Part shown: positions 1-58,476 of the stretch, piece after piece
Position numbering within the stretch: the first letter of the stretch is position 1
Layout of the letters: the number at the start of each line of letters is the position of its first letter
Source: Gammaproteobacteria bacterium
GTDB taxonomy: Bacteria > Pseudomonadota > Gammaproteobacteria > Enterobacterales > Psychrobiaceae
Length of the DNA stretch: 58,476 nt
Direction: 5' to 3'
Assembly (NCBI GenBank): GCA_013214965.1
Contig: JABSRU010000029.1
Coordinates: 1 to 58,476, forward strand
Position numbers and translations under genes: made by a program
Notes under the pieces: model-generated
What the model saw: only the letters and a program-made list of their open reading frames with translations
Database searches by the model: none
What the model was told of the DNA's origin: nothing

Positions 1-1153
1 ATAATATTGCATCAGCAGCACGTTCACTGGCATCGCATTTTAATTGTTGATGAATCATCGAGAATTGCTCAACCATCGCTTGGTTTCCTTGTGCTAGCAA
101 GGGTGCAACTTGTTCAACGATATTTTCTACCGTGGCATTTTCTTGAATAAGTTCTGGAATCAATGCTTGGTTTGCCAAAAGATTAGGTAATGAAAAATGC
201 TCTACTTTAATTAATGGTCTAAATAACTTATAAGTTAACCAGTTAACTTTATAAGCAACCACCATTGGCCGATTAATTAATAAACCTTCCAAAGTAGCGG
301 TGCCTGACGCTAATAAAATAACATCACTAGCGGTCATCACTTCCCGGGAACGACCTATCGTAATAATACAATGAAGTTCAGGGGCTACCCGTTGCTTAAC
401 GTCTAAAAATTGTTGCTTACGTTGCTCATTAACTAACGGGATCAGGCAAGTTAAATCGGGAAATTGTTGGGTTAATTTTAACGCTGCCAATAAAAATGGT
501 TCAGATAAATACTTAAGCTCACTGCCACGACTACCAGGCATTAATGCTAAATATCTGCCGTCGCTAGATAGCTTAAGTTGCTCGCGAGCCGATTTTTTAT
601 CATTAATCATTGGAATTTGATCGGCTAATGTATGGCCGACAAAAGTACAGGGGATTGAATATTTATCGTAAAATTCTTTTTCAAATGGTAATAGTGCTAA
701 CACCATGTTTGTCGCTTTTGCGACTTTGAAAATTCGCTTTTGACGCCAAGCCCAGATTGATGGACTGACATAATGAACGGTTTTAATCCCAGCTTGTTTT
801 AATGCTAATTCGACCCGAAGATTAAAATCTGGGGCATCAATACCAATAAAGATGTCTGGTGGATTAGCGATAAAATGTTCGATGATTTGCTTTTTAATCG
901 CCAACAAGCGGCGTAAACGAGCAAAGACTTCAATCAGCCCCATCACCGACAATTCTTCCATCTCAAATAATGATTTAGCTCCTTGAGTTATCATTAATGG
1001 TCCAGCTATCCCTTCAATAATCGCATTGGGGTAACGTTTTTTGATCGCAATAATTAAATCAGCCCCTAAAATATCACCGGAGATTTCCCCGGCGATGATC
1101 CCAACACGGATCGGTGATAAATTAGGGTGGTTTGCGAATATGACAGAATCCAA
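1..1153 (-). CDS. lpxB: Lipid-A-disaccharide synthase, 3' end cut by window edge
   Basis: LpxB condenses UDP-2,3-diacylglucosamine with lipid X to give the lipid A disaccharide 1-phosphate at the inner face of the cytoplasmic membrane. The frame is open from a TTG codon at 1153 to the window edge, 384 codons, against about 382 residues in E. coli, so only a few C-terminal residues are missing. The family GEISGD motif lies at residues 22-27, and GIDAPDFN and SPSIWAW follow. TTG is chosen because no in-frame ATG precedes the GEISGD region and an AAGGA sits about 7 nt upstream. It begins 10 nt after the lpxA stop and is the last visible gene of the superoperon. Confidence 0.93.
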   Translation of the reverse strand, partial: MDSVIFANHPNLSPIRVGIIAGEISGDILGADLIIAIKKRYPNAIIEGIAGPLMITQGAKSLFEMEELSVMGLIEVFARLRRLLAIKKQIIEHFIANPPDIFIGIDAPDFNLRVELALKQAGIKTVHYVSPSIWAWRQKRIFKVAKATNMVLALLPFEKEFYDKYSIPCTFVGHTLADQIPMINDKKSAREQLKLSSDGRYLALMPGSRGSELKYLSEPFLLAALKLTQQFPDLTCLIPLVNEQRKQQFLDVKQRVAPELHCIITIGRSREVMTASDVILLASGTATLEGLLINRPMVVAYKVNWLTYKLFRPLIKVEHFSLPNLLANQALIPELIQENATVENIVEQVAPLLAQGNQAMVEQFSMIHQQLKCDASERAADAIL

Positions 1154-1163
1154 GTTTTATTCC

Positions 1164-1928
1164 TTAACGAATAATCCCACGGCTTGATTGAGCAATAAAC
1201 TCAACCATTACCTTTACGCCAACGAACTCAGACTCACTGAGCTCACTAACAGCTTCTTTTAGTGGTAATTGCTGCTTATAAAGCGTCTTAAATGCTCGGC
1301 GGATTGCCATAATTTCAGCTTTATCGAAGCCTCGACGTTTTAAGCCTTCAACATTAATACCACGTGGCGCACAAGGCTGCCCAGAACAGATAATATAAGG
1401 AGGGATATCTTGATTAACATAGGAGGTTGCACCAACAAAACAATGGGCACCTATTTTAACAAACTGGTGAACACCAGTCATGCCGCCAATAATCGCATGG
1501 CTGTCGATGATGACATGACCCGCCAAATTAACGCTATTGGCTAAAATACAATGATCACCAACCACACAATCATGAGCAACATGGGCATTAGCCATCAATA
1601 AATTATGGCTACCAATGCGAGTAATACCTTGATCCTGAATGGTACCACGATGAATCGTTACCCCTTCACGCACAATATTACTATCGCCCATGATTAACTG
1701 AGTCTGCTCACCAGCGTATTTGATGTCTTGACATTGTTCACCAATCGATGAAAATTGAAAAAAATGATTATCACAGCCGATGGTTGATGGCCCTTTGACC
1801 ACAACATGGGACTCAATAATACAGTTATCACCGATCACCACATCGGCGCCAATATAGCTCCAAGGGCCTATACGAACATTATTACCGATGGTTGCATCAG
1901 GATGAACAAATGCTAGAGGATCAATCAC
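1164..1928 (-). CDS. lpxA: UDP-N-acetylglucosamine O-acyltransferase
   Basis: LpxA transfers a hydroxyacyl chain from ACP to the 3-OH of UDP-GlcNAc, the first step of lipid A synthesis. The 254 residues (E. coli 262) show the left-handed beta-helix hexapeptide pattern and the NAHVAHD motif, whose second histidine (His119) matches the catalytic His125 of E. coli. The start is GTG, with AGGA 7 nt upstream. It follows fabZ by 3 nt and precedes lpxB by 10 nt, so the three are translated from one message. Confidence 0.97.
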   Translation of the reverse strand: MIDPLAFVHPDATIGNNVRIGPWSYIGADVVIGDNCIIESHVVVKGPSTIGCDNHFFQFSSIGEQCQDIKYAGEQTQLIMGDSNIVREGVTIHRGTIQDQGITRIGSHNLLMANAHVAHDCVVGDHCILANSVNLAGHVIIDSHAIIGGMTGVHQFVKIGAHCFVGATSYVNQDIPPYIICSGQPCAPRGINVEGLKRRGFDKAEIMAIRRAFKTLYKQQLPLKEAVSELSESEFVGVKVMVEFIAQSSRGIIR

Positions 1929-1931
1929 TAT

Positions 1932-2378
1932 TTAGTCCTTTCTTGCGCACATAATTTCGGCGCTGCACACTAACTTGCCGTCGACAAATGCTTCGCAGTT
2001 AAATTTACCAATACCACGACGTTCTTTTAAATAATCAACATGGATATGCAGTACATCGCCAGGCACAACCGGTTGTTTAAAACGAGCTTTATCGATGCCG
2101 GCAAAATAATACAAAGTATCATCATTTTTTTCGACAGTTTTAAAACCAAGAATGCCGGTAGCTTGCGCCATTGCTTCTAAAATCAACACACCGGGCATGA
2201 TTGGTTTTATCGGAAAGTGACCTTGAAAAAACGGTTCATTAATCGAGACATTTTTGATCGCATGCAGTTTTTTCCCCACTTCAAAATCAATCACTCGGTC
2301 AATCAATAGAAACGGATAACGGTGAGGCAACAGTTCCATGATTTCGTTAATTTCAATCGTTGACATTTCGTTTGACAA
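1932..2378 (-). CDS. fabZ: (3R)-hydroxyacyl-ACP dehydratase FabZ
   Basis: FabZ dehydrates beta-hydroxyacyl-ACP in fatty acid elongation and competes with LpxA and LpxD for hydroxyacyl-ACP. At 148 residues it has the usual size; the hot-dog fold signature includes His54 in FQGHFP and Glu68 in LILEAM, the catalytic pair. The start is probably TTG at 2378: an AGGA that overlaps the lpxD stop lies 8 nt upstream and the N-terminus then matches E. coli in length. An ATG four codons later (2366) lacks a ribosome binding site. Confidence 0.96.
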
Positions 2379-2388
2379 AATATTGATC

Positions 2389-3405
2389 CTAATTCTTGAG
2401 TTGGTTTTCTAGTTGTTTAATACGCTTAGCCATGTCACCAAGCTGACGATAACGGGCAGCATTTTTGCGCCAATCTCGATTACTTTGTGCCGGCATACCC
2501 GATGAATATACACCAGCTTCGGTGATATGATTAATGATCATCGTCATTCCTGTGATGGTAACCCCATCGCAAATATTCAAATGGCCATTAATCGCGCAAG
2601 CACCACCGAAGATACAGTTTTTACCGACCGTGACACTGCCAGCAAAGGTTGTTGCCCCGGCAATTGCCGTGTAGTCACCAATATTGACATTGTGCGCGAT
2701 ATGCACTTGATTATCAATAATGACTCCGTCACCAATAATCGTATCATCAAGCGCACCACGATCAATCGTAGTACTAGCACCGATCTCGGTATGTGATCCA
2801 ATGACAACTCGACCCGTCTGAGGAATCTTAAGCCATTGGCCACTTTCAGGCGCATAACCAAAGCCATCACTACCAATCACTGTTGCAGAGTGAATAATAC
2901 AACCATCACCAATCACAATATTATGATAAATAGAAACATTAGCCCACAGTTTAGTATTTGCGCCGATTTGAGTGTTTTTACCAATAAAACAACCTGCACC
3001 TATTTGAGTGTTATCACCAATGACCACCCCAGACTCGATAACCGCGTTAGCAGCAATGGCAACATTCTTGCCCAATGTAGCTAGTGGGTCGATGAACGCC
3101 GATGGATGAACCATATCAGCCGAGGCCGGAGTACTATCAAGTAACTGTGCTAATTTGGCATATCCAATATACGGATCGGCCATCAACAATGCATTACCCG
3201 AATACTCACCGAGATCTTGCTCACGCATAATCACGACATCAGCATGAGTTGAGCTGAGTTGATCACGAAATTTTGGGTTAGATAAGAACGAAGCCTGCCC
3301 AGATTGGGCAGACTCTAGAGTTGCAATACTGACGACGGCACAAGGTGCACTGCCATGAGCTTGAGCGCCAATTGCTTTGGCTAACTCAGCTAAATTCCAC
3401 TTCAT
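2389..3405 (-). CDS. lpxD: UDP-3-O-acylglucosamine N-acyltransferase
   Basis: LpxD adds the second hydroxyacyl chain (N-acylation) to UDP-3-O-acyl-glucosamine in lipid A synthesis. The 338 residues comprise an N-terminal uridine-binding domain (about 1-100), a hexapeptide left-handed beta-helix (about 105-315) and a C-terminal helix. The VHIAHN motif places the likely catalytic histidine at 238, matching His239 of E. coli. It sits between skp and fabZ, the conserved order. Confidence 0.97.
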
Positions 3406-3428
3406 GAATTTAATACACTTCTTAAAAT

Positions 3429-3947
3429 TTATTTGGCTTTACTGACTTTCTTGGCGATTTTAGCAGAAATATCAAATTTCTTGTCGATATAAGCCACAGC
3501 ACCAGACTGTAAGATCACATCATATTTATCTGCTTTAGCGACTTCATCAATCGCTTTACGAATTTTTTGCAACAGTTTATTCTCTTCTTCACCTTGACGG
3601 CGACGAACATCTTCCTGCAATGCCTTACCTTTTAATTTGTAATCGCTTTGCAATGCTTCGGCATCACGAATTAATTTAGTTTTTTGATCACTAGACATTA
3701 ACGCACCATCGCGCTTGTTCTTTTCATCAAGTTTAACCAATTTTGCTTGAATCTTTTTAATTTCGTCGTAACGCTCACTAAATTCCTTCTGCAATTTCTG
3801 CTGAATTACTTCACGTTGTGGTAATTGCTGAAAAATACTTTGCATGTGGATCACGCCGATTTTTTGTTCTGCTGCTTGAGCCACTGATGTCAATGACGAT
3901 CCAAGCATCAGTGCACTCACTGATAATGCACAAAATAATTTGTTCAA
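3429..3947 (-). CDS. skp: Periplasmic chaperone Skp (OmpH family)
   Basis: Skp holds unfolded outer-membrane proteins in the periplasm and delivers them to the BAM complex. The 172-residue product has a signal peptide with likely cleavage after VAQA (about residue 25), then a long basic coiled-coil arm region and the short beta-body typical of trimeric Skp. The start codon is TTG, with AGGAG 6 nt upstream and no in-frame ATG nearby. It follows bamA, its functional partner. Confidence 0.94.
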   Translation of the reverse strand: MNKLFCALSVSALMLGSSLTSVAQAAEQKIGVIHMQSIFQQLPQREVIQQKLQKEFSERYDEIKKIQAKLVKLDEKNKRDGALMSSDQKTKLIRDAEALQSDYKLKGKALQEDVRRRQGEEENKLLQKIRKAIDEVAKADKYDVILQSGAVAYIDKKFDISAKIAKKVSKAK

Positions 3948-3973
3948 AAGACTCTCCTAAATTAAAACTGAAA

Positions 3974-3999
3974 TAGCTGCGATGATGACATCACAGCTA
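3974..3999 (-). terminator. Inverted repeat between bamA and skp
   Basis: Arms TAGCTG (3974-3979) and CAGCTA (3994-3999) are perfect and extend inward by about four more pairs after one mismatch. On the minus strand the hairpin is followed only by a weak U stretch. It may be an attenuator or processing site that adjusts skp relative to bamA; it is not a strong terminator. Confidence 0.4.
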
Positions 4000-4036
4000 C
4001 ATTTGTTATATCAATATATAGTTAGTATAACTACGG

Positions 4037-6523
4037 TTAAAAGGTTGTGCCAATATTAAATGAAAATACCTCAAGACGATCATTTTCCACTTCACGGATT
4101 GGCCGTGCTAAGCTAAAGACCATTGGGCCCATCGGCGATAGCCATTGCACCGAAATACCGTAGGATGCTCGTAACTCACTTGGGTCAGAAAAGTCATAAA
4201 TTTTAGCAAATTGATCACTAGGTAGATTGCGATACTTTTCATAATCAAATTCAGTGTCCCAAACGTTACCTGCCTCAACAAAGAAACTGGTTCGTACTGA
4301 GCTTCCGGCTTCTTGGTCCATAAACGGGGTTGGTACAAATAGTTCTAGTGTTGCCAAGGCCATGGCATTTCCGCCTATCGCGCTATAATCATTGATTTGC
4401 AATTGATTCACTTCACCAGGCAATTTATTGCTAGTTTGAGTGCCATCAATAACGTCAGTAGGGCTTGACACGCCTTGTTCCTGAGCGGCATAAAGATAAA
4501 TCGCCTTAGGGCCGATAGTATTTGATTTAAAACCGCGTAAACTACCACTGCCACCGGCTCTGAAATTCTCAGAGAAGGCATACATATGATCGTTACCGTC
4601 AATCTGACCATAACCATTACCATAACCTAATCGTAGCTTAGTCATTAACGAGAAATTCCCGCTCCGGGTTAATGGATAATAATGACGATTCTCGAAGGTC
4701 AATTTAAAGTATTGAATTTCACTGCCTGGTACGGTCATTTTACCATTTAGGCTCGTTGATGTACCAGCTGTCGGGAAAGTCGCCCGGTTTAAAGTATTAC
4801 GCGACCAACCAGCACTTAGCTCAAAACTATCAAAGGCGATATCACCGTTCTCACTACCACCATAAACATTATAAAAATCTTTAACTTGCTCGTAAGTGTT
4901 TAGCTCGGAGATATCATTATGACGAAACGCAATGCCTAAGTTAATTCGACTGACCGGATTAATCGGGAAGCCTAAATTAAACCCAATCCCATAAGAGTTA
5001 TTATTATAACGCTGTAAATAAGAAGAGTTCTTATAACTTGTTTCTGACCAATAAATATTACCCCCAGCACTGATGCCTTCATGGGTAAAATACGGGTCGC
5101 GGTACGATAAGTTAATACTCTTAGAATAGTCATTGGTGTTTAAGTTAATGCCAACGCTATTACCCGTCCCCAAGAAATTACTTTGTTGTAAGCCAAGTTG
5201 TAAACTTAAACCACCATAACTACCATAACCGACGCTAGCCTGGAATGAACCGGAAGGTTGCTCTTTGACAGAGACTTCAACGTCAACGCGATCATCAAAA
5301 CCAGCGACCGGGATGATCTCGGTCTCAATGTTTTCAAAGAAACCTAAACGATTAAGGTAGGTTTTTGAGTTATCAACTAACTGATTATTTAACCAGCTGC
5401 CTTCCAATTGACGCATTTCACGACGCAATACTTGATCTTCAGTATTGCTGTTACCTTTAAAGCGGATCTCATTAACATAAACCCGTTTTCCCGGCTCAAT
5501 GTTGAGGTTTAATACCACTTCTTTGGTTTCTTCATCAATTTCAGGATAAGTCGACACTTTAGGATAAGCATAACCAAAACGCCCGAGATAACGAGAAATC
5601 ATTTCTTCGGTGTAGGTTACTTCAGCGCCGTTATAAACACTGCCAGCACTCAATGGCACGATTTTTTCTAAAATCTCACGATACTTTTCAATATCACCGA
5701 TTAAATTAACCCCAGATATTTTATAGATATCACCTTCATCAACGTTTAAGGTGATATAAAGTCCCTTTTTATCCGGCGACATTGAGACCTGAGTACTGTC
5801 AACTTTAAAGCGAATGTAACCACGGTCTTTATAAAAACTCTCCAAGGTTTCAATATCACCTTGCAGCTTTTGTTTTTGATAGCGTCGCTGACCAAACAGA
5901 TTCCACCAAGCCACTGAATCCGTTAGTTCAAAGGTCTCTTTTAGCTCTTTATCACTAAAAATAGTGTTGCCGACTAAATTGATTTGCATCACGTCAGCCG
6001 CATCGCCTTCAGTAAACTTAAAGGTTAAGCCAATACGGTTACGCGCCATAATAGTCGTAACAGCTTCAACTTTAGCGGAATATTTACCAACACTGTAATA
6101 AAAATCTTCAAGACCCTTTTCAATTTCAGTGAGGATCGTCCGATCAAGCGGTTCACCAACTTTAATTCCTGAGCCATTTAAACTGTCGGTAAGCTGTTCG
6201 TCTTTAAGATCTTTGTTGCCATCAAAGGTAATCCGAGCGATGGTTGCACGCTCTTTAACCTTAATAATTAATTGGCCGTTATCATTGAAGACTTGAATGT
6301 CTTCAAAATTACTCGAACGATATAGGGTTTTAATCAGCCGTGCGATAACAACATCATCTAACGTATCCCCCACTTTAACGGGTAAATTTAATAATGCGGC
6401 ACCAAGTGCTACGCGTTGTAAACCATCGATACGAATATCTGAAACAACAAAGGGTTGAGCCGCCAATGCGGTATAGCTAGTGCCTAATAAGGCAATCGGA
6501 GCCAAAAGCTTAAAAAACTTCAT
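4037..6523 (-). CDS. bamA: Outer membrane protein assembly factor BamA
   Basis: BamA is the Omp85 core of the BAM complex, which folds beta-barrel proteins into the outer membrane. The 828 residues (E. coli 810) start with a signal peptide cleaved near TALA-AQ (about residue 22). Five POTRA domains follow (about 24-425), then a 16-strand barrel ending in the aromatic TTF typical of outer-membrane proteins. The barrel-lock motif RGF is present in GSLRGFKS. It lies between rseP and skp. Confidence 0.97.
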
Positions 6524-6558
6524 AATGCTGTATTTTCTTATCCTTATTATTCGACAGC

Positions 6559-7917
6559 CTACAGTCGAGTAAAATCATTAAAAATTGCGATGCTCATTAA
6601 CGTGAACAACAATATGGCCCCTAACTGGAAACCAACATTTTGAATTCGTTGCGGAACAGGTTTCCCCGTTAAAAGCTCAATAAAATAATACATCAAGTGC
6701 CCGCCATCAAGTACTGGCAAGGGTAAAAGGTTAATAATACCTAAATTAACACTAATTAATGCCAAAAAGCTTAAAAATGCCACAATACCATAGTTAGCAC
6801 TTTGTCCGGCACCTTGTGCAATTGAAATTGGCCCACTTAAATTTTTAACCGATAAATCACCGGTAATTAATTTACCAATCATTTTAAAACTTAACACAAT
6901 AAGCTGTGATGTTTTATCAAGCGCTAACATTAGCGAATCAACAGGTCCATAACGCAAGGTTATTTTCATTGACTCAGACCAAGGTTCTACGCTTGGGCTT
7001 AAACCAGCAAATCCAGAAAAAGTACCATCTTTATTCTTTTTCGTTTGCGGAGTTAAATCAGTGCTATATATATTACCACCTCTTCGATAACCAATGTTCA
7101 AAGAAGTTCCACGACTTTGCTTAACTATTTTAACAAAATTCTTCCACGGCCCAATCGGTTGTTCATTAACGGTTAACAGCTGATCGCCAATCATCAACCC
7201 AGCCTGTTGCGCAGCGGAATCTTTCGATATTACACTGATCGTTAAAATTATTTCTGGATAAAACGGGTTAATCCCTAACGTCGATAATGCACTCTCTTGC
7301 TCAGGATTAAACTGCCAGTCGGTTAGATTAAGTTCGGCAGTTTTAGTATGTCCGGTGGTTGGTATCACCATTTCGACCATCAATTTTTCATCGCCTAACG
7401 CACTGACAATGGCTAAATTGACGTCTTGCCATTCTTGAATGTCGTTAGAACCGACTTTAATAAATTGCTGCCCAGAATTTAGTCCTGCTTGAGCGGCAAT
7501 CGAGCCAGGTGTCACGCTACCAACAATCGGTTTCACAGTGTTGACGCCAATTAAGTACATCAGCCAAAATGCAAACACTGCAAAGACAAAATTAGCCAAT
7601 GGCCCTGCTGCAACAATAGCAATCCGTTGAAACACGCTTTTTCGATTAAATGCACCATCAAGTTTATCCGCTGGCACGTCAGCTACACGCTCATCGAGCA
7701 TTTTGACATAACCACCAAGCGGAATCATCGCTAGCACATATTCGGTGCCATCTTTACCCACTTTTCGCCAAATTGCTTTACCAAAACCAATGGAAAACCG
7801 CTCAACGGTCACACCACAGCGGCGAGCAACCCAAAAGTGACCAAATTCATGAACCGCAACCAATAGACCAAGGGCAATAACAAATGAAAACAGGTTCCAA
7901 ATAAAAGTAAATATCAT
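6559..7917 (-). CDS. rseP: Intramembrane zinc metalloprotease RseP
   Basis: RseP is a site-2 protease that cuts anti-sigma factor RseA inside the inner membrane and so releases sigma-E during envelope stress. The 452 residues have the zinc motif HEFGH at 23-27 in the first membrane helix, two PDZ domains in the central periplasmic part (about 120-300) and the third zinc ligand in LPVLDGGH near residue 404. It starts with ATG 2 nt after the ispC stop and is followed by bamA. Confidence 0.96.
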
Positions 7918-7919
7918 CG

Positions 7920-9134
7920 TTAGTGGGATCTCTTAATATTGTGTAAACGCTTAATGTGGTTGTGCGCTAATGCTCGCGCCTTTAAATCGATTTCTAAAAT
8001 AGAGTCTAAGCAGTCCGCAACGTTAGCCGCCAATGACGATAAGACTAATTCATTGATTATCGCAATATCAGTAAACTTAATTTGATGATCAAGAAATGCA
8101 GCAACCGCAATCTCATTAGCGGCATTGAGTGACGTGGTAGCACCTTGCCCTTCATAACAAGCATCAATGGCTAGTTTTAAACAAGGAAAACGCTGAAAAT
8201 CAGGTTTTTCAAAACTAAAATTACTGAGTTCACTAAAAGATACAGGCTTAACCCCTGATGTGATACGTTCAGGGTAGGATAAGGCATAAGCGATAGGTGT
8301 TCTCATGTCTGGGTTACCCATTTGCGCAATGACCGACCCATCGATATATTGGACCATCGAATGAATCACACTTTGCGGATGGATCACCACTTCAATTTGA
8401 CTCTCTTTGGCATCAAACAACCATCGTGCTTCAATATACTCCAACCCTTTATTCATCATGGTTGCCGAATCAACCGATATTTTTTTTCCCATCGACCAAT
8501 TTGGGTGCTTGCAAGCTTGTTGTGGTGTGACATGGACAAGCTGCCCTAATGGCGACTTCAAAAATGGGCCGCCGGAGCCTGTTAGCAACAAATGGCTAAT
8601 GCCGAGTTCTTCTAAGGGACAGTAACCAATGCGTTGCTGTGCAGCCAGTGGCAATGCTTGAAAAATAGCGTTATGTTCACTGTCAACGGGTAATAAAGAA
8701 GCTTTAGATTGACGTAAAGTATTGATAAACAATTGCCCCGTCATCACTAAAGCCTCTTTATTGGCTAATAATATCCGTTTGTCGGCCCGAATAGCGGCCA
8801 TGGTCGGTAATAAACCAGCGGCTCCAACAATAGCAGCCATCACGGTATCAACCCGTTCATCACTACTAATTTTTTCGAGACCATCAATACCGTGTAAAAC
8901 AACAGTCGTTGATTGATTATCTAAGCGATTACGCAATATATTAGCGGTTTTCAGGTCAGCCATTACTGCATAATTTGGTTTGAACTCAGCACAGATTTTC
9001 ACCATTTTATCGAGATTATGATGGCCAGATACCGCAAAGACATTAAAGTGATTAGGATTTCTCCTAATCACATCTAAAGTGCTAGCACCAATAGAACCCG
9101 TCGCGCCTAATAAAGTAACCTGCTGGATAGTCAT
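7920..9134 (-). CDS. ispC: 1-deoxy-D-xylulose 5-phosphate reductoisomerase
   Basis: IspC (Dxr) makes 2-C-methyl-D-erythritol 4-phosphate, the committed step of the MEP isoprenoid pathway. The 404 residues begin with the NADPH-binding GATGSIGAST loop (residues 10-19). The metal and substrate region includes LPVDSEHNAIFQ, and the substrate loop SVDSATMMNKGLE is intact. The ATG overlaps the cdsA stop by one base (TAATG), suggesting translational coupling. The product feeds undecaprenyl synthesis by UppS in the same operon. Confidence 0.97.
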   Translation of the reverse strand: MTIQQVTLLGATGSIGASTLDVIRRNPNHFNVFAVSGHHNLDKMVKICAEFKPNYAVMADLKTANILRNRLDNQSTTVVLHGIDGLEKISSDERVDTVMAAIVGAAGLLPTMAAIRADKRILLANKEALVMTGQLFINTLRQSKASLLPVDSEHNAIFQALPLAAQQRIGYCPLEELGISHLLLTGSGGPFLKSPLGQLVHVTPQQACKHPNWSMGKKISVDSATMMNKGLEYIEARWLFDAKESQIEVVIHPQSVIHSMVQYIDGSVIAQMGNPDMRTPIAYALSYPERITSGVKPVSFSELSNFSFEKPDFQRFPCLKLAIDACYEGQGATTSLNAANEIAVAAFLDHQIKFTDIAIINELVLSSLAANVADCLDSILEIDLKARALAHNHIKRLHNIKRSH

Positions 9135-10021
9135 TACACCACCAAGAACAAATACAATAACGAGAATAACGGCACAGCAGCAGTTAAACTATCAATGCGG
9201 TCAAGTATTCCGCCATGACCGGGCAGTAGATTGCCACTATCTTTGATCGCAGCAGTACGTTTAAACATACTCTCACTTAAATCGCCAAAAACCGATGAAA
9301 GGCCAGTGAGCAACACAATAACAAACAAGGCTATCGGTTCAATGTTATAAAAGAAATGATTGGCAACAAATGTCGCTATAACCGCGGTTACGATACCGCC
9401 TAATGCCCCCTCAATCGTTTTACCAGGACTAACATTAGGCATCAGCTTACGCCGTCCAAATTGACGGCCAACAAAATAAGCGCCAACATCAGCGCCCCAC
9501 ACAATCATAAAGATAACGACAATTAACACGCTACCAAACATCGGATCATTAGGATAGCCATAAGCGCGCATTGCCATTAGTCCAACCCAGAAAGGAATCA
9601 AGGTTAACTGACCAAACAAGCCCTTTAAAAAATCGCTATTGCGCCATACAGCCTGTCCTTTAGGAAAGAAACAAACCATCACAGCACTTAATAACCACCA
9701 TAGCCCACCCACTAACAATGTCGCAAAATATAATGGATGTAGCTGACCTTGCTGCCAAATAGTATCCGTTGGTACTATCACACTAAGGCTTAATATTAAT
9801 AGAGCAACCGAGACAGTAAAAATACTCCGAATTATTCGATTGTCTTGAGCAGCTTCGTTTGAGTTATCACTATTAACAGCGATAAATGCGCCCCACTCCC
9901 ATGCGCCGAGTAAAGTAACAAAACCCACCATGGTAGCAAACCAAGGTAGGCTTAGAAAAAAAACTGCGGCTAGCGTTAAAGGCGCTAAAATTAATGCAGT
10001 GATAATACGTTGTTTTAACAA
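9134..10021 (-). CDS. cdsA: Phosphatidate cytidylyltransferase
   Basis: CdsA forms CDP-diacylglycerol from CTP and phosphatidic acid in the inner membrane, the branch point of phospholipid synthesis. The 295 residues hold about eight hydrophobic helices and the C-terminal signature FKR...KDSGNLLPGHGGILDRIDS. The start is TTG at 10021 with AGGA 7 nt upstream; no better start is visible. It is followed by ispC with a one-base overlap. Confidence 0.96.
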   Translation of the reverse strand: MLKQRIITALILAPLTLAAVFFLSLPWFATMVGFVTLLGAWEWGAFIAVNSDNSNEAAQDNRIIRSIFTVSVALLILSLSVIVPTDTIWQQGQLHPLYFATLLVGGLWWLLSAVMVCFFPKGQAVWRNSDFLKGLFGQLTLIPFWVGLMAMRAYGYPNDPMFGSVLIVVIFMIVWGADVGAYFVGRQFGRRKLMPNVSPGKTIEGALGGIVTAVIATFVANHFFYNIEPIALFVIVLLTGLSSVFGDLSESMFKRTAAIKDSGNLLPGHGGILDRIDSLTAAVPLFSLLYLFLVV

Positions 10022-10049
10022 ACTTATATCCTTTATTTTAGTTTTATTT

Positions 10050-10805
10050 TTAGTCTGTTGTTACTTGCTCACCGGTGCAACCAAAGCGGCGCTGAGTGAC
10101 CATGAATTCTGATAACGCTTTAGCAAACTCAGTGTCATCGAAGTCAGGCCATAAGCAATCGGTAAAATAAAATTCAGCATAAGCACATTGCCACAGTAAA
10201 AAATTACTGACTCGGCAATCACCACCGGTTCGGATCAATAAATCAAGCTCTGGTAACTGTGACATTGATACATGCTGATTAATGGTATCCTCTGTAATGT
10301 CTTGCGGGGTAATTAATCCCTGTTGAACTTTTTCTGCTACAGTCTGGCAGGCTTGGGTTATATCCCAACGACCACCGTAATTAGCAGCAATATTTAAGAC
10401 TAAGCCAGTATTATTAGCCGTTATCAGTTCAGCGTTGGCAATTTTATCTTGGAGTTTTTGACTAAAGCGGGATGTATCGCCAATAATCTTTAATTTGACG
10501 TTATTACGAGATAAACGCTTAGCTTCACGGGATAACACCGTAAAAAAAAGCTCCATTAACACCGAAACTTCGGCTTGCGGGCGTTGCCAGTTTTCACTGC
10601 TAAACGCAAACAATGTTAAGGCTTCTATGTTTAATTCACTGGCAAATTTAACCGCATCGCGAACCCGCTCAACCCCGGCCTTGTGCCCCATAACACGAAG
10701 CTTGCCTTGTCGCTGTGCCCAGCGCCCATTACCATCTAAAATAATCGCAACATGACGTGGTAGTCCTTTTACACCGCTAAATTCTTTAATGAGATCTGCG
10801 TTCAT
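10050..10805 (-). CDS. uppS: Undecaprenyl diphosphate synthase
   Basis: UppS adds eight cis isoprene units to farnesyl diphosphate, giving the lipid carrier for peptidoglycan and O-antigen. The 251 residues contain DGNGRWA at 24-30 with the catalytic Asp24, and the C-terminal [15 protein letters not shown]...[11 protein letters not shown] block. GGAG lies 6 nt before the ATG. It lies between frr and cdsA; about 155 bp separate it from frr, possibly a secondary promoter region. Confidence 0.97.
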
Positions 10806-10960
10806 TAAGGCTCCATCTACTAATAAAACTGAGTGCTTAACGACTCAAAAGTAATTATCACTCAGCTTAATTCGCAACTAAATTAAGTTATTTTAAATAA
10901 TCAATAAGTTAATTAATAAAATATTGAATAATTGCGATTCTATGACGCATTTTTAGAAAA

Positions 10961-11518
10961 TTAAACTTCTAATAATTCTTTCTCTTTTTCTGCTAACAAG
11001 TCGTCCATTTGCTTCACAAACTTGTTGGTTAATTGCTGAATCTGCTCTTCACCTTTACGTGCATCATCTTCACCAACTTCTTTTTCTTTCTCAAGCTCTT
11101 TAATATCACCATTAGCATCACGACGAATATTACGAATGGCAACACGAGCTTGCTCGGTTTCTGCGCGAACAACCTTAATTAAGTCTTTACGACGCTCTTC
11201 TGTTAACGGTGGTAATGGGATACGAATCATTGCACCTGCAGAATTAGGGTTCAAACCCAGATCTGAGCTCATAATTGCTTTTTCAACGGCGGTAATCATT
11301 GTCGCATCAAAAACTGTAATCGTTAAAGTACGCGCGTCACCAACACCAACAGCACCCACTTGGTTTAACGGTGTATCAACACCATAGTACGGCACCATGA
11401 TCGAATCTAACAAACTAGGGTGAGCACGACCAGTACGAATCTTCTTCATTTGATTTTTTAATGAGTCAACACTTTTTGCCATGCGGGTTGATGCATCATC
11501 TTTTATTTCATTAATCAC
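10961..11518 (-). CDS. frr: Ribosome recycling factor
   Basis: RRF, with EF-G, splits the post-termination ribosome. The 185 residues match the family length, with the helical-bundle domain and the [11 protein letters not shown] stretch near residues 29-39. The start is GTG (11518), preceded by GGGA about 7 nt upstream; the ATG four bases further on is out of frame. It follows pyrH by 20 nt. Confidence 0.96.
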
Positions 11519-11538
11519 AATTTTTTCCCAATAATAAT

Positions 11539-12282
11539 TTAAATTTTACTTACGCCGTCAGCACAAATCAGCGTGCCAATTTCTTCGCCCATAATAACGC
11601 TACGCAATGCGCCAGCTTTATTCATGTTAAAGACTCGGATTGGCATTTTATGATCGCGGGCTAAAGTGAACGCACTTAAATCCATCACTTTAAGCTCTTT
11701 GTCTAGCACTGTAGCATAATCGATTTTTTTATACATTTCTGCATCTGGGTTTTTCACTGGATCTTCAGAGTAAACGCCATCGACTTTAGTTCCTTTAAGC
11801 ACAACATCAGCTTCAATTTCGATACCGCGCAAACAAGCAGCAGAATCAGTGGTAAAAAAGGGATTACCAGTACCCGCAGCAAAAATAACAACTCGACCGC
11901 GTTTTAGCGAGCTGATTGCGTCGGCCCAGTTGTATGAGTCACATACCCCTTTAAGATCAACAGCAGACATTAAACGCGCATTGACATAGGCACGGTGCAG
12001 GGCATCACGCATCGCTAAACCATTCATTACAGTCGCTAACATTCCCATTTGATCGCCAACTACACGGTTCATACCGGCATTTGCTAGCCCTTCACCACGG
12101 AAAATATTACCGCCACCAATCACGATGCCGACTTGAACACCCAGTTCAATCAGTTCTTTTATTTCTTGCGCCATGCGGTCAAGTACTTTCGGGTCGATAC
12201 CGAAGCCCTGTTCACCAACTAGAGCCTCACCACTTAATTTGAGTAAGATACGACGATACACTGGTTTTGGATTTGCAGTCAT
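11539..12282 (-). CDS. pyrH: Uridylate kinase
   Basis: PyrH phosphorylates UMP to UDP and is a hexameric amino-acid-kinase-fold enzyme inhibited by UTP and activated by GTP. The 247 residues show KLSGEAL near the N-terminus, GGGNIFRG and the [26 protein letters not shown] block typical of bacterial UMP kinases. It is separated from tsf by about 130 bp that hold a terminator and a second hairpin, so its expression may be set partly independently of rpsB-tsf. Confidence 0.97.
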
Positions 12283-12312
12283 TACAGGTCCCTTAAATTG
12301 TTACTTTAAACG

Positions 12313-12348
12313 TAAATCTAACGATCATTTTAATGACCGTTAGATTTA
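12313..12348. promoter_or_regulatory. Long hairpin in the pyrH leader
   Basis: An 11-bp perfect inverted repeat (12313-12323 with 12338-12348) continues inward through one mismatch to a stem of about 15 pairs. It lies between the rpsB-tsf terminator and the pyrH start and has no U-run on the minus strand. It could be an RNA stability or control element for pyrH, or a site for a dimeric regulator. The function is unknown. Confidence 0.5.
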
Positions 12349-12361
12349 AACTTAGTCAGTT

Positions 12362-12394
12362 AAAAAAGACCGCAGTGATTAACACACCACGGTC
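12362..12394 (-). terminator. Rho-independent terminator after tsf
   Basis: On the minus strand a 10-bp stem (arms 12385-12394 and 12368-12377, two wobble pairs) with a 7-nt loop is followed by six U residues (12367-12362). It sits 20 bp beyond the tsf stop and should end most rpsB-tsf transcripts, with read-through to pyrH possible. Confidence 0.8.
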
Positions 12395-12413
12395 ATTTTA
12401 GAATCAGATCAGA

Positions 12414-13286
12414 TTATTTCTTTAATGCGGCAATCGTTGCTTCAACTTCTGCGGCGAAATCTTCTTCTTTCTTCTCGATGCCTTCACCTAATTCTAGGCG
12501 AACAAATCCAACAACATCAGCGCTGTTTGCTTTCAGCAAATCGCCAACTAGTTGTGAAGGATCTTTGATAAACGCTTGACCAGTCAGGCTGATTTCGCCA
12601 GTGAATTTCTTCATGCGACCAGCAACCATCTTTTCAGCGATTTCTTGAGGCTTACCAGACTCAACAGCGATTTCGATTTGTAGCTTGCGTTCGCGAGCAA
12701 CAACTTCTTCAGAAACTTCTGAAGGCTTAGTGTACTGTGGGTTAGCAGCAGCAACGTGCATTGCTACATCTTTTGCTAAGGCTTCATCACCACCAACTAG
12801 GTTAGCGATAGCACCAATCTTGCCACCGTGTACGTAAGCAGCTAGGTTTTTACCTTCAATAGTAACAACGCGACGTACGGTCATGTTCTCACCAATTTTA
12901 GCAACTAATGCAGCACGAGTAGCTTCTACAGTGTTGTCACCAAGCATTAATTCGTTTACCACTGCAACGTCATTCGCTTTAACTGCGTGAGCAGCTTCAA
13001 CAATTGCATTACCTAGTGCTAAAAAGCTTTTGTCCATACCAACGAAATCAGTTTCGCAGTTGAATTCAAGCATTGTCGCTACGCCATCAGCAACTTTAGT
13101 GAAGATAGCACCTTCAGCAGCGATACGGCCTGCTTTTTTAGCGGCTTTAGCTTGACCATTTTTACGCATAAGATCGATTGCTGCTTCGATATCACCGTTT
13201 GTTTCTGTCAATGCTTTTTTACAATCCATCATGCCCGCAGCGGTGCGGTCACGAAGTTCTTTTACTTGCTTAGCTGTAATTGCCAT
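12414..13286 (-). CDS. tsf: Translation elongation factor Ts
   Basis: EF-Ts is the nucleotide exchange factor that recycles EF-Tu-GDP. The 290 residues have the N-terminal UBA-like domain (about 1-55, MMDCKKAL), the TDFV motif at 79-82 that contacts EF-Tu, and two dimerisation subdomains. It follows rpsB by about 115 bp and is followed by a strong terminator. Confidence 0.97.
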
Positions 13287-13400
13287 CAGTTTTGATCCTT
13301 AATAATTTAAAAAAGGTATCAGGGTTTCAATCCAACAGTATTGGAATAACGCCCTGACACCTCAATGTCGTATCTAAGTGAAAATCACTTAAATGCTGAA

Positions 13401-14129
13401 TTATTCAGCTTCTACGAAACCATCTTGCTCAGCTTGAGCTGCAACTGTGTTATTACGACCTTCAGTAATAGCAGTAGCAACAGTTTGAACATAAAGCTGG
13501 ATAGCACGGATAGCATCATCGTTACCAGGAATAACGTAGTCAATACCATCTGGATTAGAGTTAGTATCAACGATAGCAACAACTGGGATACCTAGGTTGT
13601 TAGCTTCTTTAACAGCAATGTGCTCATGGTCAGCATCGATGATAAAGATAACATCTGGAAGACCAGACATGTTCTTAATACCACCTAGAGATTTCTCTAG
13701 CTTTTCCATTTGACGAGTACGCATTAATGCTTCTTTCTTTACTAACTTATCGAAAGTTCCATCTTGTGATTGTGCTTCAAGATCTTTAAGAAGTTTGATT
13801 GATTGACGCACTGTTTTCCAGTTAGTCAACATACCACCTAACCAACGATGGTTAACGTAGAATTGGTCACATGAAAGTGCCGCTTCTTTAACCGCATCAC
13901 CGGCAGCGCGCTTAGTACCAACAAAAAGGATTTTACCTTTCTTTGATGCAGCGTTCGCTAACACAGCTAGTGCTTCGTCAAACATTGGAACAGTTTTTTC
14001 TAAGTTAATGATATGAACTTTGTTACGTGCGCCGAAGATGTATTGCTTCATCTTTGGGTTCCAGTAACGGGTTTGGTGACCGAAGTGAGCACCAGCTTGT
14101 AACAAATCGCGCATTGAAATTGTAGCCAT
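13401..14129 (-). CDS. rpsB: 30S ribosomal protein S2
   Basis: S2 is the large late-assembling protein of the 30S subunit. The 242 residues match the family: an N-terminal [19 protein letters not shown] block, the coiled-coil region (about 100-160) and the [19 protein letters not shown] signature. AGAGGAA lies about 8 nt before the ATG. In gammaproteobacteria S2 represses its own rpsB-tsf message through the leader; a structured leader is visible here. Confidence 0.98.
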
Positions 14130-14230
14130 TATATAATTCCTCTTGGGGTTAGGCCTCCACGTACCCTAATTTTCGAACACAAACTATTAGAAAATAGCCT
14201 GATGCACCCCGAAAATAGTTAAAAATACGT
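14130..14230 (-). ncRNA. Structured 5' leader of rpsB (likely S2 autoregulatory element)
   Basis: On the minus strand a GGGGT...AGGC segment (14210-14197) can pair with GCCTAACCCC (14154-14145) just upstream of the Shine-Dalgarno, and an AACTATT/AATAGTT pair (14220-14214 with 14188-14182) frames another helix. Competing long-range pairings next to the start are what the known S2-controlled rpsB leaders of gammaproteobacteria look like. The exact fold was not computed. Confidence 0.6.
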
Positions 14231-14435
14231 GTGTGATTTTGGATTTAATAAAAATATTATTTGGTTCTTTCATCCAACACCATTAAAATCAATGGTCATT
14301 GTTAATCACAAATAACAGCTTATTGCTAAGAAGTTAGTGCGACGAATGAAATCCCCGGCGCGCTTTATACCAAATATACGGCTAAAAGACAAGTTTTAAG
14401 CTTGTTTTTGACGAATAAATTATAGAGAAAATTTA
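14231..14435. promoter_or_regulatory. Divergent rpsB/map promoter region
   Basis: AT-rich, non-coding. It must contain the promoters for the rpsB superoperon (minus) and map-glnD-dapD (plus). I could not assign -35/-10 boxes with confidence, and no ORF of note is present. Confidence 0.5.
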
Positions 14436-15227
14436 ATGGCTATTACAATTAAAAACCCTGAAGAAATCGAGAAAATGCGTGTTGCTGGACGTTTGGCAGC
14501 GGATGTTTTAGAAATGATCGCGCCTTATATCAAGAAAGGTGTGACCACCGAACAACTAGACAAAATTTGTCATCAATATATTGTCGAACAGCAAGACGCT
14601 ATTCCGGCCCCCTTAAATTACCATGGTTTTCCAAAATCAATTTGTACCTCGGTCAATCATGTTATTTGTCATGGTATTCCCAGTGACAAAAAATTGAAAG
14701 AAGGCGATATCATCAATGTCGATATCACCGTGATTAAAGATGGCTATCATGGTGACACCAGTGCGATGTTTACCGTCGGCAAAGCTAGTATTTTAGCTAA
14801 TCGTTTAATTAAGACCACTCAAGAAAGCCTTTATTTAGCGATCAAAATGGTAAAACCAGGCGCTCGTTTAGGCGATATAGGTGCGGCGATACAGCAATAT
14901 GCAGAAGGTCATAACTACACTATTGTTCGCGAATATTGTGGCCACGGCATTGGTAAAGAATTTCATGAAGATCCACAAGTGATGCACTATGGCCGCGTTG
15001 GCACCGGTGAAGTCCTCAAAGAAGGGATGTGTTTCACCATTGAACCGATGGTCAATGCCGGCAAACGCCACAGCAAATTAGCCAACAATGATGGTTGGAC
15101 AGTGGTGACTAAAGATCGTAGCTTATCAGCACAGTGGGAACATACGTTATTAGTAACGGCCAATGGGGTTGAAATTCTAACCTTACGTAACGATGACGAA
15201 TTACCACGTATTATCGAACACATTTAA
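14436..15227 (+). CDS. map: Methionine aminopeptidase, type I
   Basis: Map removes the initiator methionine from nascent proteins. The 263 residues match type Ia enzymes (E. coli 264). Metal ligands are recognisable: Asp96 in INVDIT, Asp107 in YHGDTS, His in GHGIGKEFHE, Glu in TIEPM and Glu in WEHTL; His79 in VICHG is also conserved. It is transcribed divergently from rpsB and is followed by glnD after 12 bp, a common arrangement. Confidence 0.97.
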   Translation: MAITIKNPEEIEKMRVAGRLAADVLEMIAPYIKKGVTTEQLDKICHQYIVEQQDAIPAPLNYHGFPKSICTSVNHVICHGIPSDKKLKEGDIINVDITVIKDGYHGDTSAMFTVGKASILANRLIKTTQESLYLAIKMVKPGARLGDIGAAIQQYAEGHNYTIVREYCGHGIGKEFHEDPQVMHYGRVGTGEVLKEGMCFTIEPMVNAGKRHSKLANNDGWTVVTKDRSLSAQWEHTLLVTANGVEILTLRNDDELPRIIEHI

Positions 15228-15239
15228 GCTGAGGTTTTA

Positions 15240-17852
15240 ATGACACCATTTGAAGACTCGCCTGTTATTTTAGGCCAAATTAATCAACTAAAAGAACGCT
15301 TAGCGAGTTTTTCAAGCGGCAGTTTTTCTCAATTTCAGACCCAAATCGATGTCCGCGATTTATTGCATCAACGTACCAGTATTATTGATCAGATATTAGT
15401 TGAGTTATGGCAACAGTTTGATTTAAATAAACAAGGGATTTCATTAATCGCGGTCGGTGGCTATGGCCGCGGCGAGTTGCATCCTCACTCTGACATTGAT
15501 CTTTTATTACTATCAAAGAAATCACTTAATACAGCACAACAAGTGGCTATTAGTGAGTTTATTACCCTACTTTGGGACATAAAACTCGATATTGGTCATA
15601 GTGTACGTACTTTGAAAGAAACGATTACTCTTGGACAAGATGATATAACGGTTGCCACCAACTTAATGGAAAGCAGATTATTAAGCGGTTGCTCTGAGCT
15701 CTATCAACAATTAGAACTGGAGATTGAACAGTCTAATTTTTGGCCGAGCAGCGAATTTTACATTGCTAAACGAGACGAGCAAATTGCTCGCCATCAATCA
15801 ACCAATGCTTTCGATCTTGAGCCTAATATTAAAACCTGCCCTGGTGGATTACGCGATATTCAAACCGTTGGCTGGATCGCCAAGCGTCACTTTAAAGCGA
15901 CCTTTATCGAAGATTTAATCTCCCATGATTTTTTGAATCAAGATGAATTAACAGAAATGTTCCAATGTCAGGACTTTTTGTGGCGATTACGCTTTGCCCT
16001 TCATCAAGTGGCTGGTCGAGGTGAAGACAAGTTACTCTTTAATCATCAGGCCGATGTTGCTAAGGTATTAGGTTATAGCGATGATGATCAGCTGGCGGTT
16101 GAACATATGATGAAGCAATACTACCAAACGGTTCGTCAAGTTTCTGAACTCTGTGAAATGTTATTGCAACTATTCAAACGCGCATTTTTAGGCCGAATAA
16201 AATCACTGACTATAATCGATATTGATGAAAACTATCAACGTAGAGGTCATTTCATCGAAGCCAAATTACCCACTATTTTTGAGCAGCCTCAGCAACTGGT
16301 TTTATTATTTTTAAATGTAGCCAAAGAGCCCTCGATCACCGGGATATATGCGCCAACACTTAGGTTATTACGCCGAGCACGCAATGAGTTAACCGTGCCA
16401 TTAAATACCATCGAAGCTTGTCGCAAAGCCTTTATGGAATTACTTAAACACCCCAATGGTATTAGTGCTTTTTCGATGATGCATAAACACGGAATCATCG
16501 GCAGCTATCTACCAGCCTGGCAAGATATTACCGGTCAAATGCAGTTTGACCTATTTCATGCCTACACCGTCGATGAGCATACTCACCGCTTATTATTAAA
16601 TATTGGACGGTTTTCCAATCCAAAACATAAAGCGGAATTCCCATTATGTAGTGTATTAGTTGAGTCGATACCAAAAAAAGGGTTATTAGTCTTAGCGGGA
16701 ATTTTTCATGATATTGGCAAAGGTCGTGGTGGCGATCACAGCGAGCTAGGTAAAGAAGATGCCCTAGCTTTTGGTGCTGAGCATCGACTCAATGAACACG
16801 ATAGCCGGTTAGTTGGATGGCTGGTAGAAAACCATTTAATGATGTCCATTACCGCTCAGCGACGTGATATTCACGATCCAGATGTCATTAATACCTTCGC
16901 TAATACGGTACAAGATGAAACTCGGCTGGCTTACCTGTATTGTTTAACCGTTGCCGATATTTGTGCGACCAATAATAACTTATGGAATAGCTGGAAAGGT
17001 TCCTTATTACGTGAGCTCTATTTTTATACATTACGTGCATTACGACGCGGTAAAGTCACCGAGGTTGATGCCGAAAGTAAAATAGAAGAATACAAAAGTA
17101 AGGCATTGCAGATCCTAACTAAAGATCCAGTGGATAGCGTTAATAGCCAAGACATAATTGAACTGTGGCAACACTTTCAACCAGATTATTTCCTGCGCCA
17201 TTCCCCAAAGCTTATCGCCAGCCATAGCAAAAAAATTATTAATCACGGTGATAGCAAACTACCTATCGTTTCTTTATTTAAAGATGAAAGTCGCTCCAGC
17301 AGTGAACTATTCATTTATATGCCAGATAAACCCCACTTATTCTCTACGGTAATGAGAATTCTTGGTAGTAAAAATGTTGCGATCAATGATGCCCAAATCA
17401 TGGCGACGGAACAAGGTTCGGCATTGGACACTTTCACGATCTCAGAACTAGATGGTCGAGCAATAATAGATCAGCGGCGGATTAATTCAATTGTCACCAC
17501 ATTAACAAAAGCCATTACTAACGAAAATTTCAAACTAAGAACTAAGCGACGAATCTCTCGTCAAGTTAAACAATTCAAGGTTCCAACCCACGTTAATTTC
17601 ATCGATAGTCAACAATTAGAAAATACCTGCTTCGAGTTAATTGCCCGTGATGTACCGGGGCTTTTAGCGACCGTCGGCGACGTATTTAATAAAAAGAAAG
17701 TATTGTTATTAAACGCAAAAATAACCACAATCGGTGAACGGGTTGAAGATTTTTTTATTATTAGTACCAGCCAAAGCCTCGCGCTTGGTGACCAAGAACA
17801 ACAAGACTTGCAACAAGCACTAATTAAAGCGATTGATAAAATCAATCAATAA
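15240..17852 (+). CDS. glnD: Bifunctional PII uridylyltransferase/uridylyl-removing enzyme
   Basis: GlnD senses glutamine and adds or removes UMP on PII proteins, setting nitrogen status. The 870 residues show the nucleotidyltransferase motif GGYGRGELHPHSDIDLL (about 76-92), the HD hydrolase motif GIFHDIGKGRGGDHSELG (about 488-505) and two C-terminal ACT domains (about 685-760 and 790-868) that bind glutamine. It lies between map and dapD with 12-bp and 9-bp gaps, so the three probably form one operon. Confidence 0.97.
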   Translation: MTPFEDSPVILGQINQLKERLASFSSGSFSQFQTQIDVRDLLHQRTSIIDQILVELWQQFDLNKQGISLIAVGGYGRGELHPHSDIDLLLLSKKSLNTAQQVAISEFITLLWDIKLDIGHSVRTLKETITLGQDDITVATNLMESRLLSGCSELYQQLELEIEQSNFWPSSEFYIAKRDEQIARHQSTNAFDLEPNIKTCPGGLRDIQTVGWIAKRHFKATFIEDLISHDFLNQDELTEMFQCQDFLWRLRFALHQVAGRGEDKLLFNHQADVAKVLGYSDDDQLAVEHMMKQYYQTVRQVSELCEMLLQLFKRAFLGRIKSLTIIDIDENYQRRGHFIEAKLPTIFEQPQQLVLLFLNVAKEPSITGIYAPTLRLLRRARNELTVPLNTIEACRKAFMELLKHPNGISAFSMMHKHGIIGSYLPAWQDITGQMQFDLFHAYTVDEHTHRLLLNIGRFSNPKHKAEFPLCSVLVESIPKKGLLVLAGIFHDIGKGRGGDHSELGKEDALAFGAEHRLNEHDSRLVGWLVENHLMMSITAQRRDIHDPDVINTFANTVQDETRLAYLYCLTVADICATNNNLWNSWKGSLLRELYFYTLRALRRGKVTEVDAESKIEEYKSKALQILTKDPVDSVNSQDIIELWQHFQPDYFLRHSPKLIASHSKKIINHGDSKLPIVSLFKDESRSSSELFIYMPDKPHLFSTVMRILGSKNVAINDAQIMATEQGSALDTFTISELDGRAIIDQRRINSIVTTLTKAITNENFKLRTKRRISRQVKQFKVPTHVNFIDSQQLENTCFELIARDVPGLLATVGDVFNKKKVLLLNAKITTIGERVEDFFIISTSQSLALGDQEQQDLQQALIKAIDKINQ

Positions 17853-17861
17853 GGGGATTTA

Positions 17862-18686
17862 ATGGATAATTTACAGCAAACGATTGAGCATGGCTTCGAT
17901 ACCCGCGATCAATATACGATGGCGACGGCCAGTAGTGAAATAAAAGCAGCAGTCACCAAGGTCATGGCGATGCTCGATAGCGGCGAAGCGCGCGTCGCTG
18001 AGAAAATCAGTGGCGAATGGGTAGTTCACCAATGGTTGAAAAAAGCGGTTTTGTTATTTTTCAAATTACATGACAACATCATTATTGACGGTCAAGAGAC
18101 CAAGTATTATGACAAGGTGCCGTTAAAATTTGCTAACTACACCCCTGAAATGTTCGCTCAGCAAGGAATGCGTGTGGTGCCACCAGCAACCGTACGTCAA
18201 GGCTGTTTTATTGGTAAAAATGTTGTTTTGATGCCATCGTACACCAACATCGGTGCTTATGTTGATGACGGAACTATGGTCGATACATGGGCAACTGTTG
18301 GTTCGTGCGCTCAAATTGGTAAGAATGTCCACTTATCGGGTGGCGTTGGTATTGGTGGCGTACTAGAGCCATTACAAGCTAATCCAACGATTATCGAAGA
18401 TAACTGTTTTATTGGCGCTCGTTCTGAAATTGTTGAAGGAGTCATTATTGAAGAAGGTTCCGTGATCTCAATGGGCGTGTACATTAGTCAAAGTACCCGT
18501 ATATTCGATCGTGAAACAGGTACTATTCACTATGGTCGAGTACCGGCAGGTTCAGTAGTTGTCTCTGGCACCTTACCATCGAAATGTGGAATGTATAATC
18601 TTTATGCTGCAATTATAGTCAAGAAAGTCGATGCGAAAACACTAGCAAAAGTCGGTGTTAATGCTCTATTACGCGGTGTTGAATAA
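17862..18686 (+). CDS. dapD: Tetrahydrodipicolinate N-succinyltransferase
   Basis: DapD succinylates tetrahydrodipicolinate in the succinylase route to diaminopimelate and lysine. The 274 residues fit the family (E. coli 274), with an N-terminal helical domain, a hexapeptide beta-helix (about 105-235) and the [14 protein letters not shown] stretch. It follows glnD with a 9-bp gap, and a large inverted repeat follows its stop. Confidence 0.97.
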
Positions 18687-18706
18687 GCGGTAAGCTCATT
18701 CGTTTG

Positions 18707-18756
18707 TTATACCAGAGACTAATGATACCATCAGTTATCATTAGTCTCTGGTATAA
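18707..18756. repeat. Perfect 21-bp inverted repeat downstream of dapD
   Basis: Positions 18707-18727 and 18736-18756 are exact reverse complements with an 8-nt loop. It probably acts as a transcript-end or stability hairpin for map-glnD-dapD, but there is no U-tract on either strand, so it is not a textbook intrinsic terminator. A stem this long and perfect could also be a short palindromic repeat unit present elsewhere in the genome. Confidence 0.75.
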
Positions 18757-18851
18757 ACTGACACAACTCCACAACCAATTTGTGCAGTATGTCACAGAAA
18801 TTTAATATTTGGCTGTTAGAATCAAGTACTAAATATTAACAAAGGTGTGAA

Positions 18852-19031
18852 ATGACAGACGTGAATAAATTACAAACATTAAAAATTGTTTGCCCACAGT
18901 GTGGAAAAAAGCAATTAAGAACAGCACAATGGTTAAGTGAGCATCAGCTCATTGAATGTCAATGCGGCACTAAAACTCATGCCTGCGATTTAGAACAATT
19001 GATGGTTCAAGCGGTTAACGATCTAAAATAA
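18852..19031 (+). CDS. Small cysteine-rich (zinc-ribbon-like) protein, 59 aa
   Basis: A 59-residue ORF with an ATG preceded by AAAGGTG about 6 nt upstream. Its sequence begins MTDVNKLQTLKIVCPQCGKK and has CxxC (Cys14, Cys17), CxC (Cys36, Cys38) and Cys45, the layout of a small zinc ribbon. I do not recognise the family. It stands alone between the dapD hairpin and the convergent FieF gene, 22 bp from the latter's stop. The ribosome binding site and the coherent Cys pattern argue that it is real. Confidence 0.7.
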   Translation: MTDVNKLQTLKIVCPQCGKKQLRTAQWLSEHQLIECQCGTKTHACDLEQLMVQAVNDLK

Positions 19032-19053
19032 TCAATCCTGTTTACTCTTCCAA

Positions 19054-19935
19054 TCATTTTTTGTATACCACAGAAACAGGATCTTGATGAATCAACACGT
19101 CAGAGAATGGAAATTGATTGAGTAAGTCTTGTTCCACTTGATCGGCTATGCGATGAGCTTCAATTAATAACAGTTTATCCTCTAATTCTAAATGTAATTG
19201 AATAAAACGCGTCGCACCAGATTTTCTAGTTCGCAATTGATGAACACCTTTGACCGACTCAACTAACATCGCAATTTTCTCAATCGCCGCCAATTCATCA
19301 TCGGGCAATTGGTGATCAAGCAAGGATTGAATGGCATCAGAGCCAATTTGAAATGCTCCATATAAAATAAAGAAGCCAATCGCTATCCCAAAAATTATAT
19401 CAGCCATTGGCCAACCTAAGCTGCTCAGGATTAGTGCCAACATGATTGCCCCATTCATGAGCAAGTCAGACTGATAATGTAAAGAATCGGCGGCAATCGC
19501 TTGGGACTGGGTTTGTTTAACCACCCAGCGCTGGTAAATCACCAGAATACCCGTCAGAAAGATAGCGAATAAGCTCACCCACACGCCAATTTCAGGCGAA
19601 ACCAACGGTTGCGGATGAAAAAAACGTTCAACTCCAGATAGTACTAAAAACAGCGCTGAACCAGCAATAAAAGTAGATTGTGCCAGCGCAGCCAATGCTT
19701 CCGCTTTGCCGTGTCCAAAACTATGTTCGTGATCGGCGGGTTGCAATGAATAACCTAAAATAAGATAACTAGTAAAAGAAGCCGCTAAATCTAACAACGA
19801 GTCAACTAATGAGGCCAGCAAAGCCACCGAGCCAGTTTGCCACCAAGCTCCTAACTTCACGACCAGTAAAGTACTGGCTACAACCATGGCAGCTAGGGCG
19901 GCTCTTCTTACTAAAACCCCATATTGTTCGTTCAT
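19054..19935 (-). CDS. fieF: FieF-like cation diffusion facilitator
   Basis: A Zn2+/Fe2+/H+ antiporter of the CDF family that exports divalent metals from the cytoplasm. The 293 residues carry six membrane helices and the transport-site ligands Asp45 and Asp49 (DSLLD) and His154 and Asp158 (HYQSD), the same DD-HD set as E. coli Fie[11 protein letters not shown] follows helix 2. The C-terminal cytoplasmic domain (about 205-293) is present. Its ATG starts directly after the stop of the Sel1 protein gene, so the two are co-translated. Confidence 0.9.
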
Positions 19936-20367
19936 TTATTGGCAAATCCACGCGCGATTTTCACATAAGGCGATAATAGCGAATTTTGCTGGCTTATGAC
20001 CTTGTTTTTCCGCTTTTTTAAACCATTTAATTGCTTGGCTATAATCTCGTTTTACCACTCGGGCATTTTTATACATTTTCCCCATTGCATATTGGGCATC
20101 ATCAAAACCCTGATCAGCAGATTTACGATACCATTTTATCGCAATTTCGTCGTTACGTCGTACGCCCTTACCCGTCGCATACATTACGCCTAACACATAT
20201 TGTGCATAAGGTTCACCATCTTTAGCTAATGGTTGAAGATGCCGTAATGCCACCAAATAATCACCTTTGATATAAGCCTGATATCCTTGATGGATGTTCA
20301 ATTGAGCCAAGGCATTAAATGATAAGATACCCGTCATTAACACCAAGGTTAAAATCGTTTTTTTCAT
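19936..20367 (-). CDS. Secreted Sel1-repeat protein
   Basis: 143 residues from the ATG at 20367, chosen because AGGAG lies 6 nt upstream and the product then begins with a clean signal peptide (MKKTILTLVLMTGILSFNAL, cut about residue 22). An upstream in-frame ATG ten codons earlier has no such site. At least two Sel1/TPR-like repeats (about 45-80 and 81-115) contain AQYVLGVMYATGKG and AQYAMGKMYKNA. Such proteins are usually periplasmic scaffolds; the partner is unknown. The gene abuts fieF with no gap. Confidence 0.8.
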   Translation of the reverse strand: MKKTILTLVLMTGILSFNALAQLNIHQGYQAYIKGDYLVALRHLQPLAKDGEPYAQYVLGVMYATGKGVRRNDEIAIKWYRKSADQGFDDAQYAMGKMYKNARVVKRDYSQAIKWFKKAEKQGHKPAKFAIIALCENRAWICQ

Positions 20368-20451
20368 GAGGATTCTCCTGACAATGAATACATTCATAGT
20401 ATACTCAATAAATAGCAGTGACGTTATAATAAAATCAAATAGGACAAGAGC

Positions 20452-20796
20452 ATGTCATCAGATAGATATGGAGCTTCTGCCAATTACAAAAGTAATGAAC
20501 AGGGTTACCGTGATAGAGCATTAAAATTATTTCCATGGATATGTGGTCGTTGCACTCGGGAATTTGTGTATTCAAATTTACGTGAGTTAACCGTACATCA
20601 TGTTGATCATGATCATACCAACAACCCAAACGATGGCAGTAATTGGGAATTATTATGTTTATATTGCCATGATAATGAGCACGCGAAATATACCGAGCAT
20701 GATTTACATCCGACCCGAGTTGATGCTGGCGATAATAATCAAGACACTGCCACTTACAATCCATTTGCGGATTTACAGGCACTATTAAAGAAGTAA
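20452..20796 (+). CDS. yajD: YajD-family HNH nuclease
   Basis: The 114 residues closely follow E. coli YajD (115). Shared segments include YRDRALKLFPWICGRC, REFVYSNLRELTVHH, DHDHTNNPNDGSNWELLCLY and CHDNEH. The two CxxC pairs and the HH...N...H core mark an HNH/zinc-finger nuclease fold. The cellular role of YajD is not established. AGGA lies 7 nt before the ATG. The gene is convergent with the chemoreceptor, 22 bp apart. Confidence 0.93.
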   Translation: MSSDRYGASANYKSNEQGYRDRALKLFPWICGRCTREFVYSNLRELTVHHVDHDHTNNPNDGSNWELLCLYCHDNEHAKYTEHDLHPTRVDAGDNNQDTATYNPFADLQALLKK

Positions 20797-20818
20797 TATT
20801 TGTTACCTAACTAGGTGG

Positions 20819-23143
20819 TCATATTTTAAACTTCTCAACTAGTTTATTCATATTATCGACCAAAACAAGTAGCTCACTCGACGCATTAACAATAGCTTGA
20901 GAGCCATCACTAGTGTCATTAGTCATGGTTGAAATTGTCATGACATTACGGTTAATTTCCTCACTAGTAGCACGCTGTTCTTCAACAGCTGCTGCTATTT
21001 GGATATTCATTTCATTAATATCATCGACCGCACTTGCTACTGATGTCAGGTTGTCCCCTGCAAGCTGCGCCTTGTTGACTGAATTCTTAACTAAAGTCTG
21101 GCTTTTATCCATCGAGTCAACCGCTTGTTGTGTACTTATTTTAAATTTATCAATTACCTGATTAATTTCGACCGTTGAAGCTTGAGTTCTAGAGGCAAGC
21201 GCGCGCACTTCATCAGCAACCACCGCAAATCCTCGCCCTTGCTCTCCGGCACGTGCAGCTTCTATCGCCGCGTTTAAGGCCAATAAATTAGTTTGATCTG
21301 CAACACTTTTTATTACCTCTAATACAGTCATTATCTCGATGCTGTGGGTTTCAAAAGAGTGAATAATCTGGGTCGCCTTATCTATTTGTTGCTCAACGTC
21401 ATTAATAGAATCAACCGTTTCATTCATCAATTGACGCCCCTGATGACTTTGTTGATTAACCTTATTTATTGCACTCATCGATAATGAGAGATTATTTGAT
21501 ACCTCTTCAACCGTTGCCGTCATTTGCTCCATGGCAACCGCTACCATGCTTGTTTGATCTCGTTGGACATCTAACCGCTCATTATTATCAATACATACTT
21601 GCGACGTCAGTTGAGCGCTAGCAGATATTTTTATCGCATTAGTGGCAACATCGCTGATCCCAGAGTGAAACTTATCAACCATTGAACTGAGTGAATTGGT
21701 GGCTTCACCGATTTCATCATGGCTAGTGGCTTTAATCCGATAAGTGAGATCAGAGTCTTGTTCTATCTTGGTGATTGCATCACTTAACACAATGATTGGT
21801 CGACTAATTGTTCGGGAAAAAATTAAACCAGCTCCCCCGCCAACAACAAGGAGTATCCCTCCGAGCACTAACGAGTAAAATTTTATTTTATCCGATAAAA
21901 CATACGCACTAGCAAAGGCCTCATCAGCATCGATCTCGGCCAAAATAACCCAATTTAATCCAGATGTCGTCATTGGTGCATAGGCCGATAAAACTTTAAT
22001 ATTTCGGTAATCAGACACTATTTCTATCCCTGATTGTCCCGATAGCGCCAGTTGTAAAGTACGAGATTTTACCGGTTGGATCCCGATAGCCGTGCCTTTT
22101 AGATCGATAGTTTGAATAATAGATTCTTCGATATTAGCTTTGCTTAGCGCCGCTAAATATTCAGATTTATTCTCTAGCATAAATCGATTTTGCGAACGTA
22201 ATGTTTTATCACGACCTACTAAATAAGTTTCACCGGATTGACCCAGCCCAGCATTGCGCCATTGCTGCTGATGGGTCATAATTTTATTAATATTACCAAT
22301 GGGCATTTGAAAAACTAACACCCCCACTTTAACCCCGTGATCAAATATTGGTGAAGCAATAAACGCTGCAGAAGCTTGGTAAGACGGTGAGTAATTAGAA
22401 AAATCCGAGACCGCAATAAAATCAGGCTCATTTGAAGCTTTCGCCTGTAGATAAACATTAGCAAGACTTGATTTTGCGAATGAACCATCCTTTAAGGAAG
22501 TGGCAAAATCTAATTCTTTAAACACAGAATAGACGATTTGATCACTATTTATATCCACTAAAAAAATATCATAATATTCAAATTTAGCTAAATAGTCGCT
22601 AATAATCGGATGGTATAACTGATGATATTTATTGTAATCGCTACGATTGCCTAGATCAGTTAATAGATGCTTACTGCCTAATGGCTGTTGATTCTTTTCA
22701 ATCAATTGATGTTGCAATAATAGCGAGTTATCACTTAAATTAGCCAACCATACCGTGGTATCAGCACTGGTACCATTATTTAATTGTTGATATTTTTGAT
22801 TAAATTCTTGCTCATAATAACGGGATAATTCAAGCCGAGCTTTAGTTATGTCTTGGTTAGTTTGAGCCGAATAATCTTGATAAGCGAGAGTGAATGAACC
22901 CATAGCATTGATTATCATACGATTACTAGAGTATGATTGGATTTGCTTATCGATCGTGGCAAGATAATCCTCGATCCGTCCTTTAGTTAACGCTCTAATT
23001 GCTACCAAACGCTCTTTGCTCGCTTGCTCCAAGCTATCGAAACTACTGGAGGCAGAAATAGTACTAAGCACCCCAGTTAACACGACAACAGGCAAAGCAA
23101 CTAAGACTATCGCACCAATCAATATTTTACTTTTTAGCTTCAT
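20819..23143 (-). CDS. Methyl-accepting chemotaxis protein with periplasmic Cache domain
   Basis: A transmembrane chemoreceptor of 774 residues. Membrane segment 1 is at about 7-29, a large periplasmic double-Cache-type sensor at about 35-415, and membrane segment 2 at about 418-442. HAMP follows (about 443-497), then the cytoplasmic signalling domain with the CheA/CheW-binding tip, recognisable as [19 protein letters not shown] and [14 protein letters not shown] (about 620-655). There is no C-terminal pentapeptide for CheR/CheB. The ligand cannot be read from sequence. No che genes are nearby. Confidence 0.92.
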
Positions 23144-23209
23144 ACTATGACCCCCGACTAATCATAAACAACTTAATTAGAATAATAGAGAATCGTAGTT
23201 TTTTCCATA

Positions 23210-23701
23210 TCAATTAACAATAATAAGCTGGTTGGTCTTTTGATCAAACAGTAAACTGCCCTGTATTTTTAACGATTGATAATTTAACCTATTATTTTGT
23301 TTAGGAAAAAAGTCCGTTAACAATTGATGATGAACAGTTAACCCTAACAAAGAAGTTCGGCCAGAAATTTCTTGATAAATATAAGTATCATTAATACCGG
23401 GATCAATCCCAATCCAGCCAATTTTCAGCCGCTCATTATCCAGACCCATTAACCAGAACCGTTGCTCCACATATTCTTTTAATAAGGCTAAATAACGTTC
23501 GCTATCTGCAGAAATCCGTAAATTGTGACGATCAGACAATAAAGCTTCAACATCATGACTGGTAAAACGATGAATAATTTCAGTATTACCGGTATATTTA
23601 TTAACGGAAATGTCCGTTGTCCCAACAAAGAAGGTATGGCTTGCTGCATTCGCAACAACGCCACACCAACCGATTAGCAACCAGCTAATGACTTTAACCA
23701 T
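23210..23701 (-). CDS. DUF6702-like secreted protein
   Basis: 163 residues with a short signal peptide (cut near VANA-AS, about residue 20) followed by HTFFVGTTDISVN, the hallmark start of DUF6702 proteins, which have no known biochemical role. The ATG overlaps the stop of the upstream M1 peptidase gene by one base (TAATG), so the two are translationally coupled, as often seen for this pair. Confidence 0.75.
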   Translation of the reverse strand: MVKVISWLLIGWCGVVANAASHTFFVGTTDISVNKYTGNTEIIHRFTSHDVEALLSDRHNLRISADSERYLALLKEYVEQRFWLMGLDNERLKIGWIGIDPGINDTYIYQEISGRTSLLGLTVHHQLLTDFFPKQNNRLNYQSLKIQGSLLFDQKTNQLIIVN

Positions 23702-26076
23702 TAGGCTGCTTTATCCGTTGATTGATCTTTATTTTCGTCATCAGCTTCATCGCCAGTTTTAAGCTTCTCGTTGTAATCTTTCATCATGTTTTTCTTTTTC
23801 TTTTTGAACAGCTCTAAACGGGATTCAACCACGCGCGCTGGCCAATAGTTATTATTAACATCGACATCGGCAGTTTCCCAGAAAGGATCGAGTTCGATTG
23901 ATACGATCTCTTTATCAGTAATTAGCATCTTAGACACTTTTTCAGTGTTTTTACGCCAAATTTGGGCAGAAATCCGAATCACTTCGTCACTGCCATCTTG
24001 ATAGTTAACTTTTAAGATAATTGGCATCACTAAGCCACCTTTATTACTAAAATCGACTACGTATAAATTGCTGCCATCTTTTAATAATTTAACTTCCCAA
24101 TCTTCTAGCTTGTTCTGTGATTTATTGTATTTATTACGTGCTTTATTAGTGACGGTAAATTTGTCATGCTCGTTATAAAAATCTAAGAGTTCTGGCTTTG
24201 CGATCACTCGGCGATCCATTCCTTGGTTACGCAAGTCGCTAATATCGGCTGGCTCTTGATTAAGTTTTTCGCGATCCCACGCCTTCTCTAATTCAGGATC
24301 TTGACTACCAATGTGCAATTTACGCACTTGATCTAATGAGATATCGACATGATCGGTGGTGTAGAACCAGCCACGGATAAACCAATCAATATCGACCGCG
24401 GATGCATCTTCTAAGGTCCGGAATAAATCAGCAGGAGTCGGGCGCTTAAATTTCCAACGCTCAGCATATTCTTTAAAGGCAAAATCAAATAATTCACGTC
24501 CCATAATGGTTTCACGTAAAATATTTAAGGCGGTGGCTGGTTTACCGTAAGCATTATTACCAAATTGTAAAATGGACTCTGAATTGGTCATGATAGGCAC
24601 TTGATAAGAGCTTTTCATGTAATCAGTAATTTTTCGAGCAGGCCCACGACGGGAGGGGTATTTTTCTTCCCAGGCTTGCTCCGCTAAAAACTGAACAAAG
24701 GTATTCAGTCCTTCATCCATCCAAGTCCATTGACGCTCATCTGAATTGATGATCATTGGATAATAGTTATGCCCCACTTCATGAATGATTACGCCAATTA
24801 AGCCATATTTAGTCCGGCTTGAATAAGTTAGTTCGCCAGTTTTTTTGTCTTTGGTTGGGCGTGGGCCATTAAATGAAATCATTGGATATTCCATGCCACC
24901 GACCGGACCGTTAACTGAAATAGCAACAGGATAAGGGTATTGCAAGCTGTACTTATTATATTGCTCGATCGTGTGAATAATCGCTTCTGTTGAATAGCGC
25001 TCCCACAATGGATTACCTTCTTTCGGGTAATAAGACATCGCGATAGTGTCGGTATCTCCTTCTTTAAACCCTTGCGCATCCCAAATAAATTTACGTGATG
25101 AAGCCCAAGCAAAGTCACGAACATTTTCAGCTTTAAAGCGCCAAGTTTTCGTGTTGGTGGATTTGGTTTTCTCTTTCTCTGTGGCTTCTGCTTGCGTCAC
25201 TATTAACACAGGACTATTAGCTGTTTCAGCTTGCTGTAAACGTTTGCGTTGAGCCGATGTTAACACTGATTTAGGGTTATCAAGTACCCCAGTAGAAGCA
25301 ACAATATGATCCGCTGGCACAGTAATTTCGACATCGTAATCACCAAATTCTAAAGTGAATTCACCGTTGCCTAAAAACTGCTTGTTCTGCCAACCATAAA
25401 CATCATAATAAGCAGCCATTCGTGGGAACCACTGCGCCACTTCATATAAGTAGTTATCATCTTCTTTAAAGTACTCAAAGCCAGCACGACCACCCAGTAC
25501 TTTTTGCTCACGAATTTGATAGTTCCAGTCAATCTTTAACGTGGTTTTTTTACCGGATTTTAAGGCGTTGGGTAAATCAATTCGCATCATAGTTTCATTA
25601 ATCACATAATGTAACTTATTACCACGACCGTCAGTGACCTTGGTTATATAAAAACCACCTTGGTGATTATTGGTTTCAATCATATTACGCATGGTGTTGT
25701 AACCCGTTTTAGGGTTGCTATGCTTAATATTAGTAGTACGAGTAAGCTTAGCTTCCGAGTTGCGCTTAAAACGATTCTGATCGAGTTGCAACCATAGGTA
25801 AGTTAAACGATCTGGTGAGTTGTTATAATATGTGATAGTTTCGGACGCAGTAAGGCGTTGAGTTTTATCATTTAACGTTGCTTTTATTTTATAATCAGCT
25901 TGTTGCTGCCAATATTCATGCCCAGGTGCACCAGAAGCGGTACGATAACTAGTTGGGGTTGGTAATAGTTCGTCTAGTTGCCTAAATTTATCTTCAAAAG
26001 GTTTGTCTTTAGCTGCTAATGGTGATGCACTTAACACCATTAAACTAAGCAACAAACTGATCATTAACTGATTCAT
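23701..26076 (-). CDS. M1-family zinc metallopeptidase, exported
   Basis: 791 residues from the ATG at 26076 (a GTG one codon earlier is possible). A signal peptide ends near SPLAA (about residue 22). The zinc site HEVGH followed 18 residues later by the Glu of MDEGLNTF (about residues 433-456), together with the GGMEYPM exopeptidase motif, places it in family M1 (aminopeptidase/gluzincin). The C-terminal part is a beta-rich domain with a lysine-rich tail. It likely degrades peptides in the periplasm or outside, and is coupled to the DUF6702-like gene. Confidence 0.9.
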   Translation of the reverse strand: MNQLMISLLLSLMVLSASPLAAKDKPFEDKFRQLDELLPTPTSYRTASGAPGHEYWQQQADYKIKATLNDKTQRLTASETITYYNNSPDRLTYLWLQLDQNRFKRNSEAKLTRTTNIKHSNPKTGYNTMRNMIETNNHQGGFYITKVTDGRGNKLHYVINETMMRIDLPNALKSGKKTTLKIDWNYQIREQKVLGGRAGFEYFKEDDNYLYEVAQWFPRMAAYYDVYGWQNKQFLGNGEFTLEFGDYDVEITVPADHIVASTGVLDNPKSVLTSAQRKRLQQAETANSPVLIVTQAEATEKEKTKSTNTKTWRFKAENVRDFAWASSRKFIWDAQGFKEGDTDTIAMSYYPKEGNPLWERYSTEAIIHTIEQYNKYSLQYPYPVAISVNGPVGGMEYPMISFNGPRPTKDKKTGELTYSSRTKYGLIGVIIHEVGHNYYPMIINSDERQWTWMDEGLNTFVQFLAEQAWEEKYPSRRGPARKITDYMKSSYQVPIMTNSESILQFGNNAYGKPATALNILRETIMGRELFDFAFKEYAERWKFKRPTPADLFRTLEDASAVDIDWFIRGWFYTTDHVDISLDQVRKLHIGSQDPELEKAWDREKLNQEPADISDLRNQGMDRRVIAKPELLDFYNEHDKFTVTNKARNKYNKSQNKLEDWEVKLLKDGSNLYVVDFSNKGGLVMPIILKVNYQDGSDEVIRISAQIWRKNTEKVSKMLITDKEIVSIELDPFWETADVDVNNNYWPARVVESRLELFKKKKKNMMKDYNEKLKTGDEADDENKDQSTDKAA

Positions 26077-26258
26077 CACGTGTTCGCCCGTTTATTTTTA
26101 TAAGAGATGGATTATTTCGCGTGTTTATAGCATATTCACTGTGATATTGCTGGGTTAATTTGTTTCAAATTGTAAGTAATTCACCTTAAAAATAAGTCAG
26201 CAATCATTCATGATCAACGCCTTATTATTTAACCTAAACTTATTTAAAAGTGGCCATA

Positions 26259-27668
26259 ATGTCTCTGTTTCTAAAAAAAAATTATAATTTAAAATCATCA
26301 TTGATCGTCATGGTGGTGAGCCTGCTACTCCTTGGTGGTTGTAGCCATCGTAACTTTATCAAAGCAGGACAAAAGTTTTATGCCACCGAACACTTTGAAT
26401 TAGCCGTGGCGCAATTTGAGCAGGCCCTAACGGAAAAACCAGATGATCAAGAGACCATCAACCAATTACAGCAAGCAAAATCCGCATTAATAGCTTGGGC
26501 CAATCAATTAGAAGTGAAGGCAGACAATGCTGTTGTCGCTGGCCACAACGGTAAAGCAATGCTGTTATACAGCAAAGTATTGACTATCACCCACAGTGAA
26601 TACGCGAGTAAAAAATACCGTGAGCTATATAATGAGTTAAGTCTGAAAAGTTCGGTATCGGCACAATGGTTACCCAATAAACTAGGGCTTAATGCTAATG
26701 TTTTTTCTGACATTGATGGCCTCAACTTAATTGGACAAAGTGCTATCAAGTTGAACTTAAAAAAATCTAATCCAATCTTTGAAATTCAACAATCTAGCTT
26801 AGCTAAAACAGAACAATATATCAGTGGTTCTCAAATGATCTCAAATCCTGAGTTTTCAGAAATCCAACACCAAATCAGATCTCATCAAAATGAGCAACAT
26901 CTAGTTCGAGAACATCTATCAGACAGCCGTCATCAAGTAAGCCATCAGCAAGATAGAGTCGTTCAATTACAAAATCAGCAACAATCCTTGCAACAGAATC
27001 AATTACGTACCGAGTTATCAGCAAGTAATAAGCAGTCACTATCAACGCAATTAAACCAAATTAGTTCTCGTCTTGATGCCGCAAGGCAAGCCGTAGATAA
27101 CAGTAGGCGTCATCGCAAGCAATACCAACGTCAGTTATCACATAATAGACATGAATTATCCCGTTTAATTGACCAATTGTCCTATACCCCAGCGATTGTA
27201 TCTGCTCCCATCTATTCTGATTATACTTATCAAATACAACAGCAAAAAAATCTATTATCAGCGCAATTATTTTTAACGATATCGGACCGTGGGACCAACA
27301 ATACTCGAGCTGCCAATGTCATGGTTAGCTCAGAGGATCAGAGCCACCCAGGACATCCGATCCTTAATCTTGGCCCTAACCCAATGCAGGTAAAGAGCCA
27401 GCCACAGTTAATACCGCTCTTTAATCAAGAAATTAAGTTGATCAGCCAACGCATGTTAACCGAGTTTGTTGATGAGCATCGCCATCGATATATTCTACTC
27501 GCCAGCCGTAGCGATAATAGTGATCAGCAACTTGAATGGTGGGTCGCCCATGGTTTAGTCACCAAGCAAGGCGCTGTTGACGGTATCGCTGCCAAAATAC
27601 GGCAACGACTGGCCTTAGAGTACGGTGTCGGTGGCGAGTTTGATATTAACTCGCTGTTGCACCTATAG
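26259..27668 (+). CDS. Coiled-coil lipoprotein with TPR-like N-terminus
   Basis: 469 residues from the ATG at 26259; a GTG three codons upstream is an alternative. The signal peptide ends in the lipobox LLGGC, so it is a lipoprotein. Residues about 35-110 look like TPR repeats (FELAVAQFEQALTEKPDD). Residues about 185-310 form a Gln/His/Ser-rich coiled coil. The C-terminal 140 residues are globular, with a conserved-looking LEWWVAHGL and a basic segment. I do not recognise the family. It stands alone, and its stop is 1 bp from the convergent oxygenase gene. Confidence 0.75.
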   Translation: MSLFLKKNYNLKSSLIVMVVSLLLLGGCSHRNFIKAGQKFYATEHFELAVAQFEQALTEKPDDQETINQLQQAKSALIAWANQLEVKADNAVVAGHNGKAMLLYSKVLTITHSEYASKKYRELYNELSLKSSVSAQWLPNKLGLNANVFSDIDGLNLIGQSAIKLNLKKSNPIFEIQQSSLAKTEQYISGSQMISNPEFSEIQHQIRSHQNEQHLVREHLSDSRHQVSHQQDRVVQLQNQQQSLQQNQLRTELSASNKQSLSTQLNQISSRLDAARQAVDNSRRHRKQYQRQLSHNRHELSRLIDQLSYTPAIVSAPIYSDYTYQIQQQKNLLSAQLFLTISDRGTNNTRAANVMVSSEDQSHPGHPILNLGPNPMQVKSQPQLIPLFNQEIKLISQRMLTEFVDEHRHRYILLASRSDNSDQQLEWWVAHGLVTKQGAVDGIAAKIRQRLALEYGVGGEFDINSLLHL

Positions 27669-27669
27669 C

Positions 27670-28380
27670 TTATTTGGTTTTACCACCATAAATATTTTCG
27701 GCACGATTAAACAAGATCCAACCAGCCAAGACGTATTTATCTCCAGAAATAGGCGTGTTACCCCGATGGGTATGAGTAAAGCCAGCAGGTGCAATCACAA
27801 TTGTTCCTTTTTTCGGCTTGACCTTAAGCTGTTGGTAATAAAACTCTGTTTCGCCGCCTTCTTCAACATCATTGAGATAAACCAGAAATAATAAGCTGCG
27901 ATGAAGTTGTTCGCAGTTTTTGTCCATTGGGTAAATTTCAGAATGCCATAATGGGTATCCTCCGCTACCTTGGTTATAGCTTTGAACATTAATAGGGCTA
28001 CATCTAAACATTAGTTTGACCAAGGTATCTAAGTTAGGAACTCCGACTCGCTCAAAGTTATCGGCGGTTAAGGTAACGTGTTCCTTGGTTTGTGGATCAA
28101 TCACCATCGGTGACAACGTACCAATCATTAAAAAGTAATATTGCCTAAAGTAGTCTTTCACCGCTTCAAACGTTGCCGCCATCACTTGCTGATTGAGATC
28201 TTGCCAATCCGGTAAGGTCGACATACATATATCAGTACTGTTTTTTCTGGCAGGATCTACGCCTCCACCTACTCGTCCCGGTCGCTTGACTGGGGATTTA
28301 TCGAACCGAGCTATAATTTCATCGCATAATTGGTCACTAAGCCCATGCTCATACTCTTTAATAAAACTTGTCATTGTCAT
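27670..28380 (-). CDS. 2OG-Fe(II) oxygenase (prolyl-4-hydroxylase-like)
   Basis: 236 residues with a double-stranded beta-helix dioxygenase core. Likely iron ligands are His146 and Glu148 (WHSE, an HxE variant of the usual HxD) and a histidine of FTHTHRGN (203 or 205); Lys215 in GDKYVLAGW would bind 2-oxoglutarate. The YLNDVEEGGETEF block is typical of P4H-like enzymes found in bacteria and marine phages. The substrate is unknown. It lies just outside the left tRNA boundary of the island. Confidence 0.85.
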   Translation of the reverse strand: MTMTSFIKEYEHGLSDQLCDEIIARFDKSPVKRPGRVGGGVDPARKNSTDICMSTLPDWQDLNQQVMAATFEAVKDYFRQYYFLMIGTLSPMVIDPQTKEHVTLTADNFERVGVPNLDTLVKLMFRCSPINVQSYNQGSGGYPLWHSEIYPMDKNCEQLHRSLLFLVYLNDVEEGGETEFYYQQLKVKPKKGTIVIAPAGFTHTHRGNTPISGDKYVLAGWILFNRAENIYGGKTK

Positions 28381-28537
28381 TTTATCTACCGCTTAATGAT
28401 GGTTGGAAAAAATAGGTTTTAAGGCACTATTTAAAACTTCTCTATACGAATCAACAATAATAGCCTAATTAAGCGATATTGCGTTAATGGCAAACGATTA
28501 AAAACAATGCAATCAACCTATTATTTAATATAAGTAG

Positions 28538-28565
28538 TTGCAATGACCGAGAAACTCTCTATTAT
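28538..28565 (+). promoter_or_regulatory. Promoter of tRNA-fMet
   Basis: TTGCAA (28538-28543), a 16-bp spacer, then TATTAT (28560-28565), followed by a GC-rich stretch (AGCGCCC) before the tRNA. This resembles a sigma-70 promoter with a stringent-type discriminator. Confidence 0.7.
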
Positions 28566-28578
28566 AGCGCCCATCAGA

Positions 28579-28655
<77 letters not shown>

Positions 28656-28677
28656 ATCACTTAAAGCTTAGTAAACC

Positions 28678-28714
28678 AATCGCCCTTTAGTTTCTAAAGA
28701 CCGGCGATTTTTTT
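28678..28714 (+). terminator. Terminator of tRNA-fMet
   Basis: Arms AATCGCC and GGCGATT enclose an inner CTTTAG/CTAAAG helix with a small bulge, followed by a run of T. A decayed version of the same hairpin follows the tRNA relic at 56354-56383. Confidence 0.8.
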
Positions 28715-28989
28715 ATGTCTTAAATAAAGTAATTTACTACTATCCTCTTAATAACCAGCCCTAATCTGCCTTTGGCAACTATTGCAAAAATACACTTATC
28801 CGACGTTAATTTATAAAATCTCATTATCCATCAAAATAACACGCCGTACATTTGGTTAAATCAATGCTATTTTAAAGCCTTGTACTGGCAAAAGTACTTA
28901 GTCAAAAACCACAACAAATACCCCTTGTACCATCCCTGTGACATTTGGAGCGATTGAAATTTTAACGAATCCCCGTTTCTACAATTTGA
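28715..28989. other. Non-coding stretch at the left island edge
   Basis: AT-rich, with stops in all frames and no gene, tRNA or clear repeat recognised. It probably marks the junction between core and island. Confidence 0.4.
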
Positions 28990-29325
28990 CTACTTTATGA
29001 AAATAACCGTTCACGAAATTATCTACGCACGGGCAGTGAGGCTGCCACACAAAATGGCATTCCCAATATTGTACTATACGACTACCAATCAGGTCGTGCA
29101 GGGCAATGTGTGGTAGATTATCTCGAAGGCTATAGCGGTTACTGGCAAGTTGATGATTATGTGGGATATGAAAAAACAGCGGCAAGGTTAACAGGCTGTT
29201 GAGCACATGCTCGTCGAAAATTTAAAGAAGCAGAAATCGCTCAACCTAAAGGTAAAATGAATATGGCGCTTAATCATCTGCAAAAATTATATCAGTTAGA
29301 GATCCATTTAAAAGATCACTGGTAA
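28990..29325 (+). pseudogene. IS66-family transposase relic
   Basis: One reading frame (28990-29325) shows the IS66 DDE transposase core: GIPNIVLYDYQSGRAGQ, then LEGYSGYWQVDDYVGYEKTA, then GC-AHARRKFKEA. The GCWAHARRKF tryptophan is replaced by a TGA stop at 29200-29202, and both ends of the protein are missing. It is a dead fragment about 110 codons long of a roughly 500-residue transposase. No inverted-repeat ends were found. It sits just inside the tRNA boundary. Confidence 0.85.
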
Positions 29326-29637
29326 TATCGAGGCGGATCATACATTCGCCCCCCAAGCGGGGTATAAAAATCGAAAAAACACTTTTTGTTGTAGTAGGAT
29401 CTAGAGCAATCAAAAAATTAATTGATGAAAATACAGAAATTTTATTTATAGAGCTAAAGCATCCCAACGCCCCCTTTGCTAGTTTGAGTTAAAGATGAAT
29501 AACAATATTTAAGGTTTATACTCGTTTCTGGTTGCTATATAAAATGTATAAATATTGTTACTTTATCTAAAAATGTAGTAATACAAAGTACATAAATATT
29601 TTAGTTTCGAGAAATAACACATCTAGAGTAAGAGTTA
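29326..29637. other. Gap between IS66 relic and hpaA-like gene
   Basis: It holds an open run ending at TAA 29490-29492 that reads FVVVGSRAIKKLIDENTEIL and some 15 further residues, with no start codon or ribosome binding site, probably another decayed gene piece. The AT-rich remainder (29500-29637) should contain the promoter of the AraC-type gene. Confidence 0.35.
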
Positions 29638-30555
29638 ATGAAAAATAAAATCCAACTATCAAACGTACATGCAGATGACTATATTCCTAACATAGATTTA
29701 GGAAAATCCTACGATCAACGTTATATCGATATGGATATCCATTACGAAAGCTTAGAGAAGTTAGCTAACTTTTTTGGACGTAATATGCCGGTACATCATC
29801 ATGACCGCTTTTATCAATTACATGTGATCCTTACCGGGACAATTCATGTGAATTTAGATGAAAAGAGTTATGTTGTACAAGGACCAATGTTTTTCTTAAC
29901 TCCGCCAACAATACCCCATGCTTTTATCACCGATAAAAATGTAAAAGGTCATGTTATTACCATAAGGCAACAATTAGTGTGGCAATTAATGGAAAGCATA
30001 GAATCAACAGGGTGGGATAAAGGCAATTTTATGTCAACCCCTTTATGCGTATCCCTGATACCCGAAAAAAATAAAGATACTGACCACTTAATTGAATTAC
30101 TATCTTTAACCGCTCGAGAAAATCAACAGTCAGGAATAAAAAAAGACTTTGCTTTAAAGGCATTATTACAGTTGATATTAATAGATATTTTGCGACTTGC
30201 CGATCAAAGCCAACCACAACAAAAAATGCGTAAAGAGGATATACGAATTTTTCACCATTTTAATCAACTGATTGAAAGCCACTACAAAGAGCATTTAACC
30301 TTAACTCAATACTCAGAAAAAATTAGCATCACTGAGGCCCGCCTTAATGAAATTTGCCGCAAATTAGCTGGACTGCCATCAAAACGACTGATTATGGATA
30401 GATTAATTCAAGAAGCTCGACGATTATTATCCTTCTCATCAGTATCTATTACCGAAATAGGCTACGAACTAGGCTTTAAAGACCCTGCATATTTTGCGCG
30501 ATTCTTTCGTAAAAATACTGGTGTCACGGCAAGCAAATACAGAAGTGGAGAATAA
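29638..30555 (+). CDS. hpaA: HpaA-like AraC-family regulator of aromatic catabolism
   Basis: 305 residues: an N-terminal cupin sensor (about 40-120) and a C-terminal double helix-turn-helix (about 205-302). Segments FFGRNMPVHHHDRFYQLHV, GPMFFLTPPTIPHAF and RQQLVWQL match HpaA, the activator of 4-hydroxyphenylacetate hydroxylase (hpaBC) genes in enterobacteria. Here it sits directly upstream of a flavin monooxygenase gene in the same direction, so it probably activates that gene in response to a hydroxyphenylacetate-like compound. The symbol is by similarity. Confidence 0.85.
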   Translation: MKNKIQLSNVHADDYIPNIDLGKSYDQRYIDMDIHYESLEKLANFFGRNMPVHHHDRFYQLHVILTGTIHVNLDEKSYVVQGPMFFLTPPTIPHAFITDKNVKGHVITIRQQLVWQLMESIESTGWDKGNFMSTPLCVSLIPEKNKDTDHLIELLSLTARENQQSGIKKDFALKALLQLILIDILRLADQSQPQQKMRKEDIRIFHHFNQLIESHYKEHLTLTQYSEKISITEARLNEICRKLAGLPSKRLIMDRLIQEARRLLSFSSVSITEIGYELGFKDPAYFARFFRKNTGVTASKYRSGE

Positions 30556-30654
30556 TTTATATCCACTCAATAAGAGTTCACAGATTTTCTATGAAAAGTA
30601 CCATTAAAACAACGAAAATTATCTTTCCAGAAAACCCCCTCCCTCTATAATTAC

Positions 30655-30666
30655 TTAACACGTTAA
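30655..30666. promoter_or_regulatory. Palindrome TTAACACGTTAA upstream of the flavin monooxygenase
   Basis: A perfect 12-bp palindrome in the hpaA-monooxygenase gap, 145 bp before the monooxygenase ATG. It is one of five island sites with the TTAAC(A/G)(T/C)GTTAA pattern and is proposed to be an operator of the HpaR-like MarR protein. Confidence 0.6.
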
Positions 30667-30811
30667 CTGAATGTGTACATAAAAATTAAATACATTCCAA
30701 GTACAGTGGAAGCTAACGCTAACTGTACTGCTGTTTAATAACCTATATTCGTTAGACAACAATCAAGAGCAGCTAAAGAATACGCTTACAGTAAATTAGG
30801 AGAATTATATA

Positions 30812-32740
30812 ATGCAATACCACTTAAATGGTTTCAAACCCGGTAACTATCAAATCCCAGATTCAGTTCGGAAGCCAGCCCCTACTCTACCTATTTTAGA
30901 TCTCCCAAAGGAAGTCGATGTATTAATTGTAGGTGGTGGACCGGCAGGATTAGCGATGGCCAGGCAAATGTCTGAGTTCACTGACGTTACAACATGTATT
31001 GTTGATTTAGAAACTGGTCCTTTAATTTTTGGGCGTGCTGATGGAATATCTTGTCGTACAATGGAGATTATGGAAGGTTTTAACAGCTGTGAAATGGTTG
31101 TTAAAGAAGCTTACCGGTTAAATCAGAATACGTTCTGGGAGCCTGATAGTATAAAACCTGAACACATAAAGCGTACACATAAAATTCCTGATGCAAGAAT
31201 TGGTCTGTCTGAATTTGCACATGGAATTGTTAACCAAGCACGACTTCATGAATTATTATTGGAAGGCATGAAGAATTCAGTCACGCACCTTGTTCCCCAT
31301 TACAGCCGTCGATTGCTTGAATTAGATGTTGATCCTAACCTCACCCAAGATTTAAACGCACACCCTATTACTGCAACATTTGGGTTAAATGATGACGCTC
31401 AATCACCCAAAACCGAAACTGTTCGAGCCAAGTACGTTGTTGGCTGTGATGGAGCAAGAAGTGCTGTTCGAAGAGGTTTATCAATAACTTTAGAAGGTGA
31501 CTCAGCAAACAAAGCTTGGGGGGTCATGGATCTTTTATTAGTGACAGACTTTCCAGATATTAGAGTTAAAAGCTTTATCCAATCAAAAGAACACGGTGCT
31601 GTAATGACTATTCCGCGAGAAGGCGGTTATTTAGTTAGATTTTATATAGAGCTTGGTCTATTGAATAAAGATCAACGTGCGTCAGACCTTAACCTTAAAG
31701 CCGAAGATGTCATCGCAAAAGCACAACAAATTATGCATCCTTATAAATTAGATGTTAAGGAAGTTGCATGGTGGTCAATCTATGAGGTTGGACAACGAAT
31801 AGCAGATAGATTTGATGACACACCCGTTGGTAATCCAGAAGGCCTTATTCCACGTGCATTTGTTGCTGGTGATGCCTGCCATACACATAGCCCTAAAGGA
31901 GGCTGGGGCTTAAACACATCACTGCCAGACACCTTTAACCTGGGTTGGAAAGTTGCTTCTGTTTTGCAAGGTAAATGTAAGCCAAAGTTACTACAGACGT
32001 ACTCATCAGAGCGACGCAAAGTTGCTTTACAGTTAATCGAAGCAGATAGACAATTGTCAAAATTGGTGGCGACTTGCCCAACATCAGACGATGATGCACC
32101 TGAGGATAAAACTAATACGGCTGATATTGAGAAATTCATGGCGAGACAAAATGGTTTTGTTGCTGGCACAGCTATCGAGTATTACCCATCATATATCTGT
32201 ACTGGTCAAGAGAATCAGTATTTAGCTAGTGGATTTAAGATTGGTCAACGATTCCATTCAGCCGAGGCTATTCGAGTAGCAGATGGTGATCGACAACATT
32301 TGGGGCATCTGAATAAAGCTGATGGTCGCTGGCGCATTTTCATTTTTGGCAACAAACAAAATCCGGTAGAAAGCTCTTCCGAGTCATACAAGCTTGTCCA
32401 GTTTCTTGCGAACTCTGAATTTTCACCCGTACAAAAATACACCGAATACCTTGCAGACATTGACTCTGTTATTGATATTTATGCAGTATTTCAGCAACAA
32501 GACTTATCAATTGAAGATATGCCTGACTTTTTATGGCCAGCAAAAGGCAAGTATGGCTTGAGAGATTACGAAAAAGTTTTCCATGCAGAAAAAGGTAATG
32601 ACATATTTGAGCTCCGTAACATAGATCGCTCTAACGGATGTATGGTCGTAGTAAGACCAGACCAGCACATTGCCAATATCTTGCCTCTCAACGCATACGA
32701 CGAATTAACTCAGTTTTTTGACGAGTTTATGATTTCCTAA
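30812..32740 (+). CDS. FAD-dependent aromatic hydroxylase, MobA/PheA type
   Basis: A class A flavoprotein monooxygenase of 642 residues. It has the dinucleotide motif GGGPAG (41-46), the DG motif GCDGARSAVRR (about 212) and the GD motif GDACHTHSPKGGWGLN (about 353), then a C-terminal thioredoxin-like domain. Overall it resembles 3-hydroxybenzoate 4-hydroxylase (MobA) and phenol 2-monooxygenase. The family's usual KAGQGMN is KGGWGLN here, so the active-site rim differs. Beside an HpaA-like regulator and with hpaBC absent, it may hydroxylate tyramine, 4-hydroxyphenylacetate or 3-hydroxyphenylacetate to the catechol; this is inferred. AGGAG lies 8 nt before the ATG. Confidence 0.85.
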   Translation: MQYHLNGFKPGNYQIPDSVRKPAPTLPILDLPKEVDVLIVGGGPAGLAMARQMSEFTDVTTCIVDLETGPLIFGRADGISCRTMEIMEGFNSCEMVVKEAYRLNQNTFWEPDSIKPEHIKRTHKIPDARIGLSEFAHGIVNQARLHELLLEGMKNSVTHLVPHYSRRLLELDVDPNLTQDLNAHPITATFGLNDDAQSPKTETVRAKYVVGCDGARSAVRRGLSITLEGDSANKAWGVMDLLLVTDFPDIRVKSFIQSKEHGAVMTIPREGGYLVRFYIELGLLNKDQRASDLNLKAEDVIAKAQQIMHPYKLDVKEVAWWSIYEVGQRIADRFDDTPVGNPEGLIPRAFVAGDACHTHSPKGGWGLNTSLPDTFNLGWKVASVLQGKCKPKLLQTYSSERRKVALQLIEADRQLSKLVATCPTSDDDAPEDKTNTADIEKFMARQNGFVAGTAIEYYPSYICTGQENQYLASGFKIGQRFHSAEAIRVADGDRQHLGHLNKADGRWRIFIFGNKQNPVESSSESYKLVQFLANSEFSPVQKYTEYLADIDSVIDIYAVFQQQDLSIEDMPDFLWPAKGKYGLRDYEKVFHAEKGNDIFELRNIDRSNGCMVVVRPDQHIANILPLNAYDELTQFFDEFMIS

Positions 32741-33141
32741 AAAATCCTAAAGCATGCGTTTTATCGTAAAAATATGAACAAGGAAGTTCGACTACTTAAG
32801 CCTAGTTTTACATCAGATAAAGTGTTAATAACGACTTCATTCATCAAAGATTAAACAAGAGTGAGTTGGTCAATAAGGAGTATAAGGGTAACCGAAAAAT
32901 AAAATTTGAATAGATGACCAATACACTGAATATTGATCATTTTACAAAAATCATGGCTTGTTAGTCGCGGTTGAATACCTGTTATTTGAACTTTTAATCC
33001 CTGTAGGCTTGAGACTTACAGCCCCAGTTACTGTAGGCGACCCAAAGTAAACAGTGCCATAGGTACAAATATCATCATGACCTGTAATACACACCCAGCT
33101 CAACAGTAAGCGTTAATCTAGTATACAATTTATCAACCAGA
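32741..33141. other. Gap with a decayed reading frame and a short direct repeat
   Basis: On the minus strand an open run of about 50 codons ends at TGA 32951-32953 and reads coherently (ITGHDDICTYGTVYFGSP, then TVTGAVSLKPTGIK), but it lacks a start codon and ribosome binding site. It contains CTGTAGGC twice (33001-33008 and 33031-33038). It may be a piece of a dispersed repeat. The rest is AT-rich non-coding sequence. Confidence 0.35.
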
Positions 33142-34434
33142 TTAAAGACGATCAAATCGATATGGACTTGGATCAATGATGGGCTCAACGTTAGCAATTA
33201 AATCTGCAGCTAATTGTCCTGCAGCTGGACCGGTTCCAAAACCATGTCCAGAAAATGCGGTAGCTATCGTCAGACCTGGAATAGACTTAATCTTATCAAT
33301 AACAGGGTTAGAGTCAGGTGTCACATCAATAAGTCCCGCCCAAGCTTCTTCAATCTCTGCATCTTTAAAAGCAGGCCAAGCATTGCTAAGATTAGTTAAG
33401 GCCTGTTGGTTCAAATACGCATTAGGTTCAGGGTCGTTGACGCGAATTTTTTCAAAAGGTGAAGGTCCTTTGGGCCCCCATTGTCGAGAAAGTCCTAAAT
33501 CTTTAAAGAAGCGGCTGCCAATTTTTATTTTTAAGAAGCTGTATTGCGTGCGAAGTTGCTCAAGGTATCGATGACCAATTAAAAAATGATCAAGGACTAT
33601 AGGGGCATCAAGTTTACCCCGTTGGGTGATAATAAAACCACCATCTTTATGCTTTCTAAAAGAAAAGTCTGGCCCACCAACAGCGATGTCAGTTGGTCCT
33701 TCCATTGGTTTTGTTCGTAATACAGAACAAATTAATGGCAATGTTGGTAATGAAACACCAAGGTTTCCTAAGAAACGTCTAGACCACGCTCCACCCGCTA
33801 GCAATACTTGGTCGCAACGAATTTCACCTATTTCAGTCATTACACCACTGATTTTTCCGTCTGTTTTAGATAAGGTTCGAACTGCGCAATTTTGAATAAT
33901 AATGGCACCTTTTTCAACCGCCGCTTTAGCAATTGCTGAGGCAGCAACATCAGGTTCTGCATAACCATCAGAAGGAGTATAGAGACCACCAAGCCACTGA
34001 CTTTTTCCGCCAGGTATTAATTTATCAACTTCTTGTGCACTTAGCATTTTTGAGTCTAGTGAAAGCGATTCTACTGATTTTAACCAATTTTTATGCATTG
34101 ACATCTGCGCTTCAGTGTTCGCCAAAAAAATAATACCTGCTTGCTTATAACCGACATCACGTCCAATTCGACGGGGCATTTCCCTCCACAGGCGATCGGC
34201 AGCTACGGCTAACGGCACATCATGTAAATGACGGCTGGTCTTACGTATCCAGCCTAAATTCCGTGAAGACTGCTCCCCGCCAACCTGACCCTTTTCCAAT
34301 AACACTACCGGAATATTTCGCTCAGCCAAAGCAAGGGCTGCAGTGACACCGACAATACCACCACCAATGATCACTACGCTTGTTGAATCGGGAAGTTGAT
34401 CTTGTGTTTCAACTGCTTCGAGTGTTTTAGTCAT
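33142..34434 (-). CDS. DAO-family FAD-dependent amine/amino-acid oxidoreductase
   Basis: 430 residues with the Rossmann motif GGGIVG (24-29), LLEKGQVGGEQSSRNLGW near 45-62 where FAD is bound in DadA-like enzymes, and a C-terminal FAD block FSGHGFGTGPAAGQLAADLI. The DAO family oxidises amines or amino acids. It is the third gene of an operon with an OCD-fold protein and a RidA-like protein, a set found in tyramine/dopamine (tyn) clusters of other proteobacteria. I infer oxidative deamination of an aromatic amine to the arylacetaldehyde. AGGA precedes the ATG. Confidence 0.8.
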   Translation of the reverse strand: MTKTLEAVETQDQLPDSTSVVIIGGGIVGVTAALALAERNIPVVLLEKGQVGGEQSSRNLGWIRKTSRHLHDVPLAVAADRLWREMPRRIGRDVGYKQAGIIFLANTEAQMSMHKNWLKSVESLSLDSKMLSAQEVDKLIPGGKSQWLGGLYTPSDGYAEPDVAASAIAKAAVEKGAIIIQNCAVRTLSKTDGKISGVMTEIGEIRCDQVLLAGGAWSRRFLGNLGVSLPTLPLICSVLRTKPMEGPTDIAVGGPDFSFRKHKDGGFIITQRGKLDAPIVLDHFLIGHRYLEQLRTQYSFLKIKIGSRFFKDLGLSRQWGPKGPSPFEKIRVNDPEPNAYLNQQALTNLSNAWPAFKDAEIEEAWAGLIDVTPDSNPVIDKIKSIPGLTIATAFSGHGFGTGPAAGQLAADLIANVEPIIDPSPYRFDRL

Positions 34435-34493
34435 AAATTAATTCCTGAAGGTTAAGGGATCAGAACTCTTGTTCAAACATCTTCTTCTTACCA

Positions 34494-34913
34494 TTAGCTA
34501 ATAGTGATTTCTTTAACATATGCAGTAGAAGCACCGCGGTATGCAGTTACTTCTACTTCAACTTTATACGTTGTTGAACCTAGTGGTGGACAAGTTGCTG
34601 TTGATACTGGGTTAACTCCTTTAAATTTAGTGCCAATATAGGCCATAACATCATGAATATCTTTTGGATTTTGGATAAAAACATGAGATACAATAACATC
34701 AGCAAGCGTAGCATCTACTGCAGCAAGAGCACGTTCAATGTTGTTGAAAACTTGTTCTGTTTGCTCGATAACACCTTCTGGAATTTCTTGTGTGTCTGGG
34801 TTACGACCCGCACTGTTAGAAACGTAAATCATGTTATCAACCATCACTAAACGAGAGTAACTGGCGATTTCTTCAAATTTTGAACCTGTTTTAACTTTAA
34901 CAATCTGCGTCAT
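34494..34913 (-). CDS. RidA-family protein
   Basis: 139 residues with the YjgF/RidA fold. Archetypal RidA hydrolyses reactive enamine/imine intermediates using Arg105 in the motif PARS. Here the aligned stretch is PVST (102-105), so Arg is replaced by Ser104 and classical deaminase activity is doubtful. It belongs to a divergent Rid subgroup that often accompanies FAD-dependent amine oxidases. It is the middle gene of the OCD-RidA-DAO operon (93 bp after OCD, 59 bp before DAO). Confidence 0.85.
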   Translation of the reverse strand: MTQIVKVKTGSKFEEIASYSRLVMVDNMIYVSNSAGRNPDTQEIPEGVIEQTEQVFNNIERALAAVDATLADVIVSHVFIQNPKDIHDVMAYIGTKFKGVNPVSTATCPPLGSTTYKVEVEVTAYRGASTAYVKEITIS

Positions 34914-35006
34914 TTTATTTTCCTACAATTTCATTTTACATAATGATCATATGGGTCTACTGAATCATGCGCAGTACACCTTAGAAACTTTTCGTTGTAC
35001 ATTTTT

Positions 35007-36146
35007 CTAACGTAATACGGGCTCGTCCCATAAATTAAGTTTCACACCAATGCCCTTTTCTAAAGCATTACGGTAAACCACGGTGGCCCATGCAACATCT
35101 TCCACTGGCATGCCGCCCACAGAGAGAATAATGATTTCTTCATCGTTTTGACGACCGGGGGCATTTCCTGAAACAATTTTCCCAAGATCTTCTAAATCGT
35201 CCATACTCAGCTGACCTTCTTCGACCATATCCATATAACGCATACCGATAAGAGGAATAACATGATGAGCTGGTTTCGGTACTTCTTCATACCAAGCTTC
35301 ATATAAACCTGTATTATCAAGCACTTTACGTACATCTAACTTTCCCATTTCAGCATCTAAACTACAGCTTGCTGGCATAGCTAAAAAAGCACCCGGTTTA
35401 ATCCATTCACGCTTAACAATAGGATAAGTTGTTGGATCACCTACTTCGCCAGAGTTGCAATAACTCACTAAATCTGAATCACGAACTACCGCTTCAATAC
35501 TGTCTACTGTTTGGATCGTCGTTATCTGAGGAAAGATTTCTTTTATCCAAGCGATAAAGCTATCTAAATTTTTCTGTCCTCGACCTCTTACTTTAATTGT
35601 GTCAACTTTAGGACAAGCGGCAATAAATGCAGCAACAGTTGTTTTACCCATGACACCGGGACCTAGCAGACCAATTACTTTTGAATCTTTTCTGGCAAGA
35701 TGTCGAGCCCCTACTCCAGGAATCGCACCGGTTCGGTAAGCGGAAAGCAAGTTAGCTGACATGTAGGCTAAAGGAGCCCCAGTATCAATGTCATTTAGAA
35801 TCATCATCAAAATAGAACGTGGTAATCCCTTTTCACGGTTTGCTATGTTTGAGCTATACCATTTCACACCAGACGTTTGGAAATTACCTCCAAGATAAGC
35901 TGGCATCGCCATCAAACGACGATCTGCTGTTGGTTTAGGCATCGTTGGAAAAGGTGACTCTTCAGGAAAGGTAATCATTGCACCGTGAGAATCATTGTTT
36001 GGACCAGCCATACGGTAGTCACCTTGATACAAGAGTGTAAACATCTCTTCCATAGTATCCACACAAAGCAGCATATCTGTAACGCCGGCTTTAATCATGT
36101 CAGGTTCAGAAAGGTATATAAAATCAATCTTAGTGTTTTCAGACAT
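35007..36146 (-). CDS. Ornithine cyclodeaminase-fold protein (tyramine-oxidase subunit B-like)
   Basis: 379 residues of the OCD/mu-crystallin superfamily: the N-terminal GVKWYSSN substrate lysine region, the Rossmann motif LGPGVMG and the C-terminal GNAPGRQNDEEIIILSVGG block. Proteins of this group next to a DAO-family flavoenzyme and RidA have been named tyramine oxidase subunit B in other proteobacteria; I use that name cautiously. It is the first gene of the operon. Its 390-bp upstream region is shared with the divergent LuxR-type gene and holds an island palindrome. Confidence 0.8.
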   Translation of the reverse strand: MSENTKIDFIYLSEPDMIKAGVTDMLLCVDTMEEMFTLLYQGDYRMAGPNNDSHGAMITFPEESPFPTMPKPTADRRLMAMPAYLGGNFQTSGVKWYSSNIANREKGLPRSILMMILNDIDTGAPLAYMSANLLSAYRTGAIPGVGARHLARKDSKVIGLLGPGVMGKTTVAAFIAACPKVDTIKVRGRGQKNLDSFIAWIKEIFPQITTIQTVDSIEAVVRDSDLVSYCNSGEVGDPTTYPIVKREWIKPGAFLAMPASCSLDAEMGKLDVRKVLDNTGLYEAWYEEVPKPAHHVIPLIGMRYMDMVEEGQLSMDDLEDLGKIVSGNAPGRQNDEEIIILSVGGMPVEDVAWATVVYRNALEKGIGVKLNLWDEPVLR

Positions 36147-36539
36147 AGTTTTTCCTATATTAAATGGGTTATCTTTTTCGTATTAATTTAACGTTGTTAT
36201 CTACAAATTTAGATTAATCTGGCTATTGCTACCATTAAGAATAAAAATCAACTGAATTACATGCCTATTTTATCTAGCGTAAGCAATTTATATATATCCC
36301 CTTAGGGACATTTTTAATTTAACTATTAAACTGTAGTGGAAGAGTAATACGATATAGAGCGATAAACTGTTGAGTATTTGTGTGAACTCTTTCTCGAAAG
36401 ACTAGCCACAACGCCTAAGTATTAACTTGATTAACATGTTAAGTATGATAAAAAGGTAGATATTGAATTAGCTTTTACTAAAAATGCCTCAATAAAAAGT
36501 GTTCGATACACAAACGACTGAAGAATGGGAGTGCAGTGA
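36147..36539. promoter_or_regulatory. Divergent control region between OCD operon and LuxR-type gene
   Basis: Non-coding, AT-rich. It contains the palindrome TTAACATGTTAA (36431-36442). GGGAG at about 36527 is the ribosome binding site of the LuxR-type gene. No other gene is visible. Confidence 0.5.
36431..36442. promoter_or_regulatory. Palindrome TTAACATGTTAA upstream of LuxR-type gene and OCD operon
   Basis: A perfect 12-bp palindrome, 98 bp before the LuxR-type ATG and 285 bp before the OCD start. The core is identical to the sites at 43797 and 51296. Confidence 0.6.
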
Positions 36540-37298
36540 ATGGTAAATACAAATCTATACGAAACTCTACCGTTTCTTATCCAAAGTATAGGTGAGCATT
36601 ATTTCTATGAACGAGTTACATGCTCTATTCAAGCATTAACCCCTATAGCTCATGCGAGAATCGTTAGCTATTCGCAAACACAGCGACCTGTTTTTTTAGG
36701 TGAAAACTCTCTGTCAGAAATTGACAAAATTTACTGTGAATCGGCGTATTTATTGGATCCGGTATACGACGATCTTTATGATAATAAAAATAAAGAATTC
36801 GTTACGTTAGATAGTCTCATCAATGATGACTTTAATGAATCAATTTACTATGACACTTTTTATCAACGCCTTGGTTGGTCTAATGAAACTAACATTGTTA
36901 TTGGTACCGACGATGACACAAAAATATGTATTGTTTATTCAACAAAGGATAATCATTTTTCTCAGCAATCTGCTAATAAAGAGTTAACACCCTATTTAGA
37001 TTCTATTAAAGCCGTAATTTTGACACACGAGCGAATGAGAGGCCTGATACAAAAAAATCAACAAATCGAGTGTGCCAGTTTAAATGATGAGAGTAAGCGC
37101 TACTCTCGACTTGACTCTCTTAATCTCACTAAACGAGAAAAAGAAATTGTCAATCTGATTTTAGACGGCTTTTCTTCTGCTGCCATTGCTGAAAAATGCT
37201 TCGTATCCCAAGGCACCGTTAAAAACCATCGTAAAAACATATACCGTAAACTTGGCATCAAGTCTCAAGCTCAATTATTTAGAAATTGTCTTCAGTAG
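36540..37298 (+). CDS. LuxR-type helix-turn-helix regulator
   Basis: 252 residues. The C-terminal HTH (about 188-250) has the LuxR signature LTKREKEIVNLILDGFSSAAIAEKC and VSQGTVKNHRKNIYRKLGI. The N-terminal 180 residues are a GAF/PAS-like sensor without the tryptophans and tyrosines of acyl-homoserine-lactone binding domains, so it is not a quorum sensor in the LuxI/LuxR sense. It diverges from the amine-oxidation operon and probably regulates it. GGGAG precedes the ATG. Confidence 0.8.
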   Translation: MVNTNLYETLPFLIQSIGEHYFYERVTCSIQALTPIAHARIVSYSQTQRPVFLGENSLSEIDKIYCESAYLLDPVYDDLYDNKNKEFVTLDSLINDDFNESIYYDTFYQRLGWSNETNIVIGTDDDTKICIVYSTKDNHFSQQSANKELTPYLDSIKAVILTHERMRGLIQKNQQIECASLNDESKRYSRLDSLNLTKREKEIVNLILDGFSSAAIAEKCFVSQGTVKNHRKNIYRKLGIKSQAQLFRNCLQ

Positions 37299-37571
37299 GT
37301 TTTTAGCTCTAGATTTTCTTAAATGACACCACTTAGTTGTCTAAATTAATAGCTCAATAATATCGATGATTGGAGAGCGACTTCCCAATAACTTGAATCT
37401 GTTTTTGATGAATATTTAATTGTTAATCAAAGGGGTAAATACAGATAATTAATAGAACACTCGCCTCAAAAAGAGGCGGATGCATAAAACTTAGATAGCG
37501 ACTTCTGTGAATGCTTTTTCTAGCACTGAAACAAGTTGATGTAGCAATGTCATAGCGAAGCACAAACTCTT

Positions 37572-38939
37572 TTATTTGGGGATATGCATAGATTGCGTTG
37601 TTGTGTACTCATGAAGCCCTTCTATACCAAATTCAACACCAATCCCTGAAGATTTTACACCGCCAAAAGGTATATGAGGTAACACCTGACCGTGTCCATT
37701 TATCCATACACTACCACTTTCAATTTGTGCGGCAATTTCTGTTGCCTTATCAATATCTTTAGACCAAACAGAACCACCTAAACCAAAATCAGATTTGTTT
37801 GCACTTTTAATAGCATCATCTACATTGCTATATTTTATGATGGGTAATGCAGGACCAAACTGTTCTTCATCAACGATTCTCATACCATCAGCAGCATCGG
37901 CAACTAGCGTCAATGGATAAAAATAACCATTACCCGTTGCGGCTTCGCCTCCACAAAGGATACGGGCACCAGATTTTTTAGCATCTTCAACTAACTCAGA
38001 AACCAGATCAAACTGGCCTTTATTTTGCACTGGCCCAAAGATATTATTCTCATCTAAACCGTCACCCATTGGCATGTTTGTGGCTATTTTAGTTAGCGCT
38101 TCACAAACTTCATCATAAACATCCTCATGAACGTATAAACGCTTTAATGCTGCGCATGTTTGCCCACCGTTTATAAATGCCCCCCAGAAAAGTCCTTCTG
38201 CTATTGCTTGAACATTGACATCAGGTAAAACAATCCCTGCATCATTACCACCTAACTCAAGCGTAAGTTTTTTTAGGCTATCAGAAGCGTTCTTCATGAC
38301 TAATTTACCCACAGGAGTAGAACCCGTAAAAACCACTTTTTGGATTTGTGGATGTGACGGCAACTGATGCCCTACATGTCCGGTTATTACGCTTAACACA
38401 CCTTTGGGAAGTACTTTATTAAGAATACTGACCATTAAGACAGTACTTAGTGGAGTTAAGTTCGCTGGTTTGATAACAGCCGTACAGCCAACACGGATAG
38501 CAGGTGCGATATGCCAAATAGCGATCATCAATGGCCAATTCCAAGGCGTAATTGAAGCAACAACCCCGACAGGTTTTCTGAATAGAATAGCTTTACGCTC
38601 ATCACTATCTTCTAAAACTTTATCTTCAATTTTCATACCTCCAGTTGCACGCAACCAACTAACACAAGCTTCGATTTCAAATTCAGAACCTAGCCCTTTT
38701 AAAGGTTTACCTTGTTCTAAAGTAAGTAATTTAGCTAACTCTTGTGTATGTACTTCCAGTAAATCAGCCATCTTATTTAGTGCGTTTACTCGGACAGCAT
38801 CTGACGTTTTAGACCATAATTTGAAAGCTTCATTTGCTTCTAATACGGTTTTTTCTAATTGTTCTTGGCTGGTATTCGGACAAGTATCAAATACTTCACC
38901 GGTTGATGGGTTGATGACGTCAAAAGTTGTTGAATTCAT
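37572..38939 (-). CDS. NAD(P)-dependent aldehyde dehydrogenase
   Basis: 455 residues of the ALDH superfamily: PWNWPLMIAIWHIAPA, the catalytic Glu in LELGGND (about 228), Cys262 in NGGQTCAALKR, and a complete C-terminal FGGVKSSGIG segment. It is somewhat shorter than typical ALDHs (about 490). Given the amine oxidase and Hpa genes on either side, its likely substrate is 4-hydroxy- or 3,4-dihydroxyphenylacetaldehyde (the TynC role). AGAGG lies 7 nt before the ATG. It is transcribed alone. Confidence 0.85.
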   Translation of the reverse strand: MNSTTFDVINPSTGEVFDTCPNTSQEQLEKTVLEANEAFKLWSKTSDAVRVNALNKMADLLEVHTQELAKLLTLEQGKPLKGLGSEFEIEACVSWLRATGGMKIEDKVLEDSDERKAILFRKPVGVVASITPWNWPLMIAIWHIAPAIRVGCTAVIKPANLTPLSTVLMVSILNKVLPKGVLSVITGHVGHQLPSHPQIQKVVFTGSTPVGKLVMKNASDSLKKLTLELGGNDAGIVLPDVNVQAIAEGLFWGAFINGGQTCAALKRLYVHEDVYDEVCEALTKIATNMPMGDGLDENNIFGPVQNKGQFDLVSELVEDAKKSGARILCGGEAATGNGYFYPLTLVADAADGMRIVDEEQFGPALPIIKYSNVDDAIKSANKSDFGLGGSVWSKDIDKATEIAAQIESGSVWINGHGQVLPHIPFGGVKSSGIGVEFGIEGLHEYTTTQSMHIPK

Positions 38940-39252
38940 AAATTACCTCTTAATTTTATATATATTTATTAAACTTTCACTTAAAACTAAGTACTATTAA
39001 CTGAGTGAAATAACGCCATTTTTGTGCGCAGCCCTACCAATACTTAAGCATTTCAGATGGTTAGCCTGGGTGAATGTATCTTTTTATCAATATGAATAAT
39101 CGTTTCATTTAAACATTAACAAGGTGATACCTAAAATTTTACTATCTAGTCTCCTGCTTTAGTCGTTATCAGAATGCTATGACAACATTTTAAAAACACC
39201 AACAATCTAAGCATGCTTAACCGGTTAATTAACACTAGATTGTAGGCAACAC
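38940..39252. other. Non-coding gap between hpaI and the aldehyde dehydrogenase gene
   Basis: No gene is seen. It includes the palindrome TTAACCGGTTAA (39217-39228) next to AAGCATGCTT, a relative of the island operator with a different centre. It should hold the promoter of the aldehyde dehydrogenase gene. Confidence 0.4.
39217..39228. promoter_or_regulatory. Variant palindrome TTAACCGGTTAA
   Basis: The half-sites TTAAC/GTTAA are the same as in the five core island sites, but the centre is CCGG-like rather than purine-pyrimidine. It lies 278 bp upstream of the aldehyde dehydrogenase start and 25 bp beyond the hpaI stop. A weak or former operator is possible. Confidence 0.35.
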
Positions 39253-40053
39253 TCAATACCCTGCTGTTAATTTGGTTGTCTCGTCCGGATCACAAAACTG
39301 GGTAGCTAGATTACGTACTGATGTTGCAAGCAAACTTGCGTCAACGCCCACACCAATAAACTTTGCGCCTTTTTTGGCATAGCCTTTGGCTAATTTTTCA
39401 TCAACAGCCAAAACGCCTGCCGCTTTACCTGCTTTTATAATCGTTTGAATAGCCTGTTCGACAACAGCAACAACGTCAGGATGTCCTGGATTACCTACAT
39501 ATCCCATTGAAGCAGATAAGTCGGACGGACCAATAAAGACACCATCAACCCCTTCCACTGCAACAATTTCCTCTAAGTTTTCGATTGCTTGCTGAGTTTC
39601 AGCTTGAACAATTAAACAGATTTCATCATTAGCTTTATGTAAATAGTCAGGAATACCATTCCAGTGTGCTGCACGAGCCATTGAAGTACCTAAACCACGA
39701 ATACCTTGCGGTGGATATAGCGAGTCTTGCACTAATTGACGTGCCTGCTCAGCCGTATTAACCATAGGAATAAGTAAACTTTGCGCTCCAATATCAAGTA
39801 ACTGCTTAATTATTGCTGTTGTGCCCTCCGCCGGTCTAACGATGGCTGAAACATCATAAGGCGCCATTGCCTGTAAATTATGTTGAATGCCACGCAAATT
39901 ATAAGGGGCATGTTCAGCATCAATTAACAACCAGTCAAAACCAGCACCGGCACCAATTTCAGCACAAATGCTATCAGGTAGCCCCATCCATAAACCAAAT
40001 TGTGTTTTATTAGATGATAAAGCGGCTTTAAATTTATTTTTTGGTAATTTCAT
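39253..40053 (-). CDS. hpaI: 2,4-dihydroxyhept-2-ene-1,7-dioate aldolase
   Basis: HpaI cleaves 4-hydroxy-2-oxoheptanedioate to pyruvate and succinate semialdehyde, the last step of homoprotocatechuate breakdown. The 266 residues follow E. coli HpaI closely: GAGFDWLLIDAEHAPYNL with the catalytic His, RGLGTSMARAAHWN, QAETQQAI and FIGPSDLSASMGYVGNPGHP with the metal ligands. It is a class II, divalent-metal aldolase. It is the last gene of hpaEDFHI, 12 bp after hpaH. Confidence 0.96.
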   Translation of the reverse strand: MKLPKNKFKAALSSNKTQFGLWMGLPDSICAEIGAGAGFDWLLIDAEHAPYNLRGIQHNLQAMAPYDVSAIVRPAEGTTAIIKQLLDIGAQSLLIPMVNTAEQARQLVQDSLYPPQGIRGLGTSMARAAHWNGIPDYLHKANDEICLIVQAETQQAIENLEEIVAVEGVDGVFIGPSDLSASMGYVGNPGHPDVVAVVEQAIQTIIKAGKAAGVLAVDEKLAKGYAKKGAKFIGVGVDASLLATSVRNLATQFCDPDETTKLTAGY

Positions 40054-40065
40054 GATTGTACTTTC

Positions 40066-40869
40066 CTAGATGAAATGACAAGAAATAGTGCCTAATGCAC
40101 CGTAATCGGCATTAACAGTATCACCTGCTTTTACTGCAACCGGTGCGGTAAAAGAACCTGATAAGATAATTTGCCCCGGCTCTAAAGAAACACCATGGGG
40201 AGCAAAACGCTTAGCAACCCAGCAAATACCATTAGCTGGATGGTTAAGTACCGCAGCAGCTAAGCCCGTTTCTTCAACGACACCATTAATATTCAAAATA
40301 CCGCCACACCAACGTAAATCCATTTCTAATGGCCTAATTGGGCGTCCCCCAATAATAATTGCAGCATTACCGGCATTGTCGGCAACCGTATCAAAGACTT
40401 TTCGGGTATAACCTGTGTCTGGATCTTTACGATGCGTTCTTGCGTCAATAATTTCTAACGTAGGAACAACATAGTCCGTCGCATTTAATACGTCAAAAAT
40501 GGTAACATTCTCACCTTCAAGGCGATCTTTTAAAACAAATGCTAATTCGACTTCAATGCGCGGATCACAAAACTTTGATATGTCTATTTGAGCACCATCG
40601 TTAAAAACCATGCTATCTAAAAGCACACCAAAATCAGGCTCTTCAATGTTTAATGCTTTTTGCATTGCTCGTGAGGTATAGCCAATTTTATAGCCTACAA
40701 TTTTTTGGCCTTGTGCTATTTTTTTATTCACCCAATTTTTTTGAATGGCATAACCATCTTCTAACGTCATTTCGGGGTACTTTATCGATAAAGGCAACCC
40801 CGCTTTACTGTTAACTTCTGCTTCTAAATGGTCTATTGCTGCTTGTTCAATAACTTGTGCACTGAGCAT
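40066..40869 (-). CDS. hpaH: 2-oxohept-4-ene-1,7-dioate hydratase
   Basis: HpaH hydrates 2-oxohept-3/4-ene-1,7-dioate to 4-hydroxy-2-oxoheptanedioate. The 267 residues (E. coli 267) show GYKIGYTSRAMQ, EPDFGVLLDSM, RIEVELAFVL with the metal-binding carboxylates, and ILSGSFTAPVAVKAGDTV. It is fourth in the hpaEDFHI operon. Confidence 0.95.
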   Translation of the reverse strand: MLSAQVIEQAAIDHLEAEVNSKAGLPLSIKYPEMTLEDGYAIQKNWVNKKIAQGQKIVGYKIGYTSRAMQKALNIEEPDFGVLLDSMVFNDGAQIDISKFCDPRIEVELAFVLKDRLEGENVTIFDVLNATDYVVPTLEIIDARTHRKDPDTGYTRKVFDTVADNAGNAAIIIGGRPIRPLEMDLRWCGGILNINGVVEETGLAAAVLNHPANGICWVAKRFAPHGVSLEPGQIILSGSFTAPVAVKAGDTVNADYGALGTISCHFI

Positions 40870-40943
40870 ACTAAAATCCTTTAAATTACTGTTACATCAA
40901 TCGAAGTATTGAATTGATTCATCCATTACTTTAATCAGTATTA

Positions 40944-41327
40944 TCACTTCGCAAGGTAATCACGGAGGTTGTTTTTATTAAATTTATGAACAGGTAATTC
41001 TGTTAGCTCAAACGAAATGGCTAGACCTTGGCTTTCATAGAGTTCAGATAAGTGGTCAGTTAACACACCAAACAAAATCTTCGCAGCACTCGATTTTTGC
41101 TCTTCACTGCGGCCCGAACCAATGCGTACATGTAAATGAACAAAACCAAAGCTAGCCGTGCCATCGGCCACTCTAAAATATTCACAATTGTGTGCGCGAC
41201 AGCGAATACCTGCCAACGGAAAAATACCCGTACCAACCGCTTTATCAACTAAACACTCAAATAAAACATCTAAATCGAGTGAACCGTTCGTTAAATTTCC
41301 AGAATGTTCCAAAATGAAATGTGGCAT
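40944..41327 (-). CDS. hpaF: 5-carboxymethyl-2-hydroxymuconate isomerase
   Basis: HpaF (CHMI), a trimer of the tautomerase superfamily, isomerises 5-carboxymethyl-2-hydroxymuconate. The 127 residues begin MPHFILEHSGNL; after removal of Met the N-terminal proline is the expected catalytic base. The chain length matches E. coli (126). It starts 12 bp after the hpaD stop; 74 bp separate it from hpaH. Confidence 0.95.
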   Translation of the reverse strand: MPHFILEHSGNLTNGSLDLDVLFECLVDKAVGTGIFPLAGIRCRAHNCEYFRVADGTASFGFVHLHVRIGSGRSEEQKSSAAKILFGVLTDHLSELYESQGLAISFELTELPVHKFNKNNLRDYLAK

Positions 41328-41339
41328 AAAAATATCTAC

Positions 41340-42194
41340 TTATTCGACAGGGAAAATTGCATTAATTTGGCCGGTACCTGAACTACCAAAATAAGGCGTA
41401 ACGACTTCAACCTTACCTTTGTATTCATCCCAACCTAAAGCGCCAAGTAACATAGCAGTGTCATGCATAAAACCTTCACCGTGACATTTCGATGCATATT
41501 CTGGCAGCATTTCTACGAACTCATTCCATTTGCCTTGTTCCCACATTTTAACCACACGTTGATCAATGTTTTCTAAAAACGGCGACCATACTTTATGAAG
41601 GAATTGATCGGCCACACCATTTTGGGCGAAACGATGGGATAATGAACCTGATGCAAGAATAGCGACCGTACCATCATAATCTTGTTCAATCGCTTTTCTT
41701 AATGCGGCACCAAGTTTGGCACTTGAGTCTAAATCATGAACCTGACACATAGCGGAAATAGAGAGCACTTTAAAGTGCTTGTCTTCATTCATGTAACGCA
41801 TAGGAACTAAAGTGCCATACTCAATACCTAACGTAGTATCTGAATGCGCTCGGGTTTGAACACCGGCTTCCGTTGCCGCTTTGGCAATCAAATCTCCTAA
41901 TTCAACATTGCCTTCATAGTTATAAGGCATGTTTTTAATAAAATGTGGCAATTCATTACTGGTATACACTCCTTCAAAATGTGGTGCGTTGTTAATATGA
42001 TATCCAGAGTTTACTAACCAGTGCGTATCAAATACTACGATGGTATCCACACCTAACTCACGACAACGTCGTGATATTTCTTTATGTCCTTGAACCGCAG
42101 CTTCACGACACCCTTTATGTTCGCCTTCAAGCTCTGATAAATACATCGATGGCACATGTGTTATTTTGGCAGCTAATGCAAGTTTACCCATCAT
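41340..42194 (-). CDS. hpaD: 3,4-dihydroxyphenylacetate 2,3-dioxygenase
   Basis: HpaD is the extradiol (meta) ring-cleaving enzyme of homoprotocatechuate degradation, of the LigB-like class III type as in E. coli. The 284 residues carry KLALAAKITHVPSMYLSELE, IVVFDTHWLVNS, HFEGVYTSNELPHFI and ILASGSLSHRF, nearly identical to the E. coli protein, including the metal-ligand histidines. Two adjacent ATGs occur; the first has AGGGA at ideal spacing. It follows hpaE by 23 bp. Confidence 0.97.
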   Translation of the reverse strand: MMGKLALAAKITHVPSMYLSELEGEHKGCREAAVQGHKEISRRCRELGVDTIVVFDTHWLVNSGYHINNAPHFEGVYTSNELPHFIKNMPYNYEGNVELGDLIAKAATEAGVQTRAHSDTTLGIEYGTLVPMRYMNEDKHFKVLSISAMCQVHDLDSSAKLGAALRKAIEQDYDGTVAILASGSLSHRFAQNGVADQFLHKVWSPFLENIDQRVVKMWEQGKWNEFVEMLPEYASKCHGEGFMHDTAMLLGALGWDEYKGKVEVVTPYFGSSGTGQINAIFPVE

Positions 42195-42217
42195 TCAATT
42201 TCCCTAATAATTGTAAT

Positions 42218-43732
42218 TTACGATGCACCTAAAACGGGAACCTTATGAGTACCATGTGCAATACAAACATTTTTAGTTTCCATATAGAAATCGAAACTCC
42301 AATCTCCACCATCACGACCAATGCCTGACGATTTTACGCCACCAAAAGGTGAAGGTAAGTTACGGTTATTTTCTGAATTAACCCAAAGCATTCCAGATGC
42401 AACATGCTTAGCCATACGCATTGCACGTCCAGTGTTTTCAGTCCAGATATAACCAGATAAGCCATAATCAGTATCATTAGCAATAGCAATAGCGTCTTCT
42501 TCTGTATCAAAACCAATTGTTGTCAAAACAGGACCAAAAATTTCTTCTTGGGCAATACGCATGGTGCTATCAGCATCGGTAAATAAAGTTGGTGAAACAT
42601 AACAACCATTACCAAGATCTGCACGATGAATACCACCAACTTTAATGGTTGCACCATCTTGCTGGGCAATAGTCATGTAACTCATCACTTTATCGAAATG
42701 CTCTTGGTGAGCCAGCGGTCCAACTTCAGTATTAGGATCTAGTGGATGACCTACTTTTAAATTACTTACCCGTTTTTCTAATGCAATTAAGAATTTATCT
42801 TTAATTCCATTTTGAATTAATAAGCGACTAGAAGAAGTACAACGTTGTCCGTTAAGGCTATATATCATAAACACAACAGCATCTAGCGCCCGATCAAAAT
42901 TAGCATCATCAAAGACCATAACGGGGTTCTTTCCACCTAACTCGAAATGCACACGTTTTAATGTATCTGCACCTTGACGCATAATACGACGACCGGTCGC
43001 AGAATCACCAACTAAAGCAACGGCTTTAATTGCCGGATGTTCAGTCAAACGTTTACCAACCGTGGCACCAAAACCATTGACGGTATTCCAAACACCATCG
43101 GGAATACCAGCATCTTTTGCAATTTCAGCCATAAGCATGGCGCTTAATGGTGTTTTCTCCGCTGGTTTATGAACAATAGTGCAACCAGCAGCTAACGCCG
43201 GCGCTATTTTCCATGTTGCTAACATAAATGGCGTGTTCCAAGGCGTTATAATTCCGACAGGGCCAATAGGTGAACGCACGGTAAAGTTAGTGTGATCTTC
43301 TTGATGAAGTGACAAACCATTCGCTGCTTCAGGCGCTTTATCGGCAAAAAATCTAAAGTTTGCCGCACCACGTATCGCTGCCTGTTTCATAAATCGGATA
43401 GGTTGACCACAATCCATTGATTCTACTAAAGCAATTTCATCAGCACGTTCCACTATTTTATCTGCAAAGTGGTGTAAAATTCTTTTACGTTCTGCACCAG
43501 GCATATCACGCCACGCAGGGAATGCTTTTTTTGCTGCTTCACATGCTTTATCCATATCAATCTCAGTACCTTCTGAGACTTCACCAATGGACGTATTATC
43601 TACTGGTGTTAAATTGGTGAAAGTTTTCTCATTTGTATAAAACTTACCGCCAACAAACTGCCCTACTGGCGCGTCTTTAAATCGCATTAAATATTGCTCT
43701 GCTCTACTAAGGTTTTGTTCAAATTCAGACAT
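42218..43732 (-). CDS. hpaE: 5-carboxymethyl-2-hydroxymuconate semialdehyde dehydrogenase
   Basis: HpaE oxidises the ring-cleavage product to 5-carboxymethyl-2-hydroxymuconate with NAD. 504 residues from the ATG at 43732, chosen for GGAG 6 nt upstream; an in-frame TTG four codons earlier is less likely. ALDH signatures: TPWNTPFMLATWK, HFELGGKNP and Cys298 in GQRCTSSSR. It is the first gene of hpaEDFHI. The palindrome TTAACATGTTAA lies 65 bp upstream. Confidence 0.95.
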   Translation of the reverse strand: MSEFEQNLSRAEQYLMRFKDAPVGQFVGGKFYTNEKTFTNLTPVDNTSIGEVSEGTEIDMDKACEAAKKAFPAWRDMPGAERKRILHHFADKIVERADEIALVESMDCGQPIRFMKQAAIRGAANFRFFADKAPEAANGLSLHQEDHTNFTVRSPIGPVGIITPWNTPFMLATWKIAPALAAGCTIVHKPAEKTPLSAMLMAEIAKDAGIPDGVWNTVNGFGATVGKRLTEHPAIKAVALVGDSATGRRIMRQGADTLKRVHFELGGKNPVMVFDDANFDRALDAVVFMIYSLNGQRCTSSSRLLIQNGIKDKFLIALEKRVSNLKVGHPLDPNTEVGPLAHQEHFDKVMSYMTIAQQDGATIKVGGIHRADLGNGCYVSPTLFTDADSTMRIAQEEIFGPVLTTIGFDTEEDAIAIANDTDYGLSGYIWTENTGRAMRMAKHVASGMLWVNSENNRNLPSPFGGVKSSGIGRDGGDWSFDFYMETKNVCIAHGTHKVPVLGAS

Positions 43733-43796
43733 TAGCCGCTCCAAGTTATCTACAGTAATTAATGTTGTCCTATCTAAATCGAAAGAACCGAACTAC

Positions 43797-43808
43797 TTAA
43801 CATGTTAA
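43797..43808. promoter_or_regulatory. Palindrome TTAACATGTTAA upstream of hpaEDFHI
   Basis: A perfect 12-bp palindrome 65 bp before the hpaE start, where a repressor would cover the promoter. Flanks (ACTAC on one side, ATATTT on the other) resemble those of the TonB-receptor site. Confidence 0.7.
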
Positions 43809-43998
43809 ATATTTTAAGCGGTATATGTCAAGAATTTATTCCACAAAAAATTAATAAATCTAAATCAATGTCGTGAAGTAGAGACTTTTCAGCACAATAA
43901 TGGTACTAAAATAGACAATCTAACTTTAAAAACATCAATTGATAAAAGTATATTGGTCAATGAATAACATGATAAAAAATATAATATCAACAACAATA

Positions 43999-44076
43999 GT
44001 TGCTTTAACTAAACGTTCTGAATCTACCCAAACTGTGCCAGCTTCCGTATCAACGTTAAGCGGCGGACAACTGTGA
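43999..44076 (+). pseudogene. Relic of a TonB-dependent receptor N-terminus
   Basis: The plus-strand frame reads VALTKRSESTQTVPASVSTL then SGGQL and a TGA stop at 44074. This is the characteristic TonB-box/plug start (VTATKRSES-QTVP-SVS-LSG-QL) of marine TonB-dependent receptors. Nothing of the barrel follows. It suggests that a receptor gene once stood between hpaE and hpaG and was deleted. Confidence 0.7.
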
Positions 44077-44275
44077 TCTGGTCACGTTGCTTACCTTTTA
44101 CTTTCACCAAATAATTGTCTAGCTTGATTTGTGCCTGATAATAGAAAGTTAAAATAGAGAAAACACAAGGGTACGGTAAAGAAACTGAAAAATGACCATA
44201 AAAATAATTTTAGCTCAGTAAAAATTAAATCATCGATAATTGCTAATTTAACAACCAACTCATTGCGCATTTTAC

Positions 44276-44287
44276 TTAACGTGTTAC
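44276..44287. promoter_or_regulatory. Near-palindrome TTAACGTGTTAC upstream of hpaG-hpaR
   Basis: It differs at the last base from the TTAAC-N2-GTTAA consensus. It lies 38 bp before the hpaG start, in a position to control hpaG-hpaR, including autoregulation of hpaR. Confidence 0.6.
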
Positions 44288-44325
44288 ATTGTTTGCGTTT
44301 GTAATTAAAGTATAGGATAAATAGA

Positions 44326-45186
44326 ATGCGATTTTTAACGTTTAATCATGCAGGTAAAGAGTCTTGGGGAGTAATCACCGATATAGGTGTTATAGATTTA
44401 GGAAACCTAGTTGGTGGTTCCTTATTAGAAGTGCTTCAAAACAATAAAATAGAGGCTATGAAAAAGCTCGCTAATGCGCTAGAGATTGACTATAAGGCTG
44501 AAGACATCGAGTTTTTACCGCCAATAAGCAATCCTGGGAAAATTGCCTGTGTGGGTGTTAACTATGCTAACCGCAATGCTGAGTATAAAGATGGCTCTGA
44601 TGATCCTAAATTTCCGAGTTTATTTATTCGGACCCCAGATTCATTTACCGGCCATTCATTGCCTATCATTAGACCACCTGAGTCTCATCAATTAGATTAC
44701 GAAGGTGAAATTGTCATTATTATCGGTAAAGAAGGTCGTCGAATAGCAGAAGAAGACGCTTATGATCATATTGCCGGATTGACCATTATGAATGAAGGAA
44801 CATTACGTGATTGGGTACGCCATGCTAAGTTCAATGTTACTCAAGGTAAAAATTTCGTTCATTCTGGTTCAATTGGACCTTGGATGGTAACTGCTGATGA
44901 GTTTACTTCAGAGCAATTTGAAAACATGCGAGTTACAACCAAAGTCAATGGTGAAATTAGACAAAATGATACGACAGCGAGTATGATGTTTCCTTTTAAA
45001 TATATCATTAGCTACTTTTCAAAATTTTTCCACTTGAAACCAGGCGATGTCATTGCAACAGGTACTCCAAATGGTGCTGGAGCTCGTTTTGAGCCACCCC
45101 GTTATTTAGTACCAGGAGACATCGTTGAGATAAATGTTGAAGGTGTAGGTACATTAGTTAATGGTGTTAAGGACGAAGATTTATAG
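44326..45186 (+). CDS. hpaG: Fumarylacetoacetate hydrolase-family protein (HpaG-like isomerase/decarboxylase)
   Basis: 286 residues of the FAH fold: IACVGVNYANRNAEYK, the metal-binding LDYEGEIVIIIGKEGR, DVIATGTPNGAG and PRYLVPGDIVEINVEGVGTL. In the Hpa route HpaG decarboxylates 5-carboxy-2-oxohept-3-ene-1,7-dioate and isomerises the product. E. coli HpaG is a roughly 430-residue fusion of two such domains; only one domain-sized protein is present here. It is co-transcribed with hpaR (ATG 2 bp after its stop). AGGA lies about 9 nt before the ATG. Confidence 0.85.
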   Translation: MRFLTFNHAGKESWGVITDIGVIDLGNLVGGSLLEVLQNNKIEAMKKLANALEIDYKAEDIEFLPPISNPGKIACVGVNYANRNAEYKDGSDDPKFPSLFIRTPDSFTGHSLPIIRPPESHQLDYEGEIVIIIGKEGRRIAEEDAYDHIAGLTIMNEGTLRDWVRHAKFNVTQGKNFVHSGSIGPWMVTADEFTSEQFENMRVTTKVNGEIRQNDTTASMMFPFKYIISYFSKFFHLKPGDVIATGTPNGAGARFEPPRYLVPGDIVEINVEGVGTLVNGVKDEDL

Positions 45187-45188
45187 TG

Positions 45189-45635
45189 ATGACAAAAAGA
45201 CTCCGTAGTTTCGAAAGATCCCTGCCTATGACTCTCTTGCAAACAAGAGAAGCAGTGATGAAAAAGTTTATCCCATCACTCAAAAAACATGGTTTAACAC
45301 CTCAACAGTGGCGAGTAATTCGAGCTTTGGAGCACGATAATGGCCTTGAGATAAGTAAGCTAGCAGAACGTTGCCACTTACTTATGCCAAGTTTATCCCG
45401 AATAATTAATCATCTAGATAAAGAAAAAATCATTCAACGTCAAGTGATGGATAGTGACCTAAGACGTTCAAAAATATTTTTGACTGACCTTGGCAAAAAA
45501 TTATTTGCCAAGGTCGCACCGGCATCGGCTCAAAGATATGCTGATATCGAAGAAAAATATGGCGTCAGAAAGTTAGAATTACTTTATGAGCTACTAGATG
45601 ATCTTATAAAAACTCTTGAAGAGGACGATACCTGA
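45189..45635 (+). CDS. hpaR: MarR-family repressor HpaR
   Basis: 148 residues (ATG at 45189; a GTG overlapping the hpaG stop is an alternative). It resembles HpaR, the MarR repressor of the homoprotocatechuate meta operon released by phenylacetate derivatives: LLQTREAVMKKFIPSLKKHGL, TPQQWRVIRAL and a winged helix with LLMPSLSRIINHLDKE and a DSDLRRSKIFLT wing. It probably binds the TTAAC-N2-GTTAA palindromes of the island and controls its own operon. Confidence 0.88.
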   Translation: MTKRLRSFERSLPMTLLQTREAVMKKFIPSLKKHGLTPQQWRVIRALEHDNGLEISKLAERCHLLMPSLSRIINHLDKEKIIQRQVMDSDLRRSKIFLTDLGKKLFAKVAPASAQRYADIEEKYGVRKLELLYELLDDLIKTLEEDDT

Positions 45636-45787
45636 CTAAATTAATTGATGTTAGTTTATTAAAATCAATTAGCTATAAAAACGTGAAGTGGTTTACTGAA
45701 AAAGCAAAGCGGATTTACGGTGATGTTATACCATTGCATTAAAATTGAGATCCATGTGAACATAACAAACCATATTGGTAATTAATT

Positions 45788-46708
45788 TCAACCACTTCTT
45801 TTAAGCTCCTCAATATAGGCCTCTAAAATTAAATGACTACGGGCACCTTTGCTAGTAATCGCAGAGAAATTGGTATGAAAGTAGCGACCATGCGCGTCAA
45901 TTATCCGCAATTTATCTTGTGCATGCCAACGTTTAGCAAAGTGTATTGGTAAAAAACCAATGAAGCGTCCTGTTAAAATCAGAAAAGCGATACCTTCTCG
46001 ATCTGTTGAACTGGCGGTGGCAAGTAGCTTTTTCTGTTGTTGTTTTATCTCACTAGATTGTGGATAACTTGGTACTACTGCGTCAAAACCCATCAACATG
46101 TTATCACTGATAACGTCTATATCTTGCTTAAATAAAGCGTGCTTTTCACTGCAATATAATAGCGATTTTTCTTTGTACAAAGGCAAATAATTCAATCCCG
46201 GTAAGGTTCTAAACTCAGGCACGACACCAATATGTAACTTGCCGCTTAATACCGCTGATTCAATATCATTAGGTGGTATCATTTGGATATTAATAATCAC
46301 CTCAGGCGCACGATGTTTCAAAGCGCTAAGTGAACGCGTAATATGCATTTGCTCACTCGTCACTAAATTATCCGTAATACCAATATTTAATTCGCCGACT
46401 AAATCAGTATTAATAGCATTCATCTGCGAACGAAAATTTTCAATACTCCCCAAAAGCTGTAATGCCGATTGATAAACTTCTTCTCCTTGTGGTGTTACTG
46501 AAAACCCTGAACGGCCTCGATGACACAACTTCATGTTTAATAAAGACTCTAACTCAGCTATCGCCAAACTAATTGCCGGGCGACTGATAGTTAAATCAAC
46601 TTCGGCAGCAGAGAAACCACCAGCTTCAATGACTACTTTATAAATACGCAATAAACGAATATGTGCATCACCTAATTGTCTCGGTAACAGTGTTTTATTT
46701 TTTTTCAT
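45788..46708 (-). CDS. LysR-type regulator, divergent from the aminotransferase gene
   Basis: 306 residues with an N-terminal winged helix (about 15-75, GGFSAAEVDLTISRPAISLAIAEL) and a C-terminal periplasmic-binding-protein-like effector domain. It is transcribed away from the omega-aminotransferase/semialdehyde dehydrogenase pair, the classical LysR layout and analogous to the bau beta-alanine locus of Pseudomonas. The 153-bp gap holds an interrupted palindrome that could be its site. The likely inducer is beta-alanine or a related amino acid. Confidence 0.85.
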   Translation of the reverse strand: MKKNKTLLPRQLGDAHIRLLRIYKVVIEAGGFSAAEVDLTISRPAISLAIAELESLLNMKLCHRGRSGFSVTPQGEEVYQSALQLLGSIENFRSQMNAINTDLVGELNIGITDNLVTSEQMHITRSLSALKHRAPEVIINIQMIPPNDIESAVLSGKLHIGVVPEFRTLPGLNYLPLYKEKSLLYCSEKHALFKQDIDVISDNMLMGFDAVVPSYPQSSEIKQQQKKLLATASSTDREGIAFLILTGRFIGFLPIHFAKRWHAQDKLRIIDAHGRYFHTNFSAITSKGARSHLILEAYIEELKRSG

Positions 46709-46748
46709 TTCGTCATGCCTTTTATTTGTACTTATTTCCCGAAGTATA

Positions 46749-46766
46749 GTTAATCATTTGGTTAAC
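46749..46766. promoter_or_regulatory. Candidate LysR site GTTAA-N8-TTAAC
   Basis: An interrupted inverted repeat of 5-bp arms with an 8-bp spacer, 41 bp from the LysR start and 96 bp from the aminotransferase start. Its spacing is suitable for a LysR-type dimer and differs from the compact island palindrome. Confidence 0.45.
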
Positions 46767-46861
46767 TTAACGTCAATAAGTAACAATTTAATAACCTTTT
46801 AGATTGTTGATAATAACTACAGAAAAATATTACCTACCAAGAAACTTGTTGAGAAAATAAG

Positions 46862-48208
46862 ATGAAAAATAACACTCATGGCTTAAGCCAAGCACAGTTA
46901 GATGCTCACTGGATGCCTTTTACTAGCAACCGTGAATTTAAAAAAGATCCTCGAATTATCATATCCGCACAAGGTAATTATTATACGGATGCGGATGGTA
47001 GAAAAATATTTGATGGGCTTTCTGGTTTATGGACGTGTGGCGCAGGCCATGCACGCCCTGAAATAACTGAAGCTATTAGTAAACAGTCGGCGACGTTAGA
47101 TTATTCGCCTGCATTTCAATATGGGCATACCAAATCATTTGAACTTGCATATCGTATTACTGAATTAATGCCGGACAGTTTAAACCGTGTTTTTTTTACG
47201 GGGTCAGGCTCTGAATCAGTTGAAACGGCATTAAAAATAGCTCGTGGTTACTGGCGTAAGCAAGGTCTGGCCAGTAAAACGCGTTTTATTGGTCGTGCAA
47301 AAGGTTATCACGGTGTTAACTATGGTGGCATTAGTGTCGGTGGCTTAAGCCCTAACCGCGCTTTATTTGGTCAAGGCATTGAAGCTTGTCACCTGTCACA
47401 TACGATGATTAATGACAATAAGTTTATTAAAGGCTTGCCTAACGAGGGCACTTATTTAGCCGATGAGTTAGAACAATTAGTTGCATTGCATGATGCTTCA
47501 ACCATCGCGGCTGTTATTGTTGAGCCGCTTGCTGGCTCTGCAGGTGTTATTCCACCACCAGTAGGTTATTTAAAGCGATTGCGCGAAATATGTACTAAGC
47601 ATAATATTTTACTTATTTTTGATGAAGTAATTACTGCTTTTGGTCGTATGGGGTCAAATACTGGTGCTGAAGAATTTGGTGTAATACCTGATTTAATGAC
47701 TGTGGCTAAGCAGCTTACCAATGGGGTAATTCCAATGGGCGCTGTGATCGCTAAACAAGAAATTTATGACACCTACATGGAGACTGGTGGTCCAGAATAT
47801 ATGTTGGAGCTACCACATGGTTATACCTACTCGGCACATCCTATTGCCTGTGCTGCGGCATTAGCTTCCCTTGATATATTAGCAAAAGAAAACCTACCAG
47901 AGCGCGTGAAAGACATCGCTCCGTACTTCCAAAATTCATTACATGGCTTAAAAGGATGTTCACATATTACCGATATTCGTAACTATGGTTTAGCGGGCGG
48001 TATCACTATTGAAGCCTTGGGCGCAGAACAAGGAAAAGCCGAGCCGGCTAAACGACCTTATGAAATAGCGATGAAAATGTGGAAAAAAGGCTTTTATGTA
48101 CGTTATGGCGGCGACACGATTCAACTAGGCATGCCATTTACGAGTACATTGCCAGAAATTGATAGCTTAATAAATGCCTTAGGCGAGACGATTAACGAGA
48201 TTAGATAA
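46862..48208 (+). CDS. Omega-aminotransferase (beta-alanine:pyruvate type)
   Basis: A 448-residue class III PLP aminotransferase. LDAHWMPFTSNREF, NRVFFTGSGSESVETALKIA, GYHGVNYGGISVGGLSPNR and LHDASTIAAVIVEPLAGSAG match beta-alanine:pyruvate transaminases. The PLP lysine is Lys283 in AKQLTNG and the cofactor-contacting Asp is in FDEVITAFGR. Expected reaction: beta-alanine plus pyruvate to malonate semialdehyde plus alanine. The next gene encodes the dehydrogenase for that product. Confidence 0.92.
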   Translation: MKNNTHGLSQAQLDAHWMPFTSNREFKKDPRIIISAQGNYYTDADGRKIFDGLSGLWTCGAGHARPEITEAISKQSATLDYSPAFQYGHTKSFELAYRITELMPDSLNRVFFTGSGSESVETALKIARGYWRKQGLASKTRFIGRAKGYHGVNYGGISVGGLSPNRALFGQGIEACHLSHTMINDNKFIKGLPNEGTYLADELEQLVALHDASTIAAVIVEPLAGSAGVIPPPVGYLKRLREICTKHNILLIFDEVITAFGRMGSNTGAEEFGVIPDLMTVAKQLTNGVIPMGAVIAKQEIYDTYMETGGPEYMLELPHGYTYSAHPIACAAALASLDILAKENLPERVKDIAPYFQNSLHGLKGCSHITDIRNYGLAGGITIEALGAEQGKAEPAKRPYEIAMKMWKKGFYVRYGGDTIQLGMPFTSTLPEIDSLINALGETINEIR

Positions 48209-48286
48209 AGTCATTATTGAGCTCGCACTCAGCGGATACAGACTAAATAATATAACCCAACATCTTGAATGAAAATAGGAACGAAC

Positions 48287-49780
48287 ATGACACAAACAAT
48301 CGGCCATTTAATTAATGGTGAAATGATCTGCAATGACAGCCGAAGTCAAAATGTATTTAACCCTGCAACTGGCGAAGCGACTAAAAAAGTGGCGCTTGCT
48401 AGTAAACAAACTGTTGAACAAGCTATCAGTGCTGCACAAGCTGCATTCCCCGCATGGCGCAATACGCCACCGATTAAACGAGCGCGTGTTATGTTTCGTT
48501 TTAAAGAATTATTAGAACAAAACAGTGACAAAATTTGTCGCTTAATTGGTGAGGAACACGGAAAAATATCTCACGATGCAGCCGGTGAATTACAACGTGG
48601 TATTGAAAATGTTGAGTATGCTTGTGGTGCACCTGAATTACTAAAAGGTGAACACAGTAAAAATGTAGGCCCTAACATTGATTCTTGGAGCGAGTTTCAA
48701 CCGTTGGGCGTAGTGGCCGGTATCACCCCATTTAACTTTCCTGCCATGGTACCGATGTGGATGTTTCCACTAGCAATTGTGTGTGGTAACACCTTTATTC
48801 TTAAACCGTCTGAACGCGATCCAAGTTCAACATTGTACATTGCCCAATTACTTAAAGAAGCAGGATTACCTGATGGCGTAATGAATGTCGTTAATGGTGA
48901 TAAAGAAGCGGTAGATACGTTACTTAATGATCAACGTGTCAAAGCGGTTAGTTTTGTTGGTTCAACCCCCATTGCAGAGTATATTTATGCAACAGCAACT
49001 GCTAATGGCAAACGTTGTCAAGCCTTAGGTGGAGCGAAAAATCACGCGATTGTTATGCCGGATGCTGATATGGATAATGTTGTAAATCAATTGTTAGGTG
49101 CCGCTTTTGGCTCATCCGGTGAACGATGTATGGCTCTTTCAGTAGCGATTACTATTGGCGATGAAACTGGCGATACTTTAGTGGCTAAAATGACGGAAGG
49201 AATGAAAGGACTAACGGTTGGTGAACACAGTAATGCCAGTAATGATTTTGGCCCAGTGATCACTAAAGCACATCAAGAAAAAGTGAATGGTTTTATTGCG
49301 AGTGCAGCAGAGCAAGGTGCTAGTTTAGTGGTTGATGGTCGTAACCCCACCGTGGAAGGTTTTGAAAATGGTTACTTCGTCGGTGCAACCTTAATTGACC
49401 ATGTCACGGCTGATATGGTTAGCTATCAAGCAGAAATTTTTGGCCCTGTATTACAAGTAGTACGCGTTAAAACGATGCAAGAAGCAATGAAATTAATTAA
49501 TGATCACGAATATGGTAACGGAACATGTATCTTTACGCGTGACGGTGAAGCAGCTCGTTACTTCTCTGATAATATTGAAGTCGGTATGGTGGGTATCAAT
49601 GTACCGTTACCTGTGCCCGTGGCTTACCATAGTTTTGGCGGTTGGAAGCGTTCATTGTTTGGTGATTTACATGCTTATGGACCCGATGGTGTGCGTTTTT
49701 ACACTAAACGTAAAACTATTACACAACGCTGGCCATCAAGTGGCATACGTGAAGGAGTATCATTTGCCTTCCCCTCCTAA
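48287..49780 (+). CDS. mmsA: CoA-acylating methylmalonate/malonate-semialdehyde dehydrogenase
   Basis: 497 residues from the ATG at 48287 (AGGA 6 nt upstream; an ATG six codons earlier is less likely). MmsA-type ALDH: GITPFNFPAMVPMWMFPLAI, Cys281 in SSGERCMALS, and GGWKRSLFGDLHAYG near the C-terminus, features of CoA-dependent enzymes. It converts malonate semialdehyde to acetyl-CoA and CO2 (or methylmalonate semialdehyde to propionyl-CoA). It lies 78 bp after the aminotransferase gene, completing beta-alanine catabolism. Confidence 0.93.
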   Translation: MTQTIGHLINGEMICNDSRSQNVFNPATGEATKKVALASKQTVEQAISAAQAAFPAWRNTPPIKRARVMFRFKELLEQNSDKICRLIGEEHGKISHDAAGELQRGIENVEYACGAPELLKGEHSKNVGPNIDSWSEFQPLGVVAGITPFNFPAMVPMWMFPLAIVCGNTFILKPSERDPSSTLYIAQLLKEAGLPDGVMNVVNGDKEAVDTLLNDQRVKAVSFVGSTPIAEYIYATATANGKRCQALGGAKNHAIVMPDADMDNVVNQLLGAAFGSSGERCMALSVAITIGDETGDTLVAKMTEGMKGLTVGEHSNASNDFGPVITKAHQEKVNGFIASAAEQGASLVVDGRNPTVEGFENGYFVGATLIDHVTADMVSYQAEIFGPVLQVVRVKTMQEAMKLINDHEYGNGTCIFTRDGEAARYFSDNIEVGMVGINVPLPVPVAYHSFGGWKRSLFGDLHAYGPDGVRFYTKRKTITQRWPSSGIREGVSFAFPS

Positions 49781-50101
49781 ATAGTAATTGAGTTTAAAGG
49801 TTTTGGTGAAGTTACTGATGAAATTGAATAAAACATTTTCTCATAACCAAAACCATCTACTCTCAGTTATTTTTAAGATGATTAATTAGGGTTATACGTA
49901 GGTGTTTTAGATACCCCTGACATGATAGAAACAGCAGCTCTTACTGTCAGTGATAAATTGATGGCTATCATAGAATATTTTGTTGATATTAAAAAAATCA
50001 ACATTTTACGTCTAGTATGTGGCAAGGAAGCTACTTGTAGTGGTAAAAAACCCAAAAATACTCAAGCAAGGCAACTATTTAAAACAGAAACTACAGATGA
50101 T
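49781..50101. other. Gap with a possible gene remnant
   Basis: A plus-strand frame (ATG 49922) reads MIETAALTVSDKLMAIIEYF, and the same frame is open upstream of the ATG (LGLYVGVLDTPD). It runs past residue 60 into the antisense of the AraC gene. There is no ribosome binding site and no recognised family. It is probably the leftover of a deleted gene. Confidence 0.35.
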
Positions 50102-51151
50102 TTATTTAGGTATTATCCTATTTTTCCGACGAAACTCTAGGGGAGTCATATCAGTCCACCGCTTAAAAGCACGACTAAAAGAACTAACATCAGAATATCC
50201 TAAAGTGATAGCAATATCTTGTAATATCACTTCTGATGCACTTAAATAATTTGATGATAATTTGTACCGTATACTTTCAATAACACTTAAAAATGACAAG
50301 CCATCATTAGAAAGTCTACGCTGTAAAGTGCGCTTACTGATGAACATTTTATCCGCGATCTCATCTATTTTAGGCACACCGTTTTCTAACGAATTAATAA
50401 TTTGTTCCTGAAAGGCGTGCAACCAATCTTGTGCTAACTGTTCCTGATTAATAGAAAGAAGATGTTCCATGGTAATAGATAATGATTTTTTTAACTGTAT
50501 ATCTATATTATGTACAGGGGTATTCAATAGTTGCTTGTCAAAAAACAAACTGTTATTAGGTTTATTAAAGTGAATATTTGAACCGAGTAACTTGATATGT
50601 TCGCTAATATCATCAGGGGCTTGATGTGAAAAGTGCACTGCGGTGGGTTGCCATTCATCACCATAAAGAATACGTATTAAAGTGACAGCCCCCATCAATG
50701 TCATTTCAGCATCTTGCCTACTTTTAGGGAAGTTTTTTGTGATTATATTATAAGTTAAAATAGCGGTGTCTTTTTCTGCCACGAGTTTATGTTCCATTCC
50801 TTGCTGAAACAAACAGTAATAACGACTTGAAAAATATAGCGCTTCTCCAATTGTTGTACTATTAAGCAGTACATAGCCAAAAATACCTAATCGCCTAAAG
50901 TCTATATTTTGATAATAGTGGAGTCCTAAGTTTTCATCCCCAATATACTTAGCAGCTTCTTCTAAAATCATGACAAATTGAGACATCGGCATTAAACCTT
51001 CATCATCGAGCAGTGTATTTTTATCTATTTGTAATTGATGCAAAAAACTGTCGGTATCTACCATCGCTTTATTGCGCATATGTTCAAATAATATATTTAC
51101 ATAGGTTTTACTAATCTTCGCCTCATCAATAGGTAAGGGAGTACTTGTCAT
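50102..51151 (-). CDS. AraC-family regulator with arabinose-binding-like N-terminus
   Basis: 349 residues. The N-terminal domain (about 20-210, EAAKYIGDENLGLHYYQNIDFRRLGIFGYVLLNS) is of the type found in OruR/ArgR-like AraC regulators of amino acid use. The C-terminal HTH (about 255-345) has ISKRTLQRRLSNDG and ITLGYSDVSSFSRAFKRWTD. It diverges from the TonB-receptor gene and likely controls the receptor-MFS-peptidase unit. The ligand is unknown; a Shine-Dalgarno is not obvious. Confidence 0.85.
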   Translation of the reverse strand: MTSTPLPIDEAKISKTYVNILFEHMRNKAMVDTDSFLHQLQIDKNTLLDDEGLMPMSQFVMILEEAAKYIGDENLGLHYYQNIDFRRLGIFGYVLLNSTTIGEALYFSSRYYCLFQQGMEHKLVAEKDTAILTYNIITKNFPKSRQDAEMTLMGAVTLIRILYGDEWQPTAVHFSHQAPDDISEHIKLLGSNIHFNKPNNSLFFDKQLLNTPVHNIDIQLKKSLSITMEHLLSINQEQLAQDWLHAFQEQIINSLENGVPKIDEIADKMFISKRTLQRRLSNDGLSFLSVIESIRYKLSSNYLSASEVILQDIAITLGYSDVSSFSRAFKRWTDMTPLEFRRKNRIIPK

Positions 51152-51456
51152 TTATAAATACCTCAATCGTACAATAATTGTTTATCAGTCATCTTTACTA
51201 CTATTCGAACATCCTCTACTTTTAATTGGTATTACATAGTGCGCCAATAAATGGCGTGTAGCGTCATTGTAAAGAATTAAACTTTAATCCAATATTTAAC
51301 ATGTTAAATATTTATGCCTTAAAGTAAGTACTTTTATCACATTATCTTAATACACAAAAGCAACTAACTTTAACAAAGTATAAATAATAGCCCCAAATCA
51401 TTAAACAATAGACACTATAAATAATAAATATAATAGCTTAAAGGTGGGAAATTATT
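51152..51456. promoter_or_regulatory. Divergent AraC/TonB-receptor control region
   Basis: Non-coding. It contains the island palindrome at 51296-51307 and a shorter inverted repeat GCGCCA/TGGCGT at about 51241-51257 that could serve the AraC protein. The receptor's ribosome binding site GGTGG is at about 51443. Confidence 0.5.
51296..51307. promoter_or_regulatory. Palindrome TTAACATGTTAA upstream of the TonB-receptor gene
   Basis: A perfect 12-bp palindrome 150 bp before the receptor start and 145 bp before the AraC start. The core is identical to that in front of hpaEDFHI, linking this module to the aromatic pathway. Confidence 0.65.
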
Positions 51457-53649
51457 ATGAAATACAAAACTAGTAAAATATATCAATCTGTCGCATTAGC
51501 ATTAACAGCTAGCTCATTTTTAAGTCTAAATTCAGCTTTTGCAGCAGAGAAAAAAACGGTAATAGAAAAAAATTCCACTTTGGAAGTTATACAAGTTACT
51601 GCGCGAAAACGTGTTGAAAGTGTAAGGGATATTCCAATTGCGATTAGCTCTATGGGAGAAGAAGCATTGAAATCGTTAGGTGCTGACTCAATGAGTGACA
51701 TCATTGGTAATGTGCCAAATTTAGCAATGGATCCAAATGGTAATTCTCTAGCTTCATGGGGGATGAGAGGGATTGTTAGCGTAACACGTAATGCAGGACA
51801 AGAAAGTGGATTAGGCGTATATGTTGACGGTGTTTATGCCGGCAGGCCAGCTTCTTACAATATCCCCGTTAGTGATATTCAACAGGTTGAAGTGTTGCGT
51901 GGTCCGCAAGGTTCTTTATTTGGGCGTAATACCATTGCTGGTGCAATAAATATTACCACTAAGCAACCAGAAGAAGAATTATCTGGCAACCTTGCTGCAT
52001 CAATAGGAAATTTTTCTAGGATTGAATTACAAGGTGGCCTTTCTGGATACCTTATTGAGGATGTTCTTGCGGCTAAGATTAGTGTTTTTACTAATACACG
52101 TGATGGCTATGTAAAAAATGTTTTTGATAATAAAGACTATATGGATAATGATCGTCAAGGTGGGCGTTTAGGACTTTATTGGACCCCAACCAGTAATTTA
52201 TCAATTACTTTGGCCACTGACTTTTTAGATCAAGAAAACCAACAATTATTTGGTCAAGCACTTGAGCCACAATTAAACGATATTATACCTGATTGGTACC
52301 AAAGTGATGCTTATACAGTTAACCAAAATGATCCTAACTCGGAGGACATTCAATCTGGTGGTACGAGTTTAACCGCTGAATGGGAAATGGATTCAGGCTT
52401 TATTTTAACGTCAATCACCGCCAAACGCTATGCTGACTTTGAAGTGTTTTCAGATGATGATGCCGGGCCAATTACACTGAGTTATTCTCATTTCGAAGAC
52501 AAGTCAGATACTTTTAGCCAAGAGCTACGTTTAACATCACCTGAAAACGATTCATTTGATTATTTAGTCGGTATATATTATTTGGATCAAGAAGTGACAG
52601 CACAACGTGAAACAATTACTTCAGGTGCCTTTCCTGATAATGATTTAGGTATTTTTAGTAATGCAACTGTAAATAGTGAAGCGTGGGCCATTTTTGGAAC
52701 CACAAATTTTTACTTAAATGAAGCGTTAACGCTAAGTATAGGTTTACGTTACACCGATGAAGAAAAAACAAGTTCATTTACACAACTAGAGAATGCAGGA
52801 CTCGGTTTCCCTAGCGTTTCTTTTAGCCCTACCATTCAAGACAGTGGGTTGTCTGGTGATATAAGTGTGGGGTATGTATTAAATGAAGAAATTAATTTAT
52901 ACGGCTCGCTGCGAAAAGGGATAAAAAGTGGTGGATTTCAAACAGACATTATTGATTTTTCTTCAGAAGATTTATTTACTTTTGAGCCTGAAGAAGCCAC
53001 TTCATATGAGATAGGCATGAAAGGTATGTTATTGGATGCGACCTTAAGGTTAGATCTCGCTTTATTCCGTACTGACTATGAAAACATGCAAGTAGGTCAA
53101 TTGTTAGGCCTTGGTTTCACCACCACGAATGCAGGTGAAGCAGAAATAACAGGGATAGAAATAGAAGCTGAATGGCTGGCAACTGAATCATTGACACTAG
53201 GTTTCAGTGGCGGGGCAATGGATCATGAATATACTGCTTATGACGGATGTAATGGCTCAGGAGTCAGTTGTGCCGGCAACGACTTGCAACTTGTAACCGA
53301 CTGGACAGCTGCAGCAACATTGGATTATTTTTACGATTTCAATGATGATTCAACGATACAATTTCATGTAGACGCAACATCTCGTAGTGACAGTTTCACT
53401 GATGCTATCAACGATCCTGATTTACGTGTATCGAGTTATACTTTGCTTAATGCTCGTATCAGCTACGTAACACCTAACGAAGATATTACTGTCGCTTTAT
53501 GGGTTAAAAACCTTACCAATAAGGAATATAGCTCTCTGTTTTGGAAGTACCCTATCACTCCTATAGCCTTCGGTGACTCTTTTACCGGTTTACAGCATTT
53601 ATTGGGCACACCGCGAACTTTTGGTATTGATGTCAATTATCGATTTTAA
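51457..53649 (+). CDS. TonB-dependent outer-membrane receptor
   Basis: 730 residues: a signal peptide (cut near AFA-AE, about residue 30), a TonB box region (LEVIQVTARKR, about 43-53), plug domain (about 55-170, GLGVYVDGVYAGRP, VEVLRGPQGSLFGRNTIAGAIN) and a barrel ending in the terminal Phe of IDVNYRF. Such receptors with the RKRVES-RDIPIAIS pattern in marine bacteria often carry organic nutrients rather than iron. Together with the downstream MFS and peptidase genes it probably takes up the island's substrate. Confidence 0.92.
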   Translation: MKYKTSKIYQSVALALTASSFLSLNSAFAAEKKTVIEKNSTLEVIQVTARKRVESVRDIPIAISSMGEEALKSLGADSMSDIIGNVPNLAMDPNGNSLASWGMRGIVSVTRNAGQESGLGVYVDGVYAGRPASYNIPVSDIQQVEVLRGPQGSLFGRNTIAGAINITTKQPEEELSGNLAASIGNFSRIELQGGLSGYLIEDVLAAKISVFTNTRDGYVKNVFDNKDYMDNDRQGGRLGLYWTPTSNLSITLATDFLDQENQQLFGQALEPQLNDIIPDWYQSDAYTVNQNDPNSEDIQSGGTSLTAEWEMDSGFILTSITAKRYADFEVFSDDDAGPITLSYSHFEDKSDTFSQELRLTSPENDSFDYLVGIYYLDQEVTAQRETITSGAFPDNDLGIFSNATVNSEAWAIFGTTNFYLNEALTLSIGLRYTDEEKTSSFTQLENAGLGFPSVSFSPTIQDSGLSGDISVGYVLNEEINLYGSLRKGIKSGGFQTDIIDFSSEDLFTFEPEEATSYEIGMKGMLLDATLRLDLALFRTDYENMQVGQLLGLGFTTTNAGEAEITGIEIEAEWLATESLTLGFSGGAMDHEYTAYDGCNGSGVSCAGNDLQLVTDWTAAATLDYFYDFNDDSTIQFHVDATSRSDSFTDAINDPDLRVSSYTLLNARISYVTPNEDITVALWVKNLTNKEYSSLFWKYPITPIAFGDSFTGLQHLLGTPRTFGIDVNYRF

Positions 53650-53840
53650 CTTGTTGAGTAAAAGTTAAATTCATATTGACAATTGAAGCACAACTTAATG
53701 ATTGATGTTGTGCTTCATACGAATCCTATCGAATGGTTTTATTGAGTTTCCCATTCTAAATAGTGAGTTAAATTTGGAGTAGAGTAAAATTATTTATGAT
53801 CTCACATAGAATCAGATTTTAGTGCTTAGGAGCTAATAAA

Positions 53841-54998
53841 ATGGACATTGATAAACGTTCTGTCGTCATATCATCAATTATATTAAGTGTTATCGGGATG
53901 AGCGGTTTTTTAATATTACCGTTACTCATTGGGGCTGTTGCTAATAGTTTGCACTTTAATGAACAAGAACTAGGGTTTATGGCTTCAAGCATAATGACCG
54001 CTGCCGCAATCAGCTCAATTTTTTCGATCATTTGGATCCGTAAAATAAATTGGAAATTAGCAGGTTATGCTGCAGTCCTGCTTATGTTTGTCTCTCATAT
54101 TTCAGCATTGTTTATTCATCACCAAATATTTTTTGTTTTGTTAATGTGTGCAGCTGCATTTGGTGGCGGCACTTTGTACTCCATTGCTCTCACTGTACTT
54201 TCTGACAGCAGTAATGCTGATCGTTATTTTGGTTATTCAATTGCAGCACAGGTTTCTTTTCAAGTACTAGGATTAATGATCCTACCCAAATTCATTACTC
54301 AATACGGTATTAATAGCTTGCTGACGTTGTTTCTTATACTAGAAATTATCGGCTTACTACTTTTACGTTGGCTACCTCGTCGTGGTGTTGAAAGAACTAA
54401 AAACACAGTAATCACCCATAATATAGTAGATATAAACAATTTTGTTAATGGCCTATTAAAACCTAAAGTTGTCTTGGCATTATTAGGCTGTTTTATGTTC
54501 TTTTTTAACGTTGGCGTTATTTGGACTTACATAGAACGTATGGGAAACAGTGTTGGATTCTCTTCTGAAGATATTGGCCTGGCCTTAAGTATTGGCGTGT
54601 TTTTTGGCATACCAGGTGCATTATTAGCCGCATGGATTAGTCAACGTTTTGGTCATGTTCGTCCGCTAGCTTTAGCGGCATTGCTAACCGTTATTTCAGT
54701 TTATATGTTGATTGAAAGTATGACGTTCACTGATTATATCATTGCGCTGATACTTTATAATTTTTCTTGGAATTTTTCACTTACTTTTCAATATGCTGTA
54801 GTGAACTCTGTAGACACCTCAGGAAGAGGTGTCGCTGCTACTCCGGCTTTCCATGCCATGGGGGCTGCAGCAGGTCCTGCCATTGCTGCCTTGTATGTCA
54901 CGTCGAGTAATTATATCGCCGTGAATATTTTGGCAATATCGAGCGTAATCATAAGTTTATTATTTTTTGTCGTCGCCAATAAATTGCGAAAAAGATGA
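53841..54998 (+). CDS. MFS transporter
   Basis: 385 residues, about 12 membrane helices, and a major facilitator layout with a central loop (about 178-205). It is not like HpaX, the roughly 450-residue 4-hydroxyphenylacetate permease. AGGAG lies 9 nt before the ATG. It sits 191 bp after the TonB receptor gene and 72 bp before the P1 peptidase gene, so it is the likely inner-membrane importer of the same compound. The substrate is unknown. Confidence 0.88.
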   Translation: MDIDKRSVVISSIILSVIGMSGFLILPLLIGAVANSLHFNEQELGFMASSIMTAAAISSIFSIIWIRKINWKLAGYAAVLLMFVSHISALFIHHQIFFVLLMCAAAFGGGTLYSIALTVLSDSSNADRYFGYSIAAQVSFQVLGLMILPKFITQYGINSLLTLFLILEIIGLLLLRWLPRRGVERTKNTVITHNIVDINNFVNGLLKPKVVLALLGCFMFFFNVGVIWTYIERMGNSVGFSSEDIGLALSIGVFFGIPGALLAAWISQRFGHVRPLALAALLTVISVYMLIESMTFTDYIIALILYNFSWNFSLTFQYAVVNSVDTSGRGVAATPAFHAMGAAAGPAIAALYVTSSNYIAVNILAISSVIISLLFFVVANKLRKR

Positions 54999-55070
54999 AA
55001 TAGAAATAAATACTCTAACTAATTAATATATTTATTAGGTCACCGAAAATAGAACTTGAGAATAATAAAA

Positions 55071-56204
55071 ATGAATATAAAAAAGACAAAAAAACGCGCA
55101 AGAGATTTAGGCCTACCGTTAGCAGGTAAAACAGGAAAATGGAACGCCATTACTGATATTCCAGGTATAGAAGTAGGTTATACCACGATAATAAAAGGTC
55201 AAGGTGATTTAGTCGTAGGCAAAGGACCTGTTTGTACTGGCGTTACCGCCATATTACCCCGTGGGTGTCAAACAAAGCCTCAGCCAATATGGGCAGGTCA
55301 ATTTGACTTAAATGGTAATGGTGAACTTACCGGCTCGCACTGGATTAAAGATGCTGGCTACTTTACCAGCCCTATTTGCATTACTAATACTCATTCCGTT
55401 GGTATCGCTCATCATGCCACTACTGCATGGATGATAGAACAGCATAAAGAGCATTTTCAAAATTCACATTCATGGGCGATGCCTGTAATAGCAGAAACTT
55501 ACGACGGATTACTAAACGATATTTGTGGACAACATATCACATCAGAACATGTACTACATGCTCTAAACTCTGCTACTACAGGTATGATTGAAGAAGGAAA
55601 TGTAGGTGGGGGTACCGGTATGCAAAGCTATGAATTCAAAGGGGGAACAGGTACAAGTTCTCGCCTAATTACTATTGAAGATAAAGAATATACCGTCGCT
55701 GCACTAGTACAATCGAATTTTGGTTTAAGAGCTGAGTTTACCGTTTGTGGTGTACCTGTTGGACAGCATATTACGGATAATGCCATTTTGTCTGAAACAA
55801 CGGGTCATGAAACAGGATCTATCGTTGTCATATTAGCGACAGATATTCCTATGCTACCGATACAATTGCAAAGACTTGCTAAACGTGGCGCTATTGGTAT
55901 AACTCGTACTGGGAGTTATGGTGGTCATTTTTCAGGTGACATCATGCTAGCATTTTCTACCGCTAATGACATAGATATGCCACCATTAGGCGCTGATCAA
56001 CCCCGTAGTTTTAATTTAGAATGTGTTAATGACGCACATATGGATGTTATCTATGAAGCTGCCGTACAAGCGGTTGAAGAGTCAGTACTCAATGCTATGG
56101 TTGCTGCTGAATCGGTAGCAACCATAAAGCCAGCTAACCGAGTACTTGAGGCAATTGATCATGATGCACTGTGTGATATTATGAGAAAGTATAATCGACT
56201 ATAG
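55071..56204 (+). CDS. P1-family (DmpA/BapA-like) aminopeptidase
   Basis: 377 residues from the ATG at 55071 (a TTG five codons earlier is also open). P1 enzymes self-cleave to expose an N-terminal serine nucleophile. The conserved GNVGGGTGM and KGGTGTSSR motifs are intact (Ser196/Ser197). Known members release N-terminal beta-amino acids, notably beta-alanine, or small D/L-amino acids from amides and dipeptides. There is no signal peptide, so it should act in the cytoplasm on imported substrate. It is the last gene of the island, about 50 bp before the tRNA relic. The beta-alanine genes upstream fit its product. Confidence 0.88.
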   Translation: MNIKKTKKRARDLGLPLAGKTGKWNAITDIPGIEVGYTTIIKGQGDLVVGKGPVCTGVTAILPRGCQTKPQPIWAGQFDLNGNGELTGSHWIKDAGYFTSPICITNTHSVGIAHHATTAWMIEQHKEHFQNSHSWAMPVIAETYDGLLNDICGQHITSEHVLHALNSATTGMIEEGNVGGGTGMQSYEFKGGTGTSSRLITIEDKEYTVAALVQSNFGLRAEFTVCGVPVGQHITDNAILSETTGHETGSIVVILATDIPMLPIQLQRLAKRGAIGITRTGSYGGHFSGDIMLAFSTANDIDMPPLGADQPRSFNLECVNDAHMDVIYEAAVQAVEESVLNAMVAAESVATIKPANRVLEAIDHDALCDIMRKYNRL

Positions 56205-56253
56205 ACATTTTCAATTAGCCTTGACCATTTAACCCTAGATAGCTTAAATAAGT

Positions 56254-56319
56254 CGCGGGATTATAAAAAAACAAGCCTCTTAACCCGAAGGTTGTAAGTT
56301 CAAATTTGCTCCCCATCCA
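56254..56319 (+). pseudogene. Decayed tRNA-fMet copy
   Basis: The 5' end CGCGGGAT matches the initiator acceptor strand (here with the canonical C1). The 3' half AACCCGAAGGT, GTAAGTTCAAAT and ATCCAATCA matches the intact gene at 28579-28655, including the odd U before CCA and the bases after it. The D-arm and anticodon are destroyed and the copy is 66 nt long. It marks the right edge of the island. Confidence 0.8.
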
Positions 56320-56353
56320 ATCATTTTTATCCTCGTGATAAAAAATAAAATAG

Positions 56354-56383
56354 TCGCCCTCAGCAATGAGACAGACGATTTTT
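56354..56383 (+). terminator. Decayed copy of the tRNA-fMet terminator
   Basis: TCGCCCTCA...TGAGACAGACGA followed by five T and ATGTCT parallels the hairpin after the intact tRNA (TCGCCCTTTAG...GGCGA then T-run and ATGTCT). This shows that the duplicated unit included the terminator, not just the tRNA 3' end. Confidence 0.65.
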
Positions 56384-56454
56384 ATGTCTGATATTTAATT
56401 CTCCACACAACAAAAGGCCCAATAACATTGAGCCTAATCATCTAAATGAAGAAG

Positions 56455-57054
56455 TTACTTTACTTTTTTACCTTCAAAGGTAAAAAACAATTCAATTGTA
56501 CCAGAAGCAGAGCCGGCGAATTTATTGATACCATAATCTTTCATCACAATTGAAGTTGTGCCTTCGAAGCCAGCACGTTCCCCGCCCCATGGATCTTGGC
56601 CCTCACCTAATTTAGTCACCGCAATATCAATCGACTTAGTCACACCATGCAATGTAAAATCACCTTTTAACACCGCCTTGCCATCACTGATTGGTTGATA
56701 GCTAGTACTAACAAATGTTGCCTTAGGGAATTTTGAAACATTTAAAAAATCTTTACCACGAAGGTGCTTGTCGCGCATCGCATGATTAGAGTCAACACTC
56801 GCAGTATCAATCTCAATCGATACTTTACTCATGGCTTCGTTGGCATTGTCATAACTAAATTCACCATCAAACGCATTAAAACGACCAAGAATCCAGCTGT
56901 AACCTAAATGACTCACTTTAAATTGAATAAAAGCATGAGTCCCTTTCATGTCTAGTGTGTAATCTGCCGCTTGGACACTTGGTGCATAACCAACTAACGT
57001 AAGTCCTGCTGACAAACCAAAAGCCGCTGCGATTAATGTATTTTTTAATTTCAT
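56455..57054 (-). CDS. yceI: YceI-family periplasmic protein
   Basis: 199 residues with a signal peptide (cut near VQA-AD, about residue 29). The lipocalin-like YceI domain shows YTLDMKGTHAFIQFKVSHLG, LRGKDFLNVSKFPKATF and GDFTLHGVTKSIDIAV. YceI proteins bind isoprenoid lipids. It follows the cytochrome b561 gene by 30 bp, the same pairing as yceJ-yceI in E. coli. It lies outside the island. Confidence 0.93.
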   Translation of the reverse strand: MKLKNTLIAAAFGLSAGLTLVGYAPSVQAADYTLDMKGTHAFIQFKVSHLGYSWILGRFNAFDGEFSYDNANEAMSKVSIEIDTASVDSNHAMRDKHLRGKDFLNVSKFPKATFVSTSYQPISDGKAVLKGDFTLHGVTKSIDIAVTKLGEGQDPWGGERAGFEGTTSIVMKDYGINKFAGSASGTIELFFTFEGKKVK

Positions 57055-57084
57055 TTTCTCTTCCTTTACTTTTATTTTTAATAG

Positions 57085-57621
57085 TTACAGCATCCGACGC
57101 AATGTATCATCGCCTGATATAAAATGATGTTTCAGCGCTGCAATACCATGCAACCCTGCAAAGATAATTAAGCCCCACGCTAGCCATTCATGGATGTCAC
57201 CCATCAGATCTTCTTGACGTTCGAACAAACTGTCCATTACGGGCAGATCAAAAAATCCCAAAATATTCATCACATCGCCGTCAGCCACAGCAATCAAATA
57301 ACCACTGACGATCATGACAAAAATAAACAAATACAAGAAAGCATGAGCGGCATGGGCAGCAAAGACTTCAAATTTTGATAATGTAGACAACGGTTTCGGT
57401 GGTTTTTTTTTCCAGCGAACAATAACTCGTCCAATCATCAATAAAGCGAGTATCAGCCCAATAAGTACATGTAGCTGTGGCGCAGTTTGATACCATTGTG
57501 AATAATAATCGAGTTCTCGCATCCACAATCCTAAACCGAATAGCCCACTCACCATCAACGCAACAAGCCAATGAATCAGTCTGCTGGCTAAGCTGTATTT
57601 AACAATAAATTGGGTGTTCAT
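57085..57621 (-). CDS. Cytochrome b561 family protein (YceJ-like)
   Basis: 178 residues, four membrane helices. Histidines expected to bind two b hemes lie in SRLIHWLVA, QLHVLIG, HAAHAFLYLF and DIHEWLAWGLIIFAGLHGIAALKHH. It is probably a quinone- or electron-carrier-linked inner-membrane redox protein and is co-transcribed with yceI. Confidence 0.9.
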   Translation of the reverse strand: MNTQFIVKYSLASRLIHWLVALMVSGLFGLGLWMRELDYYSQWYQTAPQLHVLIGLILALLMIGRVIVRWKKKPPKPLSTLSKFEVFAAHAAHAFLYLFIFVMIVSGYLIAVADGDVMNILGFFDLPVMDSLFERQEDLMGDIHEWLAWGLIIFAGLHGIAALKHHFISGDDTLRRML

Positions 57622-57786
57622 ATTCCAGTCTCACTGTAGATTTAAGATTGACTATATCAAAATCGAAATCAATTACTCTTTAATTTTGCGCTATGACACA
57701 TTTTGTTGCGAAATATTACAGTAAGTCATTGTTCACCTTATGACTGCATTGATATGATGTCACGGTAAAAACAACTAGGATTAACC

Positions 57787-58476
57787 ATGAAAAAAATAAC
57801 AAGTATTGCAGTGGCTGTTGCCCTGTCAATGGGGATGATTGCGTGTAGCAATACAGAGCAATCAACTGAAAGCTCAATAACCAGTATAAAAAAATCGGGC
57901 ATTAACACTGAAAACTTTGATAAATCAATTCGTTTCGAAGATGATCTTTATCTAAGTGTCAATGGAAAATGGTTAGAGCGTGTCGCTATCCCAGCCGACA
58001 AATCTAACTATGGCGCATTCACTAAGTTACGTGATGATAGCCAGTTGGCGTTAAAGAAAATCATTGAACAGGCAGCCGCAACCTCAAGTGCTACTGGCAG
58101 TGATTCTCAAAAAATTGGTGATTTCTATAATAGTTATATGGATATTGATAAGGTTAATGCCTTGGGCATTAACCCGTTATCTGAGCAATTAGCACAAATA
58201 AAAAACGCTAAAGATCATGGCGATATCACGCGATTGATGGCGAATTTAGTCCAGTCTGGCGTTGGCGCGCCATTTGGTTATTACACCAATGCTGATGCAA
58301 AAAATTCAACTGAAAATGCGCTCTATCTTTATCAGTCAGGTTTAACCTTACCGGATCGTGACTATTACATTAAAGATACTGAAAAATTCACTCAAATTCT
58401 CGCTAAATATAGTCGTTACATTAGTGACTTATTGAATACTGCAGGCTATAGCAACACCGAGCAGGCGGCTAAAAAC
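57787..58476 (+). CDS. M13-family (neprilysin/PepO-like) lipoprotein metallopeptidase, 3' end beyond window
   Basis: The first 230 residues of an M13 peptidase: a signal peptide with lipobox GMIAC, then FEDDLYLSVNGKWLE, SNYGAFTKLRDDSQ, KIGDFYNSYMD and LYQSGLTLPDRDYYI, all typical of the N-terminal M13 domain. The zinc motif HExxH lies beyond the window edge. AGGA is about 6 nt before the ATG. It is probably anchored in the periplasm or outer membrane and cleaves oligopeptides. Confidence 0.93.
   Translation, partial: MKKITSIAVAVALSMGMIACSNTEQSTESSITSIKKSGINTENFDKSIRFEDDLYLSVNGKWLERVAIPADKSNYGAFTKLRDDSQLALKKIIEQAAATSSATGSDSQKIGDFYNSYMDIDKVNALGINPLSEQLAQIKNAKDHGDITRLMANLVQSGVGAPFGYYTNADAKNSTENALYLYQSGLTLPDRDYYIKDTEKFTQILAKYSRYISDLLNTAGYSNTEQAAKN

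Follow-up and report, generated by a model that had tools for sequence, protein, structure and literature searches.

A tyramine/dopamine catabolon linked to a P1 peptidase and beta-alanine genes: a candidate route for aminoacyl arylethylamines

The window (the whole stretch of DNA that was analysed, 58,476 nucleotides) carries at positions 29638-56204 a block of 21 genes which, by profile searches, comprises the homoprotocatechuate (hpa) pathway, the tyramine-oxidation (tyn) set, AptA, a CoA-acylating (methyl)malonate-semialdehyde dehydrogenase (MMSDH), and a TonB receptor, MFS transporter, and P1 peptidase module. We give an even chance to the reading that this block is the known tyramine/dopamine-homoprotocatechuate catabolon joined to an uptake-and-uncapping cassette and a beta-alanine drain, with an aminoacyl, probably beta-alanyl, arylethylamine as food.

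Gene Content and Borders of the Island

The features are listed below by position (operators have no strand).

28579..28655, + strand: tRNA-Met (CAT), left border (ARAGORN)
29638..30555, + strand: HpaA, AraC-type regulator (TIGR02297, 399 bits, cut-off 275)
30655..30666: HpaR-type operator TTAACACGTTAA ahead of the hydroxylase gene (pattern search)
30812..32740, + strand: single-component FAD hydroxylase, MobA/phenol hydroxylase family (PRK08294, 836 bits, cut-off 560)
33142..34434, - strand: DAO-type flavoprotein of the tyn set (PF01266)
34494..34913, - strand: RidA-type protein of the tyn set (passes PF01042, L-PSP; RidA NCBIfam 54 bits, below its cut-off of 106)
35007..36146, - strand: TynB, ornithine-cyclodeaminase-fold "tyramine oxidase subunit B" (PRK06199, 720 bits, cut-off 362)
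36431..36442: HpaR-type operator TTAACATGTTAA between tynB and luxR (pattern search)
36540..37298, + strand: LuxR-family regulator (PF00196)
37572..38939, - strand: aldehyde dehydrogenase (PF00171; under the cut-off of all NCBIfam models listed)
39217..39228: candidate operator TTAACCGGTTAA upstream of the aldehyde dehydrogenase gene (pattern search)
39253..40053, - strand: HpaI aldolase (TIGR02311, 378.5 bits, cut-off 369)
40066..40869, - strand: HpaH hydratase (TIGR02312, 415 bits, cut-off 352)
40944..41327, - strand: HpaF isomerase (passes PF02962, Pfam CHMI; HpaF NCBIfam 99.6 bits, below its cut-off of 215)
41340..42194, - strand: HpaD homoprotocatechuate 2,3-dioxygenase (TIGR02298, 490 bits, cut-off 316; PDB 8iq8)
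42218..43744, - strand: HpaE dehydrogenase (TIGR02299, 784 bits, cut-off 638)
43797..43808: HpaR-type operator TTAACATGTTAA ahead of hpaE (pattern search)
44276..44287: one-mismatch operator TTAACGTGTTAC ahead of hpaG-hpaR (pattern search)
44326..45186, + strand: HpaG-like protein, single FAA-hydrolase domain (PF01557; HpaG model below cut-off)
45186..45635, + strand: HpaR, MarR-type regulator (TIGR02337, 143 bits, cut-off 121)
45788..46708, - strand: LysR regulator divergent from aptA (profile searches)
46862..48208, + strand: AptA, beta-alanine:pyruvate aminotransferase type (NF052567, 692 bits, cut-off 500; PDB 3a8u, 4b98)
48269..49780, + strand: MMSDH (TIGR01722, 681 bits, cut-off 448; PDB 4zz7)
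50102..51151, - strand: AraC-family regulator of the P1 module (PF12625 and PF12833)
51296..51307: HpaR-type operator TTAACATGTTAA between araC and the TonB receptor gene (pattern search)
51457..53649, + strand: TonB-dependent outer-membrane receptor (PF00593 and PF07715)
53841..54998, + strand: MFS transporter (PF07690)
55056..56204, + strand: P1 (S58) peptidase, DmpA-like (PF03576, 365 bits, cut-off 24; the start may be the ATG at 55071)
56277..56326, + strand: partial repeat of the tRNA-Met 3' end, right border (52 columns, 88%; sequence comparison)

All the modules that the initial annotation had placed together, from receptor, MFS, and P1 through AptA and MMSDH to the tyn set with its aldehyde dehydrogenase and hpa, were recovered by profile searches, and each gene that it named is an uninterrupted open frame at the coordinates it gave. 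The 26.6-kb stretch is 86% coding and lies in a genome of 4.25 Mb that is 95.7% complete. It shows a feature of tRNA-inserted islands, namely a tRNA with a flanking partial repeat of the tRNA 3' end. No integrase was found among the 21 island genes scanned (open reading frames of at least 120 aa). No tRNA lies in the YceI regions of four of the six relatives with a match, two of those regions being at contig ends. The exact gene set of the window was found in no other genome among those examined.

Tyramine/Dopamine Oxidation and Ring Cleavage

By sequence, a tyramine/dopamine oxidation set is present, with PRK06199 above cut-off; TynB is 92% identical to a protein of Colwellia sp. DT_18. Two assignments of the first account had to be corrected: the nearest solved relatives (PDB) of the DAO are L-amino acid deaminases, and the hydroxylase is MobA-like, its best PDB match being 2dkh, a 3-hydroxybenzoate hydroxylase. 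HpaB was not found, there being no PF03241 match anywhere in the 95.7%-complete genome, and the MobA-like hydroxylase probably replaces HpaBC. A relative of this hydroxylase (72%) adjoins tyn in Marinomonas fungiae, with TTAACATGTTAA directly upstream. We infer that the aldehyde dehydrogenase performs the arylacetaldehyde step; an 80% identical relative adjoins tyn in Colwellia. The homoprotocatechuate meta-cleavage set is complete for HpaD, E, F, H, and I and for the regulators HpaA and HpaR, HpaF being recognized via Pfam only. For the OPET decarboxylase HpaG the candidate is a protein with a single FAA-hydrolase domain, which scores 175 bits where the cut-off is 276.

HpaR-Type Operators

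A shared operator had been announced in the initial annotation without coordinates. The pattern TTAACNNGTTAA is present exactly at 30655, 36431, 39217, 43797, and 51296, with a one-mismatch site at 44276, all intergenic. The claim thus held for the hpa, tyn, hydroxylase, and P1-module promoters but failed at the aptA promoter, since the pattern search found no HpaR-type site between lysR and aptA, and aptA and mmsdh have none. The divergent promoter of the P1 module, hpaE, and tyn share the identical 12-base operator TTAACATGTTAA, which occurs at three places in the 4.25-Mb genome, all within the island, and which fits the palindrome TTAA-N4-TTAA given as the footprinted HpaR site in the available part of PMC7180172. 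Among the best 80 of 194 tyn loci, the exact 12-mer was found in eight, all of Marinomonas, where it adjoins hpa, tynB, or the hydroxylase gene.

Genome-wide, the exact TTAACNNGTTAA pattern occurs 19 times, five of them in these 26.6 kb (28 times for the reversed control pattern); when the island was dinucleotide-shuffled 500 times, five was never reached (mean 0.08). When one mismatch was allowed, the whole window contained 10 sites versus 4.55 expected, a number that one shuffle in 100 attained. For the looser TTAA-N4-TTAA the island shows no enrichment (64 of 500 shuffles reach the observed five). For operator density the Poisson p is 4e-8, a value that ignores relatedness and applies to an operator picked after the fact, TTAACNNGTTAA having been selected once the island had been seen. 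The parts of the island are probably switched together.

The P1 Peptidase and Adjoining Transport Genes

The P1 protein aligns with DmpA (1b65) over its whole length (391 bits). A Gly-Ser pair at residue 255 of the 382-aa frame, located via the one-letter difference between 3n2w and 3n5i, stands at the nucleophile place of DmpA and BapA, which we take to be their site of autoproteolysis. Because DmpA-type enzymes also accept alpha-aminoacyl substrates, a beta-alanyl cap, to which the AptA neighbors of P1 (at 6 of 49 other P1 loci) point, is likely rather than established. For the MFS transporter no solved relative was detected by sequence in the PDB, and it is only 22-29% identical to MFS proteins found beside other hydrolases.

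P1 and tyn Loci in Other Genomes

We compared 49 other P1 loci, which come from four samples with differing E-value limits and include several species of one genus and some short contigs; a partial match, L027, was left aside. AptA adjoins P1 in six of them, from four genus labels, and is missing from the remaining 43 within the stretch read. Four of the six AptA proteins were scanned and all four pass the AptA cut-off. On the P1 tree the AptA label is scattered, with five changes needed and at least four forced by the starred branches, and also shows some clustering (17 of 500 shuffles reach as low a value). In the phylum samples, P1 and AptA are both present in 15 non-own genomes and adjacent in G956 only. 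In L208 a 48% relative of the LysR regulator adjoins AptA and P1. The Poisson p for at least four adjacencies is 5e-5, under the assumption of one AptA per 5 Mb and with relatedness ignored. A single-sequence scan of genome contigs for P1 gave 51 pattern stretches, none of which encodes a relative.

P1, AptA, and MMSDH occur in one same-strand order in G323, G411, G541, and G1222. The first three, from one other genus of the same order, have the arrangement LysR-AptA-MMSDH-permease-P1, separated from hpaR by 19-25 kb. Near P1, all three also carry LuxR-DAO, MFS-HDAC-like amidohydrolase, MoaF, and hpaR, and a sulfatase lies near P1-AptA in G323 and G541. Amine-type genes and HpaR-type sites lie between the P1-AptA block and hpaR in this genus; TTAA-N4-TTAA is found four times versus 0.07 expected in each of two stretches, of 54 kb (G323) and 38 kb (G541). 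G323 was ruled out as a copy of the whole island and was weighed as a second assembly rather than a homologous island, because of the genes intervening between hpa and P1, a DAO different from that of the window, and an HpaB of its own in the G323 hpa cluster.

The tyn loci examined are the best 80 of 194 confirmed TynB relatives, several of them short or from one genome, read up to 10 kb on each side. TynB, RidA, and DAO genes stand together in 74 of these 80, P. putida among them (DAO relatives of at least 55% identity in 78, RidA relatives of at least 50% in 74), and a LuxR relative of at least 40% is found in eight. In the class sample, a TynB match at E <= 1e-100 was obtained in one other genome of 273. 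P1 (at least 30% identity), AptA, and MMSDH (at least 45% each) were found in none of the 80. Fisher's test of 6/49 P1 loci versus 0/82 tyn loci with AptA, the latter including L072 and L073, both from G711, gives p = 0.0022, relatedness being ignored. At some tyn loci a different hydrolase stands beside TonB or MFS genes, an HDAC-like protein in 6 of the same best 80 of 194 and a ureohydrolase in Colwellia.

The initial annotation had held that lack of co-occurrence elsewhere would count against its pathway for N-beta-alanyldopamine or beta-alanyltyramine. Its proposal is supported in part: co-occurrence was indeed lacking at the 80 tyn loci, and aptA has no HpaR-type site; on the other side stand the modules themselves, the operator at the P1 promoter, and the recurrence of P1 with AptA, in one genus at 19-25 kb from hpaR.

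Proposed Pathway and Alternative Explanations

The preferred reading builds on the observed genes, operator sites, and P1-AptA recurrence. The substrate, transport, enzyme activities, and in vivo regulation that it predicts are as follows. The TonB receptor and MFS transporter would bring in an aminoacyl arylethylamine, with beta-alanyl-tyramine and N-beta-alanyldopamine as the likeliest candidates, and the cytoplasmic P1 peptidase would cut its amide bond. AptA and MMSDH would convert beta-alanine to acetyl-CoA. The tyn set and the aldehyde dehydrogenase would yield (di)hydroxyphenylacetate, the MobA-like hydroxylase would supply the second hydroxyl where needed, and the hpa enzymes would open the ring. 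HpaR would repress the tyn, hpa, hydroxylase, and TonB/AraC promoters through TTAA-N4-TTAA sites, and LysR would probably switch AptA-MMSDH in response to beta-alanine. From gene content, N-beta-alanyldopamine is a fair candidate as substrate, dopamine and tyramine being equally compatible with the data.

The absence of an HpaR-type site at aptA and of AptA from most P1 loci (43/49), together with a LysR-AptA pair that lacks P1 in G005, which belongs to the window's genus, would also fit a P1 enzyme that cuts another aminoacyl amide or peptide of an arylethylamine, such as alanyl- or glycyl-tyramine or tunichrome-like catechol peptides, AptA-MMSDH being an independent module that landed in the block. 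The TonB receptor, which may suggest a larger ligand, points the same way. We consider this unlikely, as the adjacency of P1 and AptA is forced into at least four places of the tree and their order with MMSDH is the same in four genomes. The catechol part of a siderophore or similar iron carrier might instead be burned by hpa after uptake and hydrolysis by TonB-MFS-P1, the best solved relatives of the receptor being pesticin and siderophore receptors; these matches are weak, however (101 bits at best), related receptors (27-29%) adjoin tyn in L074, L119, L131, and L145, and we regard the idea as very improbable.

A tyramine/dopamine catabolon could also merely lie beside a separate module for beta-peptides or for carnosine-type substrates (beta-alanyl-histidine), as the modules occur separately elsewhere and DmpA and BapF are reported active on carnosine in the available part of PMC9235088. 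At G515, P1-AptA adjoins a lyase that scores best against histidine ammonia-lyase models (391-399 bits, below cut-offs of 524-539), so that carnosine or a different beta-amino acid may be involved there; its identification as a definite histidine ammonia-lyase was not upheld, a beta-phenylalanine aminomutase model following closely (388 bits). Against such chance neighborhood, the divergent promoter of the P1 module has the exact operator of hpaE and tyn, unique to the island in the genome, and no histidine-degradation gene was found among the 21 island genes scanned, which makes it improbable. The open-access literature searched gave no paper on carnosine-aminopeptidase operons.

More broadly, though here we are tentative and rather doubt it, the HpaR-controlled catabolon might be a hub for interchangeable transport-plus-uncapping cassettes (P1 with AptA-MMSDH for beta-alanyl, an HDAC-like amidohydrolase for acyl, a sulfatase for sulfate, and a ureohydrolase for guanidino caps), so that bacteria would possess pathways devoted to capped catecholamines, compounds that serve arthropods and other invertebrates in hardening and defence. 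Beta-alanine-capped dopamine- and tyramine-like molecules occur in hardening insect cuticle. The natural role of P1 peptidases of the DmpA/BapA type is, to our knowledge, unclear. If the proposed reading is true, it would give them such a role, would mean that bacteria have a route for using N-beta-alanyl catecholamines, and would supply markers of microbial recycling of nitrogen and carbon from cuticle. The part of the open-access literature that was searched yielded no bacterial gene set for N-beta-alanyl catecholamines.

Comparison with Known Systems

The window P1 matches DmpA of Ochrobactrum anthropi and BapA over the whole length and keeps the DmpA-type Gly-Ser nucleophile site; unlike theirs, its gene stands in a module with a candidate HpaR-type operator and a TonB receptor. 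The AptA and CoA-acylating semialdehyde dehydrogenase pass curated cut-offs, with LysR divergent, as in the known pair, but they stand with P1 and an arylethylamine pathway. The HpaR regulon of E. coli W and Yersinia pseudotuberculosis, as far as described in the available sources, has TTAA-N4-TTAA at hpa promoters in common with the window, which has predicted sites also at the tyn, hydroxylase, and TonB-MFS-P1 promoters. Finally, for the tyn and hpa half there is an earlier description, the 3,4-HPA catabolon of Pseudomonas putida U, for tyramine and dopamine (PMC7180172, available in part, citing Arcos 2010). Judged from that part, both systems have tyn and hpa meta-cleavage genes and HpaR, whereas the window adds TonB-MFS-P1 and AptA-MMSDH, a MobA-like hydroxylase in a genome without an HpaB match, and a single-domain HpaG-like protein.

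Gene content and boundaries of the probable island

The source genome assembly (4.25 Mb, 144 contigs, 95.7% complete, 3.25% contamination) holds the window as contig C73, in which positions 29638–56204 carry 21 intact genes, each of at least 120 aa, once overlapping opposite-strand frames are set aside. HpaA, a hydroxylase, TynB, HpaI, HpaH, HpaD, HpaE, HpaR, AptA (beta-alanine:pyruvate aminotransferase type) and the CoA-acylating (methyl)malonate-semialdehyde dehydrogenase (MMSDH) score above curated model cut-offs; RidA, a DAO flavoprotein, LuxR, aldehyde dehydrogenases, HpaF, an FAA-hydrolase, LysR, a second AraC, a TonB receptor, an MFS transporter and a Peptidase_S58 enzyme (P1) are supported by Pfam. 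The gene content given in the initial annotation is thereby confirmed.

Three parts deviate from the usual picture of homoprotocatechuate cleavage (hpa) and tyramine/dopamine oxidation (tyn) genes: "HpaG," the hydroxylase, and the DAO. Whereas the usual HpaG has two domains, the "HpaG" of the window (44326–45186) has a single FAA-hydrolase domain and scores under the HpaG cut-off. The best solved relatives of the DAO are L-amino acid deaminases, so its tyramine assignment depends on the NCBIfam name and conserved company. As for the hydroxylase, it resembles MobA, with 3-hydroxybenzoate hydroxylase (2dkh) as its best solved relative, and HpaB has no match anywhere in the 95.7%-complete genome. 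Hydroxylase relatives of at least 40% occur in 2 of the 80 tyn loci read (best 80 of 194 confirmed TynB relatives). Given its tyn/hpa neighbours, its HpaR-type site and the missing HpaB match, the window enzyme is a candidate 4-hydroxyphenylacetate (or tyramine) hydroxylase.

MobA-like hydroxylases found with tyn/hpa genes
Window, 30812–32740: single-component enzyme, with an HpaR-type site
Locus L107, 17226–19148
Locus L075, 18649–20553

The following features flank the region:

28579–28655: tRNA-Met
56277–56326: 52-column, 88% copy of the tRNA-Met 3' end, directly beyond the P1 gene

Within the family, which comprises one genus, P1 is present in one of nine genomes and AptA in two. None of the 21 genes is an integrase, and comparison with relatives yielded no empty site, so the region is probably, but not certainly, a tRNA-associated island. 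Between tRNA-Met and hpaA, positions ~28978–29330 resemble by eye the remnant of a broken, IS66-like transposase.

Likely HpaR-type operators

The pattern TTAACNNGTTAA occurs at 19 places genome-wide, five of them within the island (reversed control pattern: 28 genome-wide), and none of 500 dinucleotide shuffles of the island attains five. TTAACATGTTAA occurs at three places genome-wide, all inside the island:

36431: tynB/luxR
43797: hpaE
51296: araC/TonB receptor

A sixth site, with one mismatch, lies upstream of hpaG-hpaR, and all six are intergenic. For the looser TTAA-N4-TTAA, the AT-rich island shows no enrichment (64 of 500 shuffles have as many). In PMC7180172, HpaR sites of the Yersinia hpaG1 promoter are given as TTAA-XXXX-TTAA, "similar to E. 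coli W," and the HpaR site at a T6SS promoter is quite unlike them. The exact 12-mer recurs in 8 of 80 named tynB-relative loci (best 80 of 194), all from Marinomonas; seven of the eight have it next to hpa genes, six of these twice, and in M. fungiae it starts 25 bases upstream of tynB and 61 bases ahead of the matching part of a 72% relative of the window hydroxylase. Given the published sites and the Marinomonas recurrence, the predicted island sites are likely operators of HpaR, the MarR-type regulator encoded there, and the divergent promoter of the P1 module (AraC, TonB receptor, MFS, P1) likely belongs to its regulon. The shared operator initially proposed is confirmed. The aptA promoter has no HpaR-type site; AptA-MMSDH is probably controlled by its own LysR.

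P1 and its pairing with AptA

P1 scores 391 bits against DmpA (1b65) and 284 bits against BapA; at the position occupied by Gly-Ser in DmpA and by Asn-Ser in BapA, it carries Gly-Ser. We take this position to be the self-cleavage site, and 3n2w and 3n5i, which differ by Ser/Ala, agree with this role. By a crude measure, no strongly hydrophobic segment is seen at the N-terminus of P1. P1 was matched in 19 of 394 genomes of the order (E ≤ 1e-20), 4 of 369 of the class (1e-75) and 19 of 398 of the phylum (1e-85), own genome counted, and in 5 of 198 from the family of genome G323 (1e-60, own genome not counted).

AptA (47.5–64% identical) lies near P1 in 6 of the 49 non-own P1 loci with surroundings read, from genomes G323, G411, G541 (one genus label), G515, G956, and G1222; MMSDH stands between them, on the same strand, in G323, G411, G541, and G1222. 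The four partners scanned (those of G323, G515, G956, and G1222) all exceed the AptA cut-off. In a tree built from 50 P1 rows, DmpA not among them, the AptA-linked rows, window included, need five changes (starred branches force at least four), 17 of 500 label shuffles require as few, and all these rows fall in the half containing the window. The pairing is repeated, with some clustering. Against it count the absence of AptA from the stretch read at 43 of the 49 loci and the adjacency of the two genes only in G956 among 15 non-own phylum-sample genomes having both.

The closest P1 homologues (56–59%; loci L192 and L056) are not beside AptA: in L056, P1 comes after a set of ABC transporter genes accompanied by an RpiR-type regulator, and L192 shows a similar run of same-strand genes. 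In G515 (L058/L059), P1 and AptA adjoin histidine-ammonia-lyase/aminomutase-like, GH18-family and HDAC-like genes and a 2,925-aa ORF.

Other hydrolases at tyn loci

P1 (at least 30%), AptA and MMSDH (each at least 45%) were found in none of the stretches read at 80 tyn loci (best 80 of 194), so the combination seen in the window is rare. The proposed co-occurrence elsewhere holds in part: AptA accompanies P1 at the six loci, and in G323, G411, and G541 lies with it 19–25 kb from hpaR, but neither was found at the 80 tyn loci.

Six of the 80 carry an HDAC-like amidohydrolase, kin of HDAH/propanil hydrolase (L080, L083, L098, L118, L129, L131). Four of these genes are immediately 3' of an MFS gene, 1.4–7.5 kb from tynB; that of L131 (Sessilibacter corallicola) follows a TonB receptor, and at L129 neither MFS nor TonB was seen. 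They are possibly N-acyl-arylethylamine hydrolases. Sulfatases (at least 34%) occur in 4 of the 80 (best 80 of 194).

L074, 911–18615 (Colwellia sp. DT_18 MAG): tyn set 90–92% identical to that of the window (tynB 92%); TTAA-N4-TTAA sites; sulfatase; class-III aminotransferase; 3-guanidinopropionase-like ureohydrolase between TonB receptor and MFS genes

An HDAC-like gene, AptA, and P1 all lie inside 18 kb in G515, and a remote HDAC relative (30%) adjoins P1 in G206. The MFS proteins, that of the window compared with those beside these hydrolases, are distantly alike. By analogy, the MFS-P1 pair of the window would fit a pattern of cap removal followed by amine oxidation.

Probable substrate and comparison with a second assembly

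Most likely, an aminoacyl, probably beta-alanyl, arylethylamine would be imported and its cap cut off, after which the amine would be oxidised and both halves consumed. N-beta-alanyldopamine (NBAD) and N-acetyldopamine are insect cuticle-hardening molecules, as stated in PMC10531651 and PMC8062583, which makes NBAD a fair candidate for the natural substrate. The amine may be dopamine or tyramine, and the cap beta-alanyl or another aminoacyl group. For the source genome, a marine life is suggested solely by the closest tyn relatives, Colwellia and Marinomonas.

Gene order in G323
P1-permease-MMSDH-AptA / LysR / Fe-ADH / LuxR-DAO-cupin
hydrolase, HDAC-like amidohydrolase, MFS / sulfatase, sulfatase maturase, amino-acid-type permease, SDRs, MoaF
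HpaR-hpa with HpaB

G541 and G411 (hpa region read as far as hpaR) share the P1-AptA, LuxR-DAO, MFS-HDAC, MoaF, and hpaR parts; a sulfatase is present in G541 and none was found within the G411 stretch. Because the G323 stretch has 61–63% G+C, TTAA-N4-TTAA is rare there (0.07 expected in 54 kb), and four sites were seen, each in a gap between ORFs. The hpaR/hpaG region has two of them; a third lies 28 bases ahead of LuxR-DAO and a fourth ahead of the sulfatase, with none at AptA or P1. The G323 DAO is 70% identical to one in Pseudomonas putida (L125) that is located after hpaR and a TTAA-N4-TTAA site. A literature search found no paper with MoaF; MoaF and the sulfatase are reminiscent of the Klebsiella monoamine regulon.
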